Shown here: positions 1 through 64,000 of the stretch, piece after piece | Numbering within the stretch: the stretch's first letter is position 1 | Layout: every line of letters begins with the position of its first letter | Assembly (NCBI RefSeq): GCF_007290395.2 | Contig: NZ_CP041656.2 | Coordinates: 2,108,001 to 2,172,000, forward strand | Direction: 5' to 3' | DNA: 64,000 nt | From: Bradyrhizobium cosmicum | Lineage (GTDB): Bacteria > Pseudomonadota > Alphaproteobacteria > Rhizobiales > Xanthobacteraceae | Notes under the pieces: generated by a model | The model's input: only the letters and a program-made list of their open reading frames with translations | Databases searched by the model: none | What the model was told of the DNA's origin: nothing | Program-made: the position numbers and the translations under genes

Positions 1-1168
1 CCAGGAAGGCAAGCAGGCCATCGTGATCCAGCAGGCCGACCCCTCGACGATGTACGTGCCCTATTACGATCCCGCCACCGTCTACGGCACGTGGCCTTAT
101 GCGGAATATCCGCCGTATTATTGGGGCTATCCCTCCTATATCGGCGCGGGCGTGGTCGCAGCCGGTATCGCCTTCGGCACGGCCTGGGCGATCGGACGCT
201 GGGGCAACTACTGGGGCGGCGGCTGCAACTGGGGCAGTCGCAACGTCTACGTCAATCATCGCACCACCAACATCAACAACGGCTGGCAGCACAATCCGGC
301 GCATCGCCAGGGCGTGCGCTACAACAACACCAGCGTCCAGCAGCGCTTCGGCAACAACAACGTCCGCGCGGGGGCCTCGGACCGCATGGATTTCCGCGGG
401 CGTGACGGCAACCAGGTGCTGCGTCCCAATCAGGGCGGCCCGGGAGATCGAGCTGGCGATCGCGCGGGTGATCGTGGCGGACCTGGTGATCGCGGCGGAG
501 CTGGCGATCGCGCCGGCAATCGCGGAGATCGTCCGGGTGCAGGCAATCGTCCCAGCGCAGGGACGCGCGATCGACCGGGTGGTGGCGATCGTGCTGGTGC
601 CGGCGATCGCGCCAAGGGCAGTGGTGATCGCGCCAAGGGCGGCGGCGACCGGGCCAAGGCTGCGAACCGGGCCGGCGGAGGCGCAGGCAACCGCGCTGGT
701 GGCGGCAATCGTGGCGGCGCGATGAACGTCTCCTCGGGCCGGGCGGCGGCCGCGGCATCCGCCCGCGGACGATCGAGCATGGCAAGCATGCCGCGGGGGG
801 GCGGTGGTGGGCCGAGTTTCGCCGGGCGCGGCGGCGGTGGCGGAATGGCCGCGCGTGGCGGTGGTGGTGGTGGCTTCCGTGGTGGCGGCGGCGGTGGCCG
901 GCGCTCCGATATCGCGCTGAAGCACGACATTGTCCTGCTCGGCCATCTCGCCAGTGGTCTCGGCTACTACCGCTTCAGCTACATCGGGAGCGAGAAAGTC
1001 TATGTCGGCGTGATGGCGCAGGAGGTCGAGCAGGTGATGCCTGGTGCCGTGACCCTCGGCGGCGACGGTTATCTGCGCGTCCATTACGAGAAGCTTGGAC
1101 TGACATTCCGGACCTACCGCGACTGGCTCGCTGGCGGTGCGAAGATCCCTGCGGAGGTGATGCCATGA
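1..1168 (+). CDS. DUF3300 family protein with C-terminal S74-type intramolecular chaperone domain (5' end outside window)
   Basis: The reading frame is open from the first bases of the window, so the N-terminus lies upstream. The visible part begins with the end of a DUF3300 domain, shown by the tyrosine/proline-rich VYVPYYDP-like and VYGTWPY motifs. A long low-complexity linker follows, made of Gly-Asp-Arg-Ala repeats (about 430-720) and a poly-glycine tract (about 790-900). The last ~90 residues match the endosialidase-chaperone (peptidase S74) family. They start with SDIALK: the Ser codon is at 905-907 and the Lys five residues later at 920-922, which is the spacing of the self-cleaving Ser/Lys dyad in this family. 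The stop overlaps the start of the DUF2950 gene (ATGA), so the two are co-translated. DUF3300 proteins have no firm function; an envelope location is inferred. Confidence 0.85.
   Translation, partial: QEGKQAIVIQQADPSTMYVPYYDPATVYGTWPYAEYPPYYWGYPSYIGAGVVAAGIAFGTAWAIGRWGNYWGGGCNWGSRNVYVNHRTTNINNGWQHNPAHRQGVRYNNTSVQQRFGNNNVRAGASDRMDFRGRDGNQVLRPNQGGPGDRAGDRAGDRGGPGDRGGAGDRAGNRGDRPGAGNRPSAGTRDRPGGGDRAGAGDRAKGSGDRAKGGGDRAKAANRAGGGAGNRAGGGNRGGAMNVSSGRAAAAASARGRSSMASMPRGGGGGPSFAGRGGGGGMAARGGGGGGFRGGGGGGRRSDIALKHDIVLLGHLASGLGYYRFSYIGSEKVYVGVMAQEVEQVMPGAVTLGGDGYLRVHYEKLGLTFRTYRDWLAGGAKIPAEVMP
430..900 (+). repeat. Coding low-complexity tract (GDRA/GNRA repeats, then poly-Gly)
   Basis: Within the DUF3300-S74 gene, short imperfect repeats encode Gly-Asp/Asn-Arg-Ala/Gly units, many containing GATCG, followed by a run of GGT/GGC codons. 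Tracts like this are prone to slippage and length variation. The encoded linker would be flexible and positively charged. Confidence 0.8.
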
Positions 1169-2079
1169 ACGGACCGAAATGGCTTCGGCATGCGGCTCTG
1201 CTCGGCCTGCTGACGCTGGTACTGCCAAATCCGTCCTACGCGCAGCAGTCCTACAAGTCGCCGGAGGATGCGGCAGCCGCGCTGGCCGCCGCCGTCAAGA
1301 GCGGACCCGCCGACATCCTGAAAGTGCTCGGCAGGGCCGCTGAGGACATCGTCTCGTCGGGGGACGAGGTCGCCGACAACGATATCCGCGCGCGCTTCAC
1401 CTCGATGTACGACGCCAGGCATGGCATCAAGGCGGAGGGCAACAAGACCGCGACCCTCATGCTGGGGCCGGATGACTTCCCGTTCCCGATTCCGCTGGTC
1501 AACACCAGGACTGGCTGGGAGTTCGACACCGCCGAGGGACGCATCGAGGTGCTTCGCCGCCGCATCGGCCGCAACGAGCTCGACGCGATCCAGACCGCGC
1601 TCGCCTATGTCGACGCGCAAAACGAATATGCCGACAAGGACCGCGGTGAAGGCGCCGGTGTCTACGCCCAGCGTATCGTCTCGTCGCCCGGCAAAAAAGA
1701 CGGGCTGTTCTGGCGCGACGACAGCGATCCGAGTCCGCTCGGGGCGCTCGCGGCCGAAGCCTCGAAGGAGGGCTACAAATCAGGTGATGTCGGGCCCGCG
1801 CCTTATCACGGCTACTACTTCCGCATCCTCAAGGGGCAGGGCCGGGATGCGCCGGGCGGTGCGCTCAACTATGTCGTCAAGGGCAAGATGATTGGCGGCT
1901 TCGCGCTGATCGCCTGGCCTGCCGAATACGGCAATTCCGGCGTGATGACCTTCCTGGTCAATCATGCCGGTACCGTCTACCAGAAGGATCTCGGCAAGCG
2001 CACCGAGTTCATCGCCGAGCGCACCACGCTGTTCGATCCCGACGAGACCTGGAAGAAGGTCGATGCGGCAAAACCCTGA
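1165..2079 (+). CDS. DUF2950 domain-containing exported protein
   Basis: A 304-residue protein with a Sec signal peptide (residues 1-26, cleavage after SYA). The remainder matches DUF2950: an N-terminal helical segment beginning YKSPEDAA, then the conserved blocks GWEFDT, RIGRNEL, YVDAQNEYA, HGYYFRIL and GGFALIAWPA. DUF2950 genes are commonly found directly beside DUF3300 genes, as here, so the two probably act together in the periplasm. The molecular role of the family is not established. The ATG at 1165 overlaps the upstream stop by four bases, which fixes the start and implies translational coupling. Confidence 0.88.
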   Translation: MNGPKWLRHAALLGLLTLVLPNPSYAQQSYKSPEDAAAALAAAVKSGPADILKVLGRAAEDIVSSGDEVADNDIRARFTSMYDARHGIKAEGNKTATLMLGPDDFPFPIPLVNTRTGWEFDTAEGRIEVLRRRIGRNELDAIQTALAYVDAQNEYADKDRGEGAGVYAQRIVSSPGKKDGLFWRDDSDPSPLGALAAEASKEGYKSGDVGPAPYHGYYFRILKGQGRDAPGGALNYVVKGKMIGGFALIAWPAEYGNSGVMTFLVNHAGTVYQKDLGKRTEFIAERTTLFDPDETWKKVDAAKP

Positions 2080-2521
2080 ACGGCGCGGGCGCGGGCTCCG
2101 CCTGCTTGCGGTCCTCCTGCTGGCCCTCGGGCTCGCCTCGCCGGTGACGCCGTCCTTCGCGCAAGCGGCCGGCCACGTCCGGGTCAAGATCGTCAAGGCC
2201 GGCCTCCTGCTCGGCGGCGGCGCCGGCCGTGGCGTGCTGACCTATCGCGGCAAGACCTACCCATTCAGGATCACCGGCCTGAGCTTCGGCATCACGGCCG
2301 GCGCTACGATCGGTCGCCTCGACGGCTGGGCCTCCGATATCCGCGAGGTCGGTGACTTCGCCGGCACCTACAGCTCCGTCGGCGGCGGCTTTGCGCTCGT
2401 CGGCGGCCTCAACGGCGTCCATCTCCGCAACGAGAAGGGCATCACCATCGTGCTGCAAGGCCCGAAAGCAGGGCTCGAACTTGCGGCCAATATCAGCCAG
2501 GTCACGATCTCGTTGAGGTAG
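2063..2521 (+). CDS. Small exported protein, DUF1134/EipA-like or SYLF-like (uncertain)
   Basis: A 152-residue protein starting at an ATG inside the last codons of the DUF2950 gene (17-nt overlap, AGAAGG just upstream). It has a strong signal peptide: an arginine-rich N-region, a hydrophobic core at about residues 13-26, and cleavage near residue 33 (SFA). The mature part is glycine-rich and predicted to be beta (LTYRGKTYPFRITGLSFG, then GGFALVGGLNGV and ending ANISQVTISLR). This layout resembles DUF1134 (EipA) and YSC84/SYLF lipid-binding proteins, but I cannot decide between them. The overlap makes it the third gene of the DUF3300-DUF2950 operon. Confidence 0.7.
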   Translation: MRQNPERRGRGLRLLAVLLLALGLASPVTPSFAQAAGHVRVKIVKAGLLLGGGAGRGVLTYRGKTYPFRITGLSFGITAGATIGRLDGWASDIREVGDFAGTYSSVGGGFALVGGLNGVHLRNEKGITIVLQGPKAGLELAANISQVTISLR

Positions 2522-2914
2522 GCACGTTTTACACGCTTCCGGACGCGGCGATTTCCGCTTTTGGACTAGCAACAGCGCATTCCATCCCCGCAAGGTGACG
2601 TGGCGAGGGCCGTAGATGTCGCCCGGCATCGCCCGAAAAAGCGTGCGATATCAAAATGGTTTGACAGACACCCCTGTATCCGAACGCATGGATGCTTCCA
2701 GCCCGTCGCCGACAGGGCTGAACAAGGCCGTATTGCCCGGGCTAATAAGCTTTGGTCGCAAGTGGAATCAGCTGGCGACCACAAACGGAGTCAGTTCGTG
2801 GACTGATAAGGAAAACCGACAAAGCTTATCAGTCCGAAAGACGCTAGATAAAATTCGACACTCGGAGCGATCGGCCGCTACGCCTGCGGCCAGCGCCTGG
2901 TGCGATCTCGTCTT
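2522..2914. other. Non-coding gap with a perfect 11-bp inverted repeat
   Basis: No credible gene lies here; the short open frames have no family signature or ribosome site. The gap is less GC-rich than its surroundings. It contains a perfect inverted repeat, GGACTGATAAG at 2800-2810 and CTTATCAGTCC at 2825-2835, with a 14-nt loop and no T-tract. A related sequence, CTAATAAGCTTT, begins near 2742 and matches the right-arm region with one mismatch when read on the other strand. It could be a regulatory site or decayed sequence next to the broken LysR gene. Confidence 0.6.
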
Positions 2915-3163
2915 TCACGCGCGCTGCGCCTCCTGCAGCAGATCGCGGATCCGCTCGGCATAAGGCAGAAGCCGGCTTCCCATCGACGTGAGGGTCACGC
3001 CCCGCTTCGACCTATGGAAAAGCTGTACGCCAAGTTCGAGCTCGATCCCACGGATGCGTTGGGTCACGTTCGATTGGGCGGTGTGGAGATCGTCTGCGGC
3101 GCGACCAATGCCTCCAGTGTTCGCGACGGCAAGGAAGAAGCCGAGTGCGCCGCAAAGACGCAC
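2915..3163 (-). pseudogene. LysR-family regulator, truncated to the DNA-binding domain
   Basis: 82 codons encode a good LysR helix-turn-helix region: FFLAVANTGGIGRAADDLH, AQSNVTQRI, ELELGVQLFHRSKRGV and LLPYAERIRDLL. The frame then stops directly after the linker helix, at 2915. A full LysR protein is about 300 residues, so the whole substrate-binding domain is missing. None of the three minus-strand frames downstream contains it, which argues for a deletion rather than a single frameshift. It lies just after the minus-strand Bug receptor gene and may once have regulated it. Expression as a small DNA-binding protein is possible but unproven. Confidence 0.75.
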
Positions 3164-3212
3164 CGATGCCTGCGTCTTTGCCTGGGTTCGTACTGTGGCG
3201 TCACAACGGACT

Positions 3213-4199
3213 TCAAAAGACTTCGACGCCCGAATCTCTGATGACCTTGCCCCAGCGGCCGTAGTCGGCCTTGATGGTGTCGGTGAAGCCCTCGGGCGTT
3301 GAGGTGGTTACAAGCAGTCCCTGAGCCTCCAACCGAGCACGAACATCGGGCTCGGCTCCGATGCGGACGATCTCGGCATTCAAGCGCTGGACGATTTCAG
3401 CCGGCGTACCTGCGGGCGCGACCAGGCCGAACCAGGAATCGACGACGAAGTCCGACACGCCGGCTTCGGCAGCGGTGGGGACGTCGGGAAGCTGCGGCGA
3501 CCGCTCGCGGCTGGTGACGAGGAGGCCTTTCACCTTGCCGTCGCGGATCTGCGGCGCGAGCACGGTGAGGGTGTCGAACGACAGATTGACGACGTTGCCC
3601 AACAGGGCATTCACCGCCGGGGCGCTGCCCTTGAACGGCACGTGCAGCAGCTTCGTTCCGGTTTGGCGCTGGAATAGCTCGCCGCTCAGATGGCACAGCG
3701 TCCCGGGACCGCAGGACGAATAGGTCAGCCTGCCGGGATCCTTGTTCGCCGCGGCGACGAGTTCCCTGGCGGTGGAGACCGGCGTGTCCGGGCTGGCTGC
3801 CAGCACGTAGGGGACCGTCGCCAGGTTCGAGACCGGCGCGAAGCTCTTGAAGGGATCGTACCTGATCTCCTTGTTGATGTGCGGCAGGATGGTGAGCTGG
3901 CCGGCGGGAGCCAGCGACAACGTATAGCCATCGGGATCCGCGCTGGCGACGGCTTCGGCTGCAATTGCGGTGCCTGCGCCGGCCTTGTTCTCGATCACGA
4001 CCGGCTGCTTGAGCGCTTCGCTCAGCTTGTCGGCGTAAACGCGGGCAACGGTGTCCGCGGCGCCGCCAGGAGGAAACGGCACGACCAGCTTGATCGTCCG
4101 GCTTGGCCAGGCACCGGCACTCGCGCCGCTCGCGCTCATCAGCAACGATACGGTCAAAACGGACGCGGCGAAGAAACGAAGAGATCGGACGAAGCGCAC
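3213..4199 (-). CDS. Tripartite tricarboxylate transporter (Bug family) substrate-binding protein
   Basis: A 328-residue periplasmic receptor of the Bug/TctC family. From the chosen GTG start at 4199 (GAGGA about 9 nt upstream) it has a signal peptide ending ASA|GAWPSR. The usual Bug landmarks follow: WPSRTIKLVVPFPPGGAADTVAR, ENKAGAGT, DPDGYTL, YVLAASPDTP, HVPFKGSAPA, LPDVPTAAEAGV and WFGLVAPAGTP. Bug proteins bind small carboxylated ligands for a TctAB membrane pair, but no tctA or tctB gene is in the window, so this is an orphan receptor. An upstream ATG at 4247 is open but adds a non-signal-like extension and has no ribosome site. Confidence 0.9.
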   Translation of the reverse strand: MRFVRSLRFFAASVLTVSLLMSASGASAGAWPSRTIKLVVPFPPGGAADTVARVYADKLSEALKQPVVIENKAGAGTAIAAEAVASADPDGYTLSLAPAGQLTILPHINKEIRYDPFKSFAPVSNLATVPYVLAASPDTPVSTARELVAAANKDPGRLTYSSCGPGTLCHLSGELFQRQTGTKLLHVPFKGSAPAVNALLGNVVNLSFDTLTVLAPQIRDGKVKGLLVTSRERSPQLPDVPTAAEAGVSDFVVDSWFGLVAPAGTPAEIVQRLNAEIVRIGAEPDVRARLEAQGLLVTTSTPEGFTDTIKADYGRWGKVIRDSGVEVF

Positions 4200-4504
4200 G
4201 GCAGGAATCCTCAGTAATCCTCGGTGATGTCGGCAAGTCGGCCGCACGTCCCTTTCGCCGGGACGTCGCTGGCGTCACTTGCCATGGAGAGCACTGAATA
4301 GATGTTCTTCAGCCGAGCCTGCGGCAATGGAACCCCGTTGCAAATGCGCGGCGGTCAATAGATGATTGTCGCTGTCCGATCCCCGATCGCGAGAAGAAGC
4401 GTCTAGAGGGGCCGCGGCATACCAATCTCCTGCGGAGAGGACCGATTCCCCAACTCATATTCGGCCTGATCTATCTGCTGATCCTGACCCGCTTCCTATG
4501 GCCG
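4200..4504. other. Divergent intergenic region
   Basis: This lies between the minus-strand Bug receptor and the plus-strand phosphoesterase and must hold both promoters. I see no strong palindrome. The part after about 4445 is in frame with the phosphoesterase and encodes a hydrophobic segment, so its 5' portion may be translated from a non-standard start (see that gene). Confidence 0.5.
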
Positions 4505-5569
4505 ATGGATTTGCCGCTCTGGGCCAAGATCGTGGCGGCCGCGCTCGCGTTGGTCGCATTGCAGTTTCACCGGTGGAGCAAGCTCTCGTCGGGCTCGGTG
4601 TTTTCCCCCGAGTTTCCACGACCGGTGGTTGCCCTCTTCAATTGGGCGTTCGGCGCAATCGTTCTGCTGGCGTTGCTGCAACTGGCGCTCGATGTGGGAC
4701 TTCTGCTCGGAATCCCCTTCAATGGTGGCGTCGTGAGCGCGCCCGACGACGTCCGCTACGGACTGGCTGGGTTGGCCGCCGTCGCGGCCGCGATCGGCGT
4801 TCATCAGGCCATGCGGATTCCGCCGCTGAAAGACATCGAAATCGGGATCGCCGGACTTCCGCGGCAATTCGACGGTTACACCATTTTGCAACTGACCGAT
4901 CTTCACATCAGCCGGTTGTTTCCCGCGTCCTGGGCACGCACCGTCGTCGAGCGATCGAACAAGCTCGGCGTTGACCTGATCGCGATCACGGGAGATCTGA
5001 TCGACGGAACGCCCGATGCGCGACGCACCGACATCGAGCCGTTGCGGGATTTGAACGCGCCTGATGGCGTCTTCGTGATCTCGGGCAATCACGAATACAT
5101 CTTCGGCTACGACGGCTGGATGGCGCACTTCGCGACGTTGGGCCTGCTGTCGCTCGAAAACAGGCATATCGTCATCGAGCGAAACGGCGGCAAGCTGGTC
5201 CTCGCGGGCATCACCGACCGGGCGTCGCGCCGCGGTACGCATCCCGTACGCGACCTTGGCGCGGTCCTGCAAGGCGTCCCCAGCGACGGCCCTGTCATCC
5301 TGCTCGACCACCAGCCGAGCGACGCGCGGCACGCCGCCAAACTCGGCGTGGCACTGCAACTGTCGGGGCATACGCACGGAGGGCTGATCTGGGGAATCGA
5401 TCGATTGGCTGCACGCGAAAACGCCGGCTTCGTCTCGGGCCGTTACGATGTCGGCGGGATGACGCTCTACGTGAACAATGGCACCGCGCTGTGGCCAGGC
5501 TTTGCGCTGCGGCTTGGACGTCCATCCGAGTTGACGCGGATCACGTTGCGCCACATAGCTGGCAACTGA
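4505..5569 (+). CDS. Membrane-associated metallophosphoesterase (YkuE-like)
   Basis: A calcineurin-like phosphoesterase, 354 residues from the ATG at 4505. Hydrophobic segments at about residues 5-22, 43-65 and 80-100 precede the catalytic domain. The metal motifs are complete: LTDLHIS (D132, H134), ITGDLIDG, SGNHEY and SGHTHGG. The protein resembles membrane-bound YkuE/LpxH-like hydrolases; the substrate is unknown. The start is doubtful. The same frame is open upstream and encodes a further membrane-like stretch (LIFGLIYLLILTRFLW) expected at the N-terminus of this family, but it holds no ATG, GTG or TTG. An ATT at 4445, preceded by GGAGAGG, is the only well-placed candidate. Confidence 0.85.
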   Translation: MDLPLWAKIVAAALALVALQFHRWSKLSSGSVFSPEFPRPVVALFNWAFGAIVLLALLQLALDVGLLLGIPFNGGVVSAPDDVRYGLAGLAAVAAAIGVHQAMRIPPLKDIEIGIAGLPRQFDGYTILQLTDLHISRLFPASWARTVVERSNKLGVDLIAITGDLIDGTPDARRTDIEPLRDLNAPDGVFVISGNHEYIFGYDGWMAHFATLGLLSLENRHIVIERNGGKLVLAGITDRASRRGTHPVRDLGAVLQGVPSDGPVILLDHQPSDARHAAKLGVALQLSGHTHGGLIWGIDRLAARENAGFVSGRYDVGGMTLYVNNGTALWPGFALRLGRPSELTRITLRHIAGN

Positions 5570-5601
5570 CCGTCGATAGCGATCAAGGGATGTGACCAGA
5601 C

Positions 5602-7170
5602 GTGATTGAACAGGAATACGACACGATCATCATCGGCGGAGGTTCCGCCGGAGCGACGCTGGCGGCGCGCCTCAGCGAAGACCCCGGTCACCGTGTGCTG
5701 CTGCTGGAGGCGGGGCAGGATCTGCGAACCGCGACCACGCCGGAGCACATTCGGATTCCGAACCCGATGCGCGCCATCGGCGATGACGACTTCCGCTGGC
5801 CAAAGCTGCTGGCGCGACGCACCGAGCGGCAGCAGCCGCTGCTGCTCTGGCGTGGCCGCGCCATGGGCGGCAGTTCGACGATTAATGGTCAGATCGCGAT
5901 CCGCGCTGTTCCCGACGACTTTGACCGCTGGGCGGCCGCGGGCTGCACCGGCTGGTCGTGGGACGAGATGCTGCCTTATTTCCGCAAGCTCGAAACCGAC
6001 AAGAATTTCCCGGACGCACCCTATCACGGCGATCGCGGTCCGATCCCGGTGTATCGGGCTCCGATCCCGGATTGGGGCAATGTCGACCGGGCACTGCGCT
6101 CGTCGGCACTCAGCCTCGGCTATGGCTGGTGCGAAGATCACAACGCGCCTGATGGTACCGGCGTCTCGCCTTATGCCATCAACAGCGAGGGCGGGCTGCG
6201 GATCTCCACCAATGACGGCTACCTGGAGCCGGCGCGCGGTCGGGCCAACCTCGACATCGTCGGTCATGCCCTGGTCGACACCATCACCTTTGAAGGCAAC
6301 CGGCTGCACGCCAGCGGCGTCCTGGTCCGCGTGAACGGCCAATCCTACACGCCTCGCGCGACGCGTGAGGTTATCCTCTGCGCCGGCGCCATCCATTCGC
6401 CGGCCATCCTGCAGCGCTCCGGCATCGGGCCTGCCGCCCTGCTGGAGAGGCTCGGCATCCCGATCCGCGCGAATTTGCCGGTGGGCGAGAACCTGCTCGA
6501 CCACCCCATCGTCAACGCATTGCTGCATTTGCGCGACGGCAGCCAGGTCAATACGCTGATGCACCGGCACACCAATTGCTGCCTGCGCTATTCATCTGGC
6601 CTTGCAGATGCCGGCGACAACGACATGATCATGATCGCCGGCAATCTTGCCCGCTCGCAGCAATCGATGGCGGAAGTCACGCTGGGACGCATCGCCGTCT
6701 CCGTCTATCAGGCCTTCAGCCAGGGCCACGTCCGCATCACGACGACGGACCCCGAGGTCGATCCGGCCGTCGAGGAGCGCATGCTGTCCGATTCTCGCGA
6801 TTTGGCGCGCCTGCGCGATGGCGTTCGCCGTCTGCGTGATATCTGCCTGCAGCCTGCGGTGACCGATATCGCTCACCGCGTCGACTACGGCGCCAGCGGA
6901 CGCTCGATAGACGAAGCGCTTGGCGACGCAGAGCTGGATGACTGGCTGTTCGCCGAGTGCAGCGACGCCCAGCACGCCAGCGGCACCTGCCGCATGGGTG
7001 CGGAGGACGATGCGCGTTCGGTCGTCGATCACGAGTGCCGGCTGATCGGATGCACGGGATTACGGGTGATCGATGCTTCGATCATGCCGGAGGTCCCGCG
7101 CGCCAACACTCATCTGACCACGGTCGCCATCGCCGAGCGCATGGCGGATCGGCTGAAGAGCACGAGGTGA
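5602..7170 (+). CDS. GMC-family FAD-dependent oxidoreductase (choline/alcohol dehydrogenase-like)
   Basis: A 522-residue flavoprotein of the glucose-methanol-choline family. It has the N-terminal FAD-binding GGGSAGATLAARLSE (about residues 11-25) and LLLEAG, the GMC signature WRGRAMGGSSTING near residue 85, and the second signature GAIHSPAILQRSGIG near 265. The catalytic region shows the active-site His in DAQHASGTCRMG and the second polar residue in MPEVPRANTHLTT. Such enzymes oxidise alcohols to aldehydes or ketones with FAD. The GTG start at 5602 follows an AAGGGA box. The gene is 32 nt downstream of the phosphoesterase on the same strand; a functional link is not evident. The substrate cannot be told from sequence. 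Confidence 0.9.
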   Translation: MIEQEYDTIIIGGGSAGATLAARLSEDPGHRVLLLEAGQDLRTATTPEHIRIPNPMRAIGDDDFRWPKLLARRTERQQPLLLWRGRAMGGSSTINGQIAIRAVPDDFDRWAAAGCTGWSWDEMLPYFRKLETDKNFPDAPYHGDRGPIPVYRAPIPDWGNVDRALRSSALSLGYGWCEDHNAPDGTGVSPYAINSEGGLRISTNDGYLEPARGRANLDIVGHALVDTITFEGNRLHASGVLVRVNGQSYTPRATREVILCAGAIHSPAILQRSGIGPAALLERLGIPIRANLPVGENLLDHPIVNALLHLRDGSQVNTLMHRHTNCCLRYSSGLADAGDNDMIMIAGNLARSQQSMAEVTLGRIAVSVYQAFSQGHVRITTTDPEVDPAVEERMLSDSRDLARLRDGVRRLRDICLQPAVTDIAHRVDYGASGRSIDEALGDAELDDWLFAECSDAQHASGTCRMGAEDDARSVVDHECRLIGCTGLRVIDASIMPEVPRANTHLTTVAIAERMADRLKSTR

Positions 7171-7191
7171 GGGCGCCGCAACGCCAGCCGC

Positions 7192-8352
7192 TCAATGCTG
7201 TCCGGCTTTCCAGTCGCGCTTGATTTTCTTGGCCAGCGACCATTTGTGGACTTCCGTTGGACCATCATAGATGCGGAAGGCGCGGATCTCGCGGAAAGCC
7301 TGCTCGACGATCGTTTCGGTCGAAACGCCGGTGCCTCCCATCACCTGGACGCAGCGATCGGCGACGCGCATCAAGGCTTCCGACACGGCAACCTTGGCCA
7401 TGGAACTCTCGGTCGTCCCGAGCGAGCCGGTGTCGAGCACGCCGGCGCACCAGTCGATCATCAGCTCCGACTGCTTGAGATCGATCAGGTTCTCCGCCAG
7501 CATGAAGCCGACGCCTTCGTGGTCGACCAGCGGTTTTCCGAACGCGTGACGGCGGCAGGCATAGTCAGTGGCGATCTCGTTGGCGCGGATTGCCAGACCC
7601 AGCCAGCGCATGCAGTGCGACAAGCGCGCGGGACTGAGGCGGATCTGCGCATATTTGAAGCCTTCGCCGGACGCGCCGAGCATCTGGTCGGCGGAGACGC
7701 GAAGATTCTCGATTTCGATCTCGGCATGCCCGCCGGGCATCGAACTGTCGATCGTATCCAGCACGCGCAGCGTGCGGATCGCGGCATCAGGCAGATCGAC
7801 CAGGAACATGCAGGCGCCGTCGGCCGACTTCGCCATGACGATGCCGACTTTAGCGCCTTCAGCCCCGGTGATGAACTTCTTCCGTCCGTTGATGACCCAG
7901 TGATTGCCGTCGAGCCTGCATGTGGTCTGCATCATCGACGGGTCAGATCCCGCGCCGCCCTCATCCGCCGGCTCGGTCATGAAGAACGCCGAACGCGCCT
8001 TGCCCGACACCAGGGGCTCCAGGAAGCGCGCCTTCTGCTCGGCGGTTCCGACCTTGCCGAGCAGGTACATGTTGCCCTCGTCGGGCGCCATGGTGTTGCA
8101 CGCCAGCGGTCCGAGCGGCGACAGGCCGGATTTGATCAAGGCCGTCGCGGTCTCGCGTTGCGTCAGATGAGATCCATCCGGCAGAATGTGCGGCGTCAGA
8201 ACACCGGCCTTGCGCGCTTTGGCGCGCAATTCCTGCACGAGTTCGTCGCTCGGACCATGCGGACCCGTCCGCGGATCCTTCTCATAGGGGATCACCTCGG
8301 TGCGGATGAAGGCCTCGATCTTCGCGGCAATGGTCTCGGCTCGGTCAGTCAT
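7192..8352 (-). CDS. Acyl-CoA dehydrogenase family protein (ACAD10/11-like)
   Basis: A 386-residue FAD-dependent dehydrogenase that oxidises an acyl-CoA at the alpha-beta bond. Landmarks are FFMTEPADEGGAGSDPS (substrate/FAD region), GRKKFITGA, the C-terminal ACRRHAFGKPL, QVMGGTGVS and RIYDGPTEVHKWSLAKKI. The last is typical of the ACAD10/11-like branch. The ATG at 8352 gives the normal family N-terminus; longer open sequence upstream has no similarity. It is the distal gene of the long minus-strand catabolic run and follows a Bug receptor gene, so it probably degrades a CoA thioester formed from an imported acid. The chain length or ring substrate is not known. Confidence 0.9.
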   Translation of the reverse strand: MTDRAETIAAKIEAFIRTEVIPYEKDPRTGPHGPSDELVQELRAKARKAGVLTPHILPDGSHLTQRETATALIKSGLSPLGPLACNTMAPDEGNMYLLGKVGTAEQKARFLEPLVSGKARSAFFMTEPADEGGAGSDPSMMQTTCRLDGNHWVINGRKKFITGAEGAKVGIVMAKSADGACMFLVDLPDAAIRTLRVLDTIDSSMPGGHAEIEIENLRVSADQMLGASGEGFKYAQIRLSPARLSHCMRWLGLAIRANEIATDYACRRHAFGKPLVDHEGVGFMLAENLIDLKQSELMIDWCAGVLDTGSLGTTESSMAKVAVSEALMRVADRCVQVMGGTGVSTETIVEQAFREIRAFRIYDGPTEVHKWSLAKKIKRDWKAGQH

Positions 8353-8478
8353 CGATGCAGATACTCCGGTCGACCTCCGCCTGGGCGGAATGTGGGGGCC
8401 GCGAAGACGGTGATGGGTGAGACCATATAGACGGGAGGACGAGACATGAGCAACAGCCGCCGGTGCGGCCGTCCTCAC

Positions 8479-9453
8479 TCACTGTGGTTCGATTCCGGCG
8501 GCCTTGATGATCCGTCCCCATTTGCCGATCTCGGACTTCAGGAAGGCTTCGAGGGCTTGCGGGGTTGCGCGGTCGGGCTCGACCGGCGCCATGCTGAGCT
8601 CGGCAAAGCGGCTGATCAGGGCGGGATCCTTCAGCGCGGTCTGGAGCGCGCCCACGAGATGGTCGATCACGGGCTTCGGCGTGCCGCGCGGTGCGTAGAG
8701 ACCATACCAGGTCGTCACGTCGAATTCGGGAACGCCAGCCTCCGCCGAGGTCGGCACATCAGGCAGCGTCGCGACACGTGCCTTGCTGGTGATGGCATAG
8801 CCCTTGATGGTGCCGGATTGGATATAGGGCGTCGGTCCCGTCGCGGGATCGCAATAGACGTCGATATGACCGGCAATGACGTCGTTCAGCGCCGGCCCGC
8901 CGCCCTTGTAGTAGATCGGCGTGAGTTTCGTATCGGTGGTGCTCATCAGCATCAGGCCGCAGAGCTGCGAGGCCGAGCCGAGACCGACATTGCCGAAGGT
9001 GGTCTTGTCGCCGTTGTTGCGGATATGCGCGATCAGTTCGCTGAGATTCTTGGCTGGAAAATTCGGCCGCGTCACGAGAAGCATCGGGACATCCGTGACC
9101 AGCCCGATCGGGGCAAAGTCGCCGACGGGGTCGAACGGCAGCTTGGCGTAGAGCGCGGGTGCAGTGGCCTGGCCGACATGCATCAGCAGCAGCGTATAGC
9201 CGTCGGGCGCGGCCTTGGCGACGCGGTTGGTGCCGAGCGTGCCGCCGGCGCCGACGACATTCTCGATGACCATGGACTGCTTCAGCGTCGCGCTCATGGC
9301 GTTGCCGAGAATGCGCGCAATGACGTCGCCGGGGCCGCCGGCGGAGAAGGGCACGATCATCGTGACCGGCCGGGAGGGGTAGTCGTCCGCGATTGCGGTG
9401 CCGCAGGGATAGAGCAGGAAAAACAGGACCAGCGATCGTACAACAAACCTCAT
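8479..9453 (-). CDS. Tripartite tricarboxylate transporter (Bug family) substrate-binding protein
   Basis: A 324-residue Bug receptor. The ATG at 9453 follows GGGAG, and the signal peptide ends near AIADDYPSRPV. Family blocks are YPSRPVTMIVPFSAGGPGD, ENVVGAGGTLGT, APDGYTLLLMH, TTFGNVGLGS, YYKGGGPALND, LPDVPTSAEAGVPEFDV and WYGLYAPRGTP. No membrane subunits (TctA/TctB) are nearby. It lies between the acyl-CoA dehydrogenase and the GntR gene on the same strand, suggesting it senses or delivers the substrate of this catabolic cluster. The cluster also has its own Liv-type ABC transporter, so the Bug protein could act as a sensor rather than a transport component. Confidence 0.9.
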   Translation of the reverse strand: MRFVVRSLVLFFLLYPCGTAIADDYPSRPVTMIVPFSAGGPGDVIARILGNAMSATLKQSMVIENVVGAGGTLGTNRVAKAAPDGYTLLLMHVGQATAPALYAKLPFDPVGDFAPIGLVTDVPMLLVTRPNFPAKNLSELIAHIRNNGDKTTFGNVGLGSASQLCGLMLMSTTDTKLTPIYYKGGGPALNDVIAGHIDVYCDPATGPTPYIQSGTIKGYAITSKARVATLPDVPTSAEAGVPEFDVTTWYGLYAPRGTPKPVIDHLVGALQTALKDPALISRFAELSMAPVEPDRATPQALEAFLKSEIGKWGRIIKAAGIEPQ

Positions 9454-9479
9454 CGAACACTCCCTGGCGGCAGTTCTTG

Positions 9480-10196
9480 TTAGTCGTCGGTAGGCGCCGC
9501 CTCCTTGGCCGCCGACGATTTTTCGATCATGTCGAGCGCAGCCACCGCGGCCGCGTTGATGTGATCGACACAGCAACGTTCGGCGAGGTCTGCATCGCCG
9601 CTCTGGATCGCGCGCCAGATCGCGGTGACCTCACGCAAGCTCTTGTTGATCCGCTTCGGTTGCGACATCGACGTGATCCGCAACAGTTGAATCCGGTCGT
9701 GCAAAGGCCTCAGCATCCGCTCGATGAAGGCATTGCGGCAGCCGCCGATCAGCGCGCCGTAGAAATCGGTCTTGGCTTCGAGACACCCGACCAGGTCCTG
9801 CCTGGCCGCGGCAGCCTTCAGCCGGGTCAGGGCTTCCCCGATCCGGCGCGCCACCTCGGGGTCGTGGAGCCTGGCGCATTCGCGGCCGGCGAATCCTTCG
9901 AGGACCGCGCGCGCCGCGTAGAGCTGGCGAGCCTCCTCGAGGCTGATCGTGGAGACCACGGGGCCGCGATGCGGCACCATGTTGATCAGTCCGTCTGCCT
10001 CGAGGGCACGGAGCGCTTCGCGGATCGAGGGGCGGCTGACGCCCATCATCTCGCAAAGCTCGCGCTCGACCAGGCGCTGGCCCGGTTTCAGCGTTCCGGA
10101 CATGATCGCCTCGCGCAGCTTTTGCGCGACCATCGCCCGGACGGTCGGGACGTCCTCGATGCGGAGCGTCGACTGCAATTCGCTACGTCTTTCCAT
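9480..10196 (-). CDS. GntR-family transcriptional regulator, FCD (FadR) subfamily
   Basis: 238 residues. An N-terminal winged helix at about residues 18-80 carries the GntR pattern (LREAIMSGTLKPGQRLVERELCEMMGVSRPSIREAL, EADGLI). It is followed by an all-helical FCD ligand-binding domain with EARQLYAARAVLEGFA, DFYGALIGGCRN and a C-terminal CVDHINAA histidine region. An AGGA box precedes the ATG. FadR-type repressors bind TNGTNNNACNA and are released by acyl-CoA or small carboxylates. A perfect match to that operator lies in the divergent promoter region at 20711-20721, upstream of the run that contains this gene, so this protein is the best candidate for its repressor. Confidence 0.92.
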   Translation of the reverse strand: MERRSELQSTLRIEDVPTVRAMVAQKLREAIMSGTLKPGQRLVERELCEMMGVSRPSIREALRALEADGLINMVPHRGPVVSTISLEEARQLYAARAVLEGFAGRECARLHDPEVARRIGEALTRLKAAAARQDLVGCLEAKTDFYGALIGGCRNAFIERMLRPLHDRIQLLRITSMSQPKRINKSLREVTAIWRAIQSGDADLAERCCVDHINAAAVAALDMIEKSSAAKEAAPTDD

Positions 10197-10219
10197 GTCC
10201 GGATCCTGGTTGGGAAAAG

Positions 10220-10960
10220 TCAGTACCGGTTTACAGGTAGAATCATCATTTCGGCAATTTGAACGTGGGCGGGCTGGTCGAGGGCGAAGACGATCGACCG
10301 GGCAATATCGGCAGGTTCGAGCGCCAGCTTGAACTGGTCGAAATAGTCCCGTTCCTTCTGCTTGTCTCCGCGGTAGCGGGTCAGGATGATGTTGGTCCTG
10401 GTCAGGCCGGGCTGGAGCTCGGTGACCCGGATCGCGGTCTCCGCCAGTTCGCCCCGCAGGGTCTCGGTGAACATGTGCACGCCAGCCTTGCTGGTGCTGT
10501 AGGCGGCCATATCCGGGACAATGCGGACCGCGTTGATCGAGCTGATGTTGACGACATGGCCGACATTGCGCCGAACCATGTCGGGGAGGATCGCGCGGGT
10601 CACGCGCATCAGGCCGATCAGATTGGTCTGGATGATGTTGGACCAGTCGTCGGCCGAGCCGGCATCGAACCGCGTTCGCCCGCCGATGTCGTGGCCGGCG
10701 TTGTTGATCAGGATATCGACCGGCTTGAACTGGGCCGGAACGGCGTCCGGCAGGCGATCCACGGCCTTTGCGTCGCTGATGTCGAGCTGGATCGGAAACA
10801 CGGCATTGCCTGCCGTCGCCGCCAGTTCCTGAAGCGCCTTGGCGTCGCGGTCGACCAGCACGACACGGCGGCCACTCTCCAGCAGCGCCTTGGTGATGGC
10901 GCGTCCCATGCCGCCGGCGGCACCCGTCAGCACGGCGGTCTGGCCCGATTGTTCAGTCAT
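10220..10960 (-). CDS. SDR-family NAD(P)-dependent oxidoreductase
   Basis: A 246-residue short-chain dehydrogenase. It shows the cofactor motif TGAAGGMGRAI (residues 12-22), LVDRD after beta-2 (favouring NAD), NNAG in ILINNAGHD, and the catalytic Ser-Tyr-Lys set (NISSINA and YSTSK). The C-terminus ends LPVNRY. GGGAG precedes the ATG. It lies 24 nt upstream of the GntR gene within the catabolic run. It likely oxidises or reduces a hydroxyl/keto intermediate; the substrate is not known. Confidence 0.9.
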   Translation of the reverse strand: MTEQSGQTAVLTGAAGGMGRAITKALLESGRRVVLVDRDAKALQELAATAGNAVFPIQLDISDAKAVDRLPDAVPAQFKPVDILINNAGHDIGGRTRFDAGSADDWSNIIQTNLIGLMRVTRAILPDMVRRNVGHVVNISSINAVRIVPDMAAYSTSKAGVHMFTETLRGELAETAIRVTELQPGLTRTNIILTRYRGDKQKERDYFDQFKLALEPADIARSIVFALDQPAHVQIAEMMILPVNRY

Positions 10961-10984
10961 CGCAACACTCCCATTCCAATGCTC

Positions 10985-11764
10985 TCACGCGACCGACCAG
11001 CCGCCGTCGATCGGCAGGCTGGCCCCGGTGATGTCGTTTGCGGCCGTGCCGCAGAGAAAGACGACCATGGCGGCGACGGCATTCATCTCGATGAAGCGCT
11101 GTGTCGGCTGACGCTCGCCGAGATATTCGCGGGTCACGTCCTCGACAGCACGGCTGCTGTTCGTTGCCATGGTAGCGATCTTGTTGAGGATGGCGGGCGT
11201 CGGCAGCGTGCCGGGGCATAGCGTATTGCAGGTGATGCCGCTGCGCGCCGTCTCGATCGCCACCGCGCGGGTCATGCCCAGGATCGCCGTCTTGGTGGTG
11301 ACGTAGTCGATGCGGTCCTCGACCGCGCGGCTCGAATAAATCGAGCCCATGTTGATGATCCGGCCCCAGCCGCGCTGCTTCATTGCCGGCAGCGCCAGGC
11401 GAATGAGGTGGAACGGCGCGGAGAGGTTTACGGCCAGCGCCTGCTCCCAGCGCTCGGGCGGAAACTGTTCGATCGCGGCGAAGTGCCTGACGACCGCGTT
11501 GTTGACGAGGATGTCGATGGCGCCGCAGCGATCGAGCAGGTCGGCCATCATGGCCTCGATCGCATCGCGCTGGGACAGATCGACGCCCGCGGTGATCACC
11601 TCGACGCCGAAGCGGGCGCGGAGATCATCCGCGGCCTGCTTCGGCGCAACGAGATCGTGAAGGACGATGCTGGCGCCCGCGCCGGCCAGCCCTTCAGCGA
11701 CGGCAAAGCCAAGGCCCGCGGTCGCGCCGGTCACGAGTGCCCATTTGCCCTTCATCGCAGTCAC
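10985..11764 (-). CDS. SDR-family NAD(P)-dependent oxidoreductase (3-hydroxybutyrate dehydrogenase-like)
   Basis: A 259-residue short-chain dehydrogenase. It has TGATAGLGFAVAEGL near the N-terminus, ILVNNAVV in place of the usual NNAG, the catalytic NMGSIYS and YVTTK, CPGTLPTP after beta-6 and GASLPIDGGWSVA at the C-terminus, the standard classical-SDR ending. The start may be the GTG at 11764 or the ATG at 11755; neither has a strong ribosome site. It is the second adjacent SDR (24 nt before the next), and its stop lies near the start of the neighbouring SDR. Two consecutive dehydrogenation steps, or steps on two isomers, are plausible. Confidence 0.88.
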   Translation of the reverse strand: MTAMKGKWALVTGATAGLGFAVAEGLAGAGASIVLHDLVAPKQAADDLRARFGVEVITAGVDLSQRDAIEAMMADLLDRCGAIDILVNNAVVRHFAAIEQFPPERWEQALAVNLSAPFHLIRLALPAMKQRGWGRIINMGSIYSSRAVEDRIDYVTTKTAILGMTRAVAIETARSGITCNTLCPGTLPTPAILNKIATMATNSSRAVEDVTREYLGERQPTQRFIEMNAVAAMVVFLCGTAANDITGASLPIDGGWSVA

Positions 11765-11770
11765 GCGTCT

Positions 11771-12151
11771 TTACTTCTTGTCGAGCTCGGCGAAGACGTC
11801 CTTCGCGTTCCGGAACGCATCGACGCCGGCAGGTACGCCGCAATAGATCGCGACCTGCATGAAGACCTCGCGGATTTCCTCCTTGGTCGCGCCGTTGGCG
11901 AGCGCGCCGCGGACATGGGTCTTCAGCTCGTGCGGGCGATTGAGCGCACAGAGCATTGCCAGATTGAGGAAGCTGCGGGTCTTGCGCGTCAGGCCTTCGC
12001 GCCCCCAGACGTAACCCCAGCAATACTCGGTGGTGAGGTCCTGCATCGGACGATTGAAATCGTCCGCGGATGCGATCGCCTTGTCGACGAACTCGTTGCC
12101 GAGCACGCTCTTGCGGATTTCAAGACCGCGGTCGTAAGTCGCCTTGTCCAT
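11771..12151 (-). CDS. Carboxymuconolactone decarboxylase-family protein
   Basis: 126 residues of the AhpD/CMD fold. It contains TEYCWGYVWGREGLTRKTRSFLNLAMLCALNRPHELKTHVRGAL and a C-terminal IYCGVPAGVDAFRNAKDVF. This is close to PcaC (4-carboxymuconolactone decarboxylase of the beta-ketoadipate pathway). No other protocatechuate genes are nearby, so the true substrate may be another gamma-lactone or the protein may have a different role. GGAG precedes the ATG. A clear paralogue is at 22221-22610 in the divergent operon. Each of the two gene sets therefore carries one copy next to an MmgE/PrpD or transporter gene. Confidence 0.9.
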   Translation of the reverse strand: MDKATYDRGLEIRKSVLGNEFVDKAIASADDFNRPMQDLTTEYCWGYVWGREGLTRKTRSFLNLAMLCALNRPHELKTHVRGALANGATKEEIREVFMQVAIYCGVPAGVDAFRNAKDVFAELDKK

Positions 12152-12169
12152 GTTATGCTCCGTTTCTTG

Positions 12170-13408
12170 TCAGTTTTTCGGCCAGAACGGCTTTGCCAGC
12201 GCGAGCTCGGGCGGGAACACCGTCACCGGCACGCCGGCCTGCCACTGCACGATGGTCATGCCGGCGCCGACGCGGCGGCCCTTCTCGTCGAACTTGATCT
12301 CGCCCAGCGGATAGTATTTCGAAGGGCCGCCATCCATGGTGCGCAGCGCCTCGCCGACGGCGACGCGGTCGGCCTTGCCGGCCTTCTCCAGCGCGTCCTT
12401 GATCACCCACATGTCGCCATAGGTGGAGATCGCGTTCTGCGTCATCCACGGCTCCTTGTAGCGGGTCTTCAATTCGGCGATCAGCGCCTCGTGGCCCTTG
12501 GCGCCCCAGCTGGCGACGCAGGTCAGCACGCCCTGGAGCAGTTCGGGGCTCACGGTCTGAAGCATGTCCGGCTCGGCGATCGCGATGCCGAAGGAGATGG
12601 TGGGCACCTTGCCCTGGCCGAGGCCGAACTCGTTCATCTTCTCGAGCAGCAGTTTTGCGTCGGAGATCACCGTCGGCAGGAAGAACAGCAGATCGGGCTT
12701 GGCCGAGCGGATCTTCTGCACCAGCGACGTCGCATCCGCCAGCGGCGGCGTGAATGTCTCGTCGACGACCAGCTGCAACTGGTTCTCCGCCAGCAGGCCT
12801 TCGCGCATGGCCTTGGCGGAGGCGATCGAGGCGCCGGTGTTGTCGGTCAGGATCGCGACCGTCTTCGGCCGCTTGCCCGAGGCCGTCTCTGCCAGCTTGA
12901 TGAGCTGGGGCAATGCCTGCTTCGCCTGCGAGCCCGCGGTGGCCGCGGTCTGGAACACGTATTTGAATCCGCGCTCGGTGATGAGGTCGGAGTAGGAGAG
13001 GGTGAGCATTGGCAGGTTGGCGCGCTCGGTGACTTCAGTCACCGCGAGCGTGAACGAGGACAGATAAGCGCCGCTGGCGGCAACCAGATCGGTTTCCTGC
13101 GCGACCATGCGCTGTGCGGCGTTCTTGGCCTTCTCCGTAGTGTCGCCGGAATCCAGCACCACCAGCTTCAGCTTGGCGCCGCCGAGTGCCTTGATCCCGC
13201 CTTGCGCGTTGATGTGATCCACCGCCATTTCGGCGCCCTCGCGCATCACCGTTCCCGGGCGGGCGTAGAGCCCGGAGATCGGGACCAGCAGGCCGACCTT
13301 CACCTCGGCGGGCTGCTGCGCCCATGCGGCGCGGGATGCGATCAGCGTGCCGGAGGCGCCGGCCAGCAACGTTCGTCTTGAGATCGTAAACTTGTTCTTT
13401 GCAGTCAT
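12170..13408 (-). CDS. Branched-chain amino acid-type ABC transporter substrate-binding protein (LivJ family), copy A
   Basis: A 412-residue type I periplasmic receptor. The N-terminus ISRRTLLAGASGTLIASRA carries a twin-arginine-like signal, cleaved near AWAQQPAEV. Receptor landmarks are VGLLVPISGLYARPGTVMREGAEMA, AQGGIKALGGAKLKLVVLD, DTTEKAKNAAQRMV, GAYLSSFTLAVTEV and STYGDMW. GGGAGGAGA precedes the ATG. It is closely similar over its whole length to the next gene, 13442-14692, 33 nt away. The ligand is not necessarily an amino acid: many LivJ-type receptors next to aromatic or CoA catabolic genes bind aromatic acids. Confidence 0.92.
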   Translation of the reverse strand: MTAKNKFTISRRTLLAGASGTLIASRAAWAQQPAEVKVGLLVPISGLYARPGTVMREGAEMAVDHINAQGGIKALGGAKLKLVVLDSGDTTEKAKNAAQRMVAQETDLVAASGAYLSSFTLAVTEVTERANLPMLTLSYSDLITERGFKYVFQTAATAGSQAKQALPQLIKLAETASGKRPKTVAILTDNTGASIASAKAMREGLLAENQLQLVVDETFTPPLADATSLVQKIRSAKPDLLFFLPTVISDAKLLLEKMNEFGLGQGKVPTISFGIAIAEPDMLQTVSPELLQGVLTCVASWGAKGHEALIAELKTRYKEPWMTQNAISTYGDMWVIKDALEKAGKADRVAVGEALRTMDGGPSKYYPLGEIKFDEKGRRVGAGMTIVQWQAGVPVTVFPPELALAKPFWPKN

Positions 13409-13441
13409 GACAATTCTCCTCCCTGAAAAGTCGCGCGGCGC

Positions 13442-14692
13442 TTACGGCTTCTTCGGCCAGAACGGTTCTGCCTGCGCGAGTTCGGGCGGATAAACGGTGA
13501 CAGGCACGCCCGATTGCCATTGCACGATGACGACGCCGGCGCCGACGCGACGGCCCTTCTCGTCGAATTTGAGCTGACCGCCGGGATAGTATTTCGAATC
13601 TCCGGCATCCAGCGTCCGAAGCGCCTGCGCGACCGCATTGCGGTCGGCCTTGCCGGCCTTCTCCAGCGCTTCCTTCATCACCCACATGTCGCCATAGGTC
13701 GAGATGACGTTCTGCGTCGCCCAGGGCTCCTTGTACTTGGCCTTGAGCTCGGCGATCAGGGCCTCGTGGCCCTTCGCGCCCCAACTGGCGACGATGGTCA
13801 TGATGCCCTGCACGATCTCGGGGCTCACGCTCTGGAGCATGTCGGGCTCCGCAATGGTGATGCTGAAGGACACGGTCGGGATCTTGCCCTGGCCGAGGCC
13901 GAACTCGCTGATCTTCTCCAGGCCGAGCTTGGCGTCCGACACTGCGTTGGGCATGAACAGCAGCAGGTCGGGCTTGGCGGAGCGCACCTTCTGGATCAGC
14001 GGCGTCGCATCCGACAGCGGCGGGGTCCAGACTTCCTCGACGACGAGCTGGAGACCTTCCTGCGCGAATAGCCTCTCCTTGAGCGCCTTGGCAGTGGCGA
14101 CCGAGGTCGCGGTGTTGTCCATCAGCATCGCCACGGTCTTCGGCCGCTTGCCGGAGGCCTTTTCGGCGAGCTTCATCAGCGTCGGCAGACCAAGCTCGGA
14201 CTGGCGGCTCGCGGTCGCGGCGGTCTGGAAGATGTATTTGAAACCTCGGTCGGTCAGCAGGTCCGAATAGGACAGCGTCAGCATCGGCAATTCGGCGCGT
14301 TCGGTCACCTCGGTGACCGCGAGCGTGAAGGATGAGAGATAGGAGCCGGTGGCGGCGACGAGATCGGGCTCCTGCGCCACCATGCGCTGCGCCGCGTTCT
14401 TGGCCTTCTCGGTGGTGTCGCCGCAGTCGATCACCACCAGCTTCAGCTTGGCGCCGCCGAGCGCCTTGATGCCGCCCTGTGCGTTGATGTGCTCGATGCC
14501 CATCTCGGCGCCCATCTTCATGACCTGGCCGGGGCGCGTGTAGATGCCCGACAGCGGCACGATCAGTCCGACCTTTACCTCGGCCGGTGTCTGCGCGCGT
14601 GCCACGCCGGCAAGGCCGACGGCAGCTGCGCCGGACAGCACGGTACGGCGCGTCAGTCCGTTCGATATCCTGCCCTTCGATGTCTTGTTCAT
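13442..14692 (-). CDS. Branched-chain amino acid-type ABC transporter substrate-binding protein (LivJ family), copy B
   Basis: 416 residues from the ATG at 14692 (GGGAGA upstream). A twin-arginine-like signal (GLTRRTVLSGAAAVGLAGVARA) precedes the mature start TPAEVKVGLIVPLSGIYTRPGQVMK. The receptor blocks match copy A nearly residue for residue: AQGGIKALGGAKLKLVVIDCGDTTEKAKNAAQRMV, GSYLSSFTLAVTEV, TVAMLMDN, FGLGQGKIPTVSFS, STYGDMWVMKEAL and a C-terminus QAEPFWPKKP. The two are evidently a tandem duplication feeding the same LivFMGH membrane complex, encoded immediately upstream. Retention of two copies suggests diverged ligand range. Confidence 0.92.
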   Translation of the reverse strand: MNKTSKGRISNGLTRRTVLSGAAAVGLAGVARAQTPAEVKVGLIVPLSGIYTRPGQVMKMGAEMGIEHINAQGGIKALGGAKLKLVVIDCGDTTEKAKNAAQRMVAQEPDLVAATGSYLSSFTLAVTEVTERAELPMLTLSYSDLLTDRGFKYIFQTAATASRQSELGLPTLMKLAEKASGKRPKTVAMLMDNTATSVATAKALKERLFAQEGLQLVVEEVWTPPLSDATPLIQKVRSAKPDLLLFMPNAVSDAKLGLEKISEFGLGQGKIPTVSFSITIAEPDMLQSVSPEIVQGIMTIVASWGAKGHEALIAELKAKYKEPWATQNVISTYGDMWVMKEALEKAGKADRNAVAQALRTLDAGDSKYYPGGQLKFDEKGRRVGAGVVIVQWQSGVPVTVYPPELAQAEPFWPKKP

Positions 14693-14724
14693 TTTGTTGT
14701 CTCCCTGGTCTTTGTTTTTATTGG

Positions 14725-15432
14725 TCACATGCCGAGATAGGCTTTGCGCACCCGGTCGTCGGCGCGCAGCGTGTCGTTGTTGCCTTCGAGCACGACATGT
14801 CCGGCTTCGAGGACATAACCGTGATCGGCGGACTCCAGCGCTTCCGCCACGCGCTGCTCGACCAGCAGCATGGTCAGGCCGGACTGCCGCCGGATGTCGA
14901 TCAGCCGCTCGAAGATGAAATCCGCGGTCGACGGCGCGAGGCCCATCGACGGCTCGTCCAGCATCAGGAGCTTTGGCGAGGAGGCGAGGCCGCGGCCGAT
15001 CGCGAGCATCTGCTGCTGGCCGCCGGACATGGTGCCGGCGAACTGGTTGCGGCGCTCCTTTAGCACCGGCAGCCATTCGAAGATGCGTTCGATATTGGCT
15101 TGCCAGTCGCGCCGGCCGCTCTCGGTCATCGCGCCCATTTCCAGGTTCTCCATCACGGTCAGCGACGGGAAGACCTGGCGTCCTTCCGGGACATGGGCGA
15201 TGCCGAGATGGGCACGTTGCGGCGGCGGCACCGCGAGAAGGTCGACGCCGTCGAACGTGATTCTCCCGCCGCTCGGCTTCACGATGCCGGAGATCGTCTT
15301 GAACAGCGTGGTCTTACCGGCGCCGTTGGGGCCGACGATCGCGACGAACTGGCCTGCGCCGACGTTGATCGACACGTCGTTCAGGACGGGCTTTGCGGAG
15401 TAGCCCGCGCGCAATCCCTCAATGCGGAGCAT
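14725..15432 (-). CDS. livF: Branched-chain-type ABC transporter ATP-binding protein (LivF)
   Basis: A 235-residue ABC ATPase of the LivF type. It has Walker A GPNGAGKTTLFKTI (about residues 34-47), the Q-loop region VPEGRQVFPSLTVMENL, signature MSGGQQQMLAIGRGLA, Walker B LLMLDEPSMGLAP and the H-loop area MLLVEQRVAEAL. It provides one of the two ATPase subunits for uptake of the LivJ-type ligand; the other ATPase is fused to LivM next door. The start overlaps the stop of the fusion gene by 14 nt, so translation is coupled. Confidence 0.95.
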   Translation of the reverse strand: MLRIEGLRAGYSAKPVLNDVSINVGAGQFVAIVGPNGAGKTTLFKTISGIVKPSGGRITFDGVDLLAVPPPQRAHLGIAHVPEGRQVFPSLTVMENLEMGAMTESGRRDWQANIERIFEWLPVLKERRNQFAGTMSGGQQQMLAIGRGLASSPKLLMLDEPSMGLAPSTADFIFERLIDIRRQSGLTMLLVEQRVAEALESADHGYVLEAGHVVLEGNNDTLRADDRVRKAYLGM

Positions 15433-17191
15433 GGGCCACCCACTTCTTGCCGAGATAGGCTTCGATCACGCGGCTGTCATGCGTCACCACTTCCGGAAGC
15501 CCCTCGGTGATGACGGCGCCGTGGTCGAGCACGAGGAAACTGTCGACCAGACGAACCATCGCCTGCATCGTGTGTTCGATGATGGCAATGGTCATTCCGT
15601 CGCGCGCCAACTGCTGGATCACGGCGACGACCTCGTCCGCCTCGCCGTGGCCGAGGCCCGCCAGTGTCTCGTCGAGCAGCAGGATGCTTGGCTGGCCGGC
15701 GATGGCGCGCGCCAGCTCCATCAGTCGCAGCTCCTTGGTCGAGAGCTCGCCGGCGACACGGTCGGCGACGGCGGAGAGCCCGACCCGGGCGACCGCGTCG
15801 GCGGCAAGCTTGCGGGCCTCCGCGTCGGTGCGGGCGCGGACATAGGCGCCGACCACGACGTTGTCGAGGATCGACATGCGCAGGAACGGCCGCATCACCT
15901 GGAAGGTGCGGCCGATGCCGGCCTCGCAGATCACGTGCGGCCGCTGGCCGGACATGTTGCGGCCGTCGATCAGCACCTCACCCTGGCTCGGCTTCAGAAA
16001 GCCGTTGAGGAGATTGAACAGCGTGGTCTTGCCCGCGCCGTTGGGTCCGATGATGCCGAGGATCTCGTTCTTGTGCAGCTTGAAGCTGACGTCCTGCACG
16101 GCCTTGAGGCCGCCGAAGGAGCGCGAGAGATTGCGGACCTCCAGAACCACTTCACCGGTCGCGGCGCGCTGCCGTGCGTCCGGCTTGAGGGGGGTGACGC
16201 TGACTGCGATCGTTTCCGGAGTGGCGCCGGTCGTCGCTGTGGACGCATTACGCTTGCGCAGGAGATCGCGCAGTTTCCAGAACAAGCCTTCCGGAGCGAC
16301 CAGGATGACGCAAACGATGGCAAAGCCGAAGATCACGCCCTGGATGCCGGGGATGCGCGCGCCGGCCTCGGCGTGCAGGATTTCGGCGAGCGGGATCAGG
16401 ATCACCGAGCCGATGACCGGCCCCCAGACCGTGCCGACGCCGCCGAACATCGCGACCGTGAGCGCCTGCGCCGACACCAGCATGCCGAACACGGATGCCG
16501 GGGTGACGACCAGCAGCACCTGCGCGTAGAACCCGCCGATGGCAGCGGCGATTGCGCCGCTCAGAATGATCGCGCGCAGCTTCCAGGCCAGGGTGTTGAT
16601 CCCTGCCGCTTCGGCCGCGGCCTCGTTCTGCTTGATTGCGAGCAGCGCCATGCCGAAGCGTGAGCGTTCGATGATCTGCGTCAGCACGATCGTGGCCAGC
16701 ATGATGGCGAGCCCCAGCAGCGTGTAGATGTGCGGATCGCTGAACTGCATGTAGGCGATCGGCGCGTCGCGCTTGATCGGAAGCGTCACCTCCTGGAAGC
16801 CGAGCCACTCGAACACGTAGAGAATGGCGAGCGGGTAGGCGAGCATGGCCAGCGCGAAGTAGTGCCCCTGCAGGCGGAAGGTCGGAAAGCCGATCAGGAG
16901 CCCGGCGATGCCGCCGAGCATGGCGGCAACCGGGATCAGCAGCCACGGCGAGATGTCGAAATAGATCTGCCCGAGCGCGGTCGCATAGGCGCCGATCCCG
17001 AAGAAAGCCGCATGGCCGAACGAGATCAGCCCAGTGTAGCCGCTGAGCAGATTCCAGGACAGCCCGAACACCGCCCACACCGGCACCAGCGTCAGGATGA
17101 GCTGGTAGTAGGAGTTGGTGACACCGAGCGAGATCCCGGCATAGGCGAGCGTGAAGAGCAGGGGAGGCAGGAACGAACGCATCCGGAGCAT
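15419..17191 (-). CDS. Fused branched-chain ABC transporter permease/ATPase (LivM-LivG)
   Basis: 590 residues. Residues 1 to about 325 are a LivM permease with about nine membrane segments and the family motifs SWNLLSGYTGLISFGHAAFFGIGAYA, RLQGHYFALAMLAY and IKQNEAAAEAAGIN. After a short linker (about 330-350), residues from about 360 onward are a LivG ATPase: Walker A GPNGAGKTTLFNLL, GIGRTFQVMRPF, signature LSTKELRLMELARAIAG, Walker B ILLLDETLAGLG and IIEHTMQAMV. The signature reads LSTKE rather than LSGGQ. The start is the ATG at 17191 or a GTG at 17197 that overlaps the LivH stop (GTGA). Fusion of the two subunits ensures equal amounts. Confidence 0.93.
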   Translation of the reverse strand: MLRMRSFLPPLLFTLAYAGISLGVTNSYYQLILTLVPVWAVFGLSWNLLSGYTGLISFGHAAFFGIGAYATALGQIYFDISPWLLIPVAAMLGGIAGLLIGFPTFRLQGHYFALAMLAYPLAILYVFEWLGFQEVTLPIKRDAPIAYMQFSDPHIYTLLGLAIMLATIVLTQIIERSRFGMALLAIKQNEAAAEAAGINTLAWKLRAIILSGAIAAAIGGFYAQVLLVVTPASVFGMLVSAQALTVAMFGGVGTVWGPVIGSVILIPLAEILHAEAGARIPGIQGVIFGFAIVCVILVAPEGLFWKLRDLLRKRNASTATTGATPETIAVSVTPLKPDARQRAATGEVVLEVRNLSRSFGGLKAVQDVSFKLHKNEILGIIGPNGAGKTTLFNLLNGFLKPSQGEVLIDGRNMSGQRPHVICEAGIGRTFQVMRPFLRMSILDNVVVGAYVRARTDAEARKLAADAVARVGLSAVADRVAGELSTKELRLMELARAIAGQPSILLLDETLAGLGHGEADEVVAVIQQLARDGMTIAIIEHTMQAMVRLVDSFLVLDHGAVITEGLPEVVTHDSRVIEAYLGKKWVAHAPH

Positions 17192-17193
17192 GG

Positions 17194-18129
17194 TCACGTC
17201 CTCTCGACCATGCGCCCGAAGAAACCTTGCGGGCGGAAGAAGATGATGAGGAGGAAAACGGCGAAGATCGCGGCGTTCTGCAACTGCGTCGGCAGGATCA
17301 GCGTCGACATCTGCTGGACGAGGCCGATCGTCATGCCGCCCCAGAACGCGCCGATGATGCTGCCCATGCCACCGAGCACGACGCCGGCATACATCACGAT
17401 GACGTATTCGAGCCCCACGAAGGGATGGAACGGATAGTTGGTGGCAAGCAGGCCGCCGGCAATCGCGGTGATGCCGCAGCCGAGCGCGAAGGCGGTGCGG
17501 TGCGCGCGGTCGACGTCGATGCCCATATAGGTCGCGGCGGTCGGATTGTCCGCCGCAGCGCGCAGCGACTTGCCGATCCGCGTGCGCGTGATCAGGAGCG
17601 AAAGCAGAACCATGATCGCGAGCGACACGATCACGTCGATGCTGCGCGCCTTGTTGAGGAAGATGCTGATGTCGAGAAAGGGAACGAGCTCCCACGCCGA
17701 GCTCGACAGCGGCGTGCGGATCGAGGCCAGCACCGATCCGAACACGATGAGGCCGCCATTCTGCAGGATCAGCGCGATGCCGAGCGTCAGGATGAGCTGG
17801 GCGTAGTGACCGTCGCCTTCCAGCGCGGCGGTGCGCGTGCCCGAGACGCGCGAGATCAGCGCCAGGTGGACGAAATAGCCGAACACGGCGAGCACGGGGC
17901 CGGCGAGCAGGATGGCCACGAACGGGCCCACCGTGTTGCCGAACAGGGTCTGGATGCCGGCGGCGGTGAAGAGATAGAAGGCGGCATACATGCCGAGCAT
18001 CATGAAATCGCCGTGCGCGAAGTTGATGACGCGCATGACGCCGAAGATCAGGCCGAGCCCGACGCACATGAGGCCGTAGACGGCGCCGATCAGCAGGCCC
18101 GCGGCGAGCGCTTGCAGAAATCCTTCCAT
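17194..18129 (-). CDS. livH: Branched-chain-type ABC transporter permease (LivH)
   Basis: 311 residues with about eight membrane helices. The LivH signature region is clear: GLLIGAVYGLMCVGLGLIFGVMRVINFAHGDFMMLGMY, then MGIDVDRAHRTAFALGCGITAIAGGLLA and the C-terminal LIIFFRPQGFFGR. The ATG at 18129 is preferred over a GTG at 18144 because GGAGGCGGGG sits about 8 nt before it. With LivM-G and LivF this makes a complete inner-membrane transporter for the two LivJ-type receptors. Confidence 0.93.
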   Translation of the reverse strand: MEGFLQALAAGLLIGAVYGLMCVGLGLIFGVMRVINFAHGDFMMLGMYAAFYLFTAAGIQTLFGNTVGPFVAILLAGPVLAVFGYFVHLALISRVSGTRTAALEGDGHYAQLILTLGIALILQNGGLIVFGSVLASIRTPLSSSAWELVPFLDISIFLNKARSIDVIVSLAIMVLLSLLITRTRIGKSLRAAADNPTAATYMGIDVDRAHRTAFALGCGITAIAGGLLATNYPFHPFVGLEYVIVMYAGVVLGGMGSIIGAFWGGMTIGLVQQMSTLILPTQLQNAAIFAVFLLIIFFRPQGFFGRMVERT

Positions 18130-18242
18130 CAGCCCCGCCTCCACGCGGTGGTCGCGCCGGTTTGCCGGCGATCGCCGGCTGCTGACGATGCTAGACTGGT
18201 CTCGAAGTCGACCATGTTTCCCCCGTTACTCTCCGGCACTTC

Positions 18243-19637
18243 TTATGATGCCGATCGTAAAACCCGTTCCGGTACGTCCAGACGGCATTGTGCTGCGATC
18301 ACGCCGGCGTCGCCGAGCTGTTCGCAATCGTCGATGAGTTGCTCGAGCCGATGCGCGCGGTCCTCGCCGAGGGCTTTCGCTGCGGCAGCGCGAAAGCGCG
18401 CGCGAATATCCGCCGGCGTTGCGGCGATGACATCGGGCAAGGCATGCCGGATCGTCCGGCCGCCGCGCAGATGCACGGTCACTTCCGCGCCCTGCCTGCC
18501 CGGGAAGGCGGCGGTGAAGCCGGCGTCTGCCTTGAGATCGGTGACCGAAACCAGGCGGAGGATGTCGGCATCATCCAGTCCGGCATAGTTCTCTTCCGCG
18601 ATCTCGCCCCGCGCCAGCGTCGCCGCGACGCTGAAGGGAATGCTCATCTTGGCCTGGAGCGCGTTGCGGTAGGGCCCCATGGAGTCGCAGCCGGGATAGC
18701 GAACGGCAGCATCAGGCGCGCGAATGTCGACGCGGTCGATCTCCTCGGCGCCGGCAAGCTCGTGCGAGACGCGGAGCGCCGCCTGAGCGGCGGTCTGCGC
18801 GAAATTACAGGCCGGGACCGGCTTGTTGTAGACGGCCATGATCTCGCTCTCTCCGTCGGGGAAGAGCGTGATGCTGTCGGGCGCGGCTTGGCGGCGGTAG
18901 GCGGCGAACAGGCCGGCTTCGCCTTCGATGATCGTTTCCGAGCCGAAGGCGCCGGCTGCGGCAAGGCCGATGGCCTTGATCGCGTTGCTGGCCGCAAAGC
19001 CCGGATGGAAATACATATCGGAGCCGCCGGCATGCGGCCATTCGTTCAGACCGCTGGACGTGTTGGCCGCGATGGCGATGGCACTGGTTGCTTGGTCCTC
19101 GGAAAGGCCGAGCGCAAAACTTCCCGCCAGCGCCGCGCCCAGCGGCGCCACCAGGCCGGTCGGACGATAAAGCCGCGCGAGATCGGAGGTCAGGAGCGCG
19201 CGGCCGATCCGCGCGCCGGTCTCATAGCCGATGATGGCGGCAGCCAGCAGCTTCGTTCCGTGCAGCGGCGTCTGCCCCGACAGCGCGAGCAGCGTCGGCC
19301 AGATCACGACGCCATGATGCGCGATGCTGGCGGCATGCATGTCTTCCCGCACCAGGCCGTGTCCCATCACGGCATTGGCGAAGGCGGCGTCGGCCGCTGA
19401 GGAGTGCTGCGAAGTCCCGATGATTGAGATGCCGCCGCCGGCCTGTGCGATCGCGACCGCCTGACGGCTCCACGGGTGATGGCCAGCCTCGAAGGCGCAG
19501 GACAGGAAGTCGAGCAGGCAGAGCTTTGCTTTCGCGACGACCTCCGGCCCGAAATCTCCGAGATCGCGTGCAAGCACGCTCCGCGCCATCTGGCGCGCAA
19601 GCGATACCTTGCCTGATCCGGTCGGGTCGATCGTCAT
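18243..19637 (-). CDS. MmgE/PrpD family protein, copy A
   Basis: 464 residues matching the MmgE/PrpD fold (2-methylcitrate dehydratase, cis-aconitate decarboxylase and iminodisuccinate epimerase relatives). It has the typical N-terminal AKLCLLDFLSCAFEAG, NAVMGHGLVREDMH, GVVIWPTLLALS, AAIIGYETGARIG and GLSEDQATSAIAIA segments. It likely dehydrates, decarboxylates or epimerises a small dicarboxylic or tricarboxylic acid; the substrate is not assigned. GGGAGAG precedes the ATG. A distant second copy lies in the divergent operon (20801-22192), so both arms of the locus carry one. Confidence 0.88.
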   Translation of the reverse strand: MTIDPTGSGKVSLARQMARSVLARDLGDFGPEVVAKAKLCLLDFLSCAFEAGHHPWSRQAVAIAQAGGGISIIGTSQHSSAADAAFANAVMGHGLVREDMHAASIAHHGVVIWPTLLALSGQTPLHGTKLLAAAIIGYETGARIGRALLTSDLARLYRPTGLVAPLGAALAGSFALGLSEDQATSAIAIAANTSSGLNEWPHAGGSDMYFHPGFAASNAIKAIGLAAAGAFGSETIIEGEAGLFAAYRRQAAPDSITLFPDGESEIMAVYNKPVPACNFAQTAAQAALRVSHELAGAEEIDRVDIRAPDAAVRYPGCDSMGPYRNALQAKMSIPFSVAATLARGEIAEENYAGLDDADILRLVSVTDLKADAGFTAAFPGRQGAEVTVHLRGGRTIRHALPDVIAATPADIRARFRAAAAKALGEDRAHRLEQLIDDCEQLGDAGVIAAQCRLDVPERVLRSAS

Positions 19638-19667
19638 CGCAATCGCTCTCCCTGAACGTTGGTGCGC

Positions 19668-20561
19668 TTAGCCGCGCATCTCGACGCCGGCCCACTCCTC
19701 GAGCACCTTGGCGATCGAGGTGAAGTCGGACGCCGCACCGTATTTGGCATTGGTGATCGCGAGCATCTGCCGCACCACCGCGCCGCAGACCATCGGCACG
19801 CCCATGGCTTCGGCCTCGTCCACGCAGAGCCGGACATCCTTGTAGGACAGGCCGGTGGTGAAGCCGAAATCGAAGGTCCCGGGCAGCACCGCGCGGGGAA
19901 ACTTGTCTTCCGAGGCGCTGTTGCGGCCGCTGCTGGCGTTGATGATGTCGATCAGCACCTTTGCGTTGACGCCGCCCTTGACACCCATCGCGACCGCCTC
20001 CGACGTGATGACGAGCGCTGCGGCCGCCATCAGATTGTTGGCGAGCTTGGCGGTCTGCGCCACGCCGGGCTTGTCGCCGGTGTAGAACAGCTTGCCGAAA
20101 TTCTTCAGGATCGGTTGCACGGTCTCGTAGGTCGCCTGCGGGCACGACACCATCACGGCCAGCGTGCCGTTGATGGCGCCCTTGATGCCGCCGCTCACGG
20201 GCGCATCGACCAGCGTCATGCCTTTGGCTTTCAGGCCTTCCGCGACGAACTTCGCAGCGCCCGGACCCGAGGTCGACAGATCGATCACGATCTTGGCGCG
20301 GGTGCCGCTGCTGATGCCGTCCTGGCCGAGCGTGACGGCCTTGACGATGTCGGGAGTCGGCAGGCTGGCGAGCACGATATCGGCGCGCGAGGCGACGTCG
20401 GCCGGCGACTTGCCGAGCTGAGCGCCGCGCTTGACCAGCGCCTCGGCCGCTTCAGCCTGCGTGTCATAGACGACGAGCGAATAGCCCGCGTCGATCAATC
20501 GCCCCGCCATGGGGCCGCCCATGCGACCCGTGCCGATTACGCCGAGAATCTCTCCCGCCAT
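19668..20561 (-). CDS. NAD(P)-dependent oxidoreductase, 3-hydroxyisobutyrate dehydrogenase family
   Basis: A 297-residue beta-hydroxyacid dehydrogenase. It shows the N-terminal Rossmann motif LGVIGTGRMGGPMAGRL (residues 6-22), the substrate-binding DAPVSGGIKGAINGTLAVMV, and the catalytic lysine in AQTAKLANNLM. The cofactor loop VVYDTQ lacks an obvious arginine, which favours NAD. Such enzymes oxidise 3-hydroxyacids to aldehydes or semialdehydes. As the first gene of the minus-strand run (GGGAG before the ATG), it lies directly behind the divergent promoter/operator region. Confidence 0.9.
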   Translation of the reverse strand: MAGEILGVIGTGRMGGPMAGRLIDAGYSLVVYDTQAEAAEALVKRGAQLGKSPADVASRADIVLASLPTPDIVKAVTLGQDGISSGTRAKIVIDLSTSGPGAAKFVAEGLKAKGMTLVDAPVSGGIKGAINGTLAVMVSCPQATYETVQPILKNFGKLFYTGDKPGVAQTAKLANNLMAAAALVITSEAVAMGVKGGVNAKVLIDIINASSGRNSASEDKFPRAVLPGTFDFGFTTGLSYKDVRLCVDEAEAMGVPMVCGAVVRQMLAITNAKYGAASDFTSIAKVLEEWAGVEMRG

Positions 20562-20703
20562 CGTCTACTCCCTGTTGCGCGATCCCGTGCTGGGCGCGCC
20601 TTCTTGATCTTGTGGTCGATATCGTCTGGTCGAACGTTTTCGCCGGCCGACCTCATCGGCCGCCGTCGTCGCCGCCGCGGGGTCCGCGCCAACGGGCCGG
20701 ATT

Positions 20704-20740
20704 GTTATGATTGTCAGACAAGCTGTCAAGCATAACATTT
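20704..20740. promoter_or_regulatory. FadR-type (FCD-GntR) operator over divergent promoters
   Basis: TTGTCAGACAA at 20711-20721 is a perfect palindrome with one central base and fits the FadR-subfamily consensus TNGTNNNACNA exactly. It is framed by GTTATG (20704-20709) and CATAAC (20731-20736). On the plus strand TTGTCA (20711) with TAACAT 16 bp later makes a plausible sigma-70 promoter. On the minus strand TTGACA (complement of 20724-20729) is a perfect -35 hexamer firing the other way. The site lies 150 bp from the minus-strand 3-hydroxyisobutyrate dehydrogenase-like gene and 80 bp from the plus-strand MmgE/PrpD start. The rest of the 20562-20800 gap shows nothing else. Confidence 0.65.
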
Positions 20741-20800
20741 GGGGTCGACAGTTTGCCGCGGATCGGCATAAGGTCCGGGAAAACGAGGAAGACGCCCCGC

Positions 20801-22192
20801 GTGCCGCAAGACCAGGTTCGACAAGCCCCGATTCCAGGCGTGAGCAGGACGCTCGCCGAGTTCGTCGCGGCATCGTCATGGGCGGACGTCGCGGCGCAGA
20901 GCCTCGAGGCGCGGCGATCCATCCTCAATTTCTTTGCGACCGCGCTCGGCTCCGCGCGCGATCCCGTGGTCATGGCTGCGATGCGGACGCTGTCGCCGTT
21001 CAGCGGGGCCGCGACATCCACGGTGATCGGTCATTCGCAGCCGATGGACGCGTTGTGCGCCTCGTTTCTCAATGCCGTCTCGGCGAATCTGCTCGATTTC
21101 GACGACACCCATCCCGAGACCATCATTCATCCGGCTGCACCGGTGGCGGCGCCGATATTGGCGCTCGCGGAGAGGGGCAAGCTGTCCGGGCGCGAGGTGC
21201 TGACGGCCTTCACCCTCGGCGTGGACGTCGAGTGTCGCATCGGCAATTCAGTCTCGCCGCGCCATTACGCGCGCGGCTGGCACATCACCTCGACCTGCGG
21301 AATTTTCGGCGCGGCGGCGGCGTGCGCGAAATTGCTGGGGCTGCCGGCGGACGGGATTGCGAACGCGATCGGTCTTGCGGCGAGCCAGTCGGCCGGCAAT
21401 GTCGAGAACCTGCCGAGCGCCGCCAAGAATGTCAGCGTCGGCAACGCGGCGCGCAACGGCTTGTTCGCGGCGCTGCTGTCGCAGCAGGGTTACGAGGCCG
21501 CGCCGCGTGCCATCGAAGGTCCGCTCGGCTGGGCCCACACCATGGGAGACGAGCCAGATCTCGCCCGTCTCCTCGACGGCCTCGGCAGGACCTGGGAGAT
21601 CGCGAAGAACACCTACAAGCCCTATCCCGCCGGCATCGTGTTCCATTCGGTCATCGACGCCTGCCTTATGCTGCGCGAACGCATCGGCCGGCAGGTCGAT
21701 CAGATCGAATCGGTGACGGTGCAGGGCTCGGCGCTGCTGCTGGCGCGCGGCGATCGTCCGGTCAACAACGAGCGCGATGCGCGCGTCAGCATCCATCACT
21801 GCGTGGCCTGCGGGCTGTTGCTGGGTGCAGCCGGCGTGCCTGAATTCTCGCATGAGACCGTGGTCCGGCCCGATATCGCGCAGCTGCGGCAGAAGGTGAG
21901 GGCGGAGCTCGATGCTCAGATGCCCGACGGCGCTGCGTGCGTCATTTTGCGTCTGTCGTCCGGTGAAATTCTCACCGAGACCGTCGTCTCGCCGCGCGGC
22001 AGCCAGGCTGCCCCGCTCGGAGATCGCGACCTTGAAGCCAAGCTGCGCGAGGGCGTGCGAACCGGTCGAAGCGACTGGGATGCGGACCGGGTCATCGATG
22101 CAGTCTGGCGGCTCGACGCGGCCGATGACGTCGGCAATCTCCTGAAATCGTTGCGCCCGCCACCGGCGACGAGCCTCACTTCTTCCAACTAG
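20801..22192 (+). CDS. MmgE/PrpD family protein, copy B
   Basis: 463 residues from a GTG at 20801. MmgE/PrpD landmarks are ARRSILNFFATALGSARD, LNAVSANLLDFDDTHPETIIHPAAPVAAP (including the conserved DFDDTH), GVDVECRIGNSV, GWHITSTCGIFGAAAA, KPYPAGIVFHSVIDA and INNERDAR-like ARVSIHHCVA. The catalytic-type DFDDTH/HP motif is present here but replaced in copy A (18243-19637), so the two copies are not recent duplicates. The frame is open up to 20711, but the operator and promoter lie there, and GAGGAAG precedes 20801, so 20801 is the better start. It is the first gene of the plus-strand operon. Confidence 0.87.
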   Translation: MPQDQVRQAPIPGVSRTLAEFVAASSWADVAAQSLEARRSILNFFATALGSARDPVVMAAMRTLSPFSGAATSTVIGHSQPMDALCASFLNAVSANLLDFDDTHPETIIHPAAPVAAPILALAERGKLSGREVLTAFTLGVDVECRIGNSVSPRHYARGWHITSTCGIFGAAAACAKLLGLPADGIANAIGLAASQSAGNVENLPSAAKNVSVGNAARNGLFAALLSQQGYEAAPRAIEGPLGWAHTMGDEPDLARLLDGLGRTWEIAKNTYKPYPAGIVFHSVIDACLMLRERIGRQVDQIESVTVQGSALLLARGDRPVNNERDARVSIHHCVACGLLLGAAGVPEFSHETVVRPDIAQLRQKVRAELDAQMPDGAACVILRLSSGEILTETVVSPRGSQAAPLGDRDLEAKLREGVRTGRSDWDADRVIDAVWRLDAADDVGNLLKSLRPPPATSLTSSN

Positions 22193-22220
22193 ACTCTCTC
22201 AAGACTTGAAAGGGACGATC

Positions 22221-22610
22221 ATGAGCAAGACCGAACTGTTCGAAAAGGGCCTCAAGGTTCGCAAAGAGGTGCTCGGCGAAGACTATGTCAACAAGTCCAT
22301 TGCCGGCGCCGACGAGTTCACGCGCACGATGGCGGAGTGGTCCACCGAGTTCTGCTGGGGCGCGCTGTGGACGCGGCCCGGCGTCGACCGGCGCACGCGT
22401 TCGATCGTCAACCTGGCGATGCTCGGCGCGCTGAACCGTCCGCACGAGCTGAAGCTGCACGTGAAGGGTGCCCTGAAGAACGGGCTGACCAAGGAGGAGA
22501 TCAAGGAGATCCTGCTCCAGGTCGCGGTCTATTGCGGCGTACCCGCCGGCATCGATGCCTTCCGCAACGCGCGCGAGGCGTTCAACGAGGTCGATGCGGC
22601 AGGCTCCTGA
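22221..22610 (+). CDS. Carboxymuconolactone decarboxylase-family protein, second copy
   Basis: 129 residues of the PcaC/AhpD fold: STEFCWGALWTRPGVDRRTRSIVNLAMLGALNRPHELKLHVKGALKNGLTKEEIKEILLQVAVYCGVPAGIDAFRNA. It is plainly paralogous to the protein encoded at 11771-12151 on the other arm. The ATG at 22221 follows AAAGGGA; a TTG at 22206 is open but unneeded. It sits 28 nt after MmgE/PrpD copy B and 9 nt before the lactonase gene. The lactonase-decarboxylase pairing is consistent with opening and decarboxylating a lactone intermediate. Confidence 0.9.
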   Translation: MSKTELFEKGLKVRKEVLGEDYVNKSIAGADEFTRTMAEWSTEFCWGALWTRPGVDRRTRSIVNLAMLGALNRPHELKLHVKGALKNGLTKEEIKEILLQVAVYCGVPAGIDAFRNAREAFNEVDAAGS

Positions 22611-22619
22611 GCGCGACCC

Positions 22620-23429
22620 ATGGCTGACCCGGACTACGAGCTCTTCGCCATCCGCTACGCCACGCGTGATGCGCAGCGGAGCGAGCACTTCATCGGCGGC
22701 GACCCGCATGACGGGCCGATGCCGATGGACTATTTCATGTGGCTGGCGCGGGGCGGCGGCCGCACCTTCGTCATCGACACCGGGTTCAACGCCGAAATCG
22801 CACGGCAGCGCAGGCGAACTTTCCTGCGCTGCCCGGTGGAGACGCTTGCCGCGTTCGATGTCGACATCGCCGACGTCAAGGACGTGATCCTCACGCATCT
22901 GCATTATGACCACGCCGGCAATTTCGACCGGTTTCCGAGCGCGCGGTTTCATCTCCAGGAGCGCGAGCTCGCCTATGCCACCGGGCGCTATATGCACTAT
23001 CTGCGATTGTCGCATTCCTTCGAGGTCGAGGACGTCTGCGGGATCGTGCGGCTGAACTATGCGCGCCGGGTGCTGTTCTACGATGGCGATGCCGAGATCG
23101 CCCCTGGATTGACGGTGCACGCGGCCGGCGGGCATTCCGCCGGCCTTCAGTTCGTGCGCGTCAACACGCGGCGCGGTCCGGTCGTGCTCGCGTCCGACGT
23201 CAGTCATTTCTACGAGAACATGACGAGCGAGCGTCCGTTCACGACGGCGTTTCATGTCGGCGACATGCTGGTCGGGTTCGACAAGCTGCGTGCTGCGGCG
23301 CCGGACGAGGATCACATCGTTCCCGGCCACGATCCGTTGGTGATGAAACGTTATCCGGCGCCGAGCCCGAACCTGGATGGCGTTGCCGTACGCCTCGACG
23401 TCCCGCCGTCCGGCGCTGCTCATTCGTAG
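22620..23429 (+). CDS. Metallo-beta-lactamase-fold hydrolase (N-acyl homoserine lactonase-like)
   Basis: A 269-residue zinc hydrolase. The motif HLHYDHAGNF (HxHxDH) near residue 95 and later ligands (AGGHSAGLQ, LASDVSHF, VPGHDPLV) complete the dinuclear site. The arrangement YFMWLARGGGRTFVIDTGF and the overall length resemble AHL lactonases (AiiA/AttM type). Given its operon partners (MmgE/PrpD and carboxymuconolactone decarboxylase-like), it more probably opens a catabolic lactone than quenches quorum signals. The ATG follows the previous stop by 9 nt. It is the last gene of the plus-strand arm. Confidence 0.88.
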   Translation: MADPDYELFAIRYATRDAQRSEHFIGGDPHDGPMPMDYFMWLARGGGRTFVIDTGFNAEIARQRRRTFLRCPVETLAAFDVDIADVKDVILTHLHYDHAGNFDRFPSARFHLQERELAYATGRYMHYLRLSHSFEVEDVCGIVRLNYARRVLFYDGDAEIAPGLTVHAAGGHSAGLQFVRVNTRRGPVVLASDVSHFYENMTSERPFTTAFHVGDMLVGFDKLRAAAPDEDHIVPGHDPLVMKRYPAPSPNLDGVAVRLDVPPSGAAHS

Positions 23430-23460
23430 GACGCTGAGAAGGACGCAGCGTAACCTAGAC

Positions 23461-23487
23461 TAGAAAAAATCGATTTTCGATTTTCTA
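23461..23487. promoter_or_regulatory. AT-rich imperfect palindrome upstream of the GntR gene
   Basis: A 27-bp imperfect palindrome with outer arms TAGAAAA (23461-23467) and TTTTCTA (23481-23487) and a core containing ATCGAT. It is strikingly AT-rich in a GC-rich region. Just before it is CTAGACTAG (23455-23463), itself palindromic. It lies about 35 bp upstream of the GntR start at 23523, where an autoregulatory operator or promoter would be expected. It does not fit the TNGTNNNACNA consensus. Confidence 0.5.
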
Positions 23488-23522
23488 TTGACCGCTGTGC
23501 CCTCCCTTGCAATCATCTGACC

Positions 23523-24251
23523 ATGGGTCCGCTTCAGTTCCAGTTGTCCGGAGGCCCCGGGGATGGTCCGCGCAGCCTGACGTCGGCGCTGCATGAGCGC
23601 CTCCGTGCCGATATTCTGGCGACGCGGCTGCTGCCGGGTCAGAAGCTGCATATCGCGGGCCTCGCCAAACAGTTCTCGGTAAGCCTTGCAGCCGTGCGCG
23701 AGGCGCTGTCGCGGCTGGTTGCCGACGGCCTCGTGCAGGCGTCCGACCAGCGTGGCTTCCGGGTGAGCCCCGTTTCGCTGGCCGATCTTGCCGACGTGAC
23801 GCAGACGCGGATCGACATCGAGGGCCTTGCGCTCCGCCGGTCGATCGAGCGGGGTGACGATGCTTGGCTTGCGTCGGTGAAATCCGCCTGGACGGACCTG
23901 AAGGCCGTTCCCTATCGCTATCCCGACGATCCCACCGTGCATTACGAGGAATGGGTGGTCCGACATCGCATTTTCCATCGTGCGCTGGTCAACGCCTGCG
24001 GTTCGCCATGGCTGCTCGGCTTCCGCGACGTGCTGCATGAGCAGAGCGAGCGGTATCGCAGGCTCTCGATCCGCCGCGAGGTCGGCGGCAAGCCGCGCGA
24101 TGTCGAGGCCGAACACAAGGCCATCGTCGCCGCCGTGATCAAGCGCGATACGGATGCGGCAGTTCGCGCCTTGTCAAAGCACTTCGGTATCACCAAAGAG
24201 TTCGTCGAGCTCGCCGCCTCTCGCATCGCGGAGGTGAGCCGCGCGACCTGA
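23523..24251 (+). CDS. GntR-family transcriptional regulator, FCD subfamily
   Basis: 242 residues. The N-terminal winged helix (about residues 20-85) shows ALHERLRADILATRLLPGQKLHIAGLAKQFSVSLAAVREALSRLVADGLV and the wing QRGFRVSPVS. The C-terminal FCD domain includes TRIDIEGLALRRSIERG, HRIFHRALVNACGSPWLL and AEHKAIVAAVIKRD, with the histidines that usually bind metal in FCD domains. The SsuABC-type transporter operon starts 47 nt after it on the same strand, so it probably senses the compound handled by that operon. It differs clearly from the GntR protein at 9480-10196. Confidence 0.92.
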   Translation: MGPLQFQLSGGPGDGPRSLTSALHERLRADILATRLLPGQKLHIAGLAKQFSVSLAAVREALSRLVADGLVQASDQRGFRVSPVSLADLADVTQTRIDIEGLALRRSIERGDDAWLASVKSAWTDLKAVPYRYPDDPTVHYEEWVVRHRIFHRALVNACGSPWLLGFRDVLHEQSERYRRLSIRREVGGKPRDVEAEHKAIVAAVIKRDTDAAVRALSKHFGITKEFVELAASRIAEVSRAT

Positions 24252-24298
24252 CGATCCCAAGAAATTCGGCACAAAAAAAGAAAGACCGGGAGGAAACC

Positions 24299-25261
24299 AT
24301 GAAGATCAATCGCCGTCACGCGTTCATGACGTTCGTTGCCGCCGCTATTCTTGCGGGCCCTGCGAGCGCCGCCGACACCATCCGCGTCGGGCTGCCCACG
24401 AAGACCTATTGGCCAACGACCATCGCCGAGACGGCGGTGCGGCAGAAACTGTTCGAGAAGGAAGGCATCCAGGCCGAGCTGACGATCTACCGCAGCGGCG
24501 CCGAGACGTTCGAAGGCATGGCGGCGGGCGCGGCCGACATCATCCTCGATCCGCCGTCGCTGGTCTCCGCCGGACGCAAGAAGGGTGTGATGTCGCGGAT
24601 CGTGGCCAATGCCGCGATGGGCAATTTCGGCTGGCAGTTGATGGTCCCGACCAAGTCGACGCTCGAGGTCAAGGACCTCAACGGCAAGAAGGTCGCGATC
24701 ACCGCAGCCGGCTCCGGCTCGGACCTGCTCGCGCTGTGGACCATCCAGGACAAGAAGATCGACTTCACCCGCGTCCCCGTCGGCGGCGGCGGCCTGGTGC
24801 CCAACCTGCTGGCCGGTAACGTCGAGGCAGCCGTGGTCTATTCGCCGCTGAGCTTCCAGATCGCGAAGTCCGGCGAGGCCAAGACCATCCTCGATTACGC
24901 GACCGCGGTTCCGCCGAACCTGACCGCGGGCTGGATCGTGCTCGATAAATTCGCCGACGCCAAGCCGCAACTGGTGCAGAAGGCGGTGAATGCCCTCTAT
25001 GGCGCGGTCGCGTTCATGCGCGCCAACCGTGACGCCACAGTCAAGCTGATCGCCGAAATCTACGAGATGCCGCCTGAGATCGCCGCCCTCGAATACGACA
25101 ACACCATCATGAAGCTCGAAACCAGCGGCGACATGGGTGCGCCCAACGTGAACGCCGCGGTGCAGCTTTCGCTCGACCTCGCCAAGCTCGGCGGACTCAA
25201 GGACATCGTGCCGGTCGAGGATGTGATCTCGGCGAAGTTCAAGCCGGTCCCGACCAAGTAG
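24299..25261 (+). CDS. ABC transporter substrate-binding protein (SsuA/TauA/NMT1-like)
   Basis: A 320-residue periplasmic receptor with a signal peptide (residues 1-24, ending GPASAADTI). The NMT1/THI5-like fold is indicated by VGLPTKTYWPTTIAETAVRQKLFEKEGIQAELTIYRSGAETFEGMAAGAADIILDPPSLV and the later LNGKKVAITAAGSGSDLLALW. GGGAGGAAA precedes the ATG. It is the first gene of an importer operon: receptor, permease, ATPase, second permease. The ligand class in this family covers sulfonates, nitrate, pyrimidine precursors and aromatic acids; nothing here decides. Confidence 0.9.
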   Translation: MKINRRHAFMTFVAAAILAGPASAADTIRVGLPTKTYWPTTIAETAVRQKLFEKEGIQAELTIYRSGAETFEGMAAGAADIILDPPSLVSAGRKKGVMSRIVANAAMGNFGWQLMVPTKSTLEVKDLNGKKVAITAAGSGSDLLALWTIQDKKIDFTRVPVGGGGLVPNLLAGNVEAAVVYSPLSFQIAKSGEAKTILDYATAVPPNLTAGWIVLDKFADAKPQLVQKAVNALYGAVAFMRANRDATVKLIAEIYEMPPEIAALEYDNTIMKLETSGDMGAPNVNAAVQLSLDLAKLGGLKDIVPVEDVISAKFKPVPTK

Positions 25262-25266
25262 CTGCG

Positions 25267-26022
25267 ATGCAGAGCTCGCTCCTCATCAACCTTGCGCGGA
25301 TCGCGATCATCATCGCGGTCCTGGCGCTGTGGGAAGTGTTGTCGCGTACCGGCATCGTCAATCCGCGCCTCCTGCCGTCGGCGTCCGATACGTTTGCGAC
25401 GCTCGGCGACCTCTTGCAGCGCGCGGCCGTGCGGAAGGACCTGATGGTGACGGCGACCGAGGTGCTGGCCGCGTTCGCGCTGGCGGTGCCCTTCGGCGCG
25501 GTGATCGGCTTCCTGGTCGCGGAGAACCGCTACTTCGCGGATGTCGCCAAGCCGCTGCTGTTCTTCGCCTTCAGCATCCCGAAATCGATCTTCCTGCCGA
25601 TGTTCATCCTGGTGTTCGGCGTCGGCTTCGCCCAGAAGGTTGGCTTCGGCTTCTTCTCGACGATCTTCATCGTGATCATGTCGACCACCACGGCGGTGGA
25701 ATCGGTCAAGGTCGAGCATCTGACGGTGGCGCGCTCCTATGGCGCAACGCCATGGCAGACCGCGTTCCGGGTCTATCTGCCGAGCATGCTGCCGGTGCTG
25801 CTCGAGGCCTTGCGGATCTCCATGATCTTCAACCTCACCGGCGTGATCCTCGCCGAGATGTACGCCTCGCGCGACGGCATCGGCCACCAGATCGCGACCT
25901 GGGGCGAGAATTTCCAGATGAAGCAGCTTCTCGCCGGCGTCGTGATGGTTGCGGCGATCGCCATGACCTTCAACGAACTTGTCAGATGGGTGGAAACGCG
26001 ATGCAGCCATTGGCGAACGTGA
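25267..26022 (+). CDS. ABC transporter permease (SsuC/TauC-like), first
   Basis: 251 residues with five to six membrane helices and the BPD-transport EAA-like loop VARSYGATPWQTAFRVYLPSMLPVLLEALR. The N-terminal LWEVLSRTGIVNPRLLPSASDTFATL is typical of the SsuC/TauC/NrtB group. It starts 5 nt after the receptor gene and overlaps the ATPase gene by 22 nt, so the operon is tightly coupled. With the second permease (26815-27636) it probably forms a heterodimeric channel. Confidence 0.92.
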   Translation: MQSSLLINLARIAIIIAVLALWEVLSRTGIVNPRLLPSASDTFATLGDLLQRAAVRKDLMVTATEVLAAFALAVPFGAVIGFLVAENRYFADVAKPLLFFAFSIPKSIFLPMFILVFGVGFAQKVGFGFFSTIFIVIMSTTTAVESVKVEHLTVARSYGATPWQTAFRVYLPSMLPVLLEALRISMIFNLTGVILAEMYASRDGIGHQIATWGENFQMKQLLAGVVMVAAIAMTFNELVRWVETRCSHWRT

Positions 26023-26807
26023 CCCCGCTAAAGCCTCCCGCGCGCGCCGGCGCGATCGAGGTGAAGAATGTCGGCCAGGTCTTCAAGACCAGGTCGCAGG
26101 ACGTCGTCGCGCTGGAGGACGTCTCGCTGGAGGTCAAACCCGGCCGCTTCGTCGTGTTGGTCGGCCCGAGCGGCTGCGGCAAGTCGACCCTTCTGATGAT
26201 GATGGCGGGGCTGCGCCAGCAGACCTCGGGCACCATCACCATCAGCGGCGCGCCGATCCTGCAGCCCGATCCTGACAGGGTCGGCGTCGTGTTCCAGGAA
26301 GCCAGCCTGTTTCCGTGGCTGACGGCCGAGGACAATGTCGAGTTCCCGCTGGCGCTGCGCGGTGTGCCGAAGGCGGAGCGGCGGGCCAAGGCGCAGGATG
26401 CGCTGAAGCTGGTCGGCCTTGACGGCTTCGGCAGGCGCCATCCGCATGAGCTGTCAGGCGGCATGAAGCAGCGCGTCTCCATCGCGCGCGGACTGGTGCA
26501 GGACCCGCCGGTGCTGCTGATGGACGAACCGTTCGCCGCGCTCGACGAGCAGACGCGCATGACCATGGGCGACGAGCTGCTGCGGATTTGGGCTGCGACC
26601 GGCAAGACCGTCGTGTTCGTCACGCACAGCCTCACCGAAGCGGTCTATCTCGCCGACGAGGTCATCGTGATGTCGGCGCGGCCCGGCCGCATCGTCGATC
26701 ATCTCCAGGTCCAGCTGCCGCGGCCCCGCACCTACGAGATGCTGAGCGGCGATGCCTTCGGGAGCCTGCGCGACCGCATCTGGCGGCACATCCGCAAAAC
26801 GGCATGA
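26001..26807 (+). CDS. ABC transporter ATP-binding protein (SsuB/TauB-like)
   Basis: A 268-residue ATPase. Walker A is GPSGCGKSTLLMMMAGL (about residue 54), the Q-loop region VGVVFQEASLFPWLTAEDNV, signature LSGGMKQRVSIARGLV, Walker B LLMDEPFAALDEQTR and the H-loop VFVTHSLTEAVYLADEV. The ATG at 26001 begins inside the preceding permease gene. ATPases of this kind power sulfonate, nitrate or hydroxymethylpyrimidine-precursor importers. It sits between two different permease genes. Confidence 0.94.
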   Translation: MQPLANVTPLKPPARAGAIEVKNVGQVFKTRSQDVVALEDVSLEVKPGRFVVLVGPSGCGKSTLLMMMAGLRQQTSGTITISGAPILQPDPDRVGVVFQEASLFPWLTAEDNVEFPLALRGVPKAERRAKAQDALKLVGLDGFGRRHPHELSGGMKQRVSIARGLVQDPPVLLMDEPFAALDEQTRMTMGDELLRIWAATGKTVVFVTHSLTEAVYLADEVIVMSARPGRIVDHLQVQLPRPRTYEMLSGDAFGSLRDRIWRHIRKTA

Positions 26808-26814
26808 GGCGGAG

Positions 26815-27636
26815 ATGAGCGCAAGGACGAGTACCAGGATCAGTGCGAAGACCCTGCGATATCTGATCGTGGTCGGCCTGATCGCGCTGTGGGAGCTGTT
26901 GCCGCGCACCGGTCTCATTCCCGAACTGTTCCTGCCGTCGCTGTCGTCAACACTGATCGCCGGATGGACCGACGCCGCCGAATACGGTCACGCGCTCGCG
27001 GTGACGCTGTACGAGGTGGTGGTCTCCATGGCGTTCGCCTGCGGCGGCGGCATCCTGTTCGGCGCCATCGTCGGCAGCCTGCCGCGCCCGCGCGTCCTGA
27101 TCATGCCGATGGTATCGAGCCTCTATGCTGTGCCGCTGGTGATCCTCTATCCCGTCTTCACGGTGTGGCTCGGCATCGGCTCGGAATCCAAGATCGCGTT
27201 TGCCTCGATCTACGGCTTCCTGCCGACCATGCTCGCCACCGCCGCCGGCATCCAGACCATCGACCCGCAGCTCCTGCTCGCCGCGCGCAGCATGGGCGCC
27301 ACGCTGAGCCAGCGGCTGGTCCGCGTCATCATCCCCGCGGCGATCCCGACGGTGCTGTCTGGCCTGCGCGTCGGCGGCGCGCTTGTCATCGTCGGCGTCG
27401 TCGTCTCGGAGATGCTGATCTCATCGGCCGGCATCGGCTATCTGATCTCGCGCTACCGTACCATCCTGGACAGTCCGCACGTGTTCGCGGGCGTGCTGCT
27501 CGTGCTGTTCCTCGCCATCGCCTTCAACGCGGCGATCCGGGGGATCGAGCGCAAGGCGGCGATCTGGCAGACCGGCACCCGCGCAGGCCAGGCCAATGAC
27601 GAGATCGCGGTGAACGCGATGCAGCCGGCGACCTGA
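26815..27636 (+). CDS. ABC transporter permease (SsuC/TauC-like), second
   Basis: 273 residues, about six membrane helices, and the permease loop AARSMGATLSQRLVRVIIPAAIPTVLSGLRVG. The N-terminus LWELLPRTGLIPELFLPSLSSTL parallels the first permease, so the two are homologous but well diverged. The ATG at 26815 lies 8 nt after the ATPase stop and has GAGGCGGAG in front. SsuC-type transporters usually work as homodimers with one permease gene; having two suggests a heterodimer. Confidence 0.92.
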   Translation: MSARTSTRISAKTLRYLIVVGLIALWELLPRTGLIPELFLPSLSSTLIAGWTDAAEYGHALAVTLYEVVVSMAFACGGGILFGAIVGSLPRPRVLIMPMVSSLYAVPLVILYPVFTVWLGIGSESKIAFASIYGFLPTMLATAAGIQTIDPQLLLAARSMGATLSQRLVRVIIPAAIPTVLSGLRVGGALVIVGVVVSEMLISSAGIGYLISRYRTILDSPHVFAGVLLVLFLAIAFNAAIRGIERKAAIWQTGTRAGQANDEIAVNAMQPAT

Positions 27637-27645
27637 GGTATTGGC

Positions 27646-28305
27646 GTGTACGATCTGACACTGACATTCGACAACGGCCCCGATCCCGATGTGACGCCGC
27701 GCGTGCTCGACGTCCTTGCCGAGCGCGGCATCAAGGCGACATTCTTCGTCATCGGCGAGAAGCTCGCCGATCCCGCGCGGCGCAGCCTTGTGGTGCGTGC
27801 GCACGGTGAGGGCCACTGGATCGGCAATCACACCTTTACGCACAGCATTCCGCTCGGCGAGCAGCCGGATCGCAGGACAGCCGAGAAGGAGATCGGTCGC
27901 ACCCAGGACGCGATCGGCGACCTCGCGCATCCGCAGCGCTGGTTCCGGCCGTTTGGGGGCGGCGGCAATCTGGATACACGGCTGCTGAAGCGCTCCGTCG
28001 TCGATTATCTCACCCGCAACAAGCACAGTTGCGTGCTCTGGAATTCCATTCCTCGTGACTGGGACGATCCCGATGGCTGGACCGAGCGCGCGCTCGACCA
28101 GTGCAGCCAGCAGCCCTGGACGCTGATGGTCCTGCACGATCTGCCGACCGGTGCGATGGACCATCTGGAGCGCTTCCTCGACCGCGCGGCAGCGGCCGGC
28201 GCCCGCTTCCGTCAGGATTTCCCGCCGCAATGCGTTCCGGTCCGCGGCGGCGAGATTGTGCTTCCGATCACCGACTATGTTTCCACCATCGAAGAGAGTG
28301 TTTGA
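27646..28305 (+). CDS. Polysaccharide deacetylase (NodB-homology) family protein
   Basis: A 219-residue CE4-type hydrolase. Motif 1 reads LTFDNGPD where the family norm is TFDDGPD, so one of the two aspartates (usually the metal ligand) is Asn. Motif 2 is IGNHTFTHS (H-x-x-x-H) and motif 3 is WFRPFGGGGN in place of the usual RxPxG. Later VLWNSIPRDWDDPDGW and LMVLHDLP fit the catalytic His region. There is no signal peptide, so it acts in the cytoplasm, more likely on a small amide or N-acyl metabolite than on a polymer. The GTG start follows GAGG. Its neighbours are an importer and a fumarylacetoacetase-family gene. Confidence 0.85.
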   Translation: MYDLTLTFDNGPDPDVTPRVLDVLAERGIKATFFVIGEKLADPARRSLVVRAHGEGHWIGNHTFTHSIPLGEQPDRRTAEKEIGRTQDAIGDLAHPQRWFRPFGGGGNLDTRLLKRSVVDYLTRNKHSCVLWNSIPRDWDDPDGWTERALDQCSQQPWTLMVLHDLPTGAMDHLERFLDRAAAAGARFRQDFPPQCVPVRGGEIVLPITDYVSTIEESV

Positions 28306-28308
28306 CTG

Positions 28309-29163
28309 ATGAAAGTTGCGAGCTTCACGACCGCCGGCACCGCGAGCTACGGCATCGTCACCGACAAGGGCGTCATCGATGCCGGCAAGCGCTTGAAGGC
28401 CTATCCGACGCTGAAGGCACTGCTTGCGAAGGGATCGCTCGACGAACTGAAGAAGCTCGCCGGTGAAAAGCCCGACTACGCGCTGCAGGATGTCACGCTG
28501 CTGCCGACCATACCCGATCCCGACAAGATCTTCTGCATCGGTGTCAACTACGCCACGCATCTGGCCGAGAGCGGCCATCCGACGCCGGCGCATCCGATGA
28601 TCTTCACCCGTTTCGCCAACAGCCAGGTCGGCCATGGTCAGCCGATGATCCGGCCGCTGGAATCCGAGCGTTTCGACTACGAGGGCGAAATGGCCGTCAT
28701 CATCGGCAAGGCCGGCCGCCGGATCTCGCGCGAAGCCGCGCTCGGCCATGTCGCCGGCTATGCCTGCTACAACGACGGCAGTATCCGCGACTGGCAGCGC
28801 CACACCTCGCAATTCGCGCCGGGCAAGAACTTTGCCGGCACCGGCGGTTTCGGGCCCTGGATGGTCACGACCGACGAACTGACCGACGTCACCAAGCAGA
28901 CCTTGATCACACGGCTCAACGGCGTCGAGGTGCAGAAGGCGCCGATCTCCGATCTCGTCTTCGACGTCCAGGCCCTGATCGCCTATTGCTCGACCTTCAC
29001 CGAGCTCGTTCCGGGCGACGTCATCGTCACCGGCACGACCGGCGGAGTCGGCGCCTATCGCACGCCGCCGCTGTGGATGAAGGGCGGCGACGTCGTGGAG
29101 ATCGAGATTTCCGGCATCGGCGTTCTGCGCAACCCGGTGAAGGACGAGGGACGCGCGGCCTGA
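28309..29163 (+). CDS. Fumarylacetoacetate hydrolase family protein
   Basis: A 284-residue FAH-superfamily enzyme that hydrolyses or decarboxylates a C-C bond in a beta-diketo acid. Typical elements are IFCIGVNYATHLAESG, PMIFTRFANSQVG, the metal-binding RFDYEGEMAVIIGK with the paired glutamates, GYACYNDGSIRDWQR, GKNFAGTGGFGPWMV and the C-terminal VIVTGTTGGVGAYRTPPLWMKGGD. It starts three bases after the deacetylase stop and is probably co-transcribed. Together with the importer it suggests breakdown of an imported N-acylated or ring compound, but the pathway is not known. Confidence 0.92.
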   Translation: MKVASFTTAGTASYGIVTDKGVIDAGKRLKAYPTLKALLAKGSLDELKKLAGEKPDYALQDVTLLPTIPDPDKIFCIGVNYATHLAESGHPTPAHPMIFTRFANSQVGHGQPMIRPLESERFDYEGEMAVIIGKAGRRISREAALGHVAGYACYNDGSIRDWQRHTSQFAPGKNFAGTGGFGPWMVTTDELTDVTKQTLITRLNGVEVQKAPISDLVFDVQALIAYCSTFTELVPGDVIVTGTTGGVGAYRTPPLWMKGGDVVEIEISGIGVLRNPVKDEGRAA

Positions 29164-29201
29164 ACAGCGCGCGCTCAACAATAACAAGAAGGAGAACTCC
29201 C

Positions 29202-30245
29202 ATGCCGATGCCAAAGCACATCCTCCCGACCACGGTGGTCGGGAGCTATCCGCAGCCGGAGTGGCTGGTGAATCGCGCCATGCTGTCGAAGGTGGTGCCG
29301 CGCACCCGCCTGCACGACATGTGGCGGCTGCCGGCGGAGCATCTAGAGGAAGCGCAGGACGATGCGACCATCGTCGCGATCCGCGACATGGAGCGCGCGG
29401 GCATCGACATCGTGACGGATGGCGAGATCCGTCGCGAGAGCTACTCCAACCGCTTCGCGACCGCGCTCGACGGCATCGACGGCGACAATCCCGCGATGAT
29501 CGTGGCGCGCACCGGCAACACCCAGACCCCGGTGCCTCGCGTCGTTGGTCCCGTGAAGCGAAAGGGACCGGTGGAGCTGCACGACATGCAGTTCCTGCGC
29601 GAAAATACCGATCGCGCCGCGAAAATCACGCTGCCGGGCCCGTTCACGATGAGCCAGCAGGCCAAGAACGAGTTCTACAAGGACGACGAAGAGCTCGCGA
29701 TGGCGCTCGCCGAGGCCGTCAACGCCGAGGCGCTCGACCTGCAAAAGGCTGGCGCGGACGTGATCCAGCTCGACGAGCCCTGGGTGCGCAACAATCCGGA
29801 TCTGGCCAAGCGCTACGCCGTCAAGGCGATCAACCGCGCCCTGAAGGGCATCACCGTGCCGACCGTCGTGCATCTGTGCTTCGGTTATGCGGCGGTCGTG
29901 CCGGGCTCGAACAAGCCGGCTGGCTATTCGTTCCTCGCCGAGCTCGACGACACCATTGCCGACCAGATTTCGATCGAGGCGGCGCAGCCGAAGCTCGACC
30001 TTGGCGTGCTCAGGGATCTGTCGTCGAAGAAGATCATGCTCGGCGTGCTCGACCTCGGCGATCCCTCCGTCGAGAGCGTGGACACCGTGGCCGACCGCAT
30101 CCGCAACGGGCTCAAATACGTCTCACCGGACCGTCTGGTTGTCGCACCCGACTGCGGCATGAAATACATGCCGCGCGCAACCGCGTTCGGGAAGCTGAAA
30201 GCAATGTGCGACGCGGCGGCCAAGGTCCGGCAGGAAATCGGCTAG
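29202..30245 (+). CDS. Short MetE-like (cobalamin-independent methionine synthase family) methyltransferase
   Basis: 347 residues corresponding to the C-terminal catalytic half of MetE, without the N-terminal half (full MetE is about 750 residues). The zinc ligands are visible: HLCFG (His and Cys), a Glu in FLAELDD, and a Cys in VAPDCGMKYMPR. Other MetE-type blocks are TVVGSYPQP, DIVTDGEIRRESY, LPGPFTM and VIQLDEPWVRN. GAAGGAG precedes the ATG. Such core enzymes transfer methyl groups from donors other than triglutamyl-folate, or act as demethylases. Its stop (TAG) overlaps that of the convergent RidA gene within CTAG at 30242-30245. Confidence 0.88.
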   Translation: MPMPKHILPTTVVGSYPQPEWLVNRAMLSKVVPRTRLHDMWRLPAEHLEEAQDDATIVAIRDMERAGIDIVTDGEIRRESYSNRFATALDGIDGDNPAMIVARTGNTQTPVPRVVGPVKRKGPVELHDMQFLRENTDRAAKITLPGPFTMSQQAKNEFYKDDEELAMALAEAVNAEALDLQKAGADVIQLDEPWVRNNPDLAKRYAVKAINRALKGITVPTVVHLCFGYAAVVPGSNKPAGYSFLAELDDTIADQISIEAAQPKLDLGVLRDLSSKKIMLGVLDLGDPSVESVDTVADRIRNGLKYVSPDRLVVAPDCGMKYMPRATAFGKLKAMCDAAAKVRQEIG

Positions 30246-30595
30246 CGAATGCGAGCAGCGGTGGCCGTCATCTCAAGTTTGACGCCGGGCCCGAGATCGG
30301 CGACGCCGATTGCGGCGCGTGCCGGCAGATGGGCTGCCGTGAAATGTGCCTTCCAGGCCGCGTTGAACTCCGCCTTCTCCTTCAGGTTGGTCATGTAGAT
30401 CGTCACCTGCAGGACGTGGGCGAGATCGGAGCCGAGAGTCTCCAGCAGACGTGACAGCTGTCCGAGGACGTCGTTTGCCTGGCCCGACATGTCGAGGCTG
30501 GTGTCTTCGGGGACGATTCCGCCGATGTAGAGCACACCGTCATGCTCGACCACTTCGTGGAGAAGTCCTTCGTAGGGCAAGGCGCGCTTGATCAT
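30242..30595 (-). CDS. RidA-family protein (enamine/imine deaminase-like)
   Basis: 117 residues of the YjgF/YER057c/UK114 fold: RALPYEGLLHEVVEHDGVLYIGGIVPEDTSLDMSGQANDVLGQLSRLLETLGSD, then VLQVTIYMTNL and PARAAIGVADLGPGVKLEM. The invariant arginine of the active site lies in LPARAAIGV. RidA proteins hydrolyse reactive enamine/imine intermediates. The ATG at 30595 gives the family-normal start MIKRALPYEG; the ribosome site is weak. It is convergent with the MetE-like gene and divergent from the molybdoenzyme gene. Confidence 0.88.
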   Translation of the reverse strand: MIKRALPYEGLLHEVVEHDGVLYIGGIVPEDTSLDMSGQANDVLGQLSRLLETLGSDLAHVLQVTIYMTNLKEKAEFNAAWKAHFTAAHLPARAAIGVADLGPGVKLEMTATAARIR

Positions 30596-30808
30596 GGTGA
30601 GTCCGATGTTCCTGGGGGCATGGGCCCGCTCCGCTTGCTGTAACACCGGCGATGCCAATAGGGAACCGGCGGGCCGCGTTGATCGCACGACGCACGGGAG
30701 CCCAGCGTTTGCGTGAACCTCGCCGCGATGACATGGGGATGTGGATCGGTATATTGCCACCCGAGCACCATGAAAACGGCCAGCCTCGGACTGGAACAGG
30801 ATCAGACG

Positions 30809-33319
30809 ATGGACGATACGATTGGCTTCCCCGACCCCGGCCTCGACTTGTCGGACGGCTTCAAGCCGCACACCTCGCATTGGGGCGTGTTTTCCGCGCG
30901 TCAGGGCGAAGCCGGGCTCGAGGTCAGGGCCTATGCGGGCGATCCCGATCCGAACGGCATCATCGACAATTTTCCCGGTGCGCTCCGCCACCAGGCGCGC
31001 ATTGCCCAGCCGGCGATTCGGCGCGGCTGGCTCGAGCGCGGTCCCGGTCCGGACGATCGCCGCGGCCGCGACGAATTCGTCCCGGTCAGCTGGGAAAAGG
31101 CGCTCGACCTGCTCGGCGACGAGCTCGGCCGCATCCGCGACACCCGCGGGCCCGGTGCCGTGTTCGGCGGTTCCTATGGCTGGTCGAGCGCGGGCCGTTT
31201 CCATCATGCGCAGAGCCAGGTGCATCGCTTCCTCAACATCGCGATGGGCGGCTATGTGCGTTCGGTGAACTCCTACTCGTCCGGCGCCTCCTCGGTGCTG
31301 CTGCCGCAGATCCTGGCGGGCTACGAGGACATCACCAAGCGCAACGTCACCTGGGAGCAGATCGCTGCCGACACCGAGATCGTGCTGGCGTTCGGCGGCA
31401 TGGCGTTGAAGAACTCGATGGTGGCCGGCGGCTCGATCAGCAAGCATGTCGAGCGCGGTGCGATGGCAGCCGCACGCCGGCGCGGCTGCGAATTCATCCT
31501 GGTCAGTCCTTTGCGTGAAGACCTGCCCATCGAGGCCGGTGCCGAATGGATGACCTGCGTGCCCAGCACCGACACCGCGCTGATGCTCGGCATCGTTCAC
31601 ACGCTGGTTGCAGAGAACCTGCAGGACCAGGCCTTCCTCGATCGCTATACCGAGGGCTGGCCCGTCTTCCTGCGCTATCTCACCGGCGAGAGCGACGGGC
31701 AGCCGAAGAGCGCCGAATGGGCCGCCGCGATCTCCGGCGTCGAGGCGGACACGATCCGCACGCTCGCGCGCCGTCTCGCCGGAAAGCGCGCGCTCATCAC
31801 CGTCTCCCATTCGCTCCAGCGCGCCGAACATGGCGAGCAGCCGGTGTGGATGGGCATGGTGCTGGCGGCAGCGCTCGGCCAGATCGGCCTGCCCGGCGGC
31901 GGCTATGGCTACTCGCTCGGAGCGATCGGCTATTATGGCCGCCGCGTCAACGACGTACCTGGGCCGACGCTGGGGCAGGGCCGCAACGGCGTGCGCAACT
32001 TCATTCCGGTGGCGCGCATCGCCGACATGCTGCTCAATCCCGGCAGCACCTATCGCTACAACGGCGAGACGCGCACCTATCCGGACATCCGTCTGGTCTA
32101 TTGGGCCGGCGGCAATCCCTTCCACCACCACCAGGACATCAACCGCCTGCGCAAGGCGTTTGCGAAAGTGGACACGTTCGTGGTGCACGAGCTCGCCTGG
32201 ACCGCGACGGCGCGGCACGCCGACATCGTGCTGCCCTCGACCATGACGCTGGAGCGCGAGGACATCGGCTATTCCAGCAACGACCCTCTCATGGTCGCGA
32301 TGCACCGGATCGCCGAGCCGTTCGGGCTTTCGCGCGACGACTACGAGATCTTTGCCGATCTCGCCGAACGTCTCGGTGCGCGCGAGCCCTTCACCGAGGG
32401 CCGCACGTCGAGGGAGTGGCTCGAACATCTCTACGAGCCGACCCGCGCCTCGCTCCAAGCGCGCGGGCTCGAAGCCCCAAGCTTCGAACAGTTCTGGCAG
32501 CGCGGCAGCCTGGTCGTGCCGCAACAGCCCGACGACGGCGGCCGGCTGCGCTCTTTCCGCGATGATCCGGTCAACCATGCGCTGCCGACGCCGAGCGGTC
32601 GCATCGAGATCTTTTCCGCGAAGATCGCAAGCCATGGCGATGCCGATTGTCCCGGTCATCCGGTCTGGCTCGACAAGACCGATATGCCAACGCCCGGCGC
32701 GCCGTGCTTCCTCGTCGCCAACCAGCCGGTGACGCGCCTGCACAGCCAGCTCGATTTCGGCGGCCATTCGCTCGCCGCCAAACATCGCGGCCGCGAGGTC
32801 GCGCGCATGAATCCGATTGATGCCGATGCGCGCGGCATCAAGGACGGCGACATCATCCGCCTGTTCAACGGGCGTGGCGCCTGCCTTGCCGCGGTTCACG
32901 TCACGGACGGCATCGCGGCCGGCGTGGTGCAGCTTCCGACCGGCGCGTGGTACGACCCGATGGACCCCGAGGATGACGCGCCGCTCTGCGTCCACGGCAA
33001 TCCGAACGTGCTGACCCGCGACCTCGGCACCTCGTCCTTCGCGCAGGGCTGCACCGGGCAATTGACGACGGTCGAGGTGGAGAAATTCACCGGGAATCTG
33101 CCGCCGATCCGGGCGTTCGACCGGTGTAGGGGAGCGTCCACTTTCTCCTGTCATTGCGAGCGCAGCGAAGCAATCCAGAGTCTTTCCGCGGAGGGATGCT
33201 GGATTGCTTCGCTGCGCTCGCAACGACGATGGAGAGGGACGGCGCCGTATACTCCGCTCTCGTGCGAATTCGAAATCCTCTTCGCAAGGCGAAAGAACCC
33301 CACCGCGCCGCACTGCTAA
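30809..33319 (+). CDS. Molybdopterin-dependent oxidoreductase, BisC/TorZ type, with repeat-derived C-terminal tail
   Basis: 836 residues from the ATG at 30809, preceded by AGGA (an ATG at 30770 and GTG at 30713 are alternatives without ribosome sites). It is a DMSO-reductase-family enzyme: HTSHWGVFSARQ, GGSYGWSSAGRFHHAQSQVHRFLN (the serine here usually ligates Mo), YWAGGNPFHHHQDINRL, VVHELAWTATARHADIVLPSTMTLEREDI and the C-terminal cofactor-binding QGCTGQLTTVEVEKF. There is no iron-sulfur motif and no twin-arginine signal, so it is cytoplasmic and likely reduces S-oxides or N-oxides such as biotin or methionine sulfoxide. The normal end is about residue 771. The frame then runs through a palindromic repeat, adding about 60 foreign residues (CHCERSEAIQ and onward). 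Confidence 0.88.
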   Translation: MDDTIGFPDPGLDLSDGFKPHTSHWGVFSARQGEAGLEVRAYAGDPDPNGIIDNFPGALRHQARIAQPAIRRGWLERGPGPDDRRGRDEFVPVSWEKALDLLGDELGRIRDTRGPGAVFGGSYGWSSAGRFHHAQSQVHRFLNIAMGGYVRSVNSYSSGASSVLLPQILAGYEDITKRNVTWEQIAADTEIVLAFGGMALKNSMVAGGSISKHVERGAMAAARRRGCEFILVSPLREDLPIEAGAEWMTCVPSTDTALMLGIVHTLVAENLQDQAFLDRYTEGWPVFLRYLTGESDGQPKSAEWAAAISGVEADTIRTLARRLAGKRALITVSHSLQRAEHGEQPVWMGMVLAAALGQIGLPGGGYGYSLGAIGYYGRRVNDVPGPTLGQGRNGVRNFIPVARIADMLLNPGSTYRYNGETRTYPDIRLVYWAGGNPFHHHQDINRLRKAFAKVDTFVVHELAWTATARHADIVLPSTMTLEREDIGYSSNDPLMVAMHRIAEPFGLSRDDYEIFADLAERLGAREPFTEGRTSREWLEHLYEPTRASLQARGLEAPSFEQFWQRGSLVVPQQPDDGGRLRSFRDDPVNHALPTPSGRIEIFSAKIASHGDADCPGHPVWLDKTDMPTPGAPCFLVANQPVTRLHSQLDFGGHSLAAKHRGREVARMNPIDADARGIKDGDIIRLFNGRGACLAAVHVTDGIAAGVVQLPTGAWYDPMDPEDDAPLCVHGNPNVLTRDLGTSSFAQGCTGQLTTVEVEKFTGNLPPIRAFDRCRGASTFSCHCERSEAIQSLSAEGCWIASLRSQRRWRGTAPYTPLSCEFEILFARRKNPTAPHC
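33154..33223. repeat. Palindromic intergenic-type repeat (CERSEAIQ element)
   Basis: A perfect 25-bp inverted repeat: left arm 33154-33178 (beginning TTGCGAGCGCAGCG), right arm 33199-33223, with a 20-nt loop. When translated it reads CERSEAIQ on one strand and DCFAALAMT-like on the other, a dispersed palindrome familiar in Bradyrhizobium and relatives. Here it is inside the open frame at the 3' end of the molybdoenzyme gene. This is the only copy I see in the window. Confidence 0.9.
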
Positions 33320-33350
33320 GGCTTCGTGACCTCATCAAAGGACACTGAAC

Positions 33351-33851
33351 ATGACCAAGGCAGACCTCCAGAGCCCGACCGATCTCGGCGCCAATGCGAA
33401 CCGGGACATTCCCGCCGCGCTGCGCGCACTGCTCGCCGACGTCTTCGCGCTCTATCTGAAGACCAAGAACTTCCACTGGCACATGTCCGGCAGCCATTTC
33501 CGCGACTATCATCTGCTGCTGGACGAACAGGCCGATCAGATCTTCGCGATGACCGACGACATCGCCGAGCGCGCGCGCAAGATCGGCGGCACGACGCTGC
33601 GTTCGATCGGCCAAATCGCGCGCGAGCAGCGCATCCTCGACAACGATGCGGACTACGTCGACCCTCAGGACATGCTGGCGGAGCTGCGCAGCGACAACCA
33701 GCAACTGACGCGGGAGATGCGGCGCGTGCACGAACTCTGCGACGAATATGGCGATGTCGCCACCGCAAGCCTGATCGAGAACTGGATCGACGAGTCCGAG
33801 CGACGCATCTGGTTCCTGTACGAGTCCGGCCGCACCGGCCCGCACGCGTAA
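33351..33851 (+). CDS. dps: Dps-family DNA-protection/ferritin-like protein
   Basis: A 166-residue four-helix ferritin-like protein. The ferroxidase residues of the Dps type are present: KNFHWHMSGSHFRDYHLLLDEQADQIF, with H42, H44 and D58/E59. The C-terminal ARRIWFLYESGR-like end fits the family. It oxidises ferrous iron with peroxide and stores it, protecting DNA in stress. AAAGGA precedes the ATG. It is transcribed alone toward the AraC gene. The AraC terminator hairpin at 33882-33913 may serve both strands. Confidence 0.9.
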   Translation: MTKADLQSPTDLGANANRDIPAALRALLADVFALYLKTKNFHWHMSGSHFRDYHLLLDEQADQIFAMTDDIAERARKIGGTTLRSIGQIAREQRILDNDADYVDPQDMLAELRSDNQQLTREMRRVHELCDEYGDVATASLIENWIDESERRIWFLYESGRTGPHA

Positions 33852-33881
33852 CGCCGCGCGTCGCGATGAAAGAAAGAAAAA

Positions 33882-33913
33882 GGGGCCGTCCTGTGTGGGT
33901 GCAGGGCGGCCCC
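33882..33913 (-). terminator. Rho-independent terminator of the AraC gene
   Basis: Read on the minus strand, GGGGCCGCCCTG and CAGGACGGCCCC pair with one mismatch across an 8-nt loop, followed by TTTTTCTTTCTTTC. That is the right orientation for the AraC gene ending at 33988. On the plus strand the A-rich tract precedes the stem, so termination of dps would be weaker. A second 8-bp hairpin (CGCAAGTG 33954-33961, CACTTGCG 33966-33973) lies between it and the AraC stop. Confidence 0.8.
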
Positions 33914-33987
33914 AAGAGGCTCGCAGGCCCGGGAGGAGCAGGGCTCGAGCCGACGCAAGTGGGGGCACTTGCGCCCAAGCAGGTGAG

Positions 33988-34956
33988 CTACGCGGCTGCG
34001 CCGGCCATCCAGTCGTTGTCCGAAACGGGACGCCGTCGCGGCGCAACGTCCGTGGCCGGCCGTTCGTTCTTGCTGGCGAGGCGCCAGCGCGCCGGGGACT
34101 GGCCGCTGATGCGCTTGAACACGGTGGAAAAATGCGCCTGGGTGCTGAAGCCGACGGCGAGTGCGATTTCGGCCAAGGGCCGCCCGGTCGTCGCGAGCAT
34201 CCGCTTGGCATGCTCGATGCGGTGATTGAGCAGGTATTCGCGCGGACGATAGCCGGTCGCGGCGCGGAATTGTGCCGCAAAGTGCATCCTGGAGAGGCCC
34301 GCGACGTTGGCGAGCTCGGACAGGCTGATGCAGCGGTCGAAATGATCTCCGATGTATTGCTCGACGCGCCGCAGCCGCCATTTCGGCAAGGCATTGACCT
34401 TGGCGCGCGGCGGCTCGAGCCGGGTGAGATGCATCGCAAGAGTCTGGCCGACGCAGCGCGCGAATTCGTGGTCCGTGGCGTCGCCATGCTCGATCAGCGC
34501 TTTCGCGAGCTCGGCGGCGAGCGGATCGCGCAGCAAGACGAGGTCATTCAATGCTTCCGCAGCAGGCGCTGCGAAATGATCCGCGGGAATGTGGACGTGC
34601 AGGAAAGCGCAGGGGCCCTGGAACTGGACGCGGAGGGGCTTCGACGGTGCGCTGACATACAGCGTACCTGCCGGCATCGTGCCGTCGTAGATGATCTGAC
34701 GGTCTCGGGTGAGCTTCGCGCGCGTGGTCTTCATGGCGATGCCGACGAAATAGCGGTTTTCAGGCGTTGTCGCCTCATGCGACGAAGTGTCTCGGGACTC
34801 CTCCCAGTGAGAGATCGTGATGTCCGCCCCCGGGTGGTGGTTGACCTCGCGCCATCGTCTCTCCCGGGGGATCTGGTACGTCTTGTGCGAGACCTCGCGA
34901 TTCCGCCGAGCCGGAAGTTCAATCCAGGCATGCGCCACTTGCAAGTCGTTGAACAT
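33988..34956 (-). CDS. AraC-family transcriptional regulator
   Basis: 322 residues from the ATG at 34956, which follows GAGAGGGGA; an ATG at 35022 is open but has no ribosome site. The N-terminal ~200 residues are an unassigned effector domain (ADITISHWEESRD, GTLYVSAPSKPLRVQFQGPCAFLHVHIP). The C-terminal ~100 residues carry both AraC helix-turn-helices: SLSELANVAGLSRMHFAAQFRAATGYRPREYLLNHRIEHAKRML and PLAEIALAVGFSTQAHFSTVFKRISGQSPARWR. A CTAAC decamer array lies about 100 bp upstream (35058-35082), so the gene is probably part of, and may control, the local regulon. Confidence 0.9.
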   Translation of the reverse strand: MFNDLQVAHAWIELPARRNREVSHKTYQIPRERRWREVNHHPGADITISHWEESRDTSSHEATTPENRYFVGIAMKTTRAKLTRDRQIIYDGTMPAGTLYVSAPSKPLRVQFQGPCAFLHVHIPADHFAAPAAEALNDLVLLRDPLAAELAKALIEHGDATDHEFARCVGQTLAMHLTRLEPPRAKVNALPKWRLRRVEQYIGDHFDRCISLSELANVAGLSRMHFAAQFRAATGYRPREYLLNHRIEHAKRMLATTGRPLAEIALAVGFSTQAHFSTVFKRISGQSPARWRLASKNERPATDVAPRRRPVSDNDWMAGAAA

Positions 34957-35057
34957 CGCTTGTCCCCTCTCTTCGTGGCCGCTGGCGGCGACCGGCGATT
35001 GCTTTTGACCCATGCTGTCCATGGTCAGAGGATAGGCGTGAGCCGGACAAGAAGCCC

Positions 35058-35082
35058 GTTAGTGGTGATTAGGAGGTGTTAG
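35058..35082 (-). promoter_or_regulatory. CTAAC decamer array 1 (upstream of AraC gene)
   Basis: On the plus strand GTTAG (35058), ATTAG (35068) and GTTAG (35078) are spaced exactly 10 bp apart. Read in the direction of the AraC gene they are CTAAC, CTAAT and CTAAC, and the gene-proximal unit is CTAACGGGC. It lies 102 bp from the AraC ATG. TATCCT, -10-like, begins 23 bp after the proximal pentamer. Confidence 0.7.
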
Positions 35083-35251
35083 ATTTTGTGCGAACGCAGA
35101 TGGTGTGACAGCCCGCCGCAGAGCGTTTGATTTTGCGTAGCTTTTCAACTATTTGCGCTGATTGGCGCAGTGTGAGGACGCTGCAATGGATCACATGGCG
35201 ATTGATGCGCCTATGTGAGGGCGGCCGTTCCCCTGCTGGACCGCGCATCGA

Positions 35252-35269
35252 TGGCGACTATAGTCGCCA
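35252..35269. promoter_or_regulatory. Perfect 18-bp palindrome over a -10 element
   Basis: TGGCGACTATAGTCGCCA is identical to its reverse complement and contains TATAGT, a good -10 hexamer. It lies 29 bp before the start of the first winged-helix STAND gene, so it is a likely operator-promoter for that gene. A weaker inverted repeat, TGCGC/GCGCA (35154-35169), is upstream. The remaining intergenic sequence (34957-35297) holds decamer array 1 and nothing else that I recognise. Confidence 0.6.
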
Positions 35270-35297
35270 CGCATTTGAATGAAGTGGTCATCAGGAT

Positions 35298-38183
35298 GTG
35301 TCAGAAGTGACCGAGCTCTCGGGACATAGCTCCCCTGGCAATGGCGCCGGAGCGAGCCCTGATCTCGATATCGTCTCGTTTGGACCGTTTTCCTTGCGGT
35401 CGCGGCTGCTCGAAAAGGACGGTGTTCCGGTCAAGCTCGGCAGCCGCGCGATGGATATCCTGCGCCTGCTCGTCAGCCGCGCCGGCGAAGTGGTGCCGAA
35501 GAACGAGATCCTGAGCTACGCGTGGTCGGGCCTCGCCGTCGAGGAGATCAGCCTGCGCGTCCATGTCGCGGAGCTGCGCAAGGTGCTTGGCGACGGCAGG
35601 GACGGAGCCCGCTACATCACCAACGTTCCGAGCCGGGGCTATTGCTTCGTCGCGCCCGTGCAACGTGGCGAGCGCAACGCGGCTCCGGCACCCGCGTCGC
35701 GTGCACCTGAAAGAACGGTCCCTGCTGCAGCCTTGCCGCACAGGCTGGACCGGATGATCGGTCGCGACGACGTGCTGCCGGAGTTGTCGGCCCGTCTGCT
35801 CGCCGACCGCTTCGTCACGCTGCGCGGGCCGGGCGGAATCGGCAAGACCACCGTTGCGACCGCGCTCGCCCACGAGATGTGGCAGGCTTTCGAGGGCAAC
35901 ATTCATTTCCTTGAATTCGGTCCGCTGAAGGACGCTGCGCTGGTCTCGAGCACGGTTGCCGCCGCTCTCGGCCTCGTCGTGCATCACGACGATCCCTCAG
36001 GCAGCATCATCAATTTCCTGCGCGGGCGGCGGCTGCTTCTGATCTTCGACAGTTGCGAGCACGTCATCGACGAGGTCGCGCGTCTGGCGGAGAACATCTA
36101 TCGCGAGGCGCCCGCTATCGCGATCCTCGCCACCAGCCGCGAGTCGCTGCTGGTGGAGGGCGAGCAGATTTTTGAGCTGGTTCCGCTGCCGGGCCCGCCA
36201 CAAGGCGCACGCCTCAGCGCCGATGAGGTGCTGGACTATCCGGCCGTACGCCTGTTCGTCGATCGCGCCGCCGCCGCGGGTCATCGCGGCGATATCACGG
36301 ATGAGGATGCCGAGGTTCTCGCCGAAATCTGCGGCAAGCTCGACGGCATTGCGCTCGCGATCGAACTCGCCGCCGTCCGCGTCGGCGTCTACGGATTGCG
36401 CGAGATGGCCGCGCTGCTCGACTCCAGGCTCAAGCTCGAATGGCGCGGACGGCGGACGGCACCGCCGCGGCAGCAGACGTTGGGCGCCACGCTCGACTGG
36501 AGCTTCGGCCTGATCGGCGAGAGCGAACGCACGGTGTTTCAGCGGCTTGCCGTCTTCGCGGGCCCCTTCACGCTCAAGGGCGCGATCGCGGTTGCGACAG
36601 ACGATGGCGCACCGGCTGACCGTGTCGTCGATGCTCTGGAGCAACTGGTGGCCAAATCGCTGGTGTCAGCGCAGCCTGATGGCGCCTCGCGGCGCTATCG
36701 CCTGCTGGACGCCACGCGCGCCTACGCCATGCAGAAGTTGGCCGACGGTGGCGAGGCGGACGCGATCGCACGTCGTCACGCAGCCTATATTCAACGCACA
36801 CTCGAAGCTGGCATGGCCGGGCAGGGCGGTGACCCGGCCGCCCGCCTGCCGGAGCGCGCGAGCCTGCTCGCCGATGCCCGCGCGGCGCTGGAATGGAGTT
36901 ATGCCGGCGAGGACGGCACCACCTTGCGTGTTCCGCTTGCCGGCAGTGCCGTAAGGCTGTTCGTCGAGCTCAACCTGCTCAACGAGGCGCGGATCTGGTC
37001 CGGCCGTGCGCTTGCCGTGCTCGATGACGCCAATCAGGGTGGTCGATGGGAGCTTGAGCTGCAATCGACGCTCGGTCACACCTTCATGTTCACGGAGCGC
37101 AACAGCGAGCAGGCCGAGGCGGCGCTCCGTCGCGGGCTGGAGATCGCAGAAGCACTTTCCGATCACGCCAATGCGTTCAGGCTGCTGTCGCGGCTGAACA
37201 TGTTCTATCGCCGCACCGGCGACTACCGGCATCTGGTGCCGACCGCGCTTCAAGCCGAGCGCATCGCGCGCCAGATCGGCGATACCGCGGGCATTGCCGG
37301 CAGCAAGGCATTGCTCGGCGTATCCTATCATCTCGCCGGAGACCAGGCCGAGGCGCAGGCCCATCTTGACGAAGGCGTGCGTGACGATGCCGCGCTGCGT
37401 GGGACGCAACCCGGGCATTTCGCCTATGCGCGCACGCCGCAGATTCCACTCGCGCGCGTATTATGGCTGCGCGGACTTCCCGACCGGGCGCTCGACTGCG
37501 TCCGCCCGCTGGTCGGCGCCGCCGCGCCGCGCGACGTCGTGATGCATTGCATCGCTTTATGCTGGTCGTCCTCGGTGTTCGGCTGGACCGGCGACTGGGC
37601 CGCCGTCGAGACCATGACGGGGCGCCTCGCGACGCATGCAAACGTGCATGGGCTTGCGCCTTACGAGGCCGTCGCGACCGGCTTTCGCGCGCAGATCATG
37701 ATTGCCCGCGGCGAGGTGGCCGGCGGCATCGACTTGCTGCGGAGCGCGCTGCCGCGCCTGCACGCGGATCGCTACGAGCTCTACGCTTCAGCGTTCGCTG
37801 CGGACCTTTCGCTGGGACTGACCGCGCTGGGACGCGTGGCGGAAGGCCTCGATGTCCTGCACGAGACCATCGCGCGCGTCGAGCAGGGTGGCGGCGGTTT
37901 TGACATGCCGGAGCTGCTCCGCAGGCGCGGCGACATCGAGACGCTCACCGGCGATTTCGATGCCGCCGAATCGAGTTTTGCTTCGTCACTCGCGCTGGCG
38001 GAGAAGCAGGGCGCATTGTCCTGGCGACTGCGGACCGAGATGTCGCTTGCAGCGCTTCGACGTCAGCGCGGCGCCAGCAACCCGCTCAGGGATCTCGCCG
38101 CGACCTATGCGCGCTTCACGGAAGGATTCGAGACAGCCGACCTGAAGGCGGCGCGGCTCATGCTCGAGGAGCCGTCTGTATGA
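35298..38183 (+). CDS. Winged-helix STAND ATPase regulator 1 (OmpR-type wHTH, NB-ARC-like, TPR)
   Basis: 961 residues. Residues 25-118 are an OmpR/PhoB-type winged helix (ISLRVHVAELRKVLGD, ARYITNVPSRGYCFV). An NB-ARC-like ATPase follows: Walker A GPGGIGKTT (177-185), Walker B LLLIFD (D251), ILATSRESLL near 276, and KLDGIALAIELAA near 347. The rest is helical with TPR-like repeats. There is no receiver domain or membrane segment. By analogy with AfsR and MalT, ATP-driven assembly should control DNA binding. The start is a GTG at 35298, or the GTG at 35307, which is better spaced from AGGA. It is one of three paralogues in the window. Confidence 0.88.
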   Translation: MSEVTELSGHSSPGNGAGASPDLDIVSFGPFSLRSRLLEKDGVPVKLGSRAMDILRLLVSRAGEVVPKNEILSYAWSGLAVEEISLRVHVAELRKVLGDGRDGARYITNVPSRGYCFVAPVQRGERNAAPAPASRAPERTVPAAALPHRLDRMIGRDDVLPELSARLLADRFVTLRGPGGIGKTTVATALAHEMWQAFEGNIHFLEFGPLKDAALVSSTVAAALGLVVHHDDPSGSIINFLRGRRLLLIFDSCEHVIDEVARLAENIYREAPAIAILATSRESLLVEGEQIFELVPLPGPPQGARLSADEVLDYPAVRLFVDRAAAAGHRGDITDEDAEVLAEICGKLDGIALAIELAAVRVGVYGLREMAALLDSRLKLEWRGRRTAPPRQQTLGATLDWSFGLIGESERTVFQRLAVFAGPFTLKGAIAVATDDGAPADRVVDALEQLVAKSLVSAQPDGASRRYRLLDATRAYAMQKLADGGEADAIARRHAAYIQRTLEAGMAGQGGDPAARLPERASLLADARAALEWSYAGEDGTTLRVPLAGSAVRLFVELNLLNEARIWSGRALAVLDDANQGGRWELELQSTLGHTFMFTERNSEQAEAALRRGLEIAEALSDHANAFRLLSRLNMFYRRTGDYRHLVPTALQAERIARQIGDTAGIAGSKALLGVSYHLAGDQAEAQAHLDEGVRDDAALRGTQPGHFAYARTPQIPLARVLWLRGLPDRALDCVRPLVGAAAPRDVVMHCIALCWSSSVFGWTGDWAAVETMTGRLATHANVHGLAPYEAVATGFRAQIMIARGEVAGGIDLLRSALPRLHADRYELYASAFAADLSLGLTALGRVAEGLDVLHETIARVEQGGGGFDMPELLRRRGDIETLTGDFDAAESSFASSLALAEKQGALSWRLRTEMSLAALRRQRGASNPLRDLAATYARFTEGFETADLKAARLMLEEPSV

Positions 38184-38192
38184 GCCGGCTCA
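38181..38192. terminator. 12-bp palindrome carrying both stop codons of convergent genes
   Basis: TGAGCCGGCTCA is a perfect palindrome. Its first TGA ends the plus-strand STAND gene, and the complementary TGA ends the minus-strand gene at 38190. The RNA hairpin would be short and has no T-tract, so a terminator role is uncertain. Confidence 0.35.
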
Positions 38193-38909
38193 GTCAAATC
38201 GAAAATCTGAAAGATCGATCGACACCATCAGCTCATCGCGCAGCGGCATCAGGTCGTCTCCGCGTAAATAGACACGCCGGCGCGTCGGCAGCCTGAAGCC
38301 GTCAACACTGACGGGCTCGGACACATATTGCGCCACCGGAAAATTGCCAGCGATCTCGACCCTGTAGTCGTGCCGGCGGATCAGCATGTCGGGGCCAAAA
38401 TATAAGTCCTGCTCGCGGCCATGGCTTGCGATCATGGCCGGGAACGTCGCGCGCAATCCGCGCCAGACTTCGGTGCCCTCGCGCCACGGTTCGATCTCGC
38501 GGACCTCGAACCCGTCCAAGGCGAGCAGGAAAGGCGTCGTCACGTAGGTCCACAGTGCGTAGGCGTTGAAATAGGCGCGATGCAGCAGGTCCCAATGTGT
38601 CCGCATGTCGTGGCGCGCAAACGCGGCGCGTGGATTGTTGCGCATTGCGACGATCCGTCCGTCCGCGGCGACGATGGCGATCCGCTCGGGGCTGAACTCG
38701 GCGCGCTGGCCCGGCTTGACGAACGGCTCGATCGATGCCCGCTCGCGCTGTAGCTCGATCCGCATCGTCCGCGGCGCCTGGTCCTGGTCGACGCCCTTCA
38801 GCGCCCAGAGATCGCCTCCCGTCACGATCGTGGCGGTGAGCCGCTGATGAGCATTCCATCGACCGAGGCCGCCATGGGCCTCGATCGCATTCGCCAGCAG
38901 CGGAATCAT
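38190..38909 (-). CDS. Protein of unknown function, family shared with 42031-42738 (copy A)
   Basis: 239 residues, no signal peptide. I do not recognise a named family. It begins LLANAIEAHGGLGRWNAHQRLTATI and continues with beta-rich sequence, including FSPERIAIVAADGRIVAMRNNPRAAF, FNAYALWTYVTTPFLLA, WREGTEVWRGLRATFP, DLYFGPDMLIRRHDY and RLPTRRRVYLRGDD. That pattern recalls LolA/outer-membrane lipoprotein-sorting-like beta folds. It is clearly homologous to the protein at 42031-42738: both have the GG+ARWN/GRWN start, TTPFLLA/TNPFLLA, PWRE and the FPxxI block. GAGAGGGAA precedes the ATG. It is convergent with STAND gene 1 and has decamer array 2 upstream. Confidence 0.8.
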   Translation of the reverse strand: MIPLLANAIEAHGGLGRWNAHQRLTATIVTGGDLWALKGVDQDQAPRTMRIELQRERASIEPFVKPGQRAEFSPERIAIVAADGRIVAMRNNPRAAFARHDMRTHWDLLHRAYFNAYALWTYVTTPFLLALDGFEVREIEPWREGTEVWRGLRATFPAMIASHGREQDLYFGPDMLIRRHDYRVEIAGNFPVAQYVSEPVSVDGFRLPTRRRVYLRGDDLMPLRDELMVSIDLSDFRFD

Positions 38910-38977
38910 CCGGCCATTCCCTCTCGCATCGGTGGTGTTGCCCCAATGGAGATACCGCCGCGCGCAAACGATCGCCC

Positions 38978-39002
38978 GTTAAGCGTTGTTAAAGGCCGTT
39001 GG
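38978..39002 (-). promoter_or_regulatory. CTAAC decamer array 2
   Basis: On the plus strand GTTAA (38978), GTTAA (38988) and GTTGG (38998) are spaced exactly 10 bp apart. Read toward the minus-strand gene they are CCAAC, TTAAC and TTAACGGGC. The array is 69 bp upstream of the ATG at 38909. TATCTC begins 23 bp after the proximal pentamer, the same offset as the TATCCT of array 1. Confidence 0.7.
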
Positions 39003-39013
39003 CTGGCCCGCCG

Positions 39014-40057
39014 CTAAGCCTCTGCCATGACGTCGAGCACCGCGTCGGCAAAGGCCTTCGGCGCCTCCTGCGGCAGATTGTGTCCGATGCCGCCCTTGAT
39101 GGTCCGGTGCGAACAGCGTCCGGTGAACTTCTTGGCGTAGGCGGACGGCTCGGGGTGCGGCGCCCCGTTGGCGTCACCCTCCATGGTGATGGTGGGCACC
39201 GTGATGACGGGCGCCTGCGCCAGCCGCGCCTCGTCGTCGGCATATCTTGCTTCGCCTTCGGCAAGACCGAGCCGCCAGCGATAATTATGGATTACGATCG
39301 CGACATGGTCCGGATTGTCGAACGCCCTGGCGCTGCGATCGAAAGTGGCGTCGTCGAAGTGCCATTGCGGCGAGGCGAGCTGCCAGATCAACTTCGAGAA
39401 ATCATGGCGGTACTTGTCGTAGCCTTCTTGGCCGCGCTCGGTCGCGAAGTAAAACTGGTACCACCATTGCAGCTCGGCCTTCGGCGGCAGCGGCATCTTG
39501 CCGGCCTGCTGGCTACCGATCAGATAGCCGCTTACAGAGACCATCGCCTTGACCCGCTCTGGCCGCAGCGCTGCAATGACGTTGGCGGTCCTTGCGCCCC
39601 AGTCGAAGCCGGCGATCGTGGCCTTGTCGATCCTGAGTGCGTCCATCAGCGCAACGATGTCCGCGGCGATCGCCGCCGGCTGCCCGTTCCGCATCGTTGC
39701 GTCGGACAGGAGGCGCGTGCTGCCGTAGCCGCGCAGATAGGGAATGATCACGCGATGGCCGGCCGCAGCGAGCAGCGGCGCGACATCGACGAAGGCGTAG
39801 ATGTCGTACGGCCAGCCGTGCAGCAGGATTACGGGTGGGCCGTCGGCGGGACCTGCCTCGGCATAACCGACGTTGAGCAGGCCGGCGTCGATCTGCTTCA
39901 GGGACGCGAACGAAGTGTTGGCTCCCGGCTTGATGATCGCGGCGGTTTTCGCCGGCTTGGCATCAGCCGCCGTGCTCAGCGGAAGCTGGGTCGCTGCAAG
40001 AGTTATTGCCGCGCCAGAGAAGAAGCGGCGGCGTTCACGATTGACGGTGTCGGACAT
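39014..40057 (-). CDS. Exported alpha/beta hydrolase (epoxide hydrolase-like)
   Basis: 347 residues from the ATG at 40057 (AGGAGA upstream). The N-terminus RERRRFFSGAAITLAATQ is a twin-arginine-type signal. The hydrolase fold shows the oxyanion HGWPYD, the nucleophile in AGFDWGART (aspartate, as in epoxide hydrolases and dehalogenases) and the catalytic His in GGIGHNLPQEAP. It is the last gene of a three-gene minus-strand unit headed by the DJ-1/PfpI gene. A detoxification role fits the context; the substrate is unknown. Confidence 0.88.
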   Translation of the reverse strand: MSDTVNRERRRFFSGAAITLAATQLPLSTAADAKPAKTAAIIKPGANTSFASLKQIDAGLLNVGYAEAGPADGPPVILLHGWPYDIYAFVDVAPLLAAAGHRVIIPYLRGYGSTRLLSDATMRNGQPAAIAADIVALMDALRIDKATIAGFDWGARTANVIAALRPERVKAMVSVSGYLIGSQQAGKMPLPPKAELQWWYQFYFATERGQEGYDKYRHDFSKLIWQLASPQWHFDDATFDRSARAFDNPDHVAIVIHNYRWRLGLAEGEARYADDEARLAQAPVITVPTITMEGDANGAPHPEPSAYAKKFTGRCSHRTIKGGIGHNLPQEAPKAFADAVLDVMAEA

Positions 40058-40096
40058 GTCAGTCTCCTGTGGTCGTAGCATTGCGCAGATCGTTGT

Positions 40097-41053
40097 TCAG
40101 TCGTTGTGCCCGTCCAGCCGCCCAAGGAAGTCGCGGACGCGCGCGGCGATTTCATCGGTCGCTTCGTCGAGCGCGAAGTGACCGGCTTCGAGAATGTGAA
40201 CCTCGGCTTCCGGGACATCGTCGCGGTAGGCTGAAGCGCCCGCCACAGTGAAGGACGGGTCGTACTTGCCCCAGACCACCAGCGTCGGCGGCCGTGTCTT
40301 GCGGAGCCAGTCCTGCCACTTCGGATAGGAGGCGACGTTGGTCCGGTAATCCAGGAACAGTGTGGTCTGAATTTCGGGCTGGCCGGGACGCGTCAGGAAT
40401 GAATATTCGTCGTTCCAGGTGTCGGGGTCGTAGCGCTCCGGGCGCGGGCTTGAGCCGAGATGCCGCTGGCGCGTTGCCTCCAGGGAAGTGAAGTTGGCCT
40501 TGAGTGCTTCGAGTTCGTTTGCCGGATCCGCCCAGTATTTCCTGCGGGCGGCCCAGAGCGGGCTCAGGCCCTGCTCATGCGAGACGGCATTCTGGATCAC
40601 GATGGCGCGTACGCGCTCGGGATGCGCCAGCGCCATGCGGAAGCCGACCGGCCCGCCATAGTCCTGCATGAACAGGATGTAGTTGGTGAGGCCGAGCCTG
40701 TTGGTGAGTTCGCCCATCACGCCGGCGATGCTGTCGAACGTGTAGGTAAAGTCGGACGGTGGCGGCGCGCTGCTGTTGCCAAAGCCGGGATAATCAGGCG
40801 CGATCAAGTGATATTTGTCGGCAAGCAGCGGCAGCAATGGCTCCCACATCCGCGACGAGGAGGGAAAGCCGTGCAGCAGCAGCACGGTCGGCGCGTCGGC
40901 AGGTCCAGCCTCGCGATAGAAGATCTCAAGGCCCTTGATATCGATGGTGTGATAGCTGATCGAGCGCCGGCTCGATCGCAGATCTTCTGCCGAAGCCTGC
41001 ACGGTGGTGCAGGTCAATGCGGCGGAGAGGGCGAGGGTGGCTGGAATGTTCAT
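40097..41053 (-). CDS. Exported alpha/beta hydrolase (haloalkane dehalogenase/epoxide hydrolase-like)
   Basis: 318 residues from the ATG at 41053 (GGGAG upstream), with a Sec signal (NIPATLALSAALTCTTVQASAEDL). The catalytic set is HGFPSSSRMWEPL (oxyanion), FMQDYGGPVGFRMA (nucleophilic Asp), VVWGKYDPSF (acid) and EAGHFALDE (His). The cap region carries WNDEYSFLTRPGQPEIQTTLFLDYRTNV, typical of this dehalogenase/epoxide-hydrolase group. It lies between the DJ-1/PfpI gene and a second alpha/beta hydrolase gene, 39 nt from the latter. Confidence 0.88.
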   Translation of the reverse strand: MNIPATLALSAALTCTTVQASAEDLRSSRRSISYHTIDIKGLEIFYREAGPADAPTVLLLHGFPSSSRMWEPLLPLLADKYHLIAPDYPGFGNSSAPPPSDFTYTFDSIAGVMGELTNRLGLTNYILFMQDYGGPVGFRMALAHPERVRAIVIQNAVSHEQGLSPLWAARRKYWADPANELEALKANFTSLEATRQRHLGSSPRPERYDPDTWNDEYSFLTRPGQPEIQTTLFLDYRTNVASYPKWQDWLRKTRPPTLVVWGKYDPSFTVAGASAYRDDVPEAEVHILEAGHFALDEATDEIAARVRDFLGRLDGHND

Positions 41054-41133
41054 GTCATCGCTCCCTTGTGGGCGTGTCGCGTCGAGAGGCGCCGCCGCGC
41101 TGGGCGCCTCTCGAAATCTGGCCGCATCCGAAA

Positions 41134-41835
41134 CTACGAAGCGCGCGCCAGCGGCTGGCCCTTGAGGGCAGCGAGCAGAGCCTCGGCGGCCGGCCCTGAC
41201 GAGTGAGGGTTCTGGCCTGTGATCAACAGGCCGTCTTTGACGACGTGCACGCCCCAGTTCGCTGTTTTCGAGAACACGGCGCCGAGCTTCAGCATCTCGT
41301 TCTCGACAAGGAAGGGCACGACCTTGGTCAGGCCCACGTCCTCTTCCTCGCCGTTGGTGAAGCCGGTCACTTCCTTGCCCTCGACCACAGGCTTGCCGTC
41401 CGGCGTCTTGACGTGGCGCAGCGCGCCGGTCGAGTGACACACCACCGCGATCGTCTTGCCGGCGGCGAGGAACGATTCGATCAGCTTGACTGAGTCCTTG
41501 TCCTCGGCGAGGTCCCACATCGGGCCATGGCCGCCAGGATAGAACACGGTGTCGAAGTCTTCCTGCTTGACGCCGTCGAGGCGAACCGTCTTGTCGAGCT
41601 GGGCTTCCGCGGCGGCGTCCGCCTCGAAGCGCAGCGTCAGGTCGGTGCGGAATTCGGGCTCGTTGCTCTTGGGATCGAGCGGCGGACGGCCGCCCTTCGG
41701 CGAAGCCAGCGTGATCGCCGCGCCCGAATCCTTGAAGACGTAGTAGGGGGCGGCAAGCTCTTCGAGCCAGAACCCGGTCTTGCGTCCAGTGTTGCCAAGC
41801 TGGTCGTGCGAGGTGATAACCATCAATACTTTCAT
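41134..41835 (-). CDS. DJ-1/PfpI-family protein (Hsp31/glyoxalase III-like)
   Basis: 233 residues from the ATG at 41835, which has a consensus AGGAGG. The family elements are KTGFWLEELAAPYYVFKDSGAAITLASPKGG, the Glu region FYPGGHGPMWDLAED, and the nucleophile-elbow cysteine in IAVVCHSTGAL. The KTGFWLEE and GHGPMWDL motifs place it with the Hsp31-like/HchA group, which converts methylglyoxal to lactate and acts in carbonyl and acid stress. It heads an operon with two exported alpha/beta hydrolases, and decamer array 3 lies upstream. Confidence 0.9.
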   Translation of the reverse strand: MKVLMVITSHDQLGNTGRKTGFWLEELAAPYYVFKDSGAAITLASPKGGRPPLDPKSNEPEFRTDLTLRFEADAAAEAQLDKTVRLDGVKQEDFDTVFYPGGHGPMWDLAEDKDSVKLIESFLAAGKTIAVVCHSTGALRHVKTPDGKPVVEGKEVTGFTNGEEEDVGLTKVVPFLVENEMLKLGAVFSKTANWGVHVVKDGLLITGQNPHSSGPAAEALLAALKGQPLARAS

Positions 41836-41960
41836 GACTGTTCCTCCTTTGAGTACGTTCGCTGCGATAGCGCACTCCGGTGTCATGGAGGTGCGCCGGC
41901 CTTGGCGAGCATCGAACGTGGTTCGTTGCCCGCGAGCCCAATCTGCGCTCGAGGCCGGCT

Positions 41961-41983
41961 GTTAGCTCGTTATGTATTGTTAG
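41961..41983 (-). promoter_or_regulatory. CTAAC decamer array 3 (upstream of DJ-1/PfpI operon)
   Basis: On the plus strand GTTAT (41969) and GTTAG (41979) are 10 bp apart, with an extra GTTAG at 41961. Read toward the gene they are CTAAC and ATAACGAGC. The proximal unit ATAACGAGC is the same as in arrays 6 and 7. The decamer pair lies about 134 bp from the ATG at 41835. A further CCAAC sits 7 bp distal to the outer pentamer, as also seen in array 4. Confidence 0.65.
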
Positions 41984-42030
41984 GCGTTGGGAGGGAGCGT
42001 TATCCGGCGTCCGCGCCTGCCGCGTCGTCG

Positions 42031-42738
42031 CTACTCGAAGACGGCGTCGAAGATCTCGACATCCATCAGCACGGGTTTTGCAATCACGGTTCCGTCAGGC
42101 CGCAGCGTTTGCGCACGTCGAAGTGTCGGCACGACGATGCCGCCGAAACTGTCATGCGCCCAGGAGTAATGCGCGACCTTCATCCCGAAGAGATCGTGAT
42201 CGGTCCGCCGTTGCAGGCCGTTCTCGTCGAAATAGAAGATCTGCTCGGGCGCGAGCGTGATCACGCTCGGCGGGAACTGCGCCCGCAGCCGTCGCCATGT
42301 TTCCGCGTTCTCGCGCCACGGCGCCAGTTCCTCCACCACCACATCGGGGTGGGCGAGCAGGAATGGATTGGTCAGATAACTCCAGATCGCGACGCCACAG
42401 AAGAAGACGAGGTGCAGTTCGTCCGCCAGCGACGCAGAGCCGGCCTCAGGAAACGCAAGGCTCGGATCGCGCCAGCTCCGCAACACTTCGCCCTCCGGGC
42501 TTTCGATGGTGATCGCGTCGGGTTGAAAGGAGCCGGAATGTTCGCCGCCCGTAATGCCGGTGAAGCGGACTGACTGCGTGCGGGTCGAACCTTCCGCGGT
42601 CACATCCTTGAATTCGCTGGCATGTCCGGCGCTGGAAAACAGCGTTCCGGCAACGGAGAGGTGGAGCGTGAACCGGCTCAAGCTATTCCAGCGGGCGATT
42701 CCGCCGCTGGCATCAATTACGTCGTCAAGCAGCGCCAT
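42031..42738 (-). CDS. Protein of unknown function, family shared with 38190-38909 (copy B)
   Basis: 235 residues, no signal peptide, no named family recognised. It starts LLDDVIDASGGIARWNSLSRFTLHLSVAG and continues with FQPDAITIESPEGEVLRSWRDPSLAF, FFCGVAIWSYLTNPFLLA, WRENAETWRRLRAQFPPSVI, QIFYFDENGLQRRTDHD and a C-terminal VPTLRRAQTLRPDGT. It lines up block for block with copy A. Both copies lie at the 3' end of a winged-helix STAND gene: copy A convergent with the first, copy B immediately downstream of the second on the same strand. Decamer array 4 lies 60 bp upstream of the ATG. Confidence 0.8.
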   Translation of the reverse strand: MALLDDVIDASGGIARWNSLSRFTLHLSVAGTLFSSAGHASEFKDVTAEGSTRTQSVRFTGITGGEHSGSFQPDAITIESPEGEVLRSWRDPSLAFPEAGSASLADELHLVFFCGVAIWSYLTNPFLLAHPDVVVEELAPWRENAETWRRLRAQFPPSVITLAPEQIFYFDENGLQRRTDHDLFGMKVAHYSWAHDSFGGIVVPTLRRAQTLRPDGTVIAKPVLMDVEIFDAVFE

Positions 42739-42797
42739 GTCCCGCCATATCCACCATGAATTGCAACCACCATGGCGGGGCGGATGCGGCTTGGCGT

Positions 42798-42812
42798 GTT
42801 AGAAGTTGTTAG
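42798..42812 (-). promoter_or_regulatory. CTAAC decamer array 4
   Basis: On the plus strand GTTAG (42798) and GTTAG (42808) are 10 bp apart. Read toward the minus-strand gene they are CTAAC and CTAACACGC. A GCAAC lies 7 bp distal to the outer unit. The proximal unit is 60 bp upstream of the ATG at 42738 and 45 bp past the stop of STAND gene 2, so it belongs to the downstream gene. Confidence 0.65.
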
Positions 42813-42856
42813 GAGTTGCGAGCGGGGATTCTGGCGGTATCCCGTTGAAGATACTG

Positions 42857-45700
42857 TCAATTCAGCGCGCCAAGCAGCTCTTTGGCGGCGACCAGATCGC
42901 GGGTCTGGAGGCCTTCCTGGTATCGCGCGACGAGCGGGGCGAGCAGGGCGCGTGCGTCGCCGGCTTTTCCGGCCTCGCGCCAGACCCGGCCGAGGCTGAT
43001 GGCGCCGCGCAATTCCCAGCCGAGCGCGCACTGCCGGCGTGACAGATCGAGCGATGTCTGCAAGCAGCTCTCGGCCGCCGCCGCCTTGCCCGACCGGGCC
43101 AGGATGTCGCCCCTGACCCTGAGCATCTCCGGCATGTCGAAGGATTCGCCGTGATCGGGAACCTCCGCGATGGCCTCGTCGATCGTGCGCAAGGCCTCAT
43201 CGGGCTGGTTCTGCGCCGCGAGACCCTCCGCGAGCGCGGTCGCGAACACCGTCGTCATGATCCGGTGCCGCGTTGCGTACAGCGTTGCCTGACCGCGGCG
43301 AAGGTGCTCGATCCCGCCGGCGATATCGCCACGGCGAAGCAGCAGCTCGCCTTTCTGGCCGATGCCGACGGCGTGGTAGGGGCCGAGGAAGTGCCGCGCC
43401 GAATGATCGATCAGCCGCTCGATCAGGATTTCCGCATTGGCCCAGTCGCCGACCCACAGGAACACATAGATCGTCCAGATCAGGGAGATGCCGAGGGTGA
43501 GCGGCTGTTCGAGCAGTTCGGCCTCGCGCACCGTGTATCTCGCCGCCTCGACCGCGCGATCGGGCCGGCCGGTGAGCCAGAGACCGCGCGCCAGCGCCAC
43601 CAGCGCGACGATGCGGTCGTCATAGCCGAGATGGCCGATATTCAGCCGCTGCGAGCCGGGATTATGCACCATCGCGCTCTCGCAGAACTGCACGGCCTTG
43701 TCCTGGTTGCCGATCAGATGATGCGCGACGCCCAGCATCCATTCGACGTTCAGCGCGGCGGCGGGGTCGTTCAGCTTGCGCGCGACGCTCTCGCCCTGCG
43801 TACCGGTCCCGAGCGCACCGTGAAAGTCGCCGACCCTGGTCAGGTAGATGTGCAATCCGCGCAGCAGCCAGAGCTGCCAGTGCAGATCCTCGAGCTCCTG
43901 CGCGAGCTGGAGGCTGCGCGTGAACGCAGCACGGACCGCTTCGGTATTGCCCTGCGTGAACATCACGGAGACGCCGAGCGCGGCCTGCAGCGTCATCTCC
44001 TGACGGCTGTCGATTGCGCTCGTATCGAGGGACGTCAATGCCTGCTGCGTCCAGCGATAGCATTCCGTCAGCAATGTCAGCTCGAGGAAGAACTGCGCCG
44101 CCGAGGCTGCAAGGTCCACGCCGATCGACCGGTCGCCGCCGTCCGAAAAGCTCCAGGTCAGTGCGGCCCGGACATTGGGCAGGTGGTCGGCATAGGGAAG
44201 GAAGCCGCCCGCGGTCTGCATGCCCGAGGATTTCAGCGCAATGTCGCGCAGGACGTCGCGGAAGTAGTTGGCGTGCGCCCGTGCCACGCGGGGCACTTCG
44301 CCGTGCTCGACGAGCTTGTTGCCGGCGAAGGCGCGCGTGGTGTCGAGCAGGCGGTAGCGCAGCCGACGCTCCGCTGGCGAGGTCGCGATCAGGGATTTGG
44401 AGAGCAGATTCGAGATTGCCTCGACCGCCTCGGGCTCGCTGATGCCCTGGCTGGATGCAACGGCAAGCGACGCCTCCAGCGTGAACGGCCCGACGAACAC
44501 CGACAATCCGCGCAGCGTTGCGCTCTCCGCGGCCGGCAGCAGATCGTAGCTCCAGGCGAGCGCCGCGCTCAGGGTCTGGTGCCGCGGGATCGCGGTTCGC
44601 CGCCCGCGCCACAGCAGCGAGAAGCGGCTGTCGAGCAGCGAGGCGGTCCCGGCAATGCCGTAGGCGTCCACGCGGCCGGCCGCGAGCTCGATCGCGAGCG
44701 CGATCCCGTCCAGCCGCCGGCAGATCTCGCCAACGAGCGGCGCGTCCTCTTCACTCAGCTCGAATTCGCCCAAACTCTCGGCAATGCGTTCGACGAATAG
44801 CTGGCTTGCGGGATAGGCAAGGATATCGGCAATGCTGAGCCCGTCCCCCTGAGGCGGACAATCCAGCGGAAACAGCCGGTGGACGCGCTCGCCCTCGGAG
44901 CGAAAGGACTCGCGGCTGGTGGCGAGAATATGCAGCTCGGGGGCCTCCTGGACGATGCGCTCGGCCAATGGCGCGAGCTCGTCGAGGATGTGCTCGCAAC
45001 TGTCGAAGACGAGCAAAGTTCGCCGGCTGCGCAGCACCGTCAGCAGGCCCGGCATCGGGTCGTCTGAATTGACGGTCAGCCCGAGCGTGGCCGCGATGGT
45101 GCCGGGAATCAGCCTTGTATCCGTCAGCGCGCCGAAGTCGACGAAATTCACGTGGCCGTCGAAGGCCTGGAGCTCGCCATGCGCGACGGCGAGGGCGACC
45201 GAGGTCTTGCCGATGCCGCCGGGGCCGACGATTGTGACGAAGCGATGCTGGGCCAGCTCGGCGCGAATCCTGGCAACCGCATCGTCCCGTCCGATCATCT
45301 TCGCGAGCGGCGAAGGGAGTGAACGCGGGGCCGGGACAGGCGGGCTCGTCCCTTTCCCCGCCGATTCCGTCCGAAGCAGCGGAGCCGCCAGGCAATAGCC
45401 GCGCCCGGGGACGTTGACGACGTAGCGGGAGCCTTCGCCGGCATCCCCCAAGGCCTTGCGCAGTGTCGTGATGTGGAACCGCAGGCTGCCTTCGTCGACC
45501 GTCACGTCGGCCCAGACGCGTTTGATCAACTCTCGCTTGTCGATGACCTCGCCGGCGTGCTCGGCAAGAAAAATGAGGATATCGAGCGCGCGGCCGCCGA
45601 GGTGAAGCGGAGCGCCGTCCTTCTCGAGCAGGCGCGACTTTGGCAGCAGCCGGAATGGCCCGAAGGAAATGGCCGAATCCTGATCGTGAGTGTCCGGCAC
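42857..45700 (-). CDS. Winged-helix STAND ATPase regulator 2 (OmpR-type wHTH, NB-ARC-like, TPR)
   Basis: 947 residues from a GTG at 45700. The frame is open to an ATG at 45829, but the GTG matches the start of regulator 3 and the DNA above it looks promoter-like. The winged helix is at residues 10-108 (ISFGPFRLLPKSRLLEKDG, GSLRFHITTLRKALGD, VVNVPGRGYC). Walker A is GPGGIGKTS (159-167), followed by TLLVFDSCEHILD, ILATSRESFRSEGERV and RRLDGIALAIELAAGRVDAYGIAGTASLLDSRFSLLWRGRRTA. The C-terminal half is helical, TPR-like. It is much closer to regulator 3 than to regulator 1. The ribosome site at the GTG is weak. Confidence 0.87.
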   Translation of the reverse strand: MPDTHDQDSAISFGPFRLLPKSRLLEKDGAPLHLGGRALDILIFLAEHAGEVIDKRELIKRVWADVTVDEGSLRFHITTLRKALGDAGEGSRYVVNVPGRGYCLAAPLLRTESAGKGTSPPVPAPRSLPSPLAKMIGRDDAVARIRAELAQHRFVTIVGPGGIGKTSVALAVAHGELQAFDGHVNFVDFGALTDTRLIPGTIAATLGLTVNSDDPMPGLLTVLRSRRTLLVFDSCEHILDELAPLAERIVQEAPELHILATSRESFRSEGERVHRLFPLDCPPQGDGLSIADILAYPASQLFVERIAESLGEFELSEEDAPLVGEICRRLDGIALAIELAAGRVDAYGIAGTASLLDSRFSLLWRGRRTAIPRHQTLSAALAWSYDLLPAAESATLRGLSVFVGPFTLEASLAVASSQGISEPEAVEAISNLLSKSLIATSPAERRLRYRLLDTTRAFAGNKLVEHGEVPRVARAHANYFRDVLRDIALKSSGMQTAGGFLPYADHLPNVRAALTWSFSDGGDRSIGVDLAASAAQFFLELTLLTECYRWTQQALTSLDTSAIDSRQEMTLQAALGVSVMFTQGNTEAVRAAFTRSLQLAQELEDLHWQLWLLRGLHIYLTRVGDFHGALGTGTQGESVARKLNDPAAALNVEWMLGVAHHLIGNQDKAVQFCESAMVHNPGSQRLNIGHLGYDDRIVALVALARGLWLTGRPDRAVEAARYTVREAELLEQPLTLGISLIWTIYVFLWVGDWANAEILIERLIDHSARHFLGPYHAVGIGQKGELLLRRGDIAGGIEHLRRGQATLYATRHRIMTTVFATALAEGLAAQNQPDEALRTIDEAIAEVPDHGESFDMPEMLRVRGDILARSGKAAAAESCLQTSLDLSRRQCALGWELRGAISLGRVWREAGKAGDARALLAPLVARYQEGLQTRDLVAAKELLGALN

Positions 45701-46029
45701 GCGCCAATGATTCCAGGTGGAAGGGCTAGTGTCTGTCGATTGATCTACCAGAACGAGGTCGGGAGTAAACTGGCCGAAAGTGGCGAAATCGCGCGGCAAC
45801 CGGCCGACCGCCCCGGCAATAACCGTCATAAATTTTGCTTAAACGCGAGCGGCTTACGGAGCCGGTGAGACAATTTGTCAGCTTGGCTGACCGTCGAGAC
45901 CACGGTCACGCCGCCAAATTGCGCTGCAGCCGATCATAACAAAATCTTGCAACGTCTAACGAGCAAAACACGCGCGGTGGATCCACTATAGCCTTCGACT
46001 TAGGTCCTACGTTCAACGGGGAGGCTATC
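45701..46029. other. Divergent region between STAND regulator 2 and the HisKA_2 kinase
   Basis: This holds the putative promoter block of regulator 2 (about 45735-45790), which is conserved upstream of regulator 3, and decamer array 5 (45936-45960). A 10-bp palindrome GTGGATCCAC (45977-45986) abuts TATAGC, a possible -10 for the kinase gene. If regulator 2 starts at the ATG at 45829 instead, the first ~130 bases are coding. Confidence 0.5.
45936..45960 (+). promoter_or_regulatory. CTAAC decamer array 5 (upstream of HisKA_2 kinase)
   Basis: ATAAC (45936) and CTAACGAGC (45956) are two turns (20 bp) apart, with a degenerate CTTGC at the middle position. A GCAAC lies 7 bp before the proximal unit. 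The orientation is toward the kinase gene, whose ATG is 70 bp away. It is also about 240 bp upstream of the divergent STAND regulator 2. Confidence 0.55.
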
Positions 46030-46698
46030 ATGTCCGCCATCGGCTCCAGGCCCAACGACGACGTCGTGCGATCCCAGTATCTCGCCAGTCTCGATGAACA
46101 GTCGCGTGATTGGGAACTCGTGTTACGGGAATCCCACCATCGGATGAAGAACACGCTGACGCTGCTGGGTGCGTCAGTCCGCCGCGATTTCACGCGGGCC
46201 GGCGCCAGGGACGTGTCGATCGCGGTAGACCGCTTCGAGCGGCGCCTGGTCGCCTTCGGCAGGCTCTATCAGCTTTTGTCCGACAGCGACGATGTGTCCG
46301 CCGTGGATGTCGAAGCCTTCTTCGAAAACCTGTGCGCAGCGCTCTCGGACGCGGTGCTGGAGCCGGCGGGCATCCGCTGTGAAGCTGCGATCGAAAGCGG
46401 CACGCTGTCGGCGTCGCAACGTCATCGGCTCGCGCTGATGCTGACAGAGCTGGTCACCAATGCGGCAAAGCACGCTTTCCCGACCAGGAATGGTGCACTG
46501 ATCCGCATCGAGGTCGCCAATCATGATGACGCCTGGTTCTGCACGGTGGCCGACAACGGGATCGGCGCGACCGGTCCGCTTCAGGGCACTGGCAGCCGCA
46601 TCCTCGAAGGGCTCGCCCGCAGCATCCACGCACGGTTGCAAGGCGAAGCCGGGCAAGGCGGCACGCGGGTGACCATCGTGATGCCGGCCGCCGCTTGA
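46030..46698 (+). CDS. Minimal soluble histidine kinase (HisKA_2/HATPase)
   Basis: 222 residues with only the transmitter. The HisKA_2 box is ESHHRMKNTL with the phospho-accepting His at about residue 37. The HATPase N-box is LMLTELVTNAAKHAF, with G-box pieces VADNGIGA and GTGSRILEGL. There is no PAS, GAF or membrane segment, so any sensing must come from a partner protein. Kinases of this group often act in the general stress response (PhyR-NepR-EcfG) of alphaproteobacteria, but no phyR, nepR or ecfG gene is nearby. GGGGAGG precedes the ATG, and decamer array 5 lies 70 bp upstream. Confidence 0.88.
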   Translation: MSAIGSRPNDDVVRSQYLASLDEQSRDWELVLRESHHRMKNTLTLLGASVRRDFTRAGARDVSIAVDRFERRLVAFGRLYQLLSDSDDVSAVDVEAFFENLCAALSDAVLEPAGIRCEAAIESGTLSASQRHRLALMLTELVTNAAKHAFPTRNGALIRIEVANHDDAWFCTVADNGIGATGPLQGTGSRILEGLARSIHARLQGEAGQGGTRVTIVMPAAA

Positions 46699-46720
46699 AG
46701 ACCGCTTCTGCTCGCAATCG

Positions 46721-46745
46721 CTAACGAGCCATAACATCCCATAAC
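46721..46745 (+). promoter_or_regulatory. CTAAC decamer array 6 (upstream of VOC gene)
   Basis: CTAACGAGC (46721), ATAAC (46731) and ATAACGAGC (46741) are three in-phase repeats exactly 10 bp apart, pointing toward the VOC-family gene whose ATG is 86 bp downstream. This is one of the two clearest arrays. Confidence 0.75.
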
Positions 46746-46830
46746 GAGCAATCTTCCCCGGTCTGCATGAAGGTGATCGTGTAGACAGCGGGATCGGCCC
46801 GAGCCCGCGCTTCACATCAGGGAGTTCGAC

Positions 46831-47520
46831 ATGGCCACGACAGACATCGACCGCGACACTGCGGCTAAGCCTTCCAAACAGCATAGCGTTGATCTCAAGC
46901 TCGAAGTCGTCGTCATCCCGGTGTCGGATGTCGACCGCGCCAAGGCGTTCTACACGCGCCTCGGCTGGCGACTGGACGCCGATTTTGCCTCGGGCGACGA
47001 ATGGCGTGTGATCCAGTTCACGCCGCCGGGCTCGGCCTGTTCGGTGATCTTCGGCAGGAACGTCACTGCGGCGGCGCCGGGTTCGGCGCGCGGGCTGTAC
47101 CTGATCGTGTCCGATCTGGAGCTGGCCCGAAAAGATCTGCTCGATCGCGGCATTGAGGTCAGCGGCCCCTTCCACGGTGGCGGTGACGTTCACGCCGGGC
47201 CTGACGAGCCGTATCTGTCCGGCAGCCTCCGGGTCAGCGGTGTTGATCTGAAGCGCGGCAGCTATGGTTCGTTTGCGTCATTCAGCGATCCCGACGGCAA
47301 CGGCTGGCTGCTCCAGGAGATCACCACGCGACTGCCGGGACGCATCGAGGGCGGCAGCACGAACTTCGCGTCAACGACCGATCTGGCCGCAGCCATGCGC
47401 CGCGCGGCGGCGGCGCATGGCGAGCATGAGAAACGGATAGGCGGACACGACGAGAACTGGGCGGATTGGTACGCCGACTACATCGTTCGCGAGCAGGCGG
47501 GGCAGCCGTTGCCGTCCTGA
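46831..47520 (+). CDS. VOC-family protein (glyoxalase/bleomycin-resistance-like)
   Basis: 229 residues. Residues about 25-165 form one vicinal-oxygen-chelate domain: LEVVVIPVSDVDRAKAFYTRLGWRLDADF, VIQFTPPGSACSVIFG, GLYLIVSDLELARKDLLDRGIEVSGPF and FASFSDPDGNGWLLQEI, where the last Glu is the usual metal ligand. A charged helical tail follows, ending WADWYADYIVREQAG. VOC proteins include glyoxalases, dioxygenases and resistance proteins. Here the stress context suggests electrophile handling, but the reaction is not assignable. AGGGAG precedes the ATG. Confidence 0.88.
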   Translation: MATTDIDRDTAAKPSKQHSVDLKLEVVVIPVSDVDRAKAFYTRLGWRLDADFASGDEWRVIQFTPPGSACSVIFGRNVTAAAPGSARGLYLIVSDLELARKDLLDRGIEVSGPFHGGGDVHAGPDEPYLSGSLRVSGVDLKRGSYGSFASFSDPDGNGWLLQEITTRLPGRIEGGSTNFASTTDLAAAMRRAAAAHGEHEKRIGGHDENWADWYADYIVREQAGQPLPS

Positions 47521-47652
47521 GCGGCAGCGAACGCATCTTTCGACTTGGGCTGACACGGCGCGCAATGACATGGTCGTTGCGCGCCGTGTCGCATCGGATC
47601 GCGTGCGTTTTCACCATTGCCTGCATTGTTGCATCGCGCAGACTCGCAACGG

Positions 47653-47677
47653 TTAACGCACCCTAACAATGCATAAC
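47653..47677 (+). promoter_or_regulatory. CTAAC decamer array 7 (upstream of epoxide hydrolase gene)
   Basis: TTAAC (47653), CTAAC (47663) and ATAACGAGC (47673) are exactly 10 bp apart, pointing toward the epoxide hydrolase gene with its ATG 101 bp downstream. The segment from the second repeat onward is almost identical to array 3 read in its own gene direction (CTAACAAT.CATAACGAGC). Confidence 0.75.
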
Positions 47678-47777
47678 GAGCAAACCGTCGGTGCCTGCGC
47701 CAATCTCCCTGCATGAGGAAACGACGCGTTGATTTGAAATCGGTCGGCATCACCGATCAAAGCCAGGGAGATCCAGC

Positions 47778-49091
47778 ATGACCACGCAAGCACGTACCGA
47801 CGTTCTGAACCCCGACCGCCGTCAACTGTTGAGCCAGGCCGCGATGACCGCGGTTGCCGCCGGCGTCGCGAGCCTGCTGCCGCTGCATCGGGCAGAGGCA
47901 GCAGCCAGCGGCGCGATCCGCCCGTTCCATGTCAGTGTGCCCGAGGAAGATCTGCTCGATCTGCGCCGCCGCCTCGCGGCAACGCGCTGGCCGGATCGCG
48001 AGATCGTCGCAGACCAGTCGCAGGGTATTCAGTTGAAGACGGTGCAGCAGCTCGTGCGCTATTGGCAGAACGACTATGACTGGCGCAAGATGGAAGCGCG
48101 GCTCAACGCGCTGCCGCAATTCGTCACCGAGATCGACGGCATCGACATCCACTTCATTCACGTCCGTTCCAGGCACCAGAATGCGCTGCCGATGATCGTC
48201 ACGCATGGCTGGCCGGGTTCGATCATCGAGCAGATGAAGATCGTCGGCCCGCTCACCGATCCGACCGCGCATGGCGCGAAGGCGGCGGACGCCTTCGATC
48301 TCGTGATCCCCTCGCTCCCCGGTCACGGTTTTTCCGGCAAGCCGACGGCGCTCGGCTGGGATCCGCAGCGCATCGCGCGCGCCTGGATCGTGCTGATGAA
48401 GCGCCTCGGCTACAGCCGCTACGTCGCGCAGGGCGGCGATTGGGGCAATGCCGTCACCGAGCAGATGGCGGTGATCGCGCCGCCGGAATTGCTCGGCATT
48501 CACACCAACATGCCCGCCACCGTCCCCGACGATATCGCCAGGGCGCTCCAGCCCGGCGGATCGCGGCCGGCGAACCTCTCGGCCGACGAGCGCGTTGCCT
48601 ACGATCAGCTCGATGATTTCTACAAGCACGGCCTTGGCTATGCGATCGAGATGTCGAACCGGCCGCAGACGCTCTACGGTCTCGTGGACTCGCCGTCCGG
48701 CCTCGCGTCCTGGATGCTCGATCACGACGCGCGCAGCGCCGCGATGATTGCGCGCGTCTTCGACGGCAAGACGGAGGGGCTGTCGCGGGACGATGTGATC
48801 GACAACGTCACGCTTTATTGGCTCACCAACACAGCGGTGTCGTCGGCGCGGCTCTACTGGGAGAACAAGCTGGTGTTCTTCGAACCCAAGCACATCAAGA
48901 TCCCGGTCGCCGTCAGTGTCTTCCCGGACGAGATCTATGCCGCGCCGCGGAGCTGGGCTGAGAAGGCTTATCCGAAGCTGATGCACTACAACCGCCTCGA
49001 CAAGGGCGGCCACTTCGCTGCCTGGGAGCAGCCCGCGCTGTTCACCGCGGAAATGCGCACCGCATTCCGCCCACTGCGCCAATCGATCTGA
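47778..49091 (+). CDS. Exported epoxide hydrolase (EHN-domain family)
   Basis: 437 residues. An N-terminal signal has RRQLLSQAAMTAVAAGVASLLP, twin-arginine-like. Residues about 47-150 are the epoxide-hydrolase N-terminal (EHN) domain: IRPFHVSVPEEDLLDLRRRLAATRWPD and VRYWQNDYDWRKMEARLNALPQF. The alpha/beta hydrolase core has THGWPGSIIEQ (oxyanion), QGGDWGNAVT (nucleophilic Asp) and KGGHFAAWEQP (His). It opens epoxides to diols. GGGAGA precedes the ATG. It is the first gene of a plus-strand unit that continues with an enoyl-CoA hydratase and probably the OsmC-cupin-MsrA genes. Confidence 0.9.
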   Translation: MTTQARTDVLNPDRRQLLSQAAMTAVAAGVASLLPLHRAEAAASGAIRPFHVSVPEEDLLDLRRRLAATRWPDREIVADQSQGIQLKTVQQLVRYWQNDYDWRKMEARLNALPQFVTEIDGIDIHFIHVRSRHQNALPMIVTHGWPGSIIEQMKIVGPLTDPTAHGAKAADAFDLVIPSLPGHGFSGKPTALGWDPQRIARAWIVLMKRLGYSRYVAQGGDWGNAVTEQMAVIAPPELLGIHTNMPATVPDDIARALQPGGSRPANLSADERVAYDQLDDFYKHGLGYAIEMSNRPQTLYGLVDSPSGLASWMLDHDARSAAMIARVFDGKTEGLSRDDVIDNVTLYWLTNTAVSSARLYWENKLVFFEPKHIKIPVAVSVFPDEIYAAPRSWAEKAYPKLMHYNRLDKGGHFAAWEQPALFTAEMRTAFRPLRQSI

Positions 49092-49151
49092 AACCGGCAT
49101 GGATACGCGGTGCCGCGCGTCCCTTCATTTCCCCTACATCAGGAGCCAATC

Positions 49152-50000
49152 ATGAATCGCCCCGAACGCGCCTTCACGACCGACGAGATTCGCCTGGAAC
49201 GCTTGCTGCCGACCTACTGGCGTGTCACCTTTGACATGCCGCCGGTCAACATCTTTGGTCCGAGGCAGCTTCCCCTCCTCAATGACGTCATCACCGCGAT
49301 CGAGACCGATCCGCAGGTGAAGGTCGTCGTGTTCGACAGCGCCGTCGAAGGCTTCTTCATCACCCATTACGACTTCCTCGCGCCGCTGGAGGACTCGCTG
49401 AGCATTCCACCGGGGCCGACCGGCCTGCAGGCGCTGCCTGATATGCTGGTGCGCCTCAGCCGCGCGCCTGTCGTCTCCATCGCTTCGATCCGGGGCCGCG
49501 CAACCGGTGTCGGCAGCGAGCTTGCGCTTGCGAGCGACATGCGATTTGCCAGCCGTGAGAAGGCGATCCTGTCGCAATGGGAGGTCGGTGCCGGCCTTGT
49601 GCCCGGCGGCGGCCCGATGGCGCGGTTGCCGCGTTTGATGGGCCGCGGTCGCGCGCTCGAAGTGCTGCTCGGCGCCGACGACATCCACGGCGATCTCGCC
49701 GAGCGCTACGGCTATGTGAACCGGTCGATGCCGGATGCCGAGCTCGACGGCTTCGTCGAGGCGCTCGCGATGCGCATTGCCTCGTTCGACAAGGAGGCGA
49801 TCGCCGAGACCAAGCGCCTCGTCGACGTCGCCAGCCTGCCGCCGGATGACGAGATCAAGCCGGAATGGGACGCTTTCCTGGCCGCGCTCGGCCGCCCCGC
49901 AAGCCAGACCCGCCTCAAGGCGCTGATGGCGCGCGGCTTCCACCGCGCCGGTGACGTCGAGAACCGGCTGGGATTCCACGTCGGACAGATTGGGTCCTAA
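49152..50000 (+). CDS. Enoyl-CoA hydratase/isomerase family protein
   Basis: 282 residues of the crotonase fold, starting at an ATG after AGGAGCC. Landmarks are FDMPPVNIFGPRQLPLLNDVI, VVFDSAVEGFFITHYDFLAPL (first oxyanion region), SIASIRGRATGVGSELALASDMRFASR (second oxyanion region), and QWEVGAGLVPGGGPMARLPRLMGRGRALEVLLGADDI. The usual catalytic glutamates are not clearly both present, so the reaction could differ from hydration. It follows the epoxide hydrolase gene by 60 nt. Confidence 0.88.
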   Translation: MNRPERAFTTDEIRLERLLPTYWRVTFDMPPVNIFGPRQLPLLNDVITAIETDPQVKVVVFDSAVEGFFITHYDFLAPLEDSLSIPPGPTGLQALPDMLVRLSRAPVVSIASIRGRATGVGSELALASDMRFASREKAILSQWEVGAGLVPGGGPMARLPRLMGRGRALEVLLGADDIHGDLAERYGYVNRSMPDAELDGFVEALAMRIASFDKEAIAETKRLVDVASLPPDDEIKPEWDAFLAALGRPASQTRLKALMARGFHRAGDVENRLGFHVGQIGS

Positions 50001-50004
50001 AGCC

Positions 50005-50092
50005 TTGGAGCGAAGTGGATGCCGGTTCGCGTGAAGAAAACGCCTCAAAGAAGACTCAAGTCTTGTTCCGATTTCATCGGAACGGGACTTGA
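50005..50092. repeat. Dispersed repeat with a 16-bp hairpin
   Basis: After the enoyl-CoA hydratase stop comes GGAGCGAAGTGGATGCCGGT and GCGTGAAGAAAACGC, a dispersed intergenic sequence familiar from Bradyrhizobium and relatives. It leads into a long hairpin: CAAGTC, TT, GTTCCGAT (50057-50072), loop TTC, then ATCGGAAC, GG, GACTTG (50076-50091). The TT/GG pairs would be U-G wobbles in RNA. It may weaken transcription between the hydratase and OsmC genes. The family attribution rests on recall. Confidence 0.7.
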
Positions 50093-50201
50093 CGGAACTG
50101 CTGCGGCGTTCGGCCGGTTGGAACAGTAGCAGCCGGTCGTGCCAATGTCGTTTTCCCGCGGTACCGAGCGCCGGTGCTGAAATCAAACAAGGAGAATTAA
50201 G

Positions 50202-50624
50202 ATGATCCGCAAGGCAACAGCAGTCTGGAAGGGCACCGGTCGCGATGGCACCGGCCATTTGTCGAGCGAATCCGGTGTGCTTGCCGGGACGCCCTATTCG
50301 TTCAAAACCCGTTTCGAGAACGAGAAGGGCACCAATCCCGAGGAGTTGATCGCGGCGGCCCATGCCGGTTGCTTTACGATGGCACTGGCCTTCGGCCTCC
50401 AGATGGCCGGTTTCACGCCGGACGAGCTCTCCACCGAGGCGGCTGTGACACTCGAGCCCGAAGGCAAGGGTTTCAAGATCAGCAAATCCGCCCTGACCTT
50501 GCGTGCCAAGGTGCCGAACCTCGACGATGCGGGTTTTGCCAAGATTGCCGGCGAGGCTGAGAAGAACTGTCCGGTGTCGAAAGTGCTCAACGCCGCGATC
50601 ACGCTGGACGCCAAGCTGGGCTGA
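50202..50624 (+). CDS. osmC: OsmC-family organic hydroperoxide peroxidase
   Basis: A 140-residue OsmC/Ohr-fold protein. The two redox cysteines are in AAHAGCFTMALAFGLQ and EKNCPVSKVLNAA, and the N-terminus has KATAVWKGTGRDGTGHLSSESGVL typical of the OsmC branch. It reduces organic hydroperoxides via the two thiols. AAGGAG precedes the ATG. It heads the OsmC-cupin-MsrA group. No decamer array or regulator gene of OhrR type is adjacent, so it may depend on the upstream promoter or on one within 50092-50200. Confidence 0.93.
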   Translation: MIRKATAVWKGTGRDGTGHLSSESGVLAGTPYSFKTRFENEKGTNPEELIAAAHAGCFTMALAFGLQMAGFTPDELSTEAAVTLEPEGKGFKISKSALTLRAKVPNLDDAGFAKIAGEAEKNCPVSKVLNAAITLDAKLG

Positions 50625-50645
50625 CCGACAAAGGGGAATGCTGCC

Positions 50646-51101
50646 ATGCCTCGTCAAGGTTTGCCTCGCCAACATCAGCCGGATGAAGACAGGTTCAGGG
50701 CGATATTGCCCGAGGAGATCGCATGGCAGCCTTTCCCGGCATTTCCGCCGGGCGCGCGGCTGGCCGTGATGGTCGGCCATCCCGCCGAGCCCGGACCCTA
50801 TGTGGTCCGGGTGAAGGTGCCCGGCGGCACCAGGCTGATGCCGCACGAGCATCCGGAAGACCGCATCTACACGGTCATGTCAGGTGTGTTTTATATCGGG
50901 CTCGGCGAGAGTTTTGACGGCGACAAGGTCAAGGCCTATCCGCCGGGTAGCGTCATTGTCCTGCCCGGCGAGACCTGGCACTTTCACTGGGCGAAATCCG
51001 GCGAATACGTCACGCAGGTTTCCGCGATCGGTCCGCTCGGCCTCGACTATCATGATGAGCATGACGATCCACGCTTGCATGCAACCGCAGAGCAGCGCTG
51101 A
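50646..51101 (+). CDS. Cupin-domain protein
   Basis: 151 residues with a single cupin barrel. Motif 1 is [23 protein letters not shown] (metal-binding His-x-His and Glu) and motif 2 is [21 protein letters not shown]. The N-terminal 45 residues are extended. The function within the very diverse cupin group is unknown; lying between OsmC and MsrA genes it may be involved in thiol or oxidant metabolism. GGGGAA precedes the ATG. Confidence 0.87.
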
Positions 51102-51130
51102 ATATCTCGACCAAACGAATGGAGCATCAG

Positions 51131-51649
51131 ATGACGACAGAGCGCGCAGTGTTGGCCGGAGGCTGTTTCTGGGGCATGCAGGATCTCATCCGCAGGCAGC
51201 CCGGCGTGATCTCGACGCGGGTCGGTTACACCGGCGGGCACGTGAAGAACGCCACCTATCGCAATCACGAAGGCCACGCCGAAGCGATCGAGATCATCTT
51301 CGATCCGGCCAAGACCAGCTTCCGGACCATGCTGGAGTTCTTCTTCCAGATCCATGATCCGAGCACGCTGAACCGCCAGGGCAACGATCTCGGCACGAGC
51401 TACCGCTCGGCCATCTTCTATACCAGCGACGAACAGAAGCGGATCGCGGAGGACACCATCGCCGACGTCGAGGCGTCCGGCCTGTGGCCCGGCAAGGTGG
51501 TGACTGAAGTCGCGCCCGCTGCCGAGTTCTGGGAAGCCGAGCCCGAGCATCAGGATTATCTCGAGCGTTATCCTGACGGCTACACGTGCCACTTCATCCG
51601 GCCCGACTGGAAGCTGCCGCGCCGCGCGGCGGCGGCCGCAGGCGGATAG
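51131..51649 (+). CDS. msrA: Peptide methionine sulfoxide reductase A
   Basis: 172 residues with the MsrA active-site [27 protein letters not shown], followed by [46 protein letters not shown] and [19 protein letters not shown]. It repairs methionine-S-sulfoxide with thioredoxin. A single resolving Cys is present at the C-terminus (YTCHF). The ATG at 51131 is preferred to one at 51119 because GGAG lies just ahead of it. It is the last gene of the stress group. Confidence 0.95.
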
Positions 51650-51907
51650 ACCCCAGCGCGGGCCTGATTGAGGCAAAGGCATACTGCCGCCGGGCGCGGA
51701 GTTGCCATCGAAGCCTCCGAGATCATCGATCAACCTGCGATGCTGTCATCGTCGGGCCGACGGCGCTCGAAAGCGCCTGGGCTCGGTTCGGAGGCGTTCG
51801 TCAACTTTTCACCGGAGCGCGGGGAGCAGCATGTACGAAATGTCCTCTTCGCGTCCGGCAAGAGTTGTCCAGTCTCGAGAACGCGTGGCCGCCCGGTGAA
51901 TCGCTCG

Positions 51908-52531
51908 TCATCCGCAGATCACATTCACCGCCTTCCGGGCGACTTCCTTCAACTCGGCGCGGGACGCGCCGGCCCTGGCGCGGATCGCGATCGTATGCAT
52001 CGTGGCCGACGCCAGGATGGCGAGCGTCGCGGGATCAGCATCGCGCTTCAACTCGCCTTTGTCCTGCGCGAGCCGAAACCGCGCCTCGAAATCGGCGTCG
52101 ATCGCGCGAAGCCCCGTCGCCACGCTCTTCCTGATCGCTGCATCTTCCGCAGTTTCCGTGACTGCGGTCCCGACCACGAAGCAGCCGCGCGCGTGTCCCT
52201 TGCCCGAGAAATAGATCGACAGAGCCGCGTCGTAGGCGAGCATCAGCGCCTCGTCCAGGGGACGGTCTCCCGCGAGCGCCTCGCGCGTTGCGGTCAGGCT
52301 GATCTCCCAATAGCGTGCGAGCGCTTCGAGATAGAGCGCGTGCTTGTTGCCGAAGACCGCGTAGAGGCTCGGGGGACTCATGCCGGTCGCTTCCGCCACC
52401 TTGTCGAGGGACGTTCCGGAATAGCCGGTCTTCCAGAAGGTCTCGGTTGCCCGCTTGAGGGCCGTGTCCGCGTCGTAGGCGGGCGGCCGTCCCCGGCGTG
52501 CGGGGCTCGTTTCGTTCTTTTTCCGTGCCAT
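51908..52531 (-). CDS. TetR-family transcriptional regulator
   Basis: 207 residues from the ATG at 52531; open sequence up to 52594 has no ribosome site and overlaps an operator-like repeat. The N-terminal helix-turn-helix is clear: ALKRATETFWKTGYSGTSLDKVAEATGMSPPSLYAVFGNKHALYLEAL. The C-terminal domain shows the TetR_C pattern ARGCFVVGTAVTETAED. It is divergent from the EmrAB-type efflux genes and almost certainly represses them, through the paired repeats between the two starts. Confidence 0.92.
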   Translation of the reverse strand: MARKKNETSPARRGRPPAYDADTALKRATETFWKTGYSGTSLDKVAEATGMSPPSLYAVFGNKHALYLEALARYWEISLTATREALAGDRPLDEALMLAYDAALSIYFSGKGHARGCFVVGTAVTETAEDAAIRKSVATGLRAIDADFEARFRLAQDKGELKRDADPATLAILASATMHTIAIRARAGASRAELKEVARKAVNVICG

Positions 52532-52565
52532 ATCGTGAGAACCCTGGTTGCCATGTTCCGCACAT

Positions 52566-52651
52566 ATATTTGTATGGATCGTTATAAAAATCAATGGGCG
52601 CCATCTTGATCACCGCATCCGAGTACAATATTTGTAACGAGCGTTAGTAAA
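52566..52651. promoter_or_regulatory. Pair of operator-like direct repeats between TetR and efflux genes
   Basis: Two 24-bp segments, 52566-52589 and 52628-52651, share ATATTTGTA followed by similar GGATCGTTA/CGAGCGTTA parts (19 of 24 identical). The second also contains an imperfect palindrome, AACG.GC.CGTT. One copy lies 35 bp before the TetR start, the other just before the HlyD-like start, an arrangement expected for a repressor that controls both directions. Confidence 0.65.
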
Positions 52652-52669
52652 GAAGATAGAGGCCTTCCG

Positions 52670-53815
52670 ATGCGTTTCAATTTCGCGCCAATCGCCGGCT
52701 GGTGGGGCGATCGCAGAAGCTTCCGCAGGAGCGAAGCAGCCGGGCCGTTGCCCGGATCGGAGCTGGGGGGACGGTTGCGACGGCCCCTAATGCTTGCGGT
52801 CCCGATGATCGTGGCTGCGGTCGGAGCCTCCATGCATCTCGCCGAGGAGCAGTACGTTTCGACCGACGACGCGTTCGTCCGCGCCGCCAAGGTGACGATC
52901 AACGCCCGGGTTTCCGGTCAGGCCGTCGAAATCGCCGTTCGGGACAATCAGCGCGTTCGGCAGGGCCAGGTCCTGTTCCGGATCGATCCGGAGCCTTACC
53001 AGATTGCAGTCGATCAGGCGGAAGCGCGGCTCGGCAGCGCGCGCCTTCAGATCGACTCGCTCAAGGCGACCTACCGTCAGCAGCAGGCCGAACTGCAATC
53101 GGCCAGGGAATCGGCTGCCTTTGACGAACGTGAGTTCGACCGCAAGAAGATGCTGGTCGCGTCCGACTTCACGCCGCGCGCGGTCTATGAGCGGGCCGAG
53201 ACGAACATGAAGATTGCGCGCCACCGCATCGGCTCGATCGAACAGCAGATCGCGAATACGATCGTCGCCCTCAATGGCGATGCCGATATTGATGTCGATC
53301 GCCATCCGACCGTTCGCGCGGCACGGGCCCAGTTCGACCGTGCGCGGCTCGATCTCTCCTATGCCACCGTGACTGCGCCCGAGGACGGGATCGTGACGAA
53401 GGTGGATGATCTGCAGATCGGTGGTTTCGTCAATGCCGGTACAGCGACGTTCTCACTGATGTCGAGCCGGCATATCTGGATTGAAGCTAACTTCCGCGAG
53501 ACCGGTTTGACCCATATGCGCCCGGGTCAGGAGGCGATGATCGACGTCGATGCCTATCCGGATCGCAAGTTCAAGGCGCATATCGTTAGCATGAGTCCGG
53601 GCACCGGGTCGGACTTCTCGCTCTTGCCGCCCGAAAATGCGACCGGAAACTGGGTCAAGGTCGTGCAGCGCCTGCCGGTGCGCCTCGAACTGGACGATCT
53701 CGACCCAAGCCGGCCGCTATTCTCTGGCATCAGCGTCACGGCGCGGGTCGATACCGGTTATCGCCGCACTTGGCCGCATCTGCTCCAGCCCGCGCTCGCG
53801 ACGGAGGGCAAATGA
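52670..53815 (+). CDS. HlyD/EmrA-family membrane fusion (periplasmic adaptor) protein
   Basis: 381 residues: a membrane anchor at about residues 40-57 (MLAVPMIVAAVGASMHL), then lipoyl/barrel-sandwich half-motifs (STDDAFVRAAKVTINARVSGQAVEIAVRDNQRVRQGQVLFRIDP and LSYATVTAPEDGIVTKVDDLQIGGFV) flanking a coiled-coil hairpin (about 110-200). The C-terminal beta-barrel contains IWIEANFRETGLTHMRPGQEAMIDVDAYP. It links the inner-membrane pump to an outer-membrane channel; no TolC-like gene is adjacent. Its stop overlaps the pump start (ATGA). Confidence 0.92.
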   Translation: MRFNFAPIAGWWGDRRSFRRSEAAGPLPGSELGGRLRRPLMLAVPMIVAAVGASMHLAEEQYVSTDDAFVRAAKVTINARVSGQAVEIAVRDNQRVRQGQVLFRIDPEPYQIAVDQAEARLGSARLQIDSLKATYRQQQAELQSARESAAFDEREFDRKKMLVASDFTPRAVYERAETNMKIARHRIGSIEQQIANTIVALNGDADIDVDRHPTVRAARAQFDRARLDLSYATVTAPEDGIVTKVDDLQIGGFVNAGTATFSLMSSRHIWIEANFRETGLTHMRPGQEAMIDVDAYPDRKFKAHIVSMSPGTGSDFSLLPPENATGNWVKVVQRLPVRLELDDLDPSRPLFSGISVTARVDTGYRRTWPHLLQPALATEGK

Positions 53816-55308
53816 GTACGCCGCTCCCATCTGTCGCCGCACCGCGTGGTCATCAAGCGCTCACCGTGGCTGCGCTCATGGCGACCTATATGCAGGCCGT
53901 CAACATTTCGATACCGAATGCGGCGCTGCCCCACATTCAGGCGAGCCTCTCGATGGCCAATGACGAGGTCGGCTGGGTGTTTTCCTCGTATATCGCCGCG
54001 AGCGCCGTGACCATGTCGATCACGCAATGGCTGGCGGGACGCTATGGGCGGAAGGTGGTCTATCAATACGCCGTTATGATCTTCGTGGTGGGTCTCGCCC
54101 TCAACACGGTGGCGATGACGTCGATCCAGTTCGTGCTGGCGCGCATCCTTCAGGGATTGGCAAGCGGGCCGCTTGCGCCGCTTTCGCTCGCGATTCTGCT
54201 CGAGGTGACAACGCCGCCGCGACATGCGCGCGTCAGCCTGGCATGGACCGTCTGCTCGCTGCTCGGCATCAGCAGCGGCCCCGCGATAGGTGGCTGGCTC
54301 AGCGAGTATTATGGTTGGCCATCGATCTTCTACTTCAGCCTGCCGATGGCAGGTTTCGTCTTCCTGACGATCGCCCGGCAACTGAGCGAGAAGCGGGTGG
54401 AGCGGAGCCAGACCTTCGACTTCTTCGGTCTGACGACGTTCTCCGTCGGAATGATCGGGCTGCAAATGCTGCTCGATCGCGGCGAACGCCTCGAATGGTT
54501 CGCCTCGACGGAGATCTGGGTCGAAGCAATTGCCTCGGTCGTGGGATTCTATCTCTTCGTCGTCCATGTCATGACGAGAAAAGAACATTTCCTCCGCACG
54601 GCGTTGTTCAGGGATCGCAATCTCGTGCTGTCGACGGTGATCTCCTTCGCGCTCGGCTTCGTCCTCTTGCCGACACTCGCATTGACGTCCCCGATGCTGG
54701 AGGAATTGCTCAACTACCCGGTCGACACCACCGGCTACATGACCATTCCGCGCGGCATCGCGCTGGTGGGAGCGTTGGTGCTGACGAGCCTGGTTCCGGC
54801 GCAGGTCGACTATCGGCCATTTCTCATTGGTGGAATGACGTTGGTCGTCTACGCCAACTGGCTGATGCTGGGTTATTCACCGGCGATGGATTGGCGGCCG
54901 GTGGTGGAGGCGGGCCTCTTGCAGGGGGCCGGTATCGGCATGTTGTTGCCGGCGCTCGCCAGGGCCGCTTTCGGCACGCTCGATCCGAAGCTTCGCCCGG
55001 AAGGCAGCGCGCTGATCAACCTGTCGCGGCTTTACGGCAGCACCATCGGCATTGCGGTGGTCCAGCTGTTCTTCTACGCCAATACGCAAGCCGTGCATGT
55101 CGCACTGGCCAAGAATCTCACCCCGTACCGCGTCGCGGCTTACATGGGAGGTTCGATCGGCAAGCCGGAGCTTGCCGCGCTCAACGGCATGGTCACGCGC
55201 CAGGCGGCCACGGTGGCGGTCATCGATCAGTTCGAGATCCTGATGTTCGCGATGCTCGTCGTGATCCCGCTCGTCTTCTTTCTCCGCAAGCCGCGTCCCG
55301 CGGGTTGA
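53812..55308 (+). CDS. DHA2-type MFS multidrug efflux transporter (EmrB-like)
   Basis: 498 residues with about 14 membrane segments. MFS motifs of the DHA2 group are LMATYMQAVNISIPNAALPHIQASL, WVFSSYIAASAVTMSITQWLAGRYGRK, ARILQGLASGPLAPLSLAIL and LGISSGPAIGGWLSEYYGWPSIFYFSLP. The ATG at 53812 overlaps the adaptor stop and has GGAGGG upstream. With the adaptor it forms a tripartite-type drug or fatty-acid exporter under the TetR protein. Confidence 0.92.
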   Translation: MSTPLPSVAAPRGHQALTVAALMATYMQAVNISIPNAALPHIQASLSMANDEVGWVFSSYIAASAVTMSITQWLAGRYGRKVVYQYAVMIFVVGLALNTVAMTSIQFVLARILQGLASGPLAPLSLAILLEVTTPPRHARVSLAWTVCSLLGISSGPAIGGWLSEYYGWPSIFYFSLPMAGFVFLTIARQLSEKRVERSQTFDFFGLTTFSVGMIGLQMLLDRGERLEWFASTEIWVEAIASVVGFYLFVVHVMTRKEHFLRTALFRDRNLVLSTVISFALGFVLLPTLALTSPMLEELLNYPVDTTGYMTIPRGIALVGALVLTSLVPAQVDYRPFLIGGMTLVVYANWLMLGYSPAMDWRPVVEAGLLQGAGIGMLLPALARAAFGTLDPKLRPEGSALINLSRLYGSTIGIAVVQLFFYANTQAVHVALAKNLTPYRVAAYMGGSIGKPELAALNGMVTRQAATVAVIDQFEILMFAMLVVIPLVFFLRKPRPAG

Positions 55309-55402
55309 AGCCGTCGAGCCGCGACATAGCGCCGTATCGTCAAGGTTCAATCACCTCGTCCCTCCCTGTGGGGGAGCCGAGGTCAAACAAAGGAGCACCA
55401 GC

Positions 55403-56328
55403 ATGACGACGGATTCGCTTCGCTTCACCAGGATTTCTACACATGCGTCCGGGGCAATCCCCGCTGTGGGATTTGGCACGCTCATTCCGGATCCGCTCGT
55501 GACCGGGCAGGCCACCAAGGCTGCATTGGAGGCGGGATTTCGCCATCTCGATTGTGCCGAGCGCTACCGCAATGAAGAGGCAGTCGGCGATGCGGTGCAG
55601 GAAGTGTTCAAGGCGGGAACACTTCAGCGCCGGGACCTGTTCGTGACGACGAAGCTATGGAACACCAATCACCGGCCGGATCGGGTCAAGCCTGCCTTCG
55701 ATGCGAGCCGCCGGCGGCTGCAAGTCGACGATATCGACTGCTACATCATCCACACTTTCAACCCGGAGACGAGCAGGACCCGAGAGATGAGCGCGGTCGG
55801 GTTGTCTATGATCGCGGGGTTACGCTGGCTGAGACTTGGGGCGCGATGGAGCGCCTCGTCGACGAGGGGCACTGCAAGTCGATCGGCTTGTCGGACATTA
55901 CCCTGGAGAAGCTGCGCGAAATCGTTGCGGTCGCGCGGATCAGGCCTGCCATGGTGCAGATCGAATCGCATCCGTATCTTCCTGAATGGGAGTTGGTCGA
56001 CTTCTGCCGTGAGCACGGAATTGTCCTGCAGGCGTTTGCCGCGCTGGGACACGCGATGAAACCGAACCTGCTGGCCGACCCTGTCATCACGTCCATCGCG
56101 GAACGCCTGAACAAGACTCCGGCCCAGATTGCGCTGGCATGGGCCGTTCAGCGTGGCACGGCTTTTCTGACGACTTCGACCAATCCTCGACGTATCCAGG
56201 AGAATTTCGATATCTCGACGCTGCCTGATGACGCCATGCGGGAGATGCGCGATAAGATCACGACCAACATCCGGTTCAATTCGGTCGTGGAGACGGGCGT
56301 GCCAGGATTCATTCCGCGGGTTGGATGA
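55403..56328 (+). pseudogene. Aldo/keto reductase, frameshifted
   Basis: An intact gene would encode about 310 residues. The first frame (55403 to about 55755) contains AVGFGTLIPDP, LDCAERYRNE (catalytic Asp and Tyr), TTKLWNTNH (Lys) and YIIHT (His). The second frame (about 55755-56328) contains FQPGDEQDPRDERGRVVYDRG, GLSDITLEKL, LQAFAALG and the C-terminal TSTNPRRIQENFDI. The junction lies within CACACTTTCAACCC: where relatives read HTPFAFQPGDE, this sequence is short by about 10 bases, so the Pro-Phe-Ala codons are gone and the frame shifts by one. Everything else looks recently functional. Confidence 0.82.
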
Positions 56329-56347
56329 AACGTCGCCGGCAGATCCG

Positions 56348-59185
56348 TCAGGTCCGGAGCTGCTCGATCAAGGCCCGCGCGCTGCGGATATCGGCGATGT
56401 CTGCATCCTCGGTAAACGGGGCGCATGTGCGTTCCAGAATCGCCAGGGCCTCTGCATTCTGACCAGCCCCGCTCATCAGCCGCGCGAGGCTGGTGGCGCA
56501 GCGCAGCTCCCAGAAGCGCGCGCCCTGCTGTGCAGCAATGGCCATGGCTTCGCGAAAATGCGCTTCGGCCTCGCCTGCATGCCGCGCGCCCCTCAGCATC
56601 AACTCGCCCTTGATCCGGATCAGCTCCGGCAGATACCAGAGCTCCTGCCTGTCGTTGCAGCGGGTCAGCACGTCCTCGATCACGTCGAGGCCACGGTCGA
56701 TCTGGTCGGCCTCTCCGGAGCACGCGGCCAGCTCGCCGAGCAGGGGGAGGAAGCGCGGCAGGAAGCGTGCATCGCCGGCGCGATTGAGCTCTTCGCGTAG
56801 CAGCGGCAGGCCGGTCGCGAGATCGCCGCGCCTGGCCATGACTGCGGCGTTGAAGGCCCGCGCCCACAGACCCCACAGCCGGATGGCGTGGCGCTCGGTG
56901 TGTTCGAGCAACTCGGCGCCGTGGCGTTCCGCGGCGTCGAAGTCGCCGGCCCAGAACGCGATCGGGCAGGCGGCCTGTCCGAGCACGCTGCTGAAAGTCA
57001 GCGCGTGGCCGTTGGCGCGGCCTTCCTCGATGTTTCTGGCGGCGAGCGCCTGGGCCTGGTCGGCCTGGCCCTGCAGCCACAGGATGCGGGCGCGGAAATA
57101 TTGCGTCGATATTCTCAAGTCCAGCGGGAAGATTTTCGGCTTCTCCGCGAGCACATGCAGCGAGGCGTTCACGCGGTCAATCCGAACGCGCGCGTCGTTC
57201 TGGTCGCCGAGATAGTGCAGCGCCACGGCCATCAGCCGGTCGCTCAGCATGACGTCGGTGCTATCAGGCGAGTTCGCGGCGGCGCCGGCAAAGCGCTCGG
57301 CCAGAGCTCGTGCCTTGCCGAATTGTCCGTTGTTGAACTGGTCGATCGATAGGCCCCAGAGCGCGCGCAGGCGAAAGTCCTTGTCGTCGAGCTTTTCCGC
57401 CAGTTCAAATGTCGTCTCGAGGATCGGGCGCGCCTCACGGGCGCGGCCCTCGCCATACATCAGCGACCAGCCGAGTGCCGACAGCAGTTGCATGCGGGTC
57501 CGGTCGTCGCCGGTGTCGCCGAGCGCGGCGAGCGCCGTCCGGGTGCGCTCGCGGCATTCGGCGAACAAGGAGAGGCGGACCCACAACGTGACCGCGGCAA
57601 CCGTCAGCCTGATTCCAAGCGCCGTGTCGCCGTCGGGCGCGAAGGCCCAGTCCAGCGCCGCCCGCACATTGTCCAGCTCCGCGCCGTAGATGCCGAGCCA
57701 TTCGGGCAGCGGCGTCGACGTGTCGGCGTCGGCGCGCGCGAAGAACTCCCGAAAATGCTCCGCATGGCGCCGCGCGACCTGCCTGGTTTCGCCGAGTTCG
57801 TTGAGCTTTGCGTGTGCGTAGGTGCGCGTGGTGTCGAGCAGGCGATAGCGCAGCGTCCGCGAGCCTGACGGCGCGATCAGCGATTTGGCGACCAGGCTAT
57901 CGATCCCCTCGAGCGTTTCCGCTGTGCTGAGCCCGTCGCCGGCCGCGATCGTGGCAGCCGCTTCCGGTGCGAAGGGTCCGGCGAACACCGAAAGGCGCCG
58001 CAGGGTGGCGCTCTCGGCGGGAGACAGCAGATCATAGCTCCAGTCGAGCGCTGCGGCGAGCGTCTGGTGACGCGGCACGGCGGTGCGTCGCCCTCGCCAT
58101 TGCAGCGAGAAACGGCTGTCGAGCAAGGATGCTGTTCCGGCGATGCCGTAGGCGTTGACGCGGCCTGCCGCAAGCTCGATGGCGAGCGCGATGCCGTCGA
58201 GGCGCCGGCAGATGCTGGCGACGAGCGGCGCTTCCTCCGCGCTGAGCTGGAACGGACCCGAGCTCTGTGCGATGCGCTCGACGAACAGTTGGGCCGCGGG
58301 ATAGGCGAGCACCTCGGCGGCATCCAGGCCCTCGCGCTCGGGCGGGCAGTCCAGCGGGAACAGCCGGAAGATGCGCTCGCCCTCGCTCCGGAACGACTCC
58401 CGGCTGGTCGCGAGCACGCGAAGCTGCGGCGCATCGCGGACGATACGCTCGACCAGCGGCGCCAGCGCGTCCAGCACATGCTCGCAACTGTCGAAGATCA
58501 CCAGGGTCGGGCCGCTCTTCAGAAATGTCAGCAGGGCCGGCGTCGGATCTTCCGCGCTGATGGTCAGTCCGAGCGCGGAGGCGATGGTGGTGGTGACGTG
58601 GCTGGCATCTCTGAGCGGACCGAAGTCGACGAAGAAGACGCGCCCGCCGAAATCCTGGGAACGGCGATGCCCGACGGTGACGGCGACGGCGGTCTTGCCG
58701 ATGCCGCCCGGCCCGACCACGGTCATGAAGCGATGCAGCGACAGCCCGTTCGATATCTTTTCGACGATCTCCTCCCGCCCGACCATCTTCGCGAGCTGTG
58801 CGGGGAGGGAGCGGGGCGGCAGGATGTCGACGGTCGGCTGCGCGACGGCCGCGGCCGGCTGAGCCAACGAGGCGACAAAGCAATAGCCGCGTCCGGGCAC
58901 GTTGACGACATAGCGGGCCGATTTGCCGGTATCGCCCAGAACCTTGCGCAAAGCTGCGACATGAAAGCGCAGGCTGCCCTCGTCGACATTGACGTCGGCC
59001 CAGATGCGCTTGACCAGCTCGCGCTTGTCGACCACTTCGCCGGGGCGCTCGGCGAGGAAGATGAGAATGTCGAGCGCGCGGCCGCCGACATGGAGCGGCG
59101 AGCCCTCCTTCTCCAAGAGCCGGGACTTCGGAAACAGTCGAAATGGCCCAAAGGAAATGGCCGGATCTTCGTGATGGTCTGGCAC
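56348..59185 (-). CDS. Winged-helix STAND ATPase regulator 3 (OmpR-type wHTH, NB-ARC-like, TPR)
   Basis: 945 residues from a GTG at 59185, at the same place as the GTG of regulator 2 (VPDHHEDPAISFGPF against VPDTHDQDSAISFGPF). The winged helix spans residues 10-107 (LRFHVAALRKVLGDTGKSARYVVNVPGRGYCFVA). Walker A is GPGGIGKTA (158-166), then TLVIFDSCEHVLD, VLATSRESFRSEGERIFRLFPLDCPP, RRLDGIALAIELAAGRVNAYGIAGTASLLDSRFSLQWRGRRTAVPRHQTL. The C-terminal half is helical, TPR-like. The frame is open further up to 59650, but that extension has no family similarity. It is convergent with the aldo/keto reductase pseudogene and divergent from a Bug receptor gene. Confidence 0.87.
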   Translation of the reverse strand: MPDHHEDPAISFGPFRLFPKSRLLEKEGSPLHVGGRALDILIFLAERPGEVVDKRELVKRIWADVNVDEGSLRFHVAALRKVLGDTGKSARYVVNVPGRGYCFVASLAQPAAAVAQPTVDILPPRSLPAQLAKMVGREEIVEKISNGLSLHRFMTVVGPGGIGKTAVAVTVGHRRSQDFGGRVFFVDFGPLRDASHVTTTIASALGLTISAEDPTPALLTFLKSGPTLVIFDSCEHVLDALAPLVERIVRDAPQLRVLATSRESFRSEGERIFRLFPLDCPPEREGLDAAEVLAYPAAQLFVERIAQSSGPFQLSAEEAPLVASICRRLDGIALAIELAAGRVNAYGIAGTASLLDSRFSLQWRGRRTAVPRHQTLAAALDWSYDLLSPAESATLRRLSVFAGPFAPEAAATIAAGDGLSTAETLEGIDSLVAKSLIAPSGSRTLRYRLLDTTRTYAHAKLNELGETRQVARRHAEHFREFFARADADTSTPLPEWLGIYGAELDNVRAALDWAFAPDGDTALGIRLTVAAVTLWVRLSLFAECRERTRTALAALGDTGDDRTRMQLLSALGWSLMYGEGRAREARPILETTFELAEKLDDKDFRLRALWGLSIDQFNNGQFGKARALAERFAGAAANSPDSTDVMLSDRLMAVALHYLGDQNDARVRIDRVNASLHVLAEKPKIFPLDLRISTQYFRARILWLQGQADQAQALAARNIEEGRANGHALTFSSVLGQAACPIAFWAGDFDAAERHGAELLEHTERHAIRLWGLWARAFNAAVMARRGDLATGLPLLREELNRAGDARFLPRFLPLLGELAACSGEADQIDRGLDVIEDVLTRCNDRQELWYLPELIRIKGELMLRGARHAGEAEAHFREAMAIAAQQGARFWELRCATSLARLMSGAGQNAEALAILERTCAPFTEDADIADIRSARALIEQLRT

Positions 59186-59397
59186 GCGCCATTGCCCCCG
59201 CAACGGGAGTCCAAAGGTATTACTTTCTGGTCTATCAGAACGAGGCGTACAGTAAACCGGCGGAAAGCAGTGGGCAGGGCTGACAGCCCTGCGCGCATCG
59301 CTTGGGTCGGCCGATCCGTCGAAATAATGCTTGAAACGGAATGGGTTAGCCTCGCGTGACCGCCTCGACAATGACCGCCGACGTCCGGAGCTCGATG

Positions 59398-60387
59398 ATG
59401 CCTTCTCTCTCGCGCCGGCAGTTCGTCCATGCCTTATCGGGCGCGGCGGCGCTGGCAGGACTGTCGCGTAGCGCACATGGTGCCGATTATCCGTCCCGCC
59501 CCATTCGCCTTGTGCATCCGTACGGGGCCGGCGGAGCGGGGGACCAGATCGGGCGTCCCTGGGTGGACAAGATGTCGTCGCTGCTCGGGCCGACCTTCGT
59601 CGACTATATCGGCGGTGCCGGCGGCGCGATCGGGACCGCTGCGGTCGCACGCGAGGCGCCCGACGGCTACTCGCTGCTGCTCGGCAACGGCTCCACGCAG
59701 GTCATCATTCCCCTGACCACGGCCAATCCCGGCTATTCCGTCGACGATTTCCGCGCCATCTACCGCTTGATCAGCACCGCGCTGGTTTTCGCCGTGCATC
59801 CGTCGCTGCCGGTCACAGACCTGCGCGAGTTGATCGCCTATGCCAAGGCCAATCCGGGGAAGCTCTCCTACGGGACGCCCGGCATCGCCACCGGCAACCA
59901 TCTGGTCGGCGAAAGCTTCAAGCAGCAGGCGGGTGCGTTGGACATCGTCCATGTGCCTTATCGCGGGATGTCGCAGGCCGCCAACGACCTCGTCAGCGGC
60001 CAGATATCGCTCATCATCGGCGTGATGTCCGTTCAATTGAAGGAGCTCGGCGAGGCTGGCAAAGTCAGGCTGCTGGCGGTCACCACCGAGAAGCGGCTCA
60101 GCGGTGCGCCGGAGATTCCGACCGCCGTCGAATCCGGCATGCCGGATCTTCGCTATGAGGGATGGTTCGGCATCTTCGCACCAAGGCGCACCGACGATGC
60201 GATCATCGACCGGATCGCGCAGGCGACGCGGCTGGCCATGTCCGATCCGGCGCTTCTGGCGGGCTATCGCGCCCAGGGCCTGGAGCCCGACAGCGATTCG
60301 AGTCCCGACAAATTCCAGCGCATCGTCGAGGCGACGACGGCGAGCCTGGCGCCCGTGATCAAGTCAATCGGGCTGAGCAAATTGTGA
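59398..60387 (+). CDS. Tripartite tricarboxylate transporter (Bug family) substrate-binding protein
   Basis: 329 residues from the ATG at 59398 (GGAG 7 nt upstream; an ATG at 59395 and upstream starts are alternatives). The N-terminus LSRRQFVHALSGAAALAGLSRSAHGA is a twin-arginine-type signal, unusual among Bug proteins, which mostly use Sec. Family blocks follow: YPSRPIRLVHPYGAGGAGDQIGRP, GAGGAIGTAAVAREAPDGYSLLLGN, LSYGTPGIATGNHLVGE, HVPYRGMSQAANDLVSGQ and WFGIFAPRRTDD. No tctAB genes lie nearby, so this is the third orphan Bug receptor in the window. Confidence 0.9.
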   Translation: MPSLSRRQFVHALSGAAALAGLSRSAHGADYPSRPIRLVHPYGAGGAGDQIGRPWVDKMSSLLGPTFVDYIGGAGGAIGTAAVAREAPDGYSLLLGNGSTQVIIPLTTANPGYSVDDFRAIYRLISTALVFAVHPSLPVTDLRELIAYAKANPGKLSYGTPGIATGNHLVGESFKQQAGALDIVHVPYRGMSQAANDLVSGQISLIIGVMSVQLKELGEAGKVRLLAVTTEKRLSGAPEIPTAVESGMPDLRYEGWFGIFAPRRTDDAIIDRIAQATRLAMSDPALLAGYRAQGLEPDSDSSPDKFQRIVEATTASLAPVIKSIGLSKL

Positions 60388-60394
60388 GACTGGC

Positions 60395-61534
60395 TCAGGC
60401 GCGCCGGCGCGTGACGATGCGGGCCGACAGCGTGACGAGACCCATCAGTGCAGCAAGCAGCCAGAATGCCATCGGCAGTCCGCCGAGACGTGCGACGAAG
60501 CCGACACCGGCAGGACCGACCAGGATGCCGGCATAGCCCGCGGTCGTGATCGCCGCGACGGCGAGCCCTGTCGGCATCACCTTTTGCCTCGCCGCCCGGC
60601 GGAACAGCACCGGCACGAGATTCGAGGCGCCGAGCCCGATCAGCAGGAAGCCCGCGACGGCGACCGCGGCTACGGGCGCCGTGAGCAGCAACACGAAACC
60701 CGCGATCGCAATGAGGCTGCCCCAGATCAATGTCGCGCGGTCCCCGATGCGCGCGACGACGGCGTCGCCGCCGAGCCGCCCCACCGTCATCGCGATCGAG
60801 AACACGATGTAGCCGATCCCGCCCTGCGTCTCGGAGACGAGGCCCGCGCCGATCACGAGCAGCGCACTCCAGTCGAGCATCGCGCCTTCGACGAGGAAGG
60901 TGATGGCGCCCAGCAGCGCCAGCAGCAGCACCGAGCCATGCGGCAGCACGAACAACGGCCCGTCCTGGACCTGCACCGAGGAAAGCAGGCGCGGCCAGCT
61001 GATCAGCATCGCGATCAGCATCAGGACCGAGCAGGTCAGCGTAGAGGCGAGCGCGCCTGTTTGCAGTGACAGCAGCGCGGTCATCAGCGCCGATCCGGCG
61101 AAGCCGCCGATGCTGAACAGGGCATGGAAACCGGACATCAGCGGACGGCCCGCGTCGCGCTCCACCTCGACCGCATGGATGTTCATGGCGACGTCGATCG
61201 AGCCGAGCGCCGCGCCGAAGGCGAGCAGCGCGAGCGCCAGCGTGGCCGGCGTGCTCGCGACAGCCAGCAGCGGCAGCACCAGCGCCAGACCGAGCCCGCC
61301 CGCGATGATGATCGGCTTGCTGCCGTAGCGCGCGCTCATCACGCCGGTCATGAGCATCGCGACGACAGAGCCGATGCCGAGGCTGAGCAGCAGCAGCCCG
61401 AGCACGCCGTCGTCCACGCCGAGCCGCGTCTTCGCGAACGGCACCAGCGGCGCCCAGCACGCGATGCCGAAGCCCGCGACGAGGAAGGCGAGCCGAGTCG
61501 CAAGGCGCGTCGCCGGCCGGTCGGCGGAATGCAT
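60395..61534 (-). CDS. MFS transporter
   Basis: 379 residues with about 12 membrane helices. MFS features are FGIACWAPLVPFAKTRLGVDDGVLGLLLL, VMSARYGSKPIIIAGG (motif A-like loop), GSIDVAMNIHAVEVERDAGRPLMSGFHALFSIGG and GRLGGDAVVARIGDRATLIWGS (second-half loop). The MNIHAVEVER/FHALFS pattern resembles the YbjJ/fucose-permease-like group. GGAG precedes the ATG. It is convergent with the Bug gene, 7 nt between stops. The substrate is unknown. Confidence 0.88.
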   Translation of the reverse strand: MHSADRPATRLATRLAFLVAGFGIACWAPLVPFAKTRLGVDDGVLGLLLLSLGIGSVVAMLMTGVMSARYGSKPIIIAGGLGLALVLPLLAVASTPATLALALLAFGAALGSIDVAMNIHAVEVERDAGRPLMSGFHALFSIGGFAGSALMTALLSLQTGALASTLTCSVLMLIAMLISWPRLLSSVQVQDGPLFVLPHGSVLLLALLGAITFLVEGAMLDWSALLVIGAGLVSETQGGIGYIVFSIAMTVGRLGGDAVVARIGDRATLIWGSLIAIAGFVLLLTAPVAAVAVAGFLLIGLGASNLVPVLFRRAARQKVMPTGLAVAAITTAGYAGILVGPAGVGFVARLGGLPMAFWLLAALMGLVTLSARIVTRRRA

Positions 61535-61591
61535 GGGAACTCCGGAGGAAGCAGGGGCGGGCGTTCGACTAGCCCTGCGATTGCCGCGACT

Positions 61592-62920
61592 TTATGTCCG
61601 GGGCGCGCGTGGGCCGTCGCTGGTCGCGGCGAACTGCAAGCGGACGCGCAGGCCCTTTGGCGCGTTGTCGAGCAGCACGAGCGTTCCGTCATGCGCGGTC
61701 ACGATCGCCTGCGCGATTGACAGACCAAGGCCAAATCCCGCCGTCTCGTCCATGGTGCGCGCCTCTTCTCCCCGCACGAACGGCTCCAGCATCGCCGCCT
61801 TCCTGTCATCGGGAATGCCAGGTCCGTCGTCGGAGACGTCGATGACAAGCTGGTCCCCCGATATCGACAGTGCGACATCGACCCGGGTTCCGAACCGCGT
61901 TGCGTTCTGGACCAGGTTTGTCACCGCGCGGATGATCTCGTCTGGCCGCAGCACGAAGGCGGCCCTGTCGGGGCCGGTATAGGTCACGGCATATCCGGAA
62001 TCCGAGAACTGCTCGCAGACCATCTGCAGCAGCGCGGCGACGTCCACCAGTGTCGGCTTGACGGGGCTCTCGTTGCGCAGCAGCGACAGCACCGATTCCA
62101 GCATCGACTGCATCTGGTCGAGGTCGCGCACGGTCTGCAGGCGCTGCGCCGGATCCTCGATATATTCGGAGCGCAGCCGCAGCCGCGTGATCGGGGTGCG
62201 CAGGTCGTGGCTGATGGCCGCGAGCATGCGCGTCCTGTCGTTCATCAGCGTGGTGATACGTTCGCGCATCCGGTTGAGCGCCCGGGCCGCGGACCTGATC
62301 TCCTCGGGGCCGTTTTCGGGCAGCGGCGCCGACGACCGGTTCAGGCTGAAGTTTTCCGCCGCCCGCGCGAAGCCCGACAAGGGCGAGGAGAGCGCGCGGC
62401 CGGCCCAGATGCCCAGCAGCGTCATGCTCGCCACCAGGAACAGCAGCGTCGAGGTCCAGAGGCCGCTGACGAAGGCCGGCATCTTCGGCGATCCGATCGT
62501 GGCCTCGAGCACGTCGTCGCCGGCGAGGTAGTACCAGACGCGATTGTCCTCGGGCGCGGATCCGCGAATGAGATCGATCTTGCCGCCGGGCGGCGTCGGG
62601 ATGTTCAGAGGCGTCCGCTCCGGCAGCGGCACACTGGAGCTGGAGACGTTGTCCCGCAATTGTAGCTTCAGTTCCGGATAGGTGCGGCTGATGCTGTCCA
62701 GGACGGTGGCACGCTCCGCCTCCGGCGTATTGGCGATGATCCGCGTGATCAATTCGAACTGCTCAAGAGGTCTGTCCGCCAACAGTTGCGGCCGGTTGAG
62801 CAGGAAGTATCCGGCGATCAGCACATGGATCAGGATCAGCGAGACCAGGATCAGGGCCGCGATCTGGCCGCTGATCCGCCTGAAGCTGAACAGTGCGACG
62901 ATATCCCGGGCGCGGCTCAT
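61592..62920 (-). CDS. Two-component sensor histidine kinase (EnvZ-like)
   Basis: 442 residues: membrane helix 1 at about residues 18-42, a periplasmic sensor region to about 150, helix 2 at about 153-175, HAMP, then HisKA (AAISHDLRTPITRLRLRSEYI) and HATPase with ITRAVTNLVQNATRFG-like N-box (RAVTNLVQNATRFGTRVD), DDGPGIPDD, and GFGLGLSIAQAIVTAHDGTL. It phosphorylates the response regulator encoded immediately upstream; the two genes overlap by ATGA. The sensor domain is not one I can name. The target genes are unknown; the neighbouring MacB-type exporter is a candidate. Confidence 0.93.
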   Translation of the reverse strand: MSRARDIVALFSFRRISGQIAALILVSLILIHVLIAGYFLLNRPQLLADRPLEQFELITRIIANTPEAERATVLDSISRTYPELKLQLRDNVSSSSVPLPERTPLNIPTPPGGKIDLIRGSAPEDNRVWYYLAGDDVLEATIGSPKMPAFVSGLWTSTLLFLVASMTLLGIWAGRALSSPLSGFARAAENFSLNRSSAPLPENGPEEIRSAARALNRMRERITTLMNDRTRMLAAISHDLRTPITRLRLRSEYIEDPAQRLQTVRDLDQMQSMLESVLSLLRNESPVKPTLVDVAALLQMVCEQFSDSGYAVTYTGPDRAAFVLRPDEIIRAVTNLVQNATRFGTRVDVALSISGDQLVIDVSDDGPGIPDDRKAAMLEPFVRGEEARTMDETAGFGLGLSIAQAIVTAHDGTLVLLDNAPKGLRVRLQFAATSDGPRAPRT

Positions 62921-63630
62921 GCTTCCTTCACCACCGGCGTGAAGATGTAGCCGCCGGTGCGGACTGTCCGGATCACGGATGTGCCTTCGGTCCGGTCGAG
63001 CTTGCGGCGCAGCCGACTGACCAGCACGTCGATGCTGCGGCCAAAACCGCCGCCCGGACGGCCGCGCGTCATGTTGAGAAGGCTGTCGCGGGTGAGAATA
63101 CGGCCGGCCCTTTCGCAGAAGGCCTGCAGCAGGTCGAACTCGGCGCTGGTCAGCGGCACCTGCGCGCCTTCAGGGTCGCGCAATTCGCGCATCCGGAGAT
63201 CGACCATCCAACCCTGGAACGTCAGGCGCGTTGCAGCAGATCCGGCCACGAGTCCGCTCGACTGCCGGCGCAGCACGGCGTTGATTCTGGCGAGAAGCTC
63301 GCGCGGGTTGAACGGCTTTGGCAGATAGTCGTCGGCACCCATTTCGAGGCCGAGGATCCGGTCGAGGTCCTCGCCCTTTGCGGTGAGAATGATGATCGGG
63401 GTCGATGAACCTGCACGCAGCCGCCGGCACAGGCTGAGGCCGTCCTCGCCGGGCAGCATCAGGTCGAGCACGATCAGGTCGACCCGGTTGTGCGACAGAT
63501 AGCGGTCCATCTCCTTGCCGTTCGTGACCGCGCCAACCGAAAACGAATGCTCGCGCAGATAACGCGCGATGAGGTCGCGGGTCTGCTGGTCGTCTTCGAT
63601 GACCAGGACCGTCTGTGTGCTGTTTGTCAT
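62917..63630 (-). CDS. OmpR-family response regulator
   Basis: 237 residues from the ATG at 63630 (upstream open codons have no ribosome site). The receiver domain shows VLVIEDDQQTRDLI with acidic pair, the phospho-acceptor Asp in VDLIVLDLMLPGEDG, IIILTAKGED and DDYLPKPFNPREL. The C-terminal winged helix has LTSAEFDLLQAFCERAGRILTRDSLLN and RSIDVLVSRLRRKLD, VIRTVRTGGYIFTP. Its winged helix is of the same broad class as those of the STAND regulators, but it keeps the receiver domain they lack. It is operonic with the kinase gene. Confidence 0.95.
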   Translation of the reverse strand: MTNSTQTVLVIEDDQQTRDLIARYLREHSFSVGAVTNGKEMDRYLSHNRVDLIVLDLMLPGEDGLSLCRRLRAGSSTPIIILTAKGEDLDRILGLEMGADDYLPKPFNPRELLARINAVLRRQSSGLVAGSAATRLTFQGWMVDLRMRELRDPEGAQVPLTSAEFDLLQAFCERAGRILTRDSLLNMTRGRPGGGFGRSIDVLVSRLRRKLDRTEGTSVIRTVRTGGYIFTPVVKEA

Positions 63631-63720
63631 GACTGAAATCGCATCGGGGGTGCCGATCGTTGATCCATTTGCGGGCGATTGTCTCGTCCGAAGAACTACG
63701 GTCATGGTGCAATCCTACGG

Positions 63721-64000
63721 TCAGTCACGGCTCAAGGCCACTACGGGGTCGAGGAAGGCGGCGCGGCGGGCGGGGAAAAAGCCGAAGGCGACCCCGATCC
63801 CGGTCGAGGTCAGGAACGCCGCGCCGATCGAGAACATGGAATAGCTAACCTGGAACCCCGGCACCGCGATGTTGATGATGACGCCGAGCAGGATCGCGAT
63901 CAGGATGCCGGCGATGCCGCCGATCGACGAGATCAGGGTCGCCTCCACCAGGAACTGCTGGAGGATGTCGCTGCGCCGGGCGCCGACCGCCATGCGGACG
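63721..64000 (-). CDS. MacB/FtsX-type ABC transporter permease, C-terminal end (continues beyond window)
   Basis: The last ~93 codons of a permease. The sequence begins within VRMAVGARRSDILQQFLVEATLISSIGGIAGILIAILLG, the conserved FtsX-domain loop of MacB-type proteins. It then has two membrane helices and ends FGFFPARRAAFLDPVVALSRD, the family's usual C-terminus. An in-frame ATG at 63993 is internal. MacB-type pumps export antibiotics, siderophores or peptides with a MacA-like adaptor. The gene is transcribed toward the two-component system genes on the same strand. Confidence 0.88.
   Translation of the reverse strand, partial: VRMAVGARRSDILQQFLVEATLISSIGGIAGILIAILLGVIINIAVPGFQVSYSMFSIGAAFLTSTGIGVAFGFFPARRAAFLDPVVALSRD

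Follow-up and report, generated by a model that had tools for sequence, protein, structure and literature searches.

Phased CTAAC repeats in Bradyrhizobium cosmicum as probable operators of AfsR-like STAND regulators

Genes and Repeat Arrays at the Locus

The window, a stretch of 64,000 nucleotides of the Bradyrhizobium cosmicum genome, carries genes for three STAND regulators, S1, S2 and S3, together with a set of genes preceded by seven short arrays of repeats (Table 1). S3 lies outside the range 34956..47778 to which the first-pass annotation had assigned a local regulon. The winged helices of the three regulators are of the OmpR/CadC type (Trans_reg_C, E 3.7e-14, 1.8e-16 and 2.5e-15 in S1, S2 and S3), and each protein also has TPR matches and a P-loop NTPase with the Walker A motif GPGGIGKT, the NB-ARC match clearing its cut-off of 23.5 bits in S1 and S2 but, at 19.9 bits, not in S3. 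Neither a BTA domain (Pfam, E 0.001) nor a receiver domain was matched in any of them. In the open frame of S2 the winged helix starts near residue 50; that of S3 is identical to it at 77 of 100 positions, and the closest solved structure to S2 by sequence is CadC (5ju7). A search with S1 (E 0.001) gave matches in all 25 Bradyrhizobium genomes of a first set, 3–22 per genome and many of them partial. PADLOC matched only S1 and S2 (E 8.2e-4 and 8.9e-4), which was taken as noise. Among the putative targets, unk1 has no Pfam match, and no domain besides the kinase domain was detected in the HisKA_2/HWE-type kinase.

Table 1. Regulators, putative target genes, arrays and -10-like hexamers in the window (offsets counted from the gene-proximal TAAC).
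Feature	Position	Strand	Description
S1	35298..38183	+	STAND regulator, proposed binder; Trans_reg_C winged helix, NB-ARC with GPGGIGKT, TPR
S2	42857..45829	-	STAND regulator, proposed binder; S1-like architecture; open frame
S3	56348..59650	-	STAND regulator, probable third binder; open frame
AraC	33988..34956	-	AraC-family regulator with two HTH motifs; array 1 target
unk1	38190..38909	-	29% identical to unk2; array 2 target
DJ-1 and hydrolases	39014..41835	-	DJ-1/PfpI gene and two alpha/beta hydrolase genes, putative operon; array 3 targets
unk2	42031..42738	-	LolA/LolB/RseB-like predicted fold; array 4 target
Kinase (HK)	46030..46698	+	HisKA_2/HWE-type histidine kinase; array 5 target
VOC	46831..47520	+	VOC/glyoxalase-superfamily protein; array 6 target
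Epoxide hydrolase (EH)	47778..50000	+	Epoxide hydrolase and enoyl-CoA hydratase-like genes, putative operon; array 7 targets
Array 1	35053..35082	-	Upstream of AraC gene; CTAACACCTC CTAATCACCA CTAACGGGCT
Array 1 hexamer	35029..35034	-	TATCCT at +27
Array 2	38973..39002	-	Upstream of unk1; CCAACGGCCT TTAACAACGC TTAACGGGCG
Array 2 hexamer	38949..38954	-	TATCTC at +27
Array 3	41964..42003	-	Upstream of DJ-1/alpha-beta hydrolase genes; ATAACGCTCC CTCCCAACGC CTAACAATAC ATAACGAGCT
Array 3 hexamer	41940..41945	-	CAGATT at +27
Array 4	42793..42822	-	Upstream of unk2; CTCGCAACTC CTAACAACTT CTAACACGCC
Array 5	45936..45965	+	Upstream of HisKA_2 kinase; ATAACAAAAT CTTGCAACGT CTAACGAGCA
Array 5 -10 region	45984..45992	+	Candidate; CACTAT at +27, TATAGC at +30
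Array 6	46711..46750	+	Upstream of VOC gene; CTCGCAATCG CTAACGAGCC ATAACATCCC ATAACGAGCA
Array 7	47643..47682	+	Upstream of epoxide hydrolase gene; CTCGCAACGG TTAACGCACC CTAACAATGC ATAACGAGCA
Array 7 hexamer	47701..47706	+	CAATCT at +27

Architecture of the Arrays

The seven arrays of NTAAC pentamers described in the first-pass annotation are all present where it had placed them, and each faces its own gene. The pentamer belongs to a 10-bp unit, CTnnCAACnn, which is repeated in three to four copies, the last reading hTAACGRGC, and an extra in-register unit, CTCGCAAynn, stands ahead of arrays 4, 6 and 7. As had been noted, the proximal TAAC runs on into GRGC in six arrays out of seven; in array 4 it runs into ACGC. 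Some details have been revised. Three exact NTAAC pentamers had been assigned to arrays 1, 2, 6 and 7, which holds for 6 and 7 but not for 1, with CTAAT in the middle, or 2, which begins with CCAAC. Array 3, previously delimited as 41961-41983, in fact reaches 42003. The unit ATAACGAGCT, at 41973-41964, is its proximal one; a CTAAC at 41965-41961, at a distance of 8 bp, is off register. The distance to the start codon, earlier given as 60-135 bp, is right at its lower end and measures about 60-148 bp.

The spacing of the repeats is strict. TAAC-TAAC pairs in the window number seven at 10 bp and five at 20 bp, while all other spacings from 5 to 30 bp contribute three pairs in all; across 66 Bradyrhizobium loci the 10-bp spacing accounts for 214 pairs and the 20-bp spacing for 163, no other distance between 4 and 40 bp exceeding nine pairs and 11 bp having none. 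The seven 10-bp pairs lie between 34001 and 50000; in 500 dinucleotide shuffles no more than one such pair was ever seen, and the mean was 0.016. In the entire 7.27 Mb genome the exact triple TAACN6TAACN6TAAC is found at two places, both inside the window, and the reversed pattern at none. The arrays are real, in line with the original argument against a chance origin. A scan of 4-mer pairs also gave strong non-TAAC matches, such as TCGA at 21 bp, which were taken as coding periodicity. Like OmpR/PhoB-type winged-helix operators, the arrays consist of direct repeats that follow one another at roughly one turn of the helix and adjoin the -35 region.

In most promoter families a -10-like hexamer lies at +27 from the proximal TAAC. 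This is the best -10 offset for the AraC, unk2, EH, DJ1, unk1, S4 (see below) and MOSC promoters and ranks second for the HK and SoxC-like ones, the HK family (array 5) scoring best at +30. Are the repeats, which stop at a fixed distance from this hexamer, then simply extended promoter elements for an alternative sigma factor, for example that of the general stress response? The kinase of the cluster partly matches PhyK (68.9 bits, cut-off 750), which would suit such an origin. However, the GGAAC and CGTT-type elements of ECF promoters, separated by 16-17 bp, form a pattern different from the arrays, and a sigma factor would leave unexplained the two to four units in 10-bp register, the paralogue-specific change of the unit and the association with STAND genes. 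We regard this explanation as very improbable.

Conservation and Reach of the Regulon

Conservation upstream of orthologues had been named as a check, and arrays are kept at nearly all target genes: AraC (37/37), unk1 (9/9), DJ-1 (16/16), unk2 (63/63), the HisKA_2 kinase (59/59) and epoxide hydrolase (43/43). The exception is VOC, with an array at 17 of 57 orthologues against 13 of 57 in the reversed control. The STAND genes, said to lack arrays of their own, do so in other genomes as well (S1 0/15, S2 0/56). Distant conserved sites lie upstream of a MOSC-reductase gene, a molybdopterin oxidoreductase gene and paralogues of the epoxide hydrolase. Conservation, together with the cross-genome association described below, strongly supports the view that the phased sites mark a co-regulated gene set, as originally proposed, though one that is not only local. 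Outside the genus, a strict pattern had only two matches in 187 genomes, both triple arrays, one ahead of an abhA homologue and the other with a STAND homologue about 4 kb away.

Which Protein Reads the Repeats?

The STAND proteins and the AraC-family protein had both been put forward as binders. Sites defined by the strict pattern were counted in 195 genomes of the genus: of the 80 that encode S1 or S2, 55 have at least two sites, versus 2 of the 115 that encode neither. No strict-pattern site was found in 11 of the 80, and 29 of the 115 have at least one. When six such S1/S2-less genomes were inspected (G019, G024, G041, G066, G106 and G186), five had a STAND homologue in the inspected stretch, which in G106 stops at a contig edge. 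Since S1, S2, S3 and the targets largely form one gene cluster, this co-occurrence partly reflects shared descent, and the genomes themselves are related.

If the AraC-family protein, with its two HTH motifs on adjacent turns, were the binder, array 1 would be autoregulatory, in keeping with the invariable presence of an array at its gene. Its orthologues (69% or more) are themselves associated with sites, at least two being found in 36 of 53 genomes with an orthologue and in 21 of 142 without, and both genomes that have AraC but neither S1 nor S2 carry sites. Nevertheless, sites persist without an AraC orthologue in 8 of 9 genomes with S1 only, 5 of 5 with S1 and S2 and 11 of 15 with S2 only, some genomes having more distant AraC relatives (about 60%). 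In addition, the paralogue S4 shows the same architecture with another unit. Because arrays persist where no orthologue was found, AraC is ruled out as a necessary binder and is quite unlikely to be the binder at all, and it is the STAND proteins that fit.

A Paralogue with its own Repeat

S4, a STAND paralogue encoded elsewhere in the genome, is accompanied by a 10-bp array of its own, CTCACAAnnnCTCACAA, spotted by comparing two orthologous gaps and found beside 58 of 63 orthologues. All 58 face away from S4, the one in the genome of the window pointing towards an OsmC-family gene, and the pattern CTCACAAN3CTCACAA has no reversed-control match in 195 genomes. The recognition helix has Ser in S2 and Asn in S4, the proposed repeats being CTAAC and CTCAC, respectively; this covariation is imperfect, as Asn helices occur near CTAAC arrays at two loci (L043 and L069).

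Other relatives are less readable. An exact 6-mer scan of 17 STAND loci gave no general excess of lag-10 repeats (222 at lag 10 versus 206-218 at lags 8, 11, 13 and 14, with 460 at lag 9 and 598 at lag 12), because coding DNA dominates. S5 of the same genome (4434584-4437445) had no match at E 1e-250 in 194 other genomes. Four Caulobacter homologues (36-37%) showed no TAAC pair at 10 bp and no clear alternative repeat, two of them having one TAAC pair at 20 bp.

Could the STAND proteins act as repressors, or share the sites with another winged-helix activator such as a response regulator? Response regulators of the OmpR family do work with similar tandem repeats, and a histidine kinase belongs to the regulon, but the position of the arrays, immediately ahead of -35 and extending onto it with a constant distance to -10, would be typical of an activator, and S4 provides a matched site beside a STAND gene for which the kinase is not needed. 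We consider such an arrangement unlikely.

A Proposed Model of STAND-mediated Activation

We propose, with a probability of roughly 0.8, that the arrays are tandem-repeat operators of AfsR-like STAND activators (S1, S2 and probably S3) controlling a detoxification regulon. The process would be as follows: the NB-ARC/TPR part would sense a signal, whereby the protein may switch to an active state. Winged-helix domains would then bind head to tail to CTAACAAnn units, one domain per 10-bp turn. The unit nearest the gene, together with its GRGC extension, reaches as far as the -35 position; at promoters with a -10 element but lacking a good -35, RNA polymerase would therefore be recruited by the bound oligomer. 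This would turn on a dispersed regulon of DJ-1, VOC, epoxide and other alpha/beta hydrolases, MOSC-reductase and molybdopterin oxidoreductase, which would also take in the AraC gene, the histidine kinase and unk1/unk2, and S4 would use its own version of the repeat.

More tentatively, Bradyrhizobium may possess several NLR-like winged-helix STAND sensors per genome, each with its own 10-bp code, differing by single bases, and its own chemical-detoxification module. They might recognize xenobiotics or electrophiles and might have diversified as paralogues were duplicated and their operators drifted in step (from CTAAC to CTCAC, with Asn in place of Ser in the recognition helix). Since the repeats are most likely STAND docking sites and a relative of these regulators has a slightly different repeat, part of this large, unstudied sensor family would become legible from sequence.

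Comparison with Known Systems

MalT likewise combines a STAND NTPase with a TPR-like sensor and oligomerizes on DNA with several repeated sites. Its HTH is C-terminal and of the LuxR type, and its DNA boxes are different, whereas S1-S3 have a winged helix. CadC and ToxR share the N-terminal winged helix with S1-S3 but are membrane-anchored one-component regulators, while S1-S3 carry NB-ARC and TPRs. OmpR/PhoB-type winged helices work via tandem direct repeats at -35: PhoB and OmpR bind head to tail to direct repeats whose period is roughly one turn of the helix, 11 bp in PhoB, and which replace the -35 element. The S1-S3 winged helix belongs to the same Pfam family; however, PhoB and OmpR are response regulators with an N-terminal receiver domain and, unlike S1-S3, without a STAND/TPR part.

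The first-pass annotation knew of no described system with this site. Among the literature matches listed (titles and abstract openings) none indeed describes the exact site or its regulators in Bradyrhizobium; the architecture nevertheless has parallels, in OmpR/PhoB as above and in the large SARP AfsR of Streptomyces coelicolor. According to PMC10936776, AfsR consists of an OmpR-type winged helix followed by a BTA domain, a STAND NTPase (NOD) and TPRs, and ATP binding relieves the NOD/TPR inhibition of activation. The same paper places the two direct repeats of the afs box 11 bp apart between -40 and -19 and gives SARP repeats as 11 or 22 bp apart with the 3' repeats 8 bp from -10 (PMC10936776), a spacing that the arrays do not show. 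S1-S3 resemble AfsR in combining winged helix, STAND NTPase and TPR and in the direct repeats adjoining -35, and differ in having no BTA-domain match, in their detoxification targets, in their alphaproteobacterial host and in their three to four 10-bp units, which end at +8 with -10 at +27.

A readable operator yields predicted targets and a predicted sign of regulation for orphan STAND regulators. A paralogue pair of the S2/S4 type opens base recognition to tests, and the array promoters lend themselves to a search for the inducing chemical. If the model is correct, these proteins would represent a counterpart of AfsR in proteobacteria, acting on promoters of a different geometry.

Arrays, their spacing and their conservation

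The seven TAAC-repeat arrays that the first-pass annotation had placed before the genes for AraC, unk1, DJ-1/hydrolases, unk2, the HisKA_2 kinase, VOC and epoxide hydrolase (arrays 1-7; unk1 and unk2 form an unknown paired family) were all found there. Seven TAAC pairs in the window are spaced at 10 bp and five at 20 bp, and the remaining pairs at 5-30 bp (one each at 8, 18 and 30 bp) all lie within array 3. Chance is an unlikely source of this spacing, as had been argued: positions 34001-50000 hold seven pairs at 10 bp, and 500 dinucleotide shuffles gave 0.016 on average and never more than 1. The 10-bp register stands, but the pentamer proposed as repeat unit does not: alignment of 39 arrays, taken from the window and from stretches of ten relatives and anchored on the gene-proximal TAAC, gives a 10-bp unit with the variants CTnnCAACnn, CTAACAAnnn and a final hTAACGRGC, and units such as CTCGCAACGG also lie in register.

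Twenty stretches of 16-20 kb around STAND homologues in 17 genomes, two of them from the window's own genome, hold 26 TAAC pairs spaced by 10 bp and 20 spaced by 20 bp, with 0-2 at each other distance from 4 to 40; all except two of these pairs (one in L043, one in L045) lie in stretches with orthologues of the window STAND regulators S1 or S2. The predicted conservation of phasing at orthologous loci was borne out in 66 Bradyrhizobium loci from an S2 scan (including one record named Frankia and one MAG pair), with 214 pairs at 10 bp, 163 at 20 bp and at most 9 elsewhere, and the reversed word CAAT has no peak at 10 or 20 bp in these loci. Identity is 0.97-1.00 in the TAAC columns and 0.58-0.82 in the sequence flanking them, although anchoring the rows by site score favours the TAAC columns; uncurated alignments gave the same conserved islands at AraC and the kinase gene.

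Best sites upstream of genes, scored out of 16, with the same threshold applied to reversed strings as control (HK, HisKA_2 kinase; EH, epoxide hydrolase; DJ1, DJ-1/PfpI; abhA and abhB, alpha/beta hydrolases)
Gene	Best site at least 11	Reversed control	Median score against control
unk2	63/63	7/63	above
HK	59/59	22/59	above
EH	43/43	31/43	above
AraC	37/37	4/37	above
DJ1	16/16	3/16	above
unk1	9/9	3/9	above
VOC	17/57	13/57	above
abhA	4/11	2/11	not above
abhB	4/23	6/23	not above
S1	0/15	0/15	not above

As their median scores are not above control, abhA and abhB would be covered, if at all, via the array before DJ1. The STAND genes themselves lack arrays, as first noted: none precedes S1, and none faces S2 in any of 56 loci, 54 of which have the HK array.

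Targets beyond the cluster

The regulon had been regarded as local; the cluster arrays stand, but distant sites also precede genes. Among the matches listed for TAACN6TAACGRGC, 40 distant sites were fetched, of which 20 lie upstream of MOSC plus FAD/NAD/2Fe-2S reductase genes, eight upstream of a molybdopterin oxidoreductase (domains from two examples), one upstream of an epoxide hydrolase and one upstream of a gene 44% like that at 51668. The other ten are unclassified, three being one repeated site resembling coding DNA; one (L210) lies upstream of a fumarase-type lyase and one (L213) of a ferritin-like protein. The window genome's two distant sites are of the MOSC-reductase and molybdopterin oxidoreductase kinds. 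A second epoxide hydrolase, encoded away from the cluster, likewise has an array in G005 and G021. Most targets being detoxification or redox enzymes, an electrophile or oxidant is a plausible candidate signal.

The strict pattern CTAACAAN3HTAACGRGC matched 6/11 genomes of the genus and 2/187 of other genera in the family. Each match beyond the genus is a triple array: the first stands 216 bp ahead of an abhA homologue, and the second shares its stretch with a STAND homologue. The S2 locus of L106 (JAUEPE010000001.1, Frankia sp. RB7) has 85% identity with that of Bradyrhizobium, and the organism name on this record is probably wrong.

Coordinates of features
Feature	Sequence	Position
S1	window	35298-38183
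unk1	window	38190-38909
unk2	window	42031-42738
S2	window	42857-45829
OsmC, cupin and MsrA genes	window	50202-51649
HlyD/CusB-type membrane fusion protein	window	52670-53815
S3 (open frame)	window	56348-59650
S4	window's genome	835790-838591
Distant sites	window's genome	1950863, 4622182
Mixed array	L043	7153-7204
Arrays without S2	L070 (G041:C38:5000-24999)	12879-14702
STAND fragment	G010:C1	100301-101020

STAND proteins as candidate readers

What reads the arrays? S1, S2 and S3 each combine a Trans_reg_C winged helix with a P-loop NTPase and TPRs; in the winged helix S2 is identical to S3 in 77/100 columns and to the paralogue S4 in 48, and S1 to S2 in 55/98. Across 195 genomes of the genus, in which TAACN6TAACGRGC sites and orthologues of S2, S1 and AraC were counted, at least one site occurs in 69/80 genomes with S1 or S2 vs 29/115 without, and at least two in 55/80 vs 2/115 (Fisher p 2.6e-26, a guide only as related genomes are not independent). 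Sites are present in 8/9 genomes that have S1 and lack S2 as well as AraC. In G041, S2 is missing between HK and unk2, and three arrays (HK, unk2, AraC) are retained there together with an S3 orthologue at 90%, making this locus a natural test for which STAND suffices.

S4, elsewhere in the genome, lies opposite an OsmC-family gene, and the gap between them holds a block, CTCACAATTT CTCACAAGTC CAAACGGGT, conserved in two genomes. The pattern CTCACAAN3CTCACAA gave 76 matches in 73/195 genomes (reversed control, 0/195), 18 of them not adjoining a listed S4. With orthologues called at 76% or more (63 genomes), this array is found in 59/63 genomes with S4 vs 14/132 without; it lies 140-240 bp from S4 in 58/63, pointing away from S4 in 58/58. 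A tree built from 53 N-terminal regions places six STANDs as the sister group of S4 (support 1.00), and they have a CTAAC array at most 1.2 kb upstream in four cases, within the locus in one and none in one. The recognition helix reads NLR in S4, and most STANDs associated with CTAAC have SLR or ALR there, with L043 and L069_11370 as exceptions. The kind of array thus differs from one STAND paralogue to another, which speaks for the STAND protein as the predicted reader.

Several variant loci were also seen. A STAND fragment in G010 (S1-query residues 25-211, 49%), with a CTCACAA array some 150 bp away, is apparently a decayed S4 with a surviving operator. The L043 array, CTAACATTTT CTAACGTAAT CAAACGGGCC, adjoins two STAND paralogues and joins the S1/S2 unit to the third one of the S4 array. 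In L060 and L061 (G021, G024) a conserved TTAAC/ATAAC/TTAACGAGC array lies upstream of a 197-aa AraC-like gene that adjoins STAND paralogues from another clade.

Promoter geometry

When TATAAT-like hexamers were scored per offset from the proximal T of the array, +27 ranked top in AraC, unk2, EH, DJ1 and unk1 and second, after +30, in HK; its mean score was reached by 0/20000 circular shifts. The same offset is top in S4 promoters (n=42; 0.98, next 0.00) and MOSC promoters (n=20; 1.36, next 1.10 at +9) and second, after +26, in SoxC-like promoters (n=8); array 6 (VOC) in the window has no good hexamer at +27. Given a 17-bp spacer, the -35 would begin at +4, on GRGC, and we infer from this spacing the geometry of an activator replacing the -35.

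Neighbouring genes

The products of unk1 and unk2 are 29% identical and matched no Pfam model; the predicted fold of unk2 (mean pLDDT 90) has a LolA/LolB/RseB-like sheet (3buu, E 1e-7). By our own reading the sequence starts with no obvious signal peptide, so a protein of this kind, encoded next to each STAND gene, may bind a greasy ligand in the cytosol. The OsmC, cupin and MsrA genes after the epoxide-hydrolase unit, upstream of which no array was seen in the window, still adjoin the cluster in several relatives. The HlyD/CusB-type protein suggests an efflux module between the cluster and S3.

Comparison with AfsR

The nearest functional relative of the array/STAND system is AfsR, in which ATP relieves an inhibition (PMC10936776). 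In that account AfsR resembles S1-S3 in combining winged helix, NTPase (NOD) and TPR with repeats at -35, but differs in its BTA domain, its 11-bp repeats and their position (PMC10936776); these three differences rule out a SARP identity for the system here. Judged by sequence, we file it under STAND winged-helix regulators, the proposed readers of 10-bp tandem repeats.
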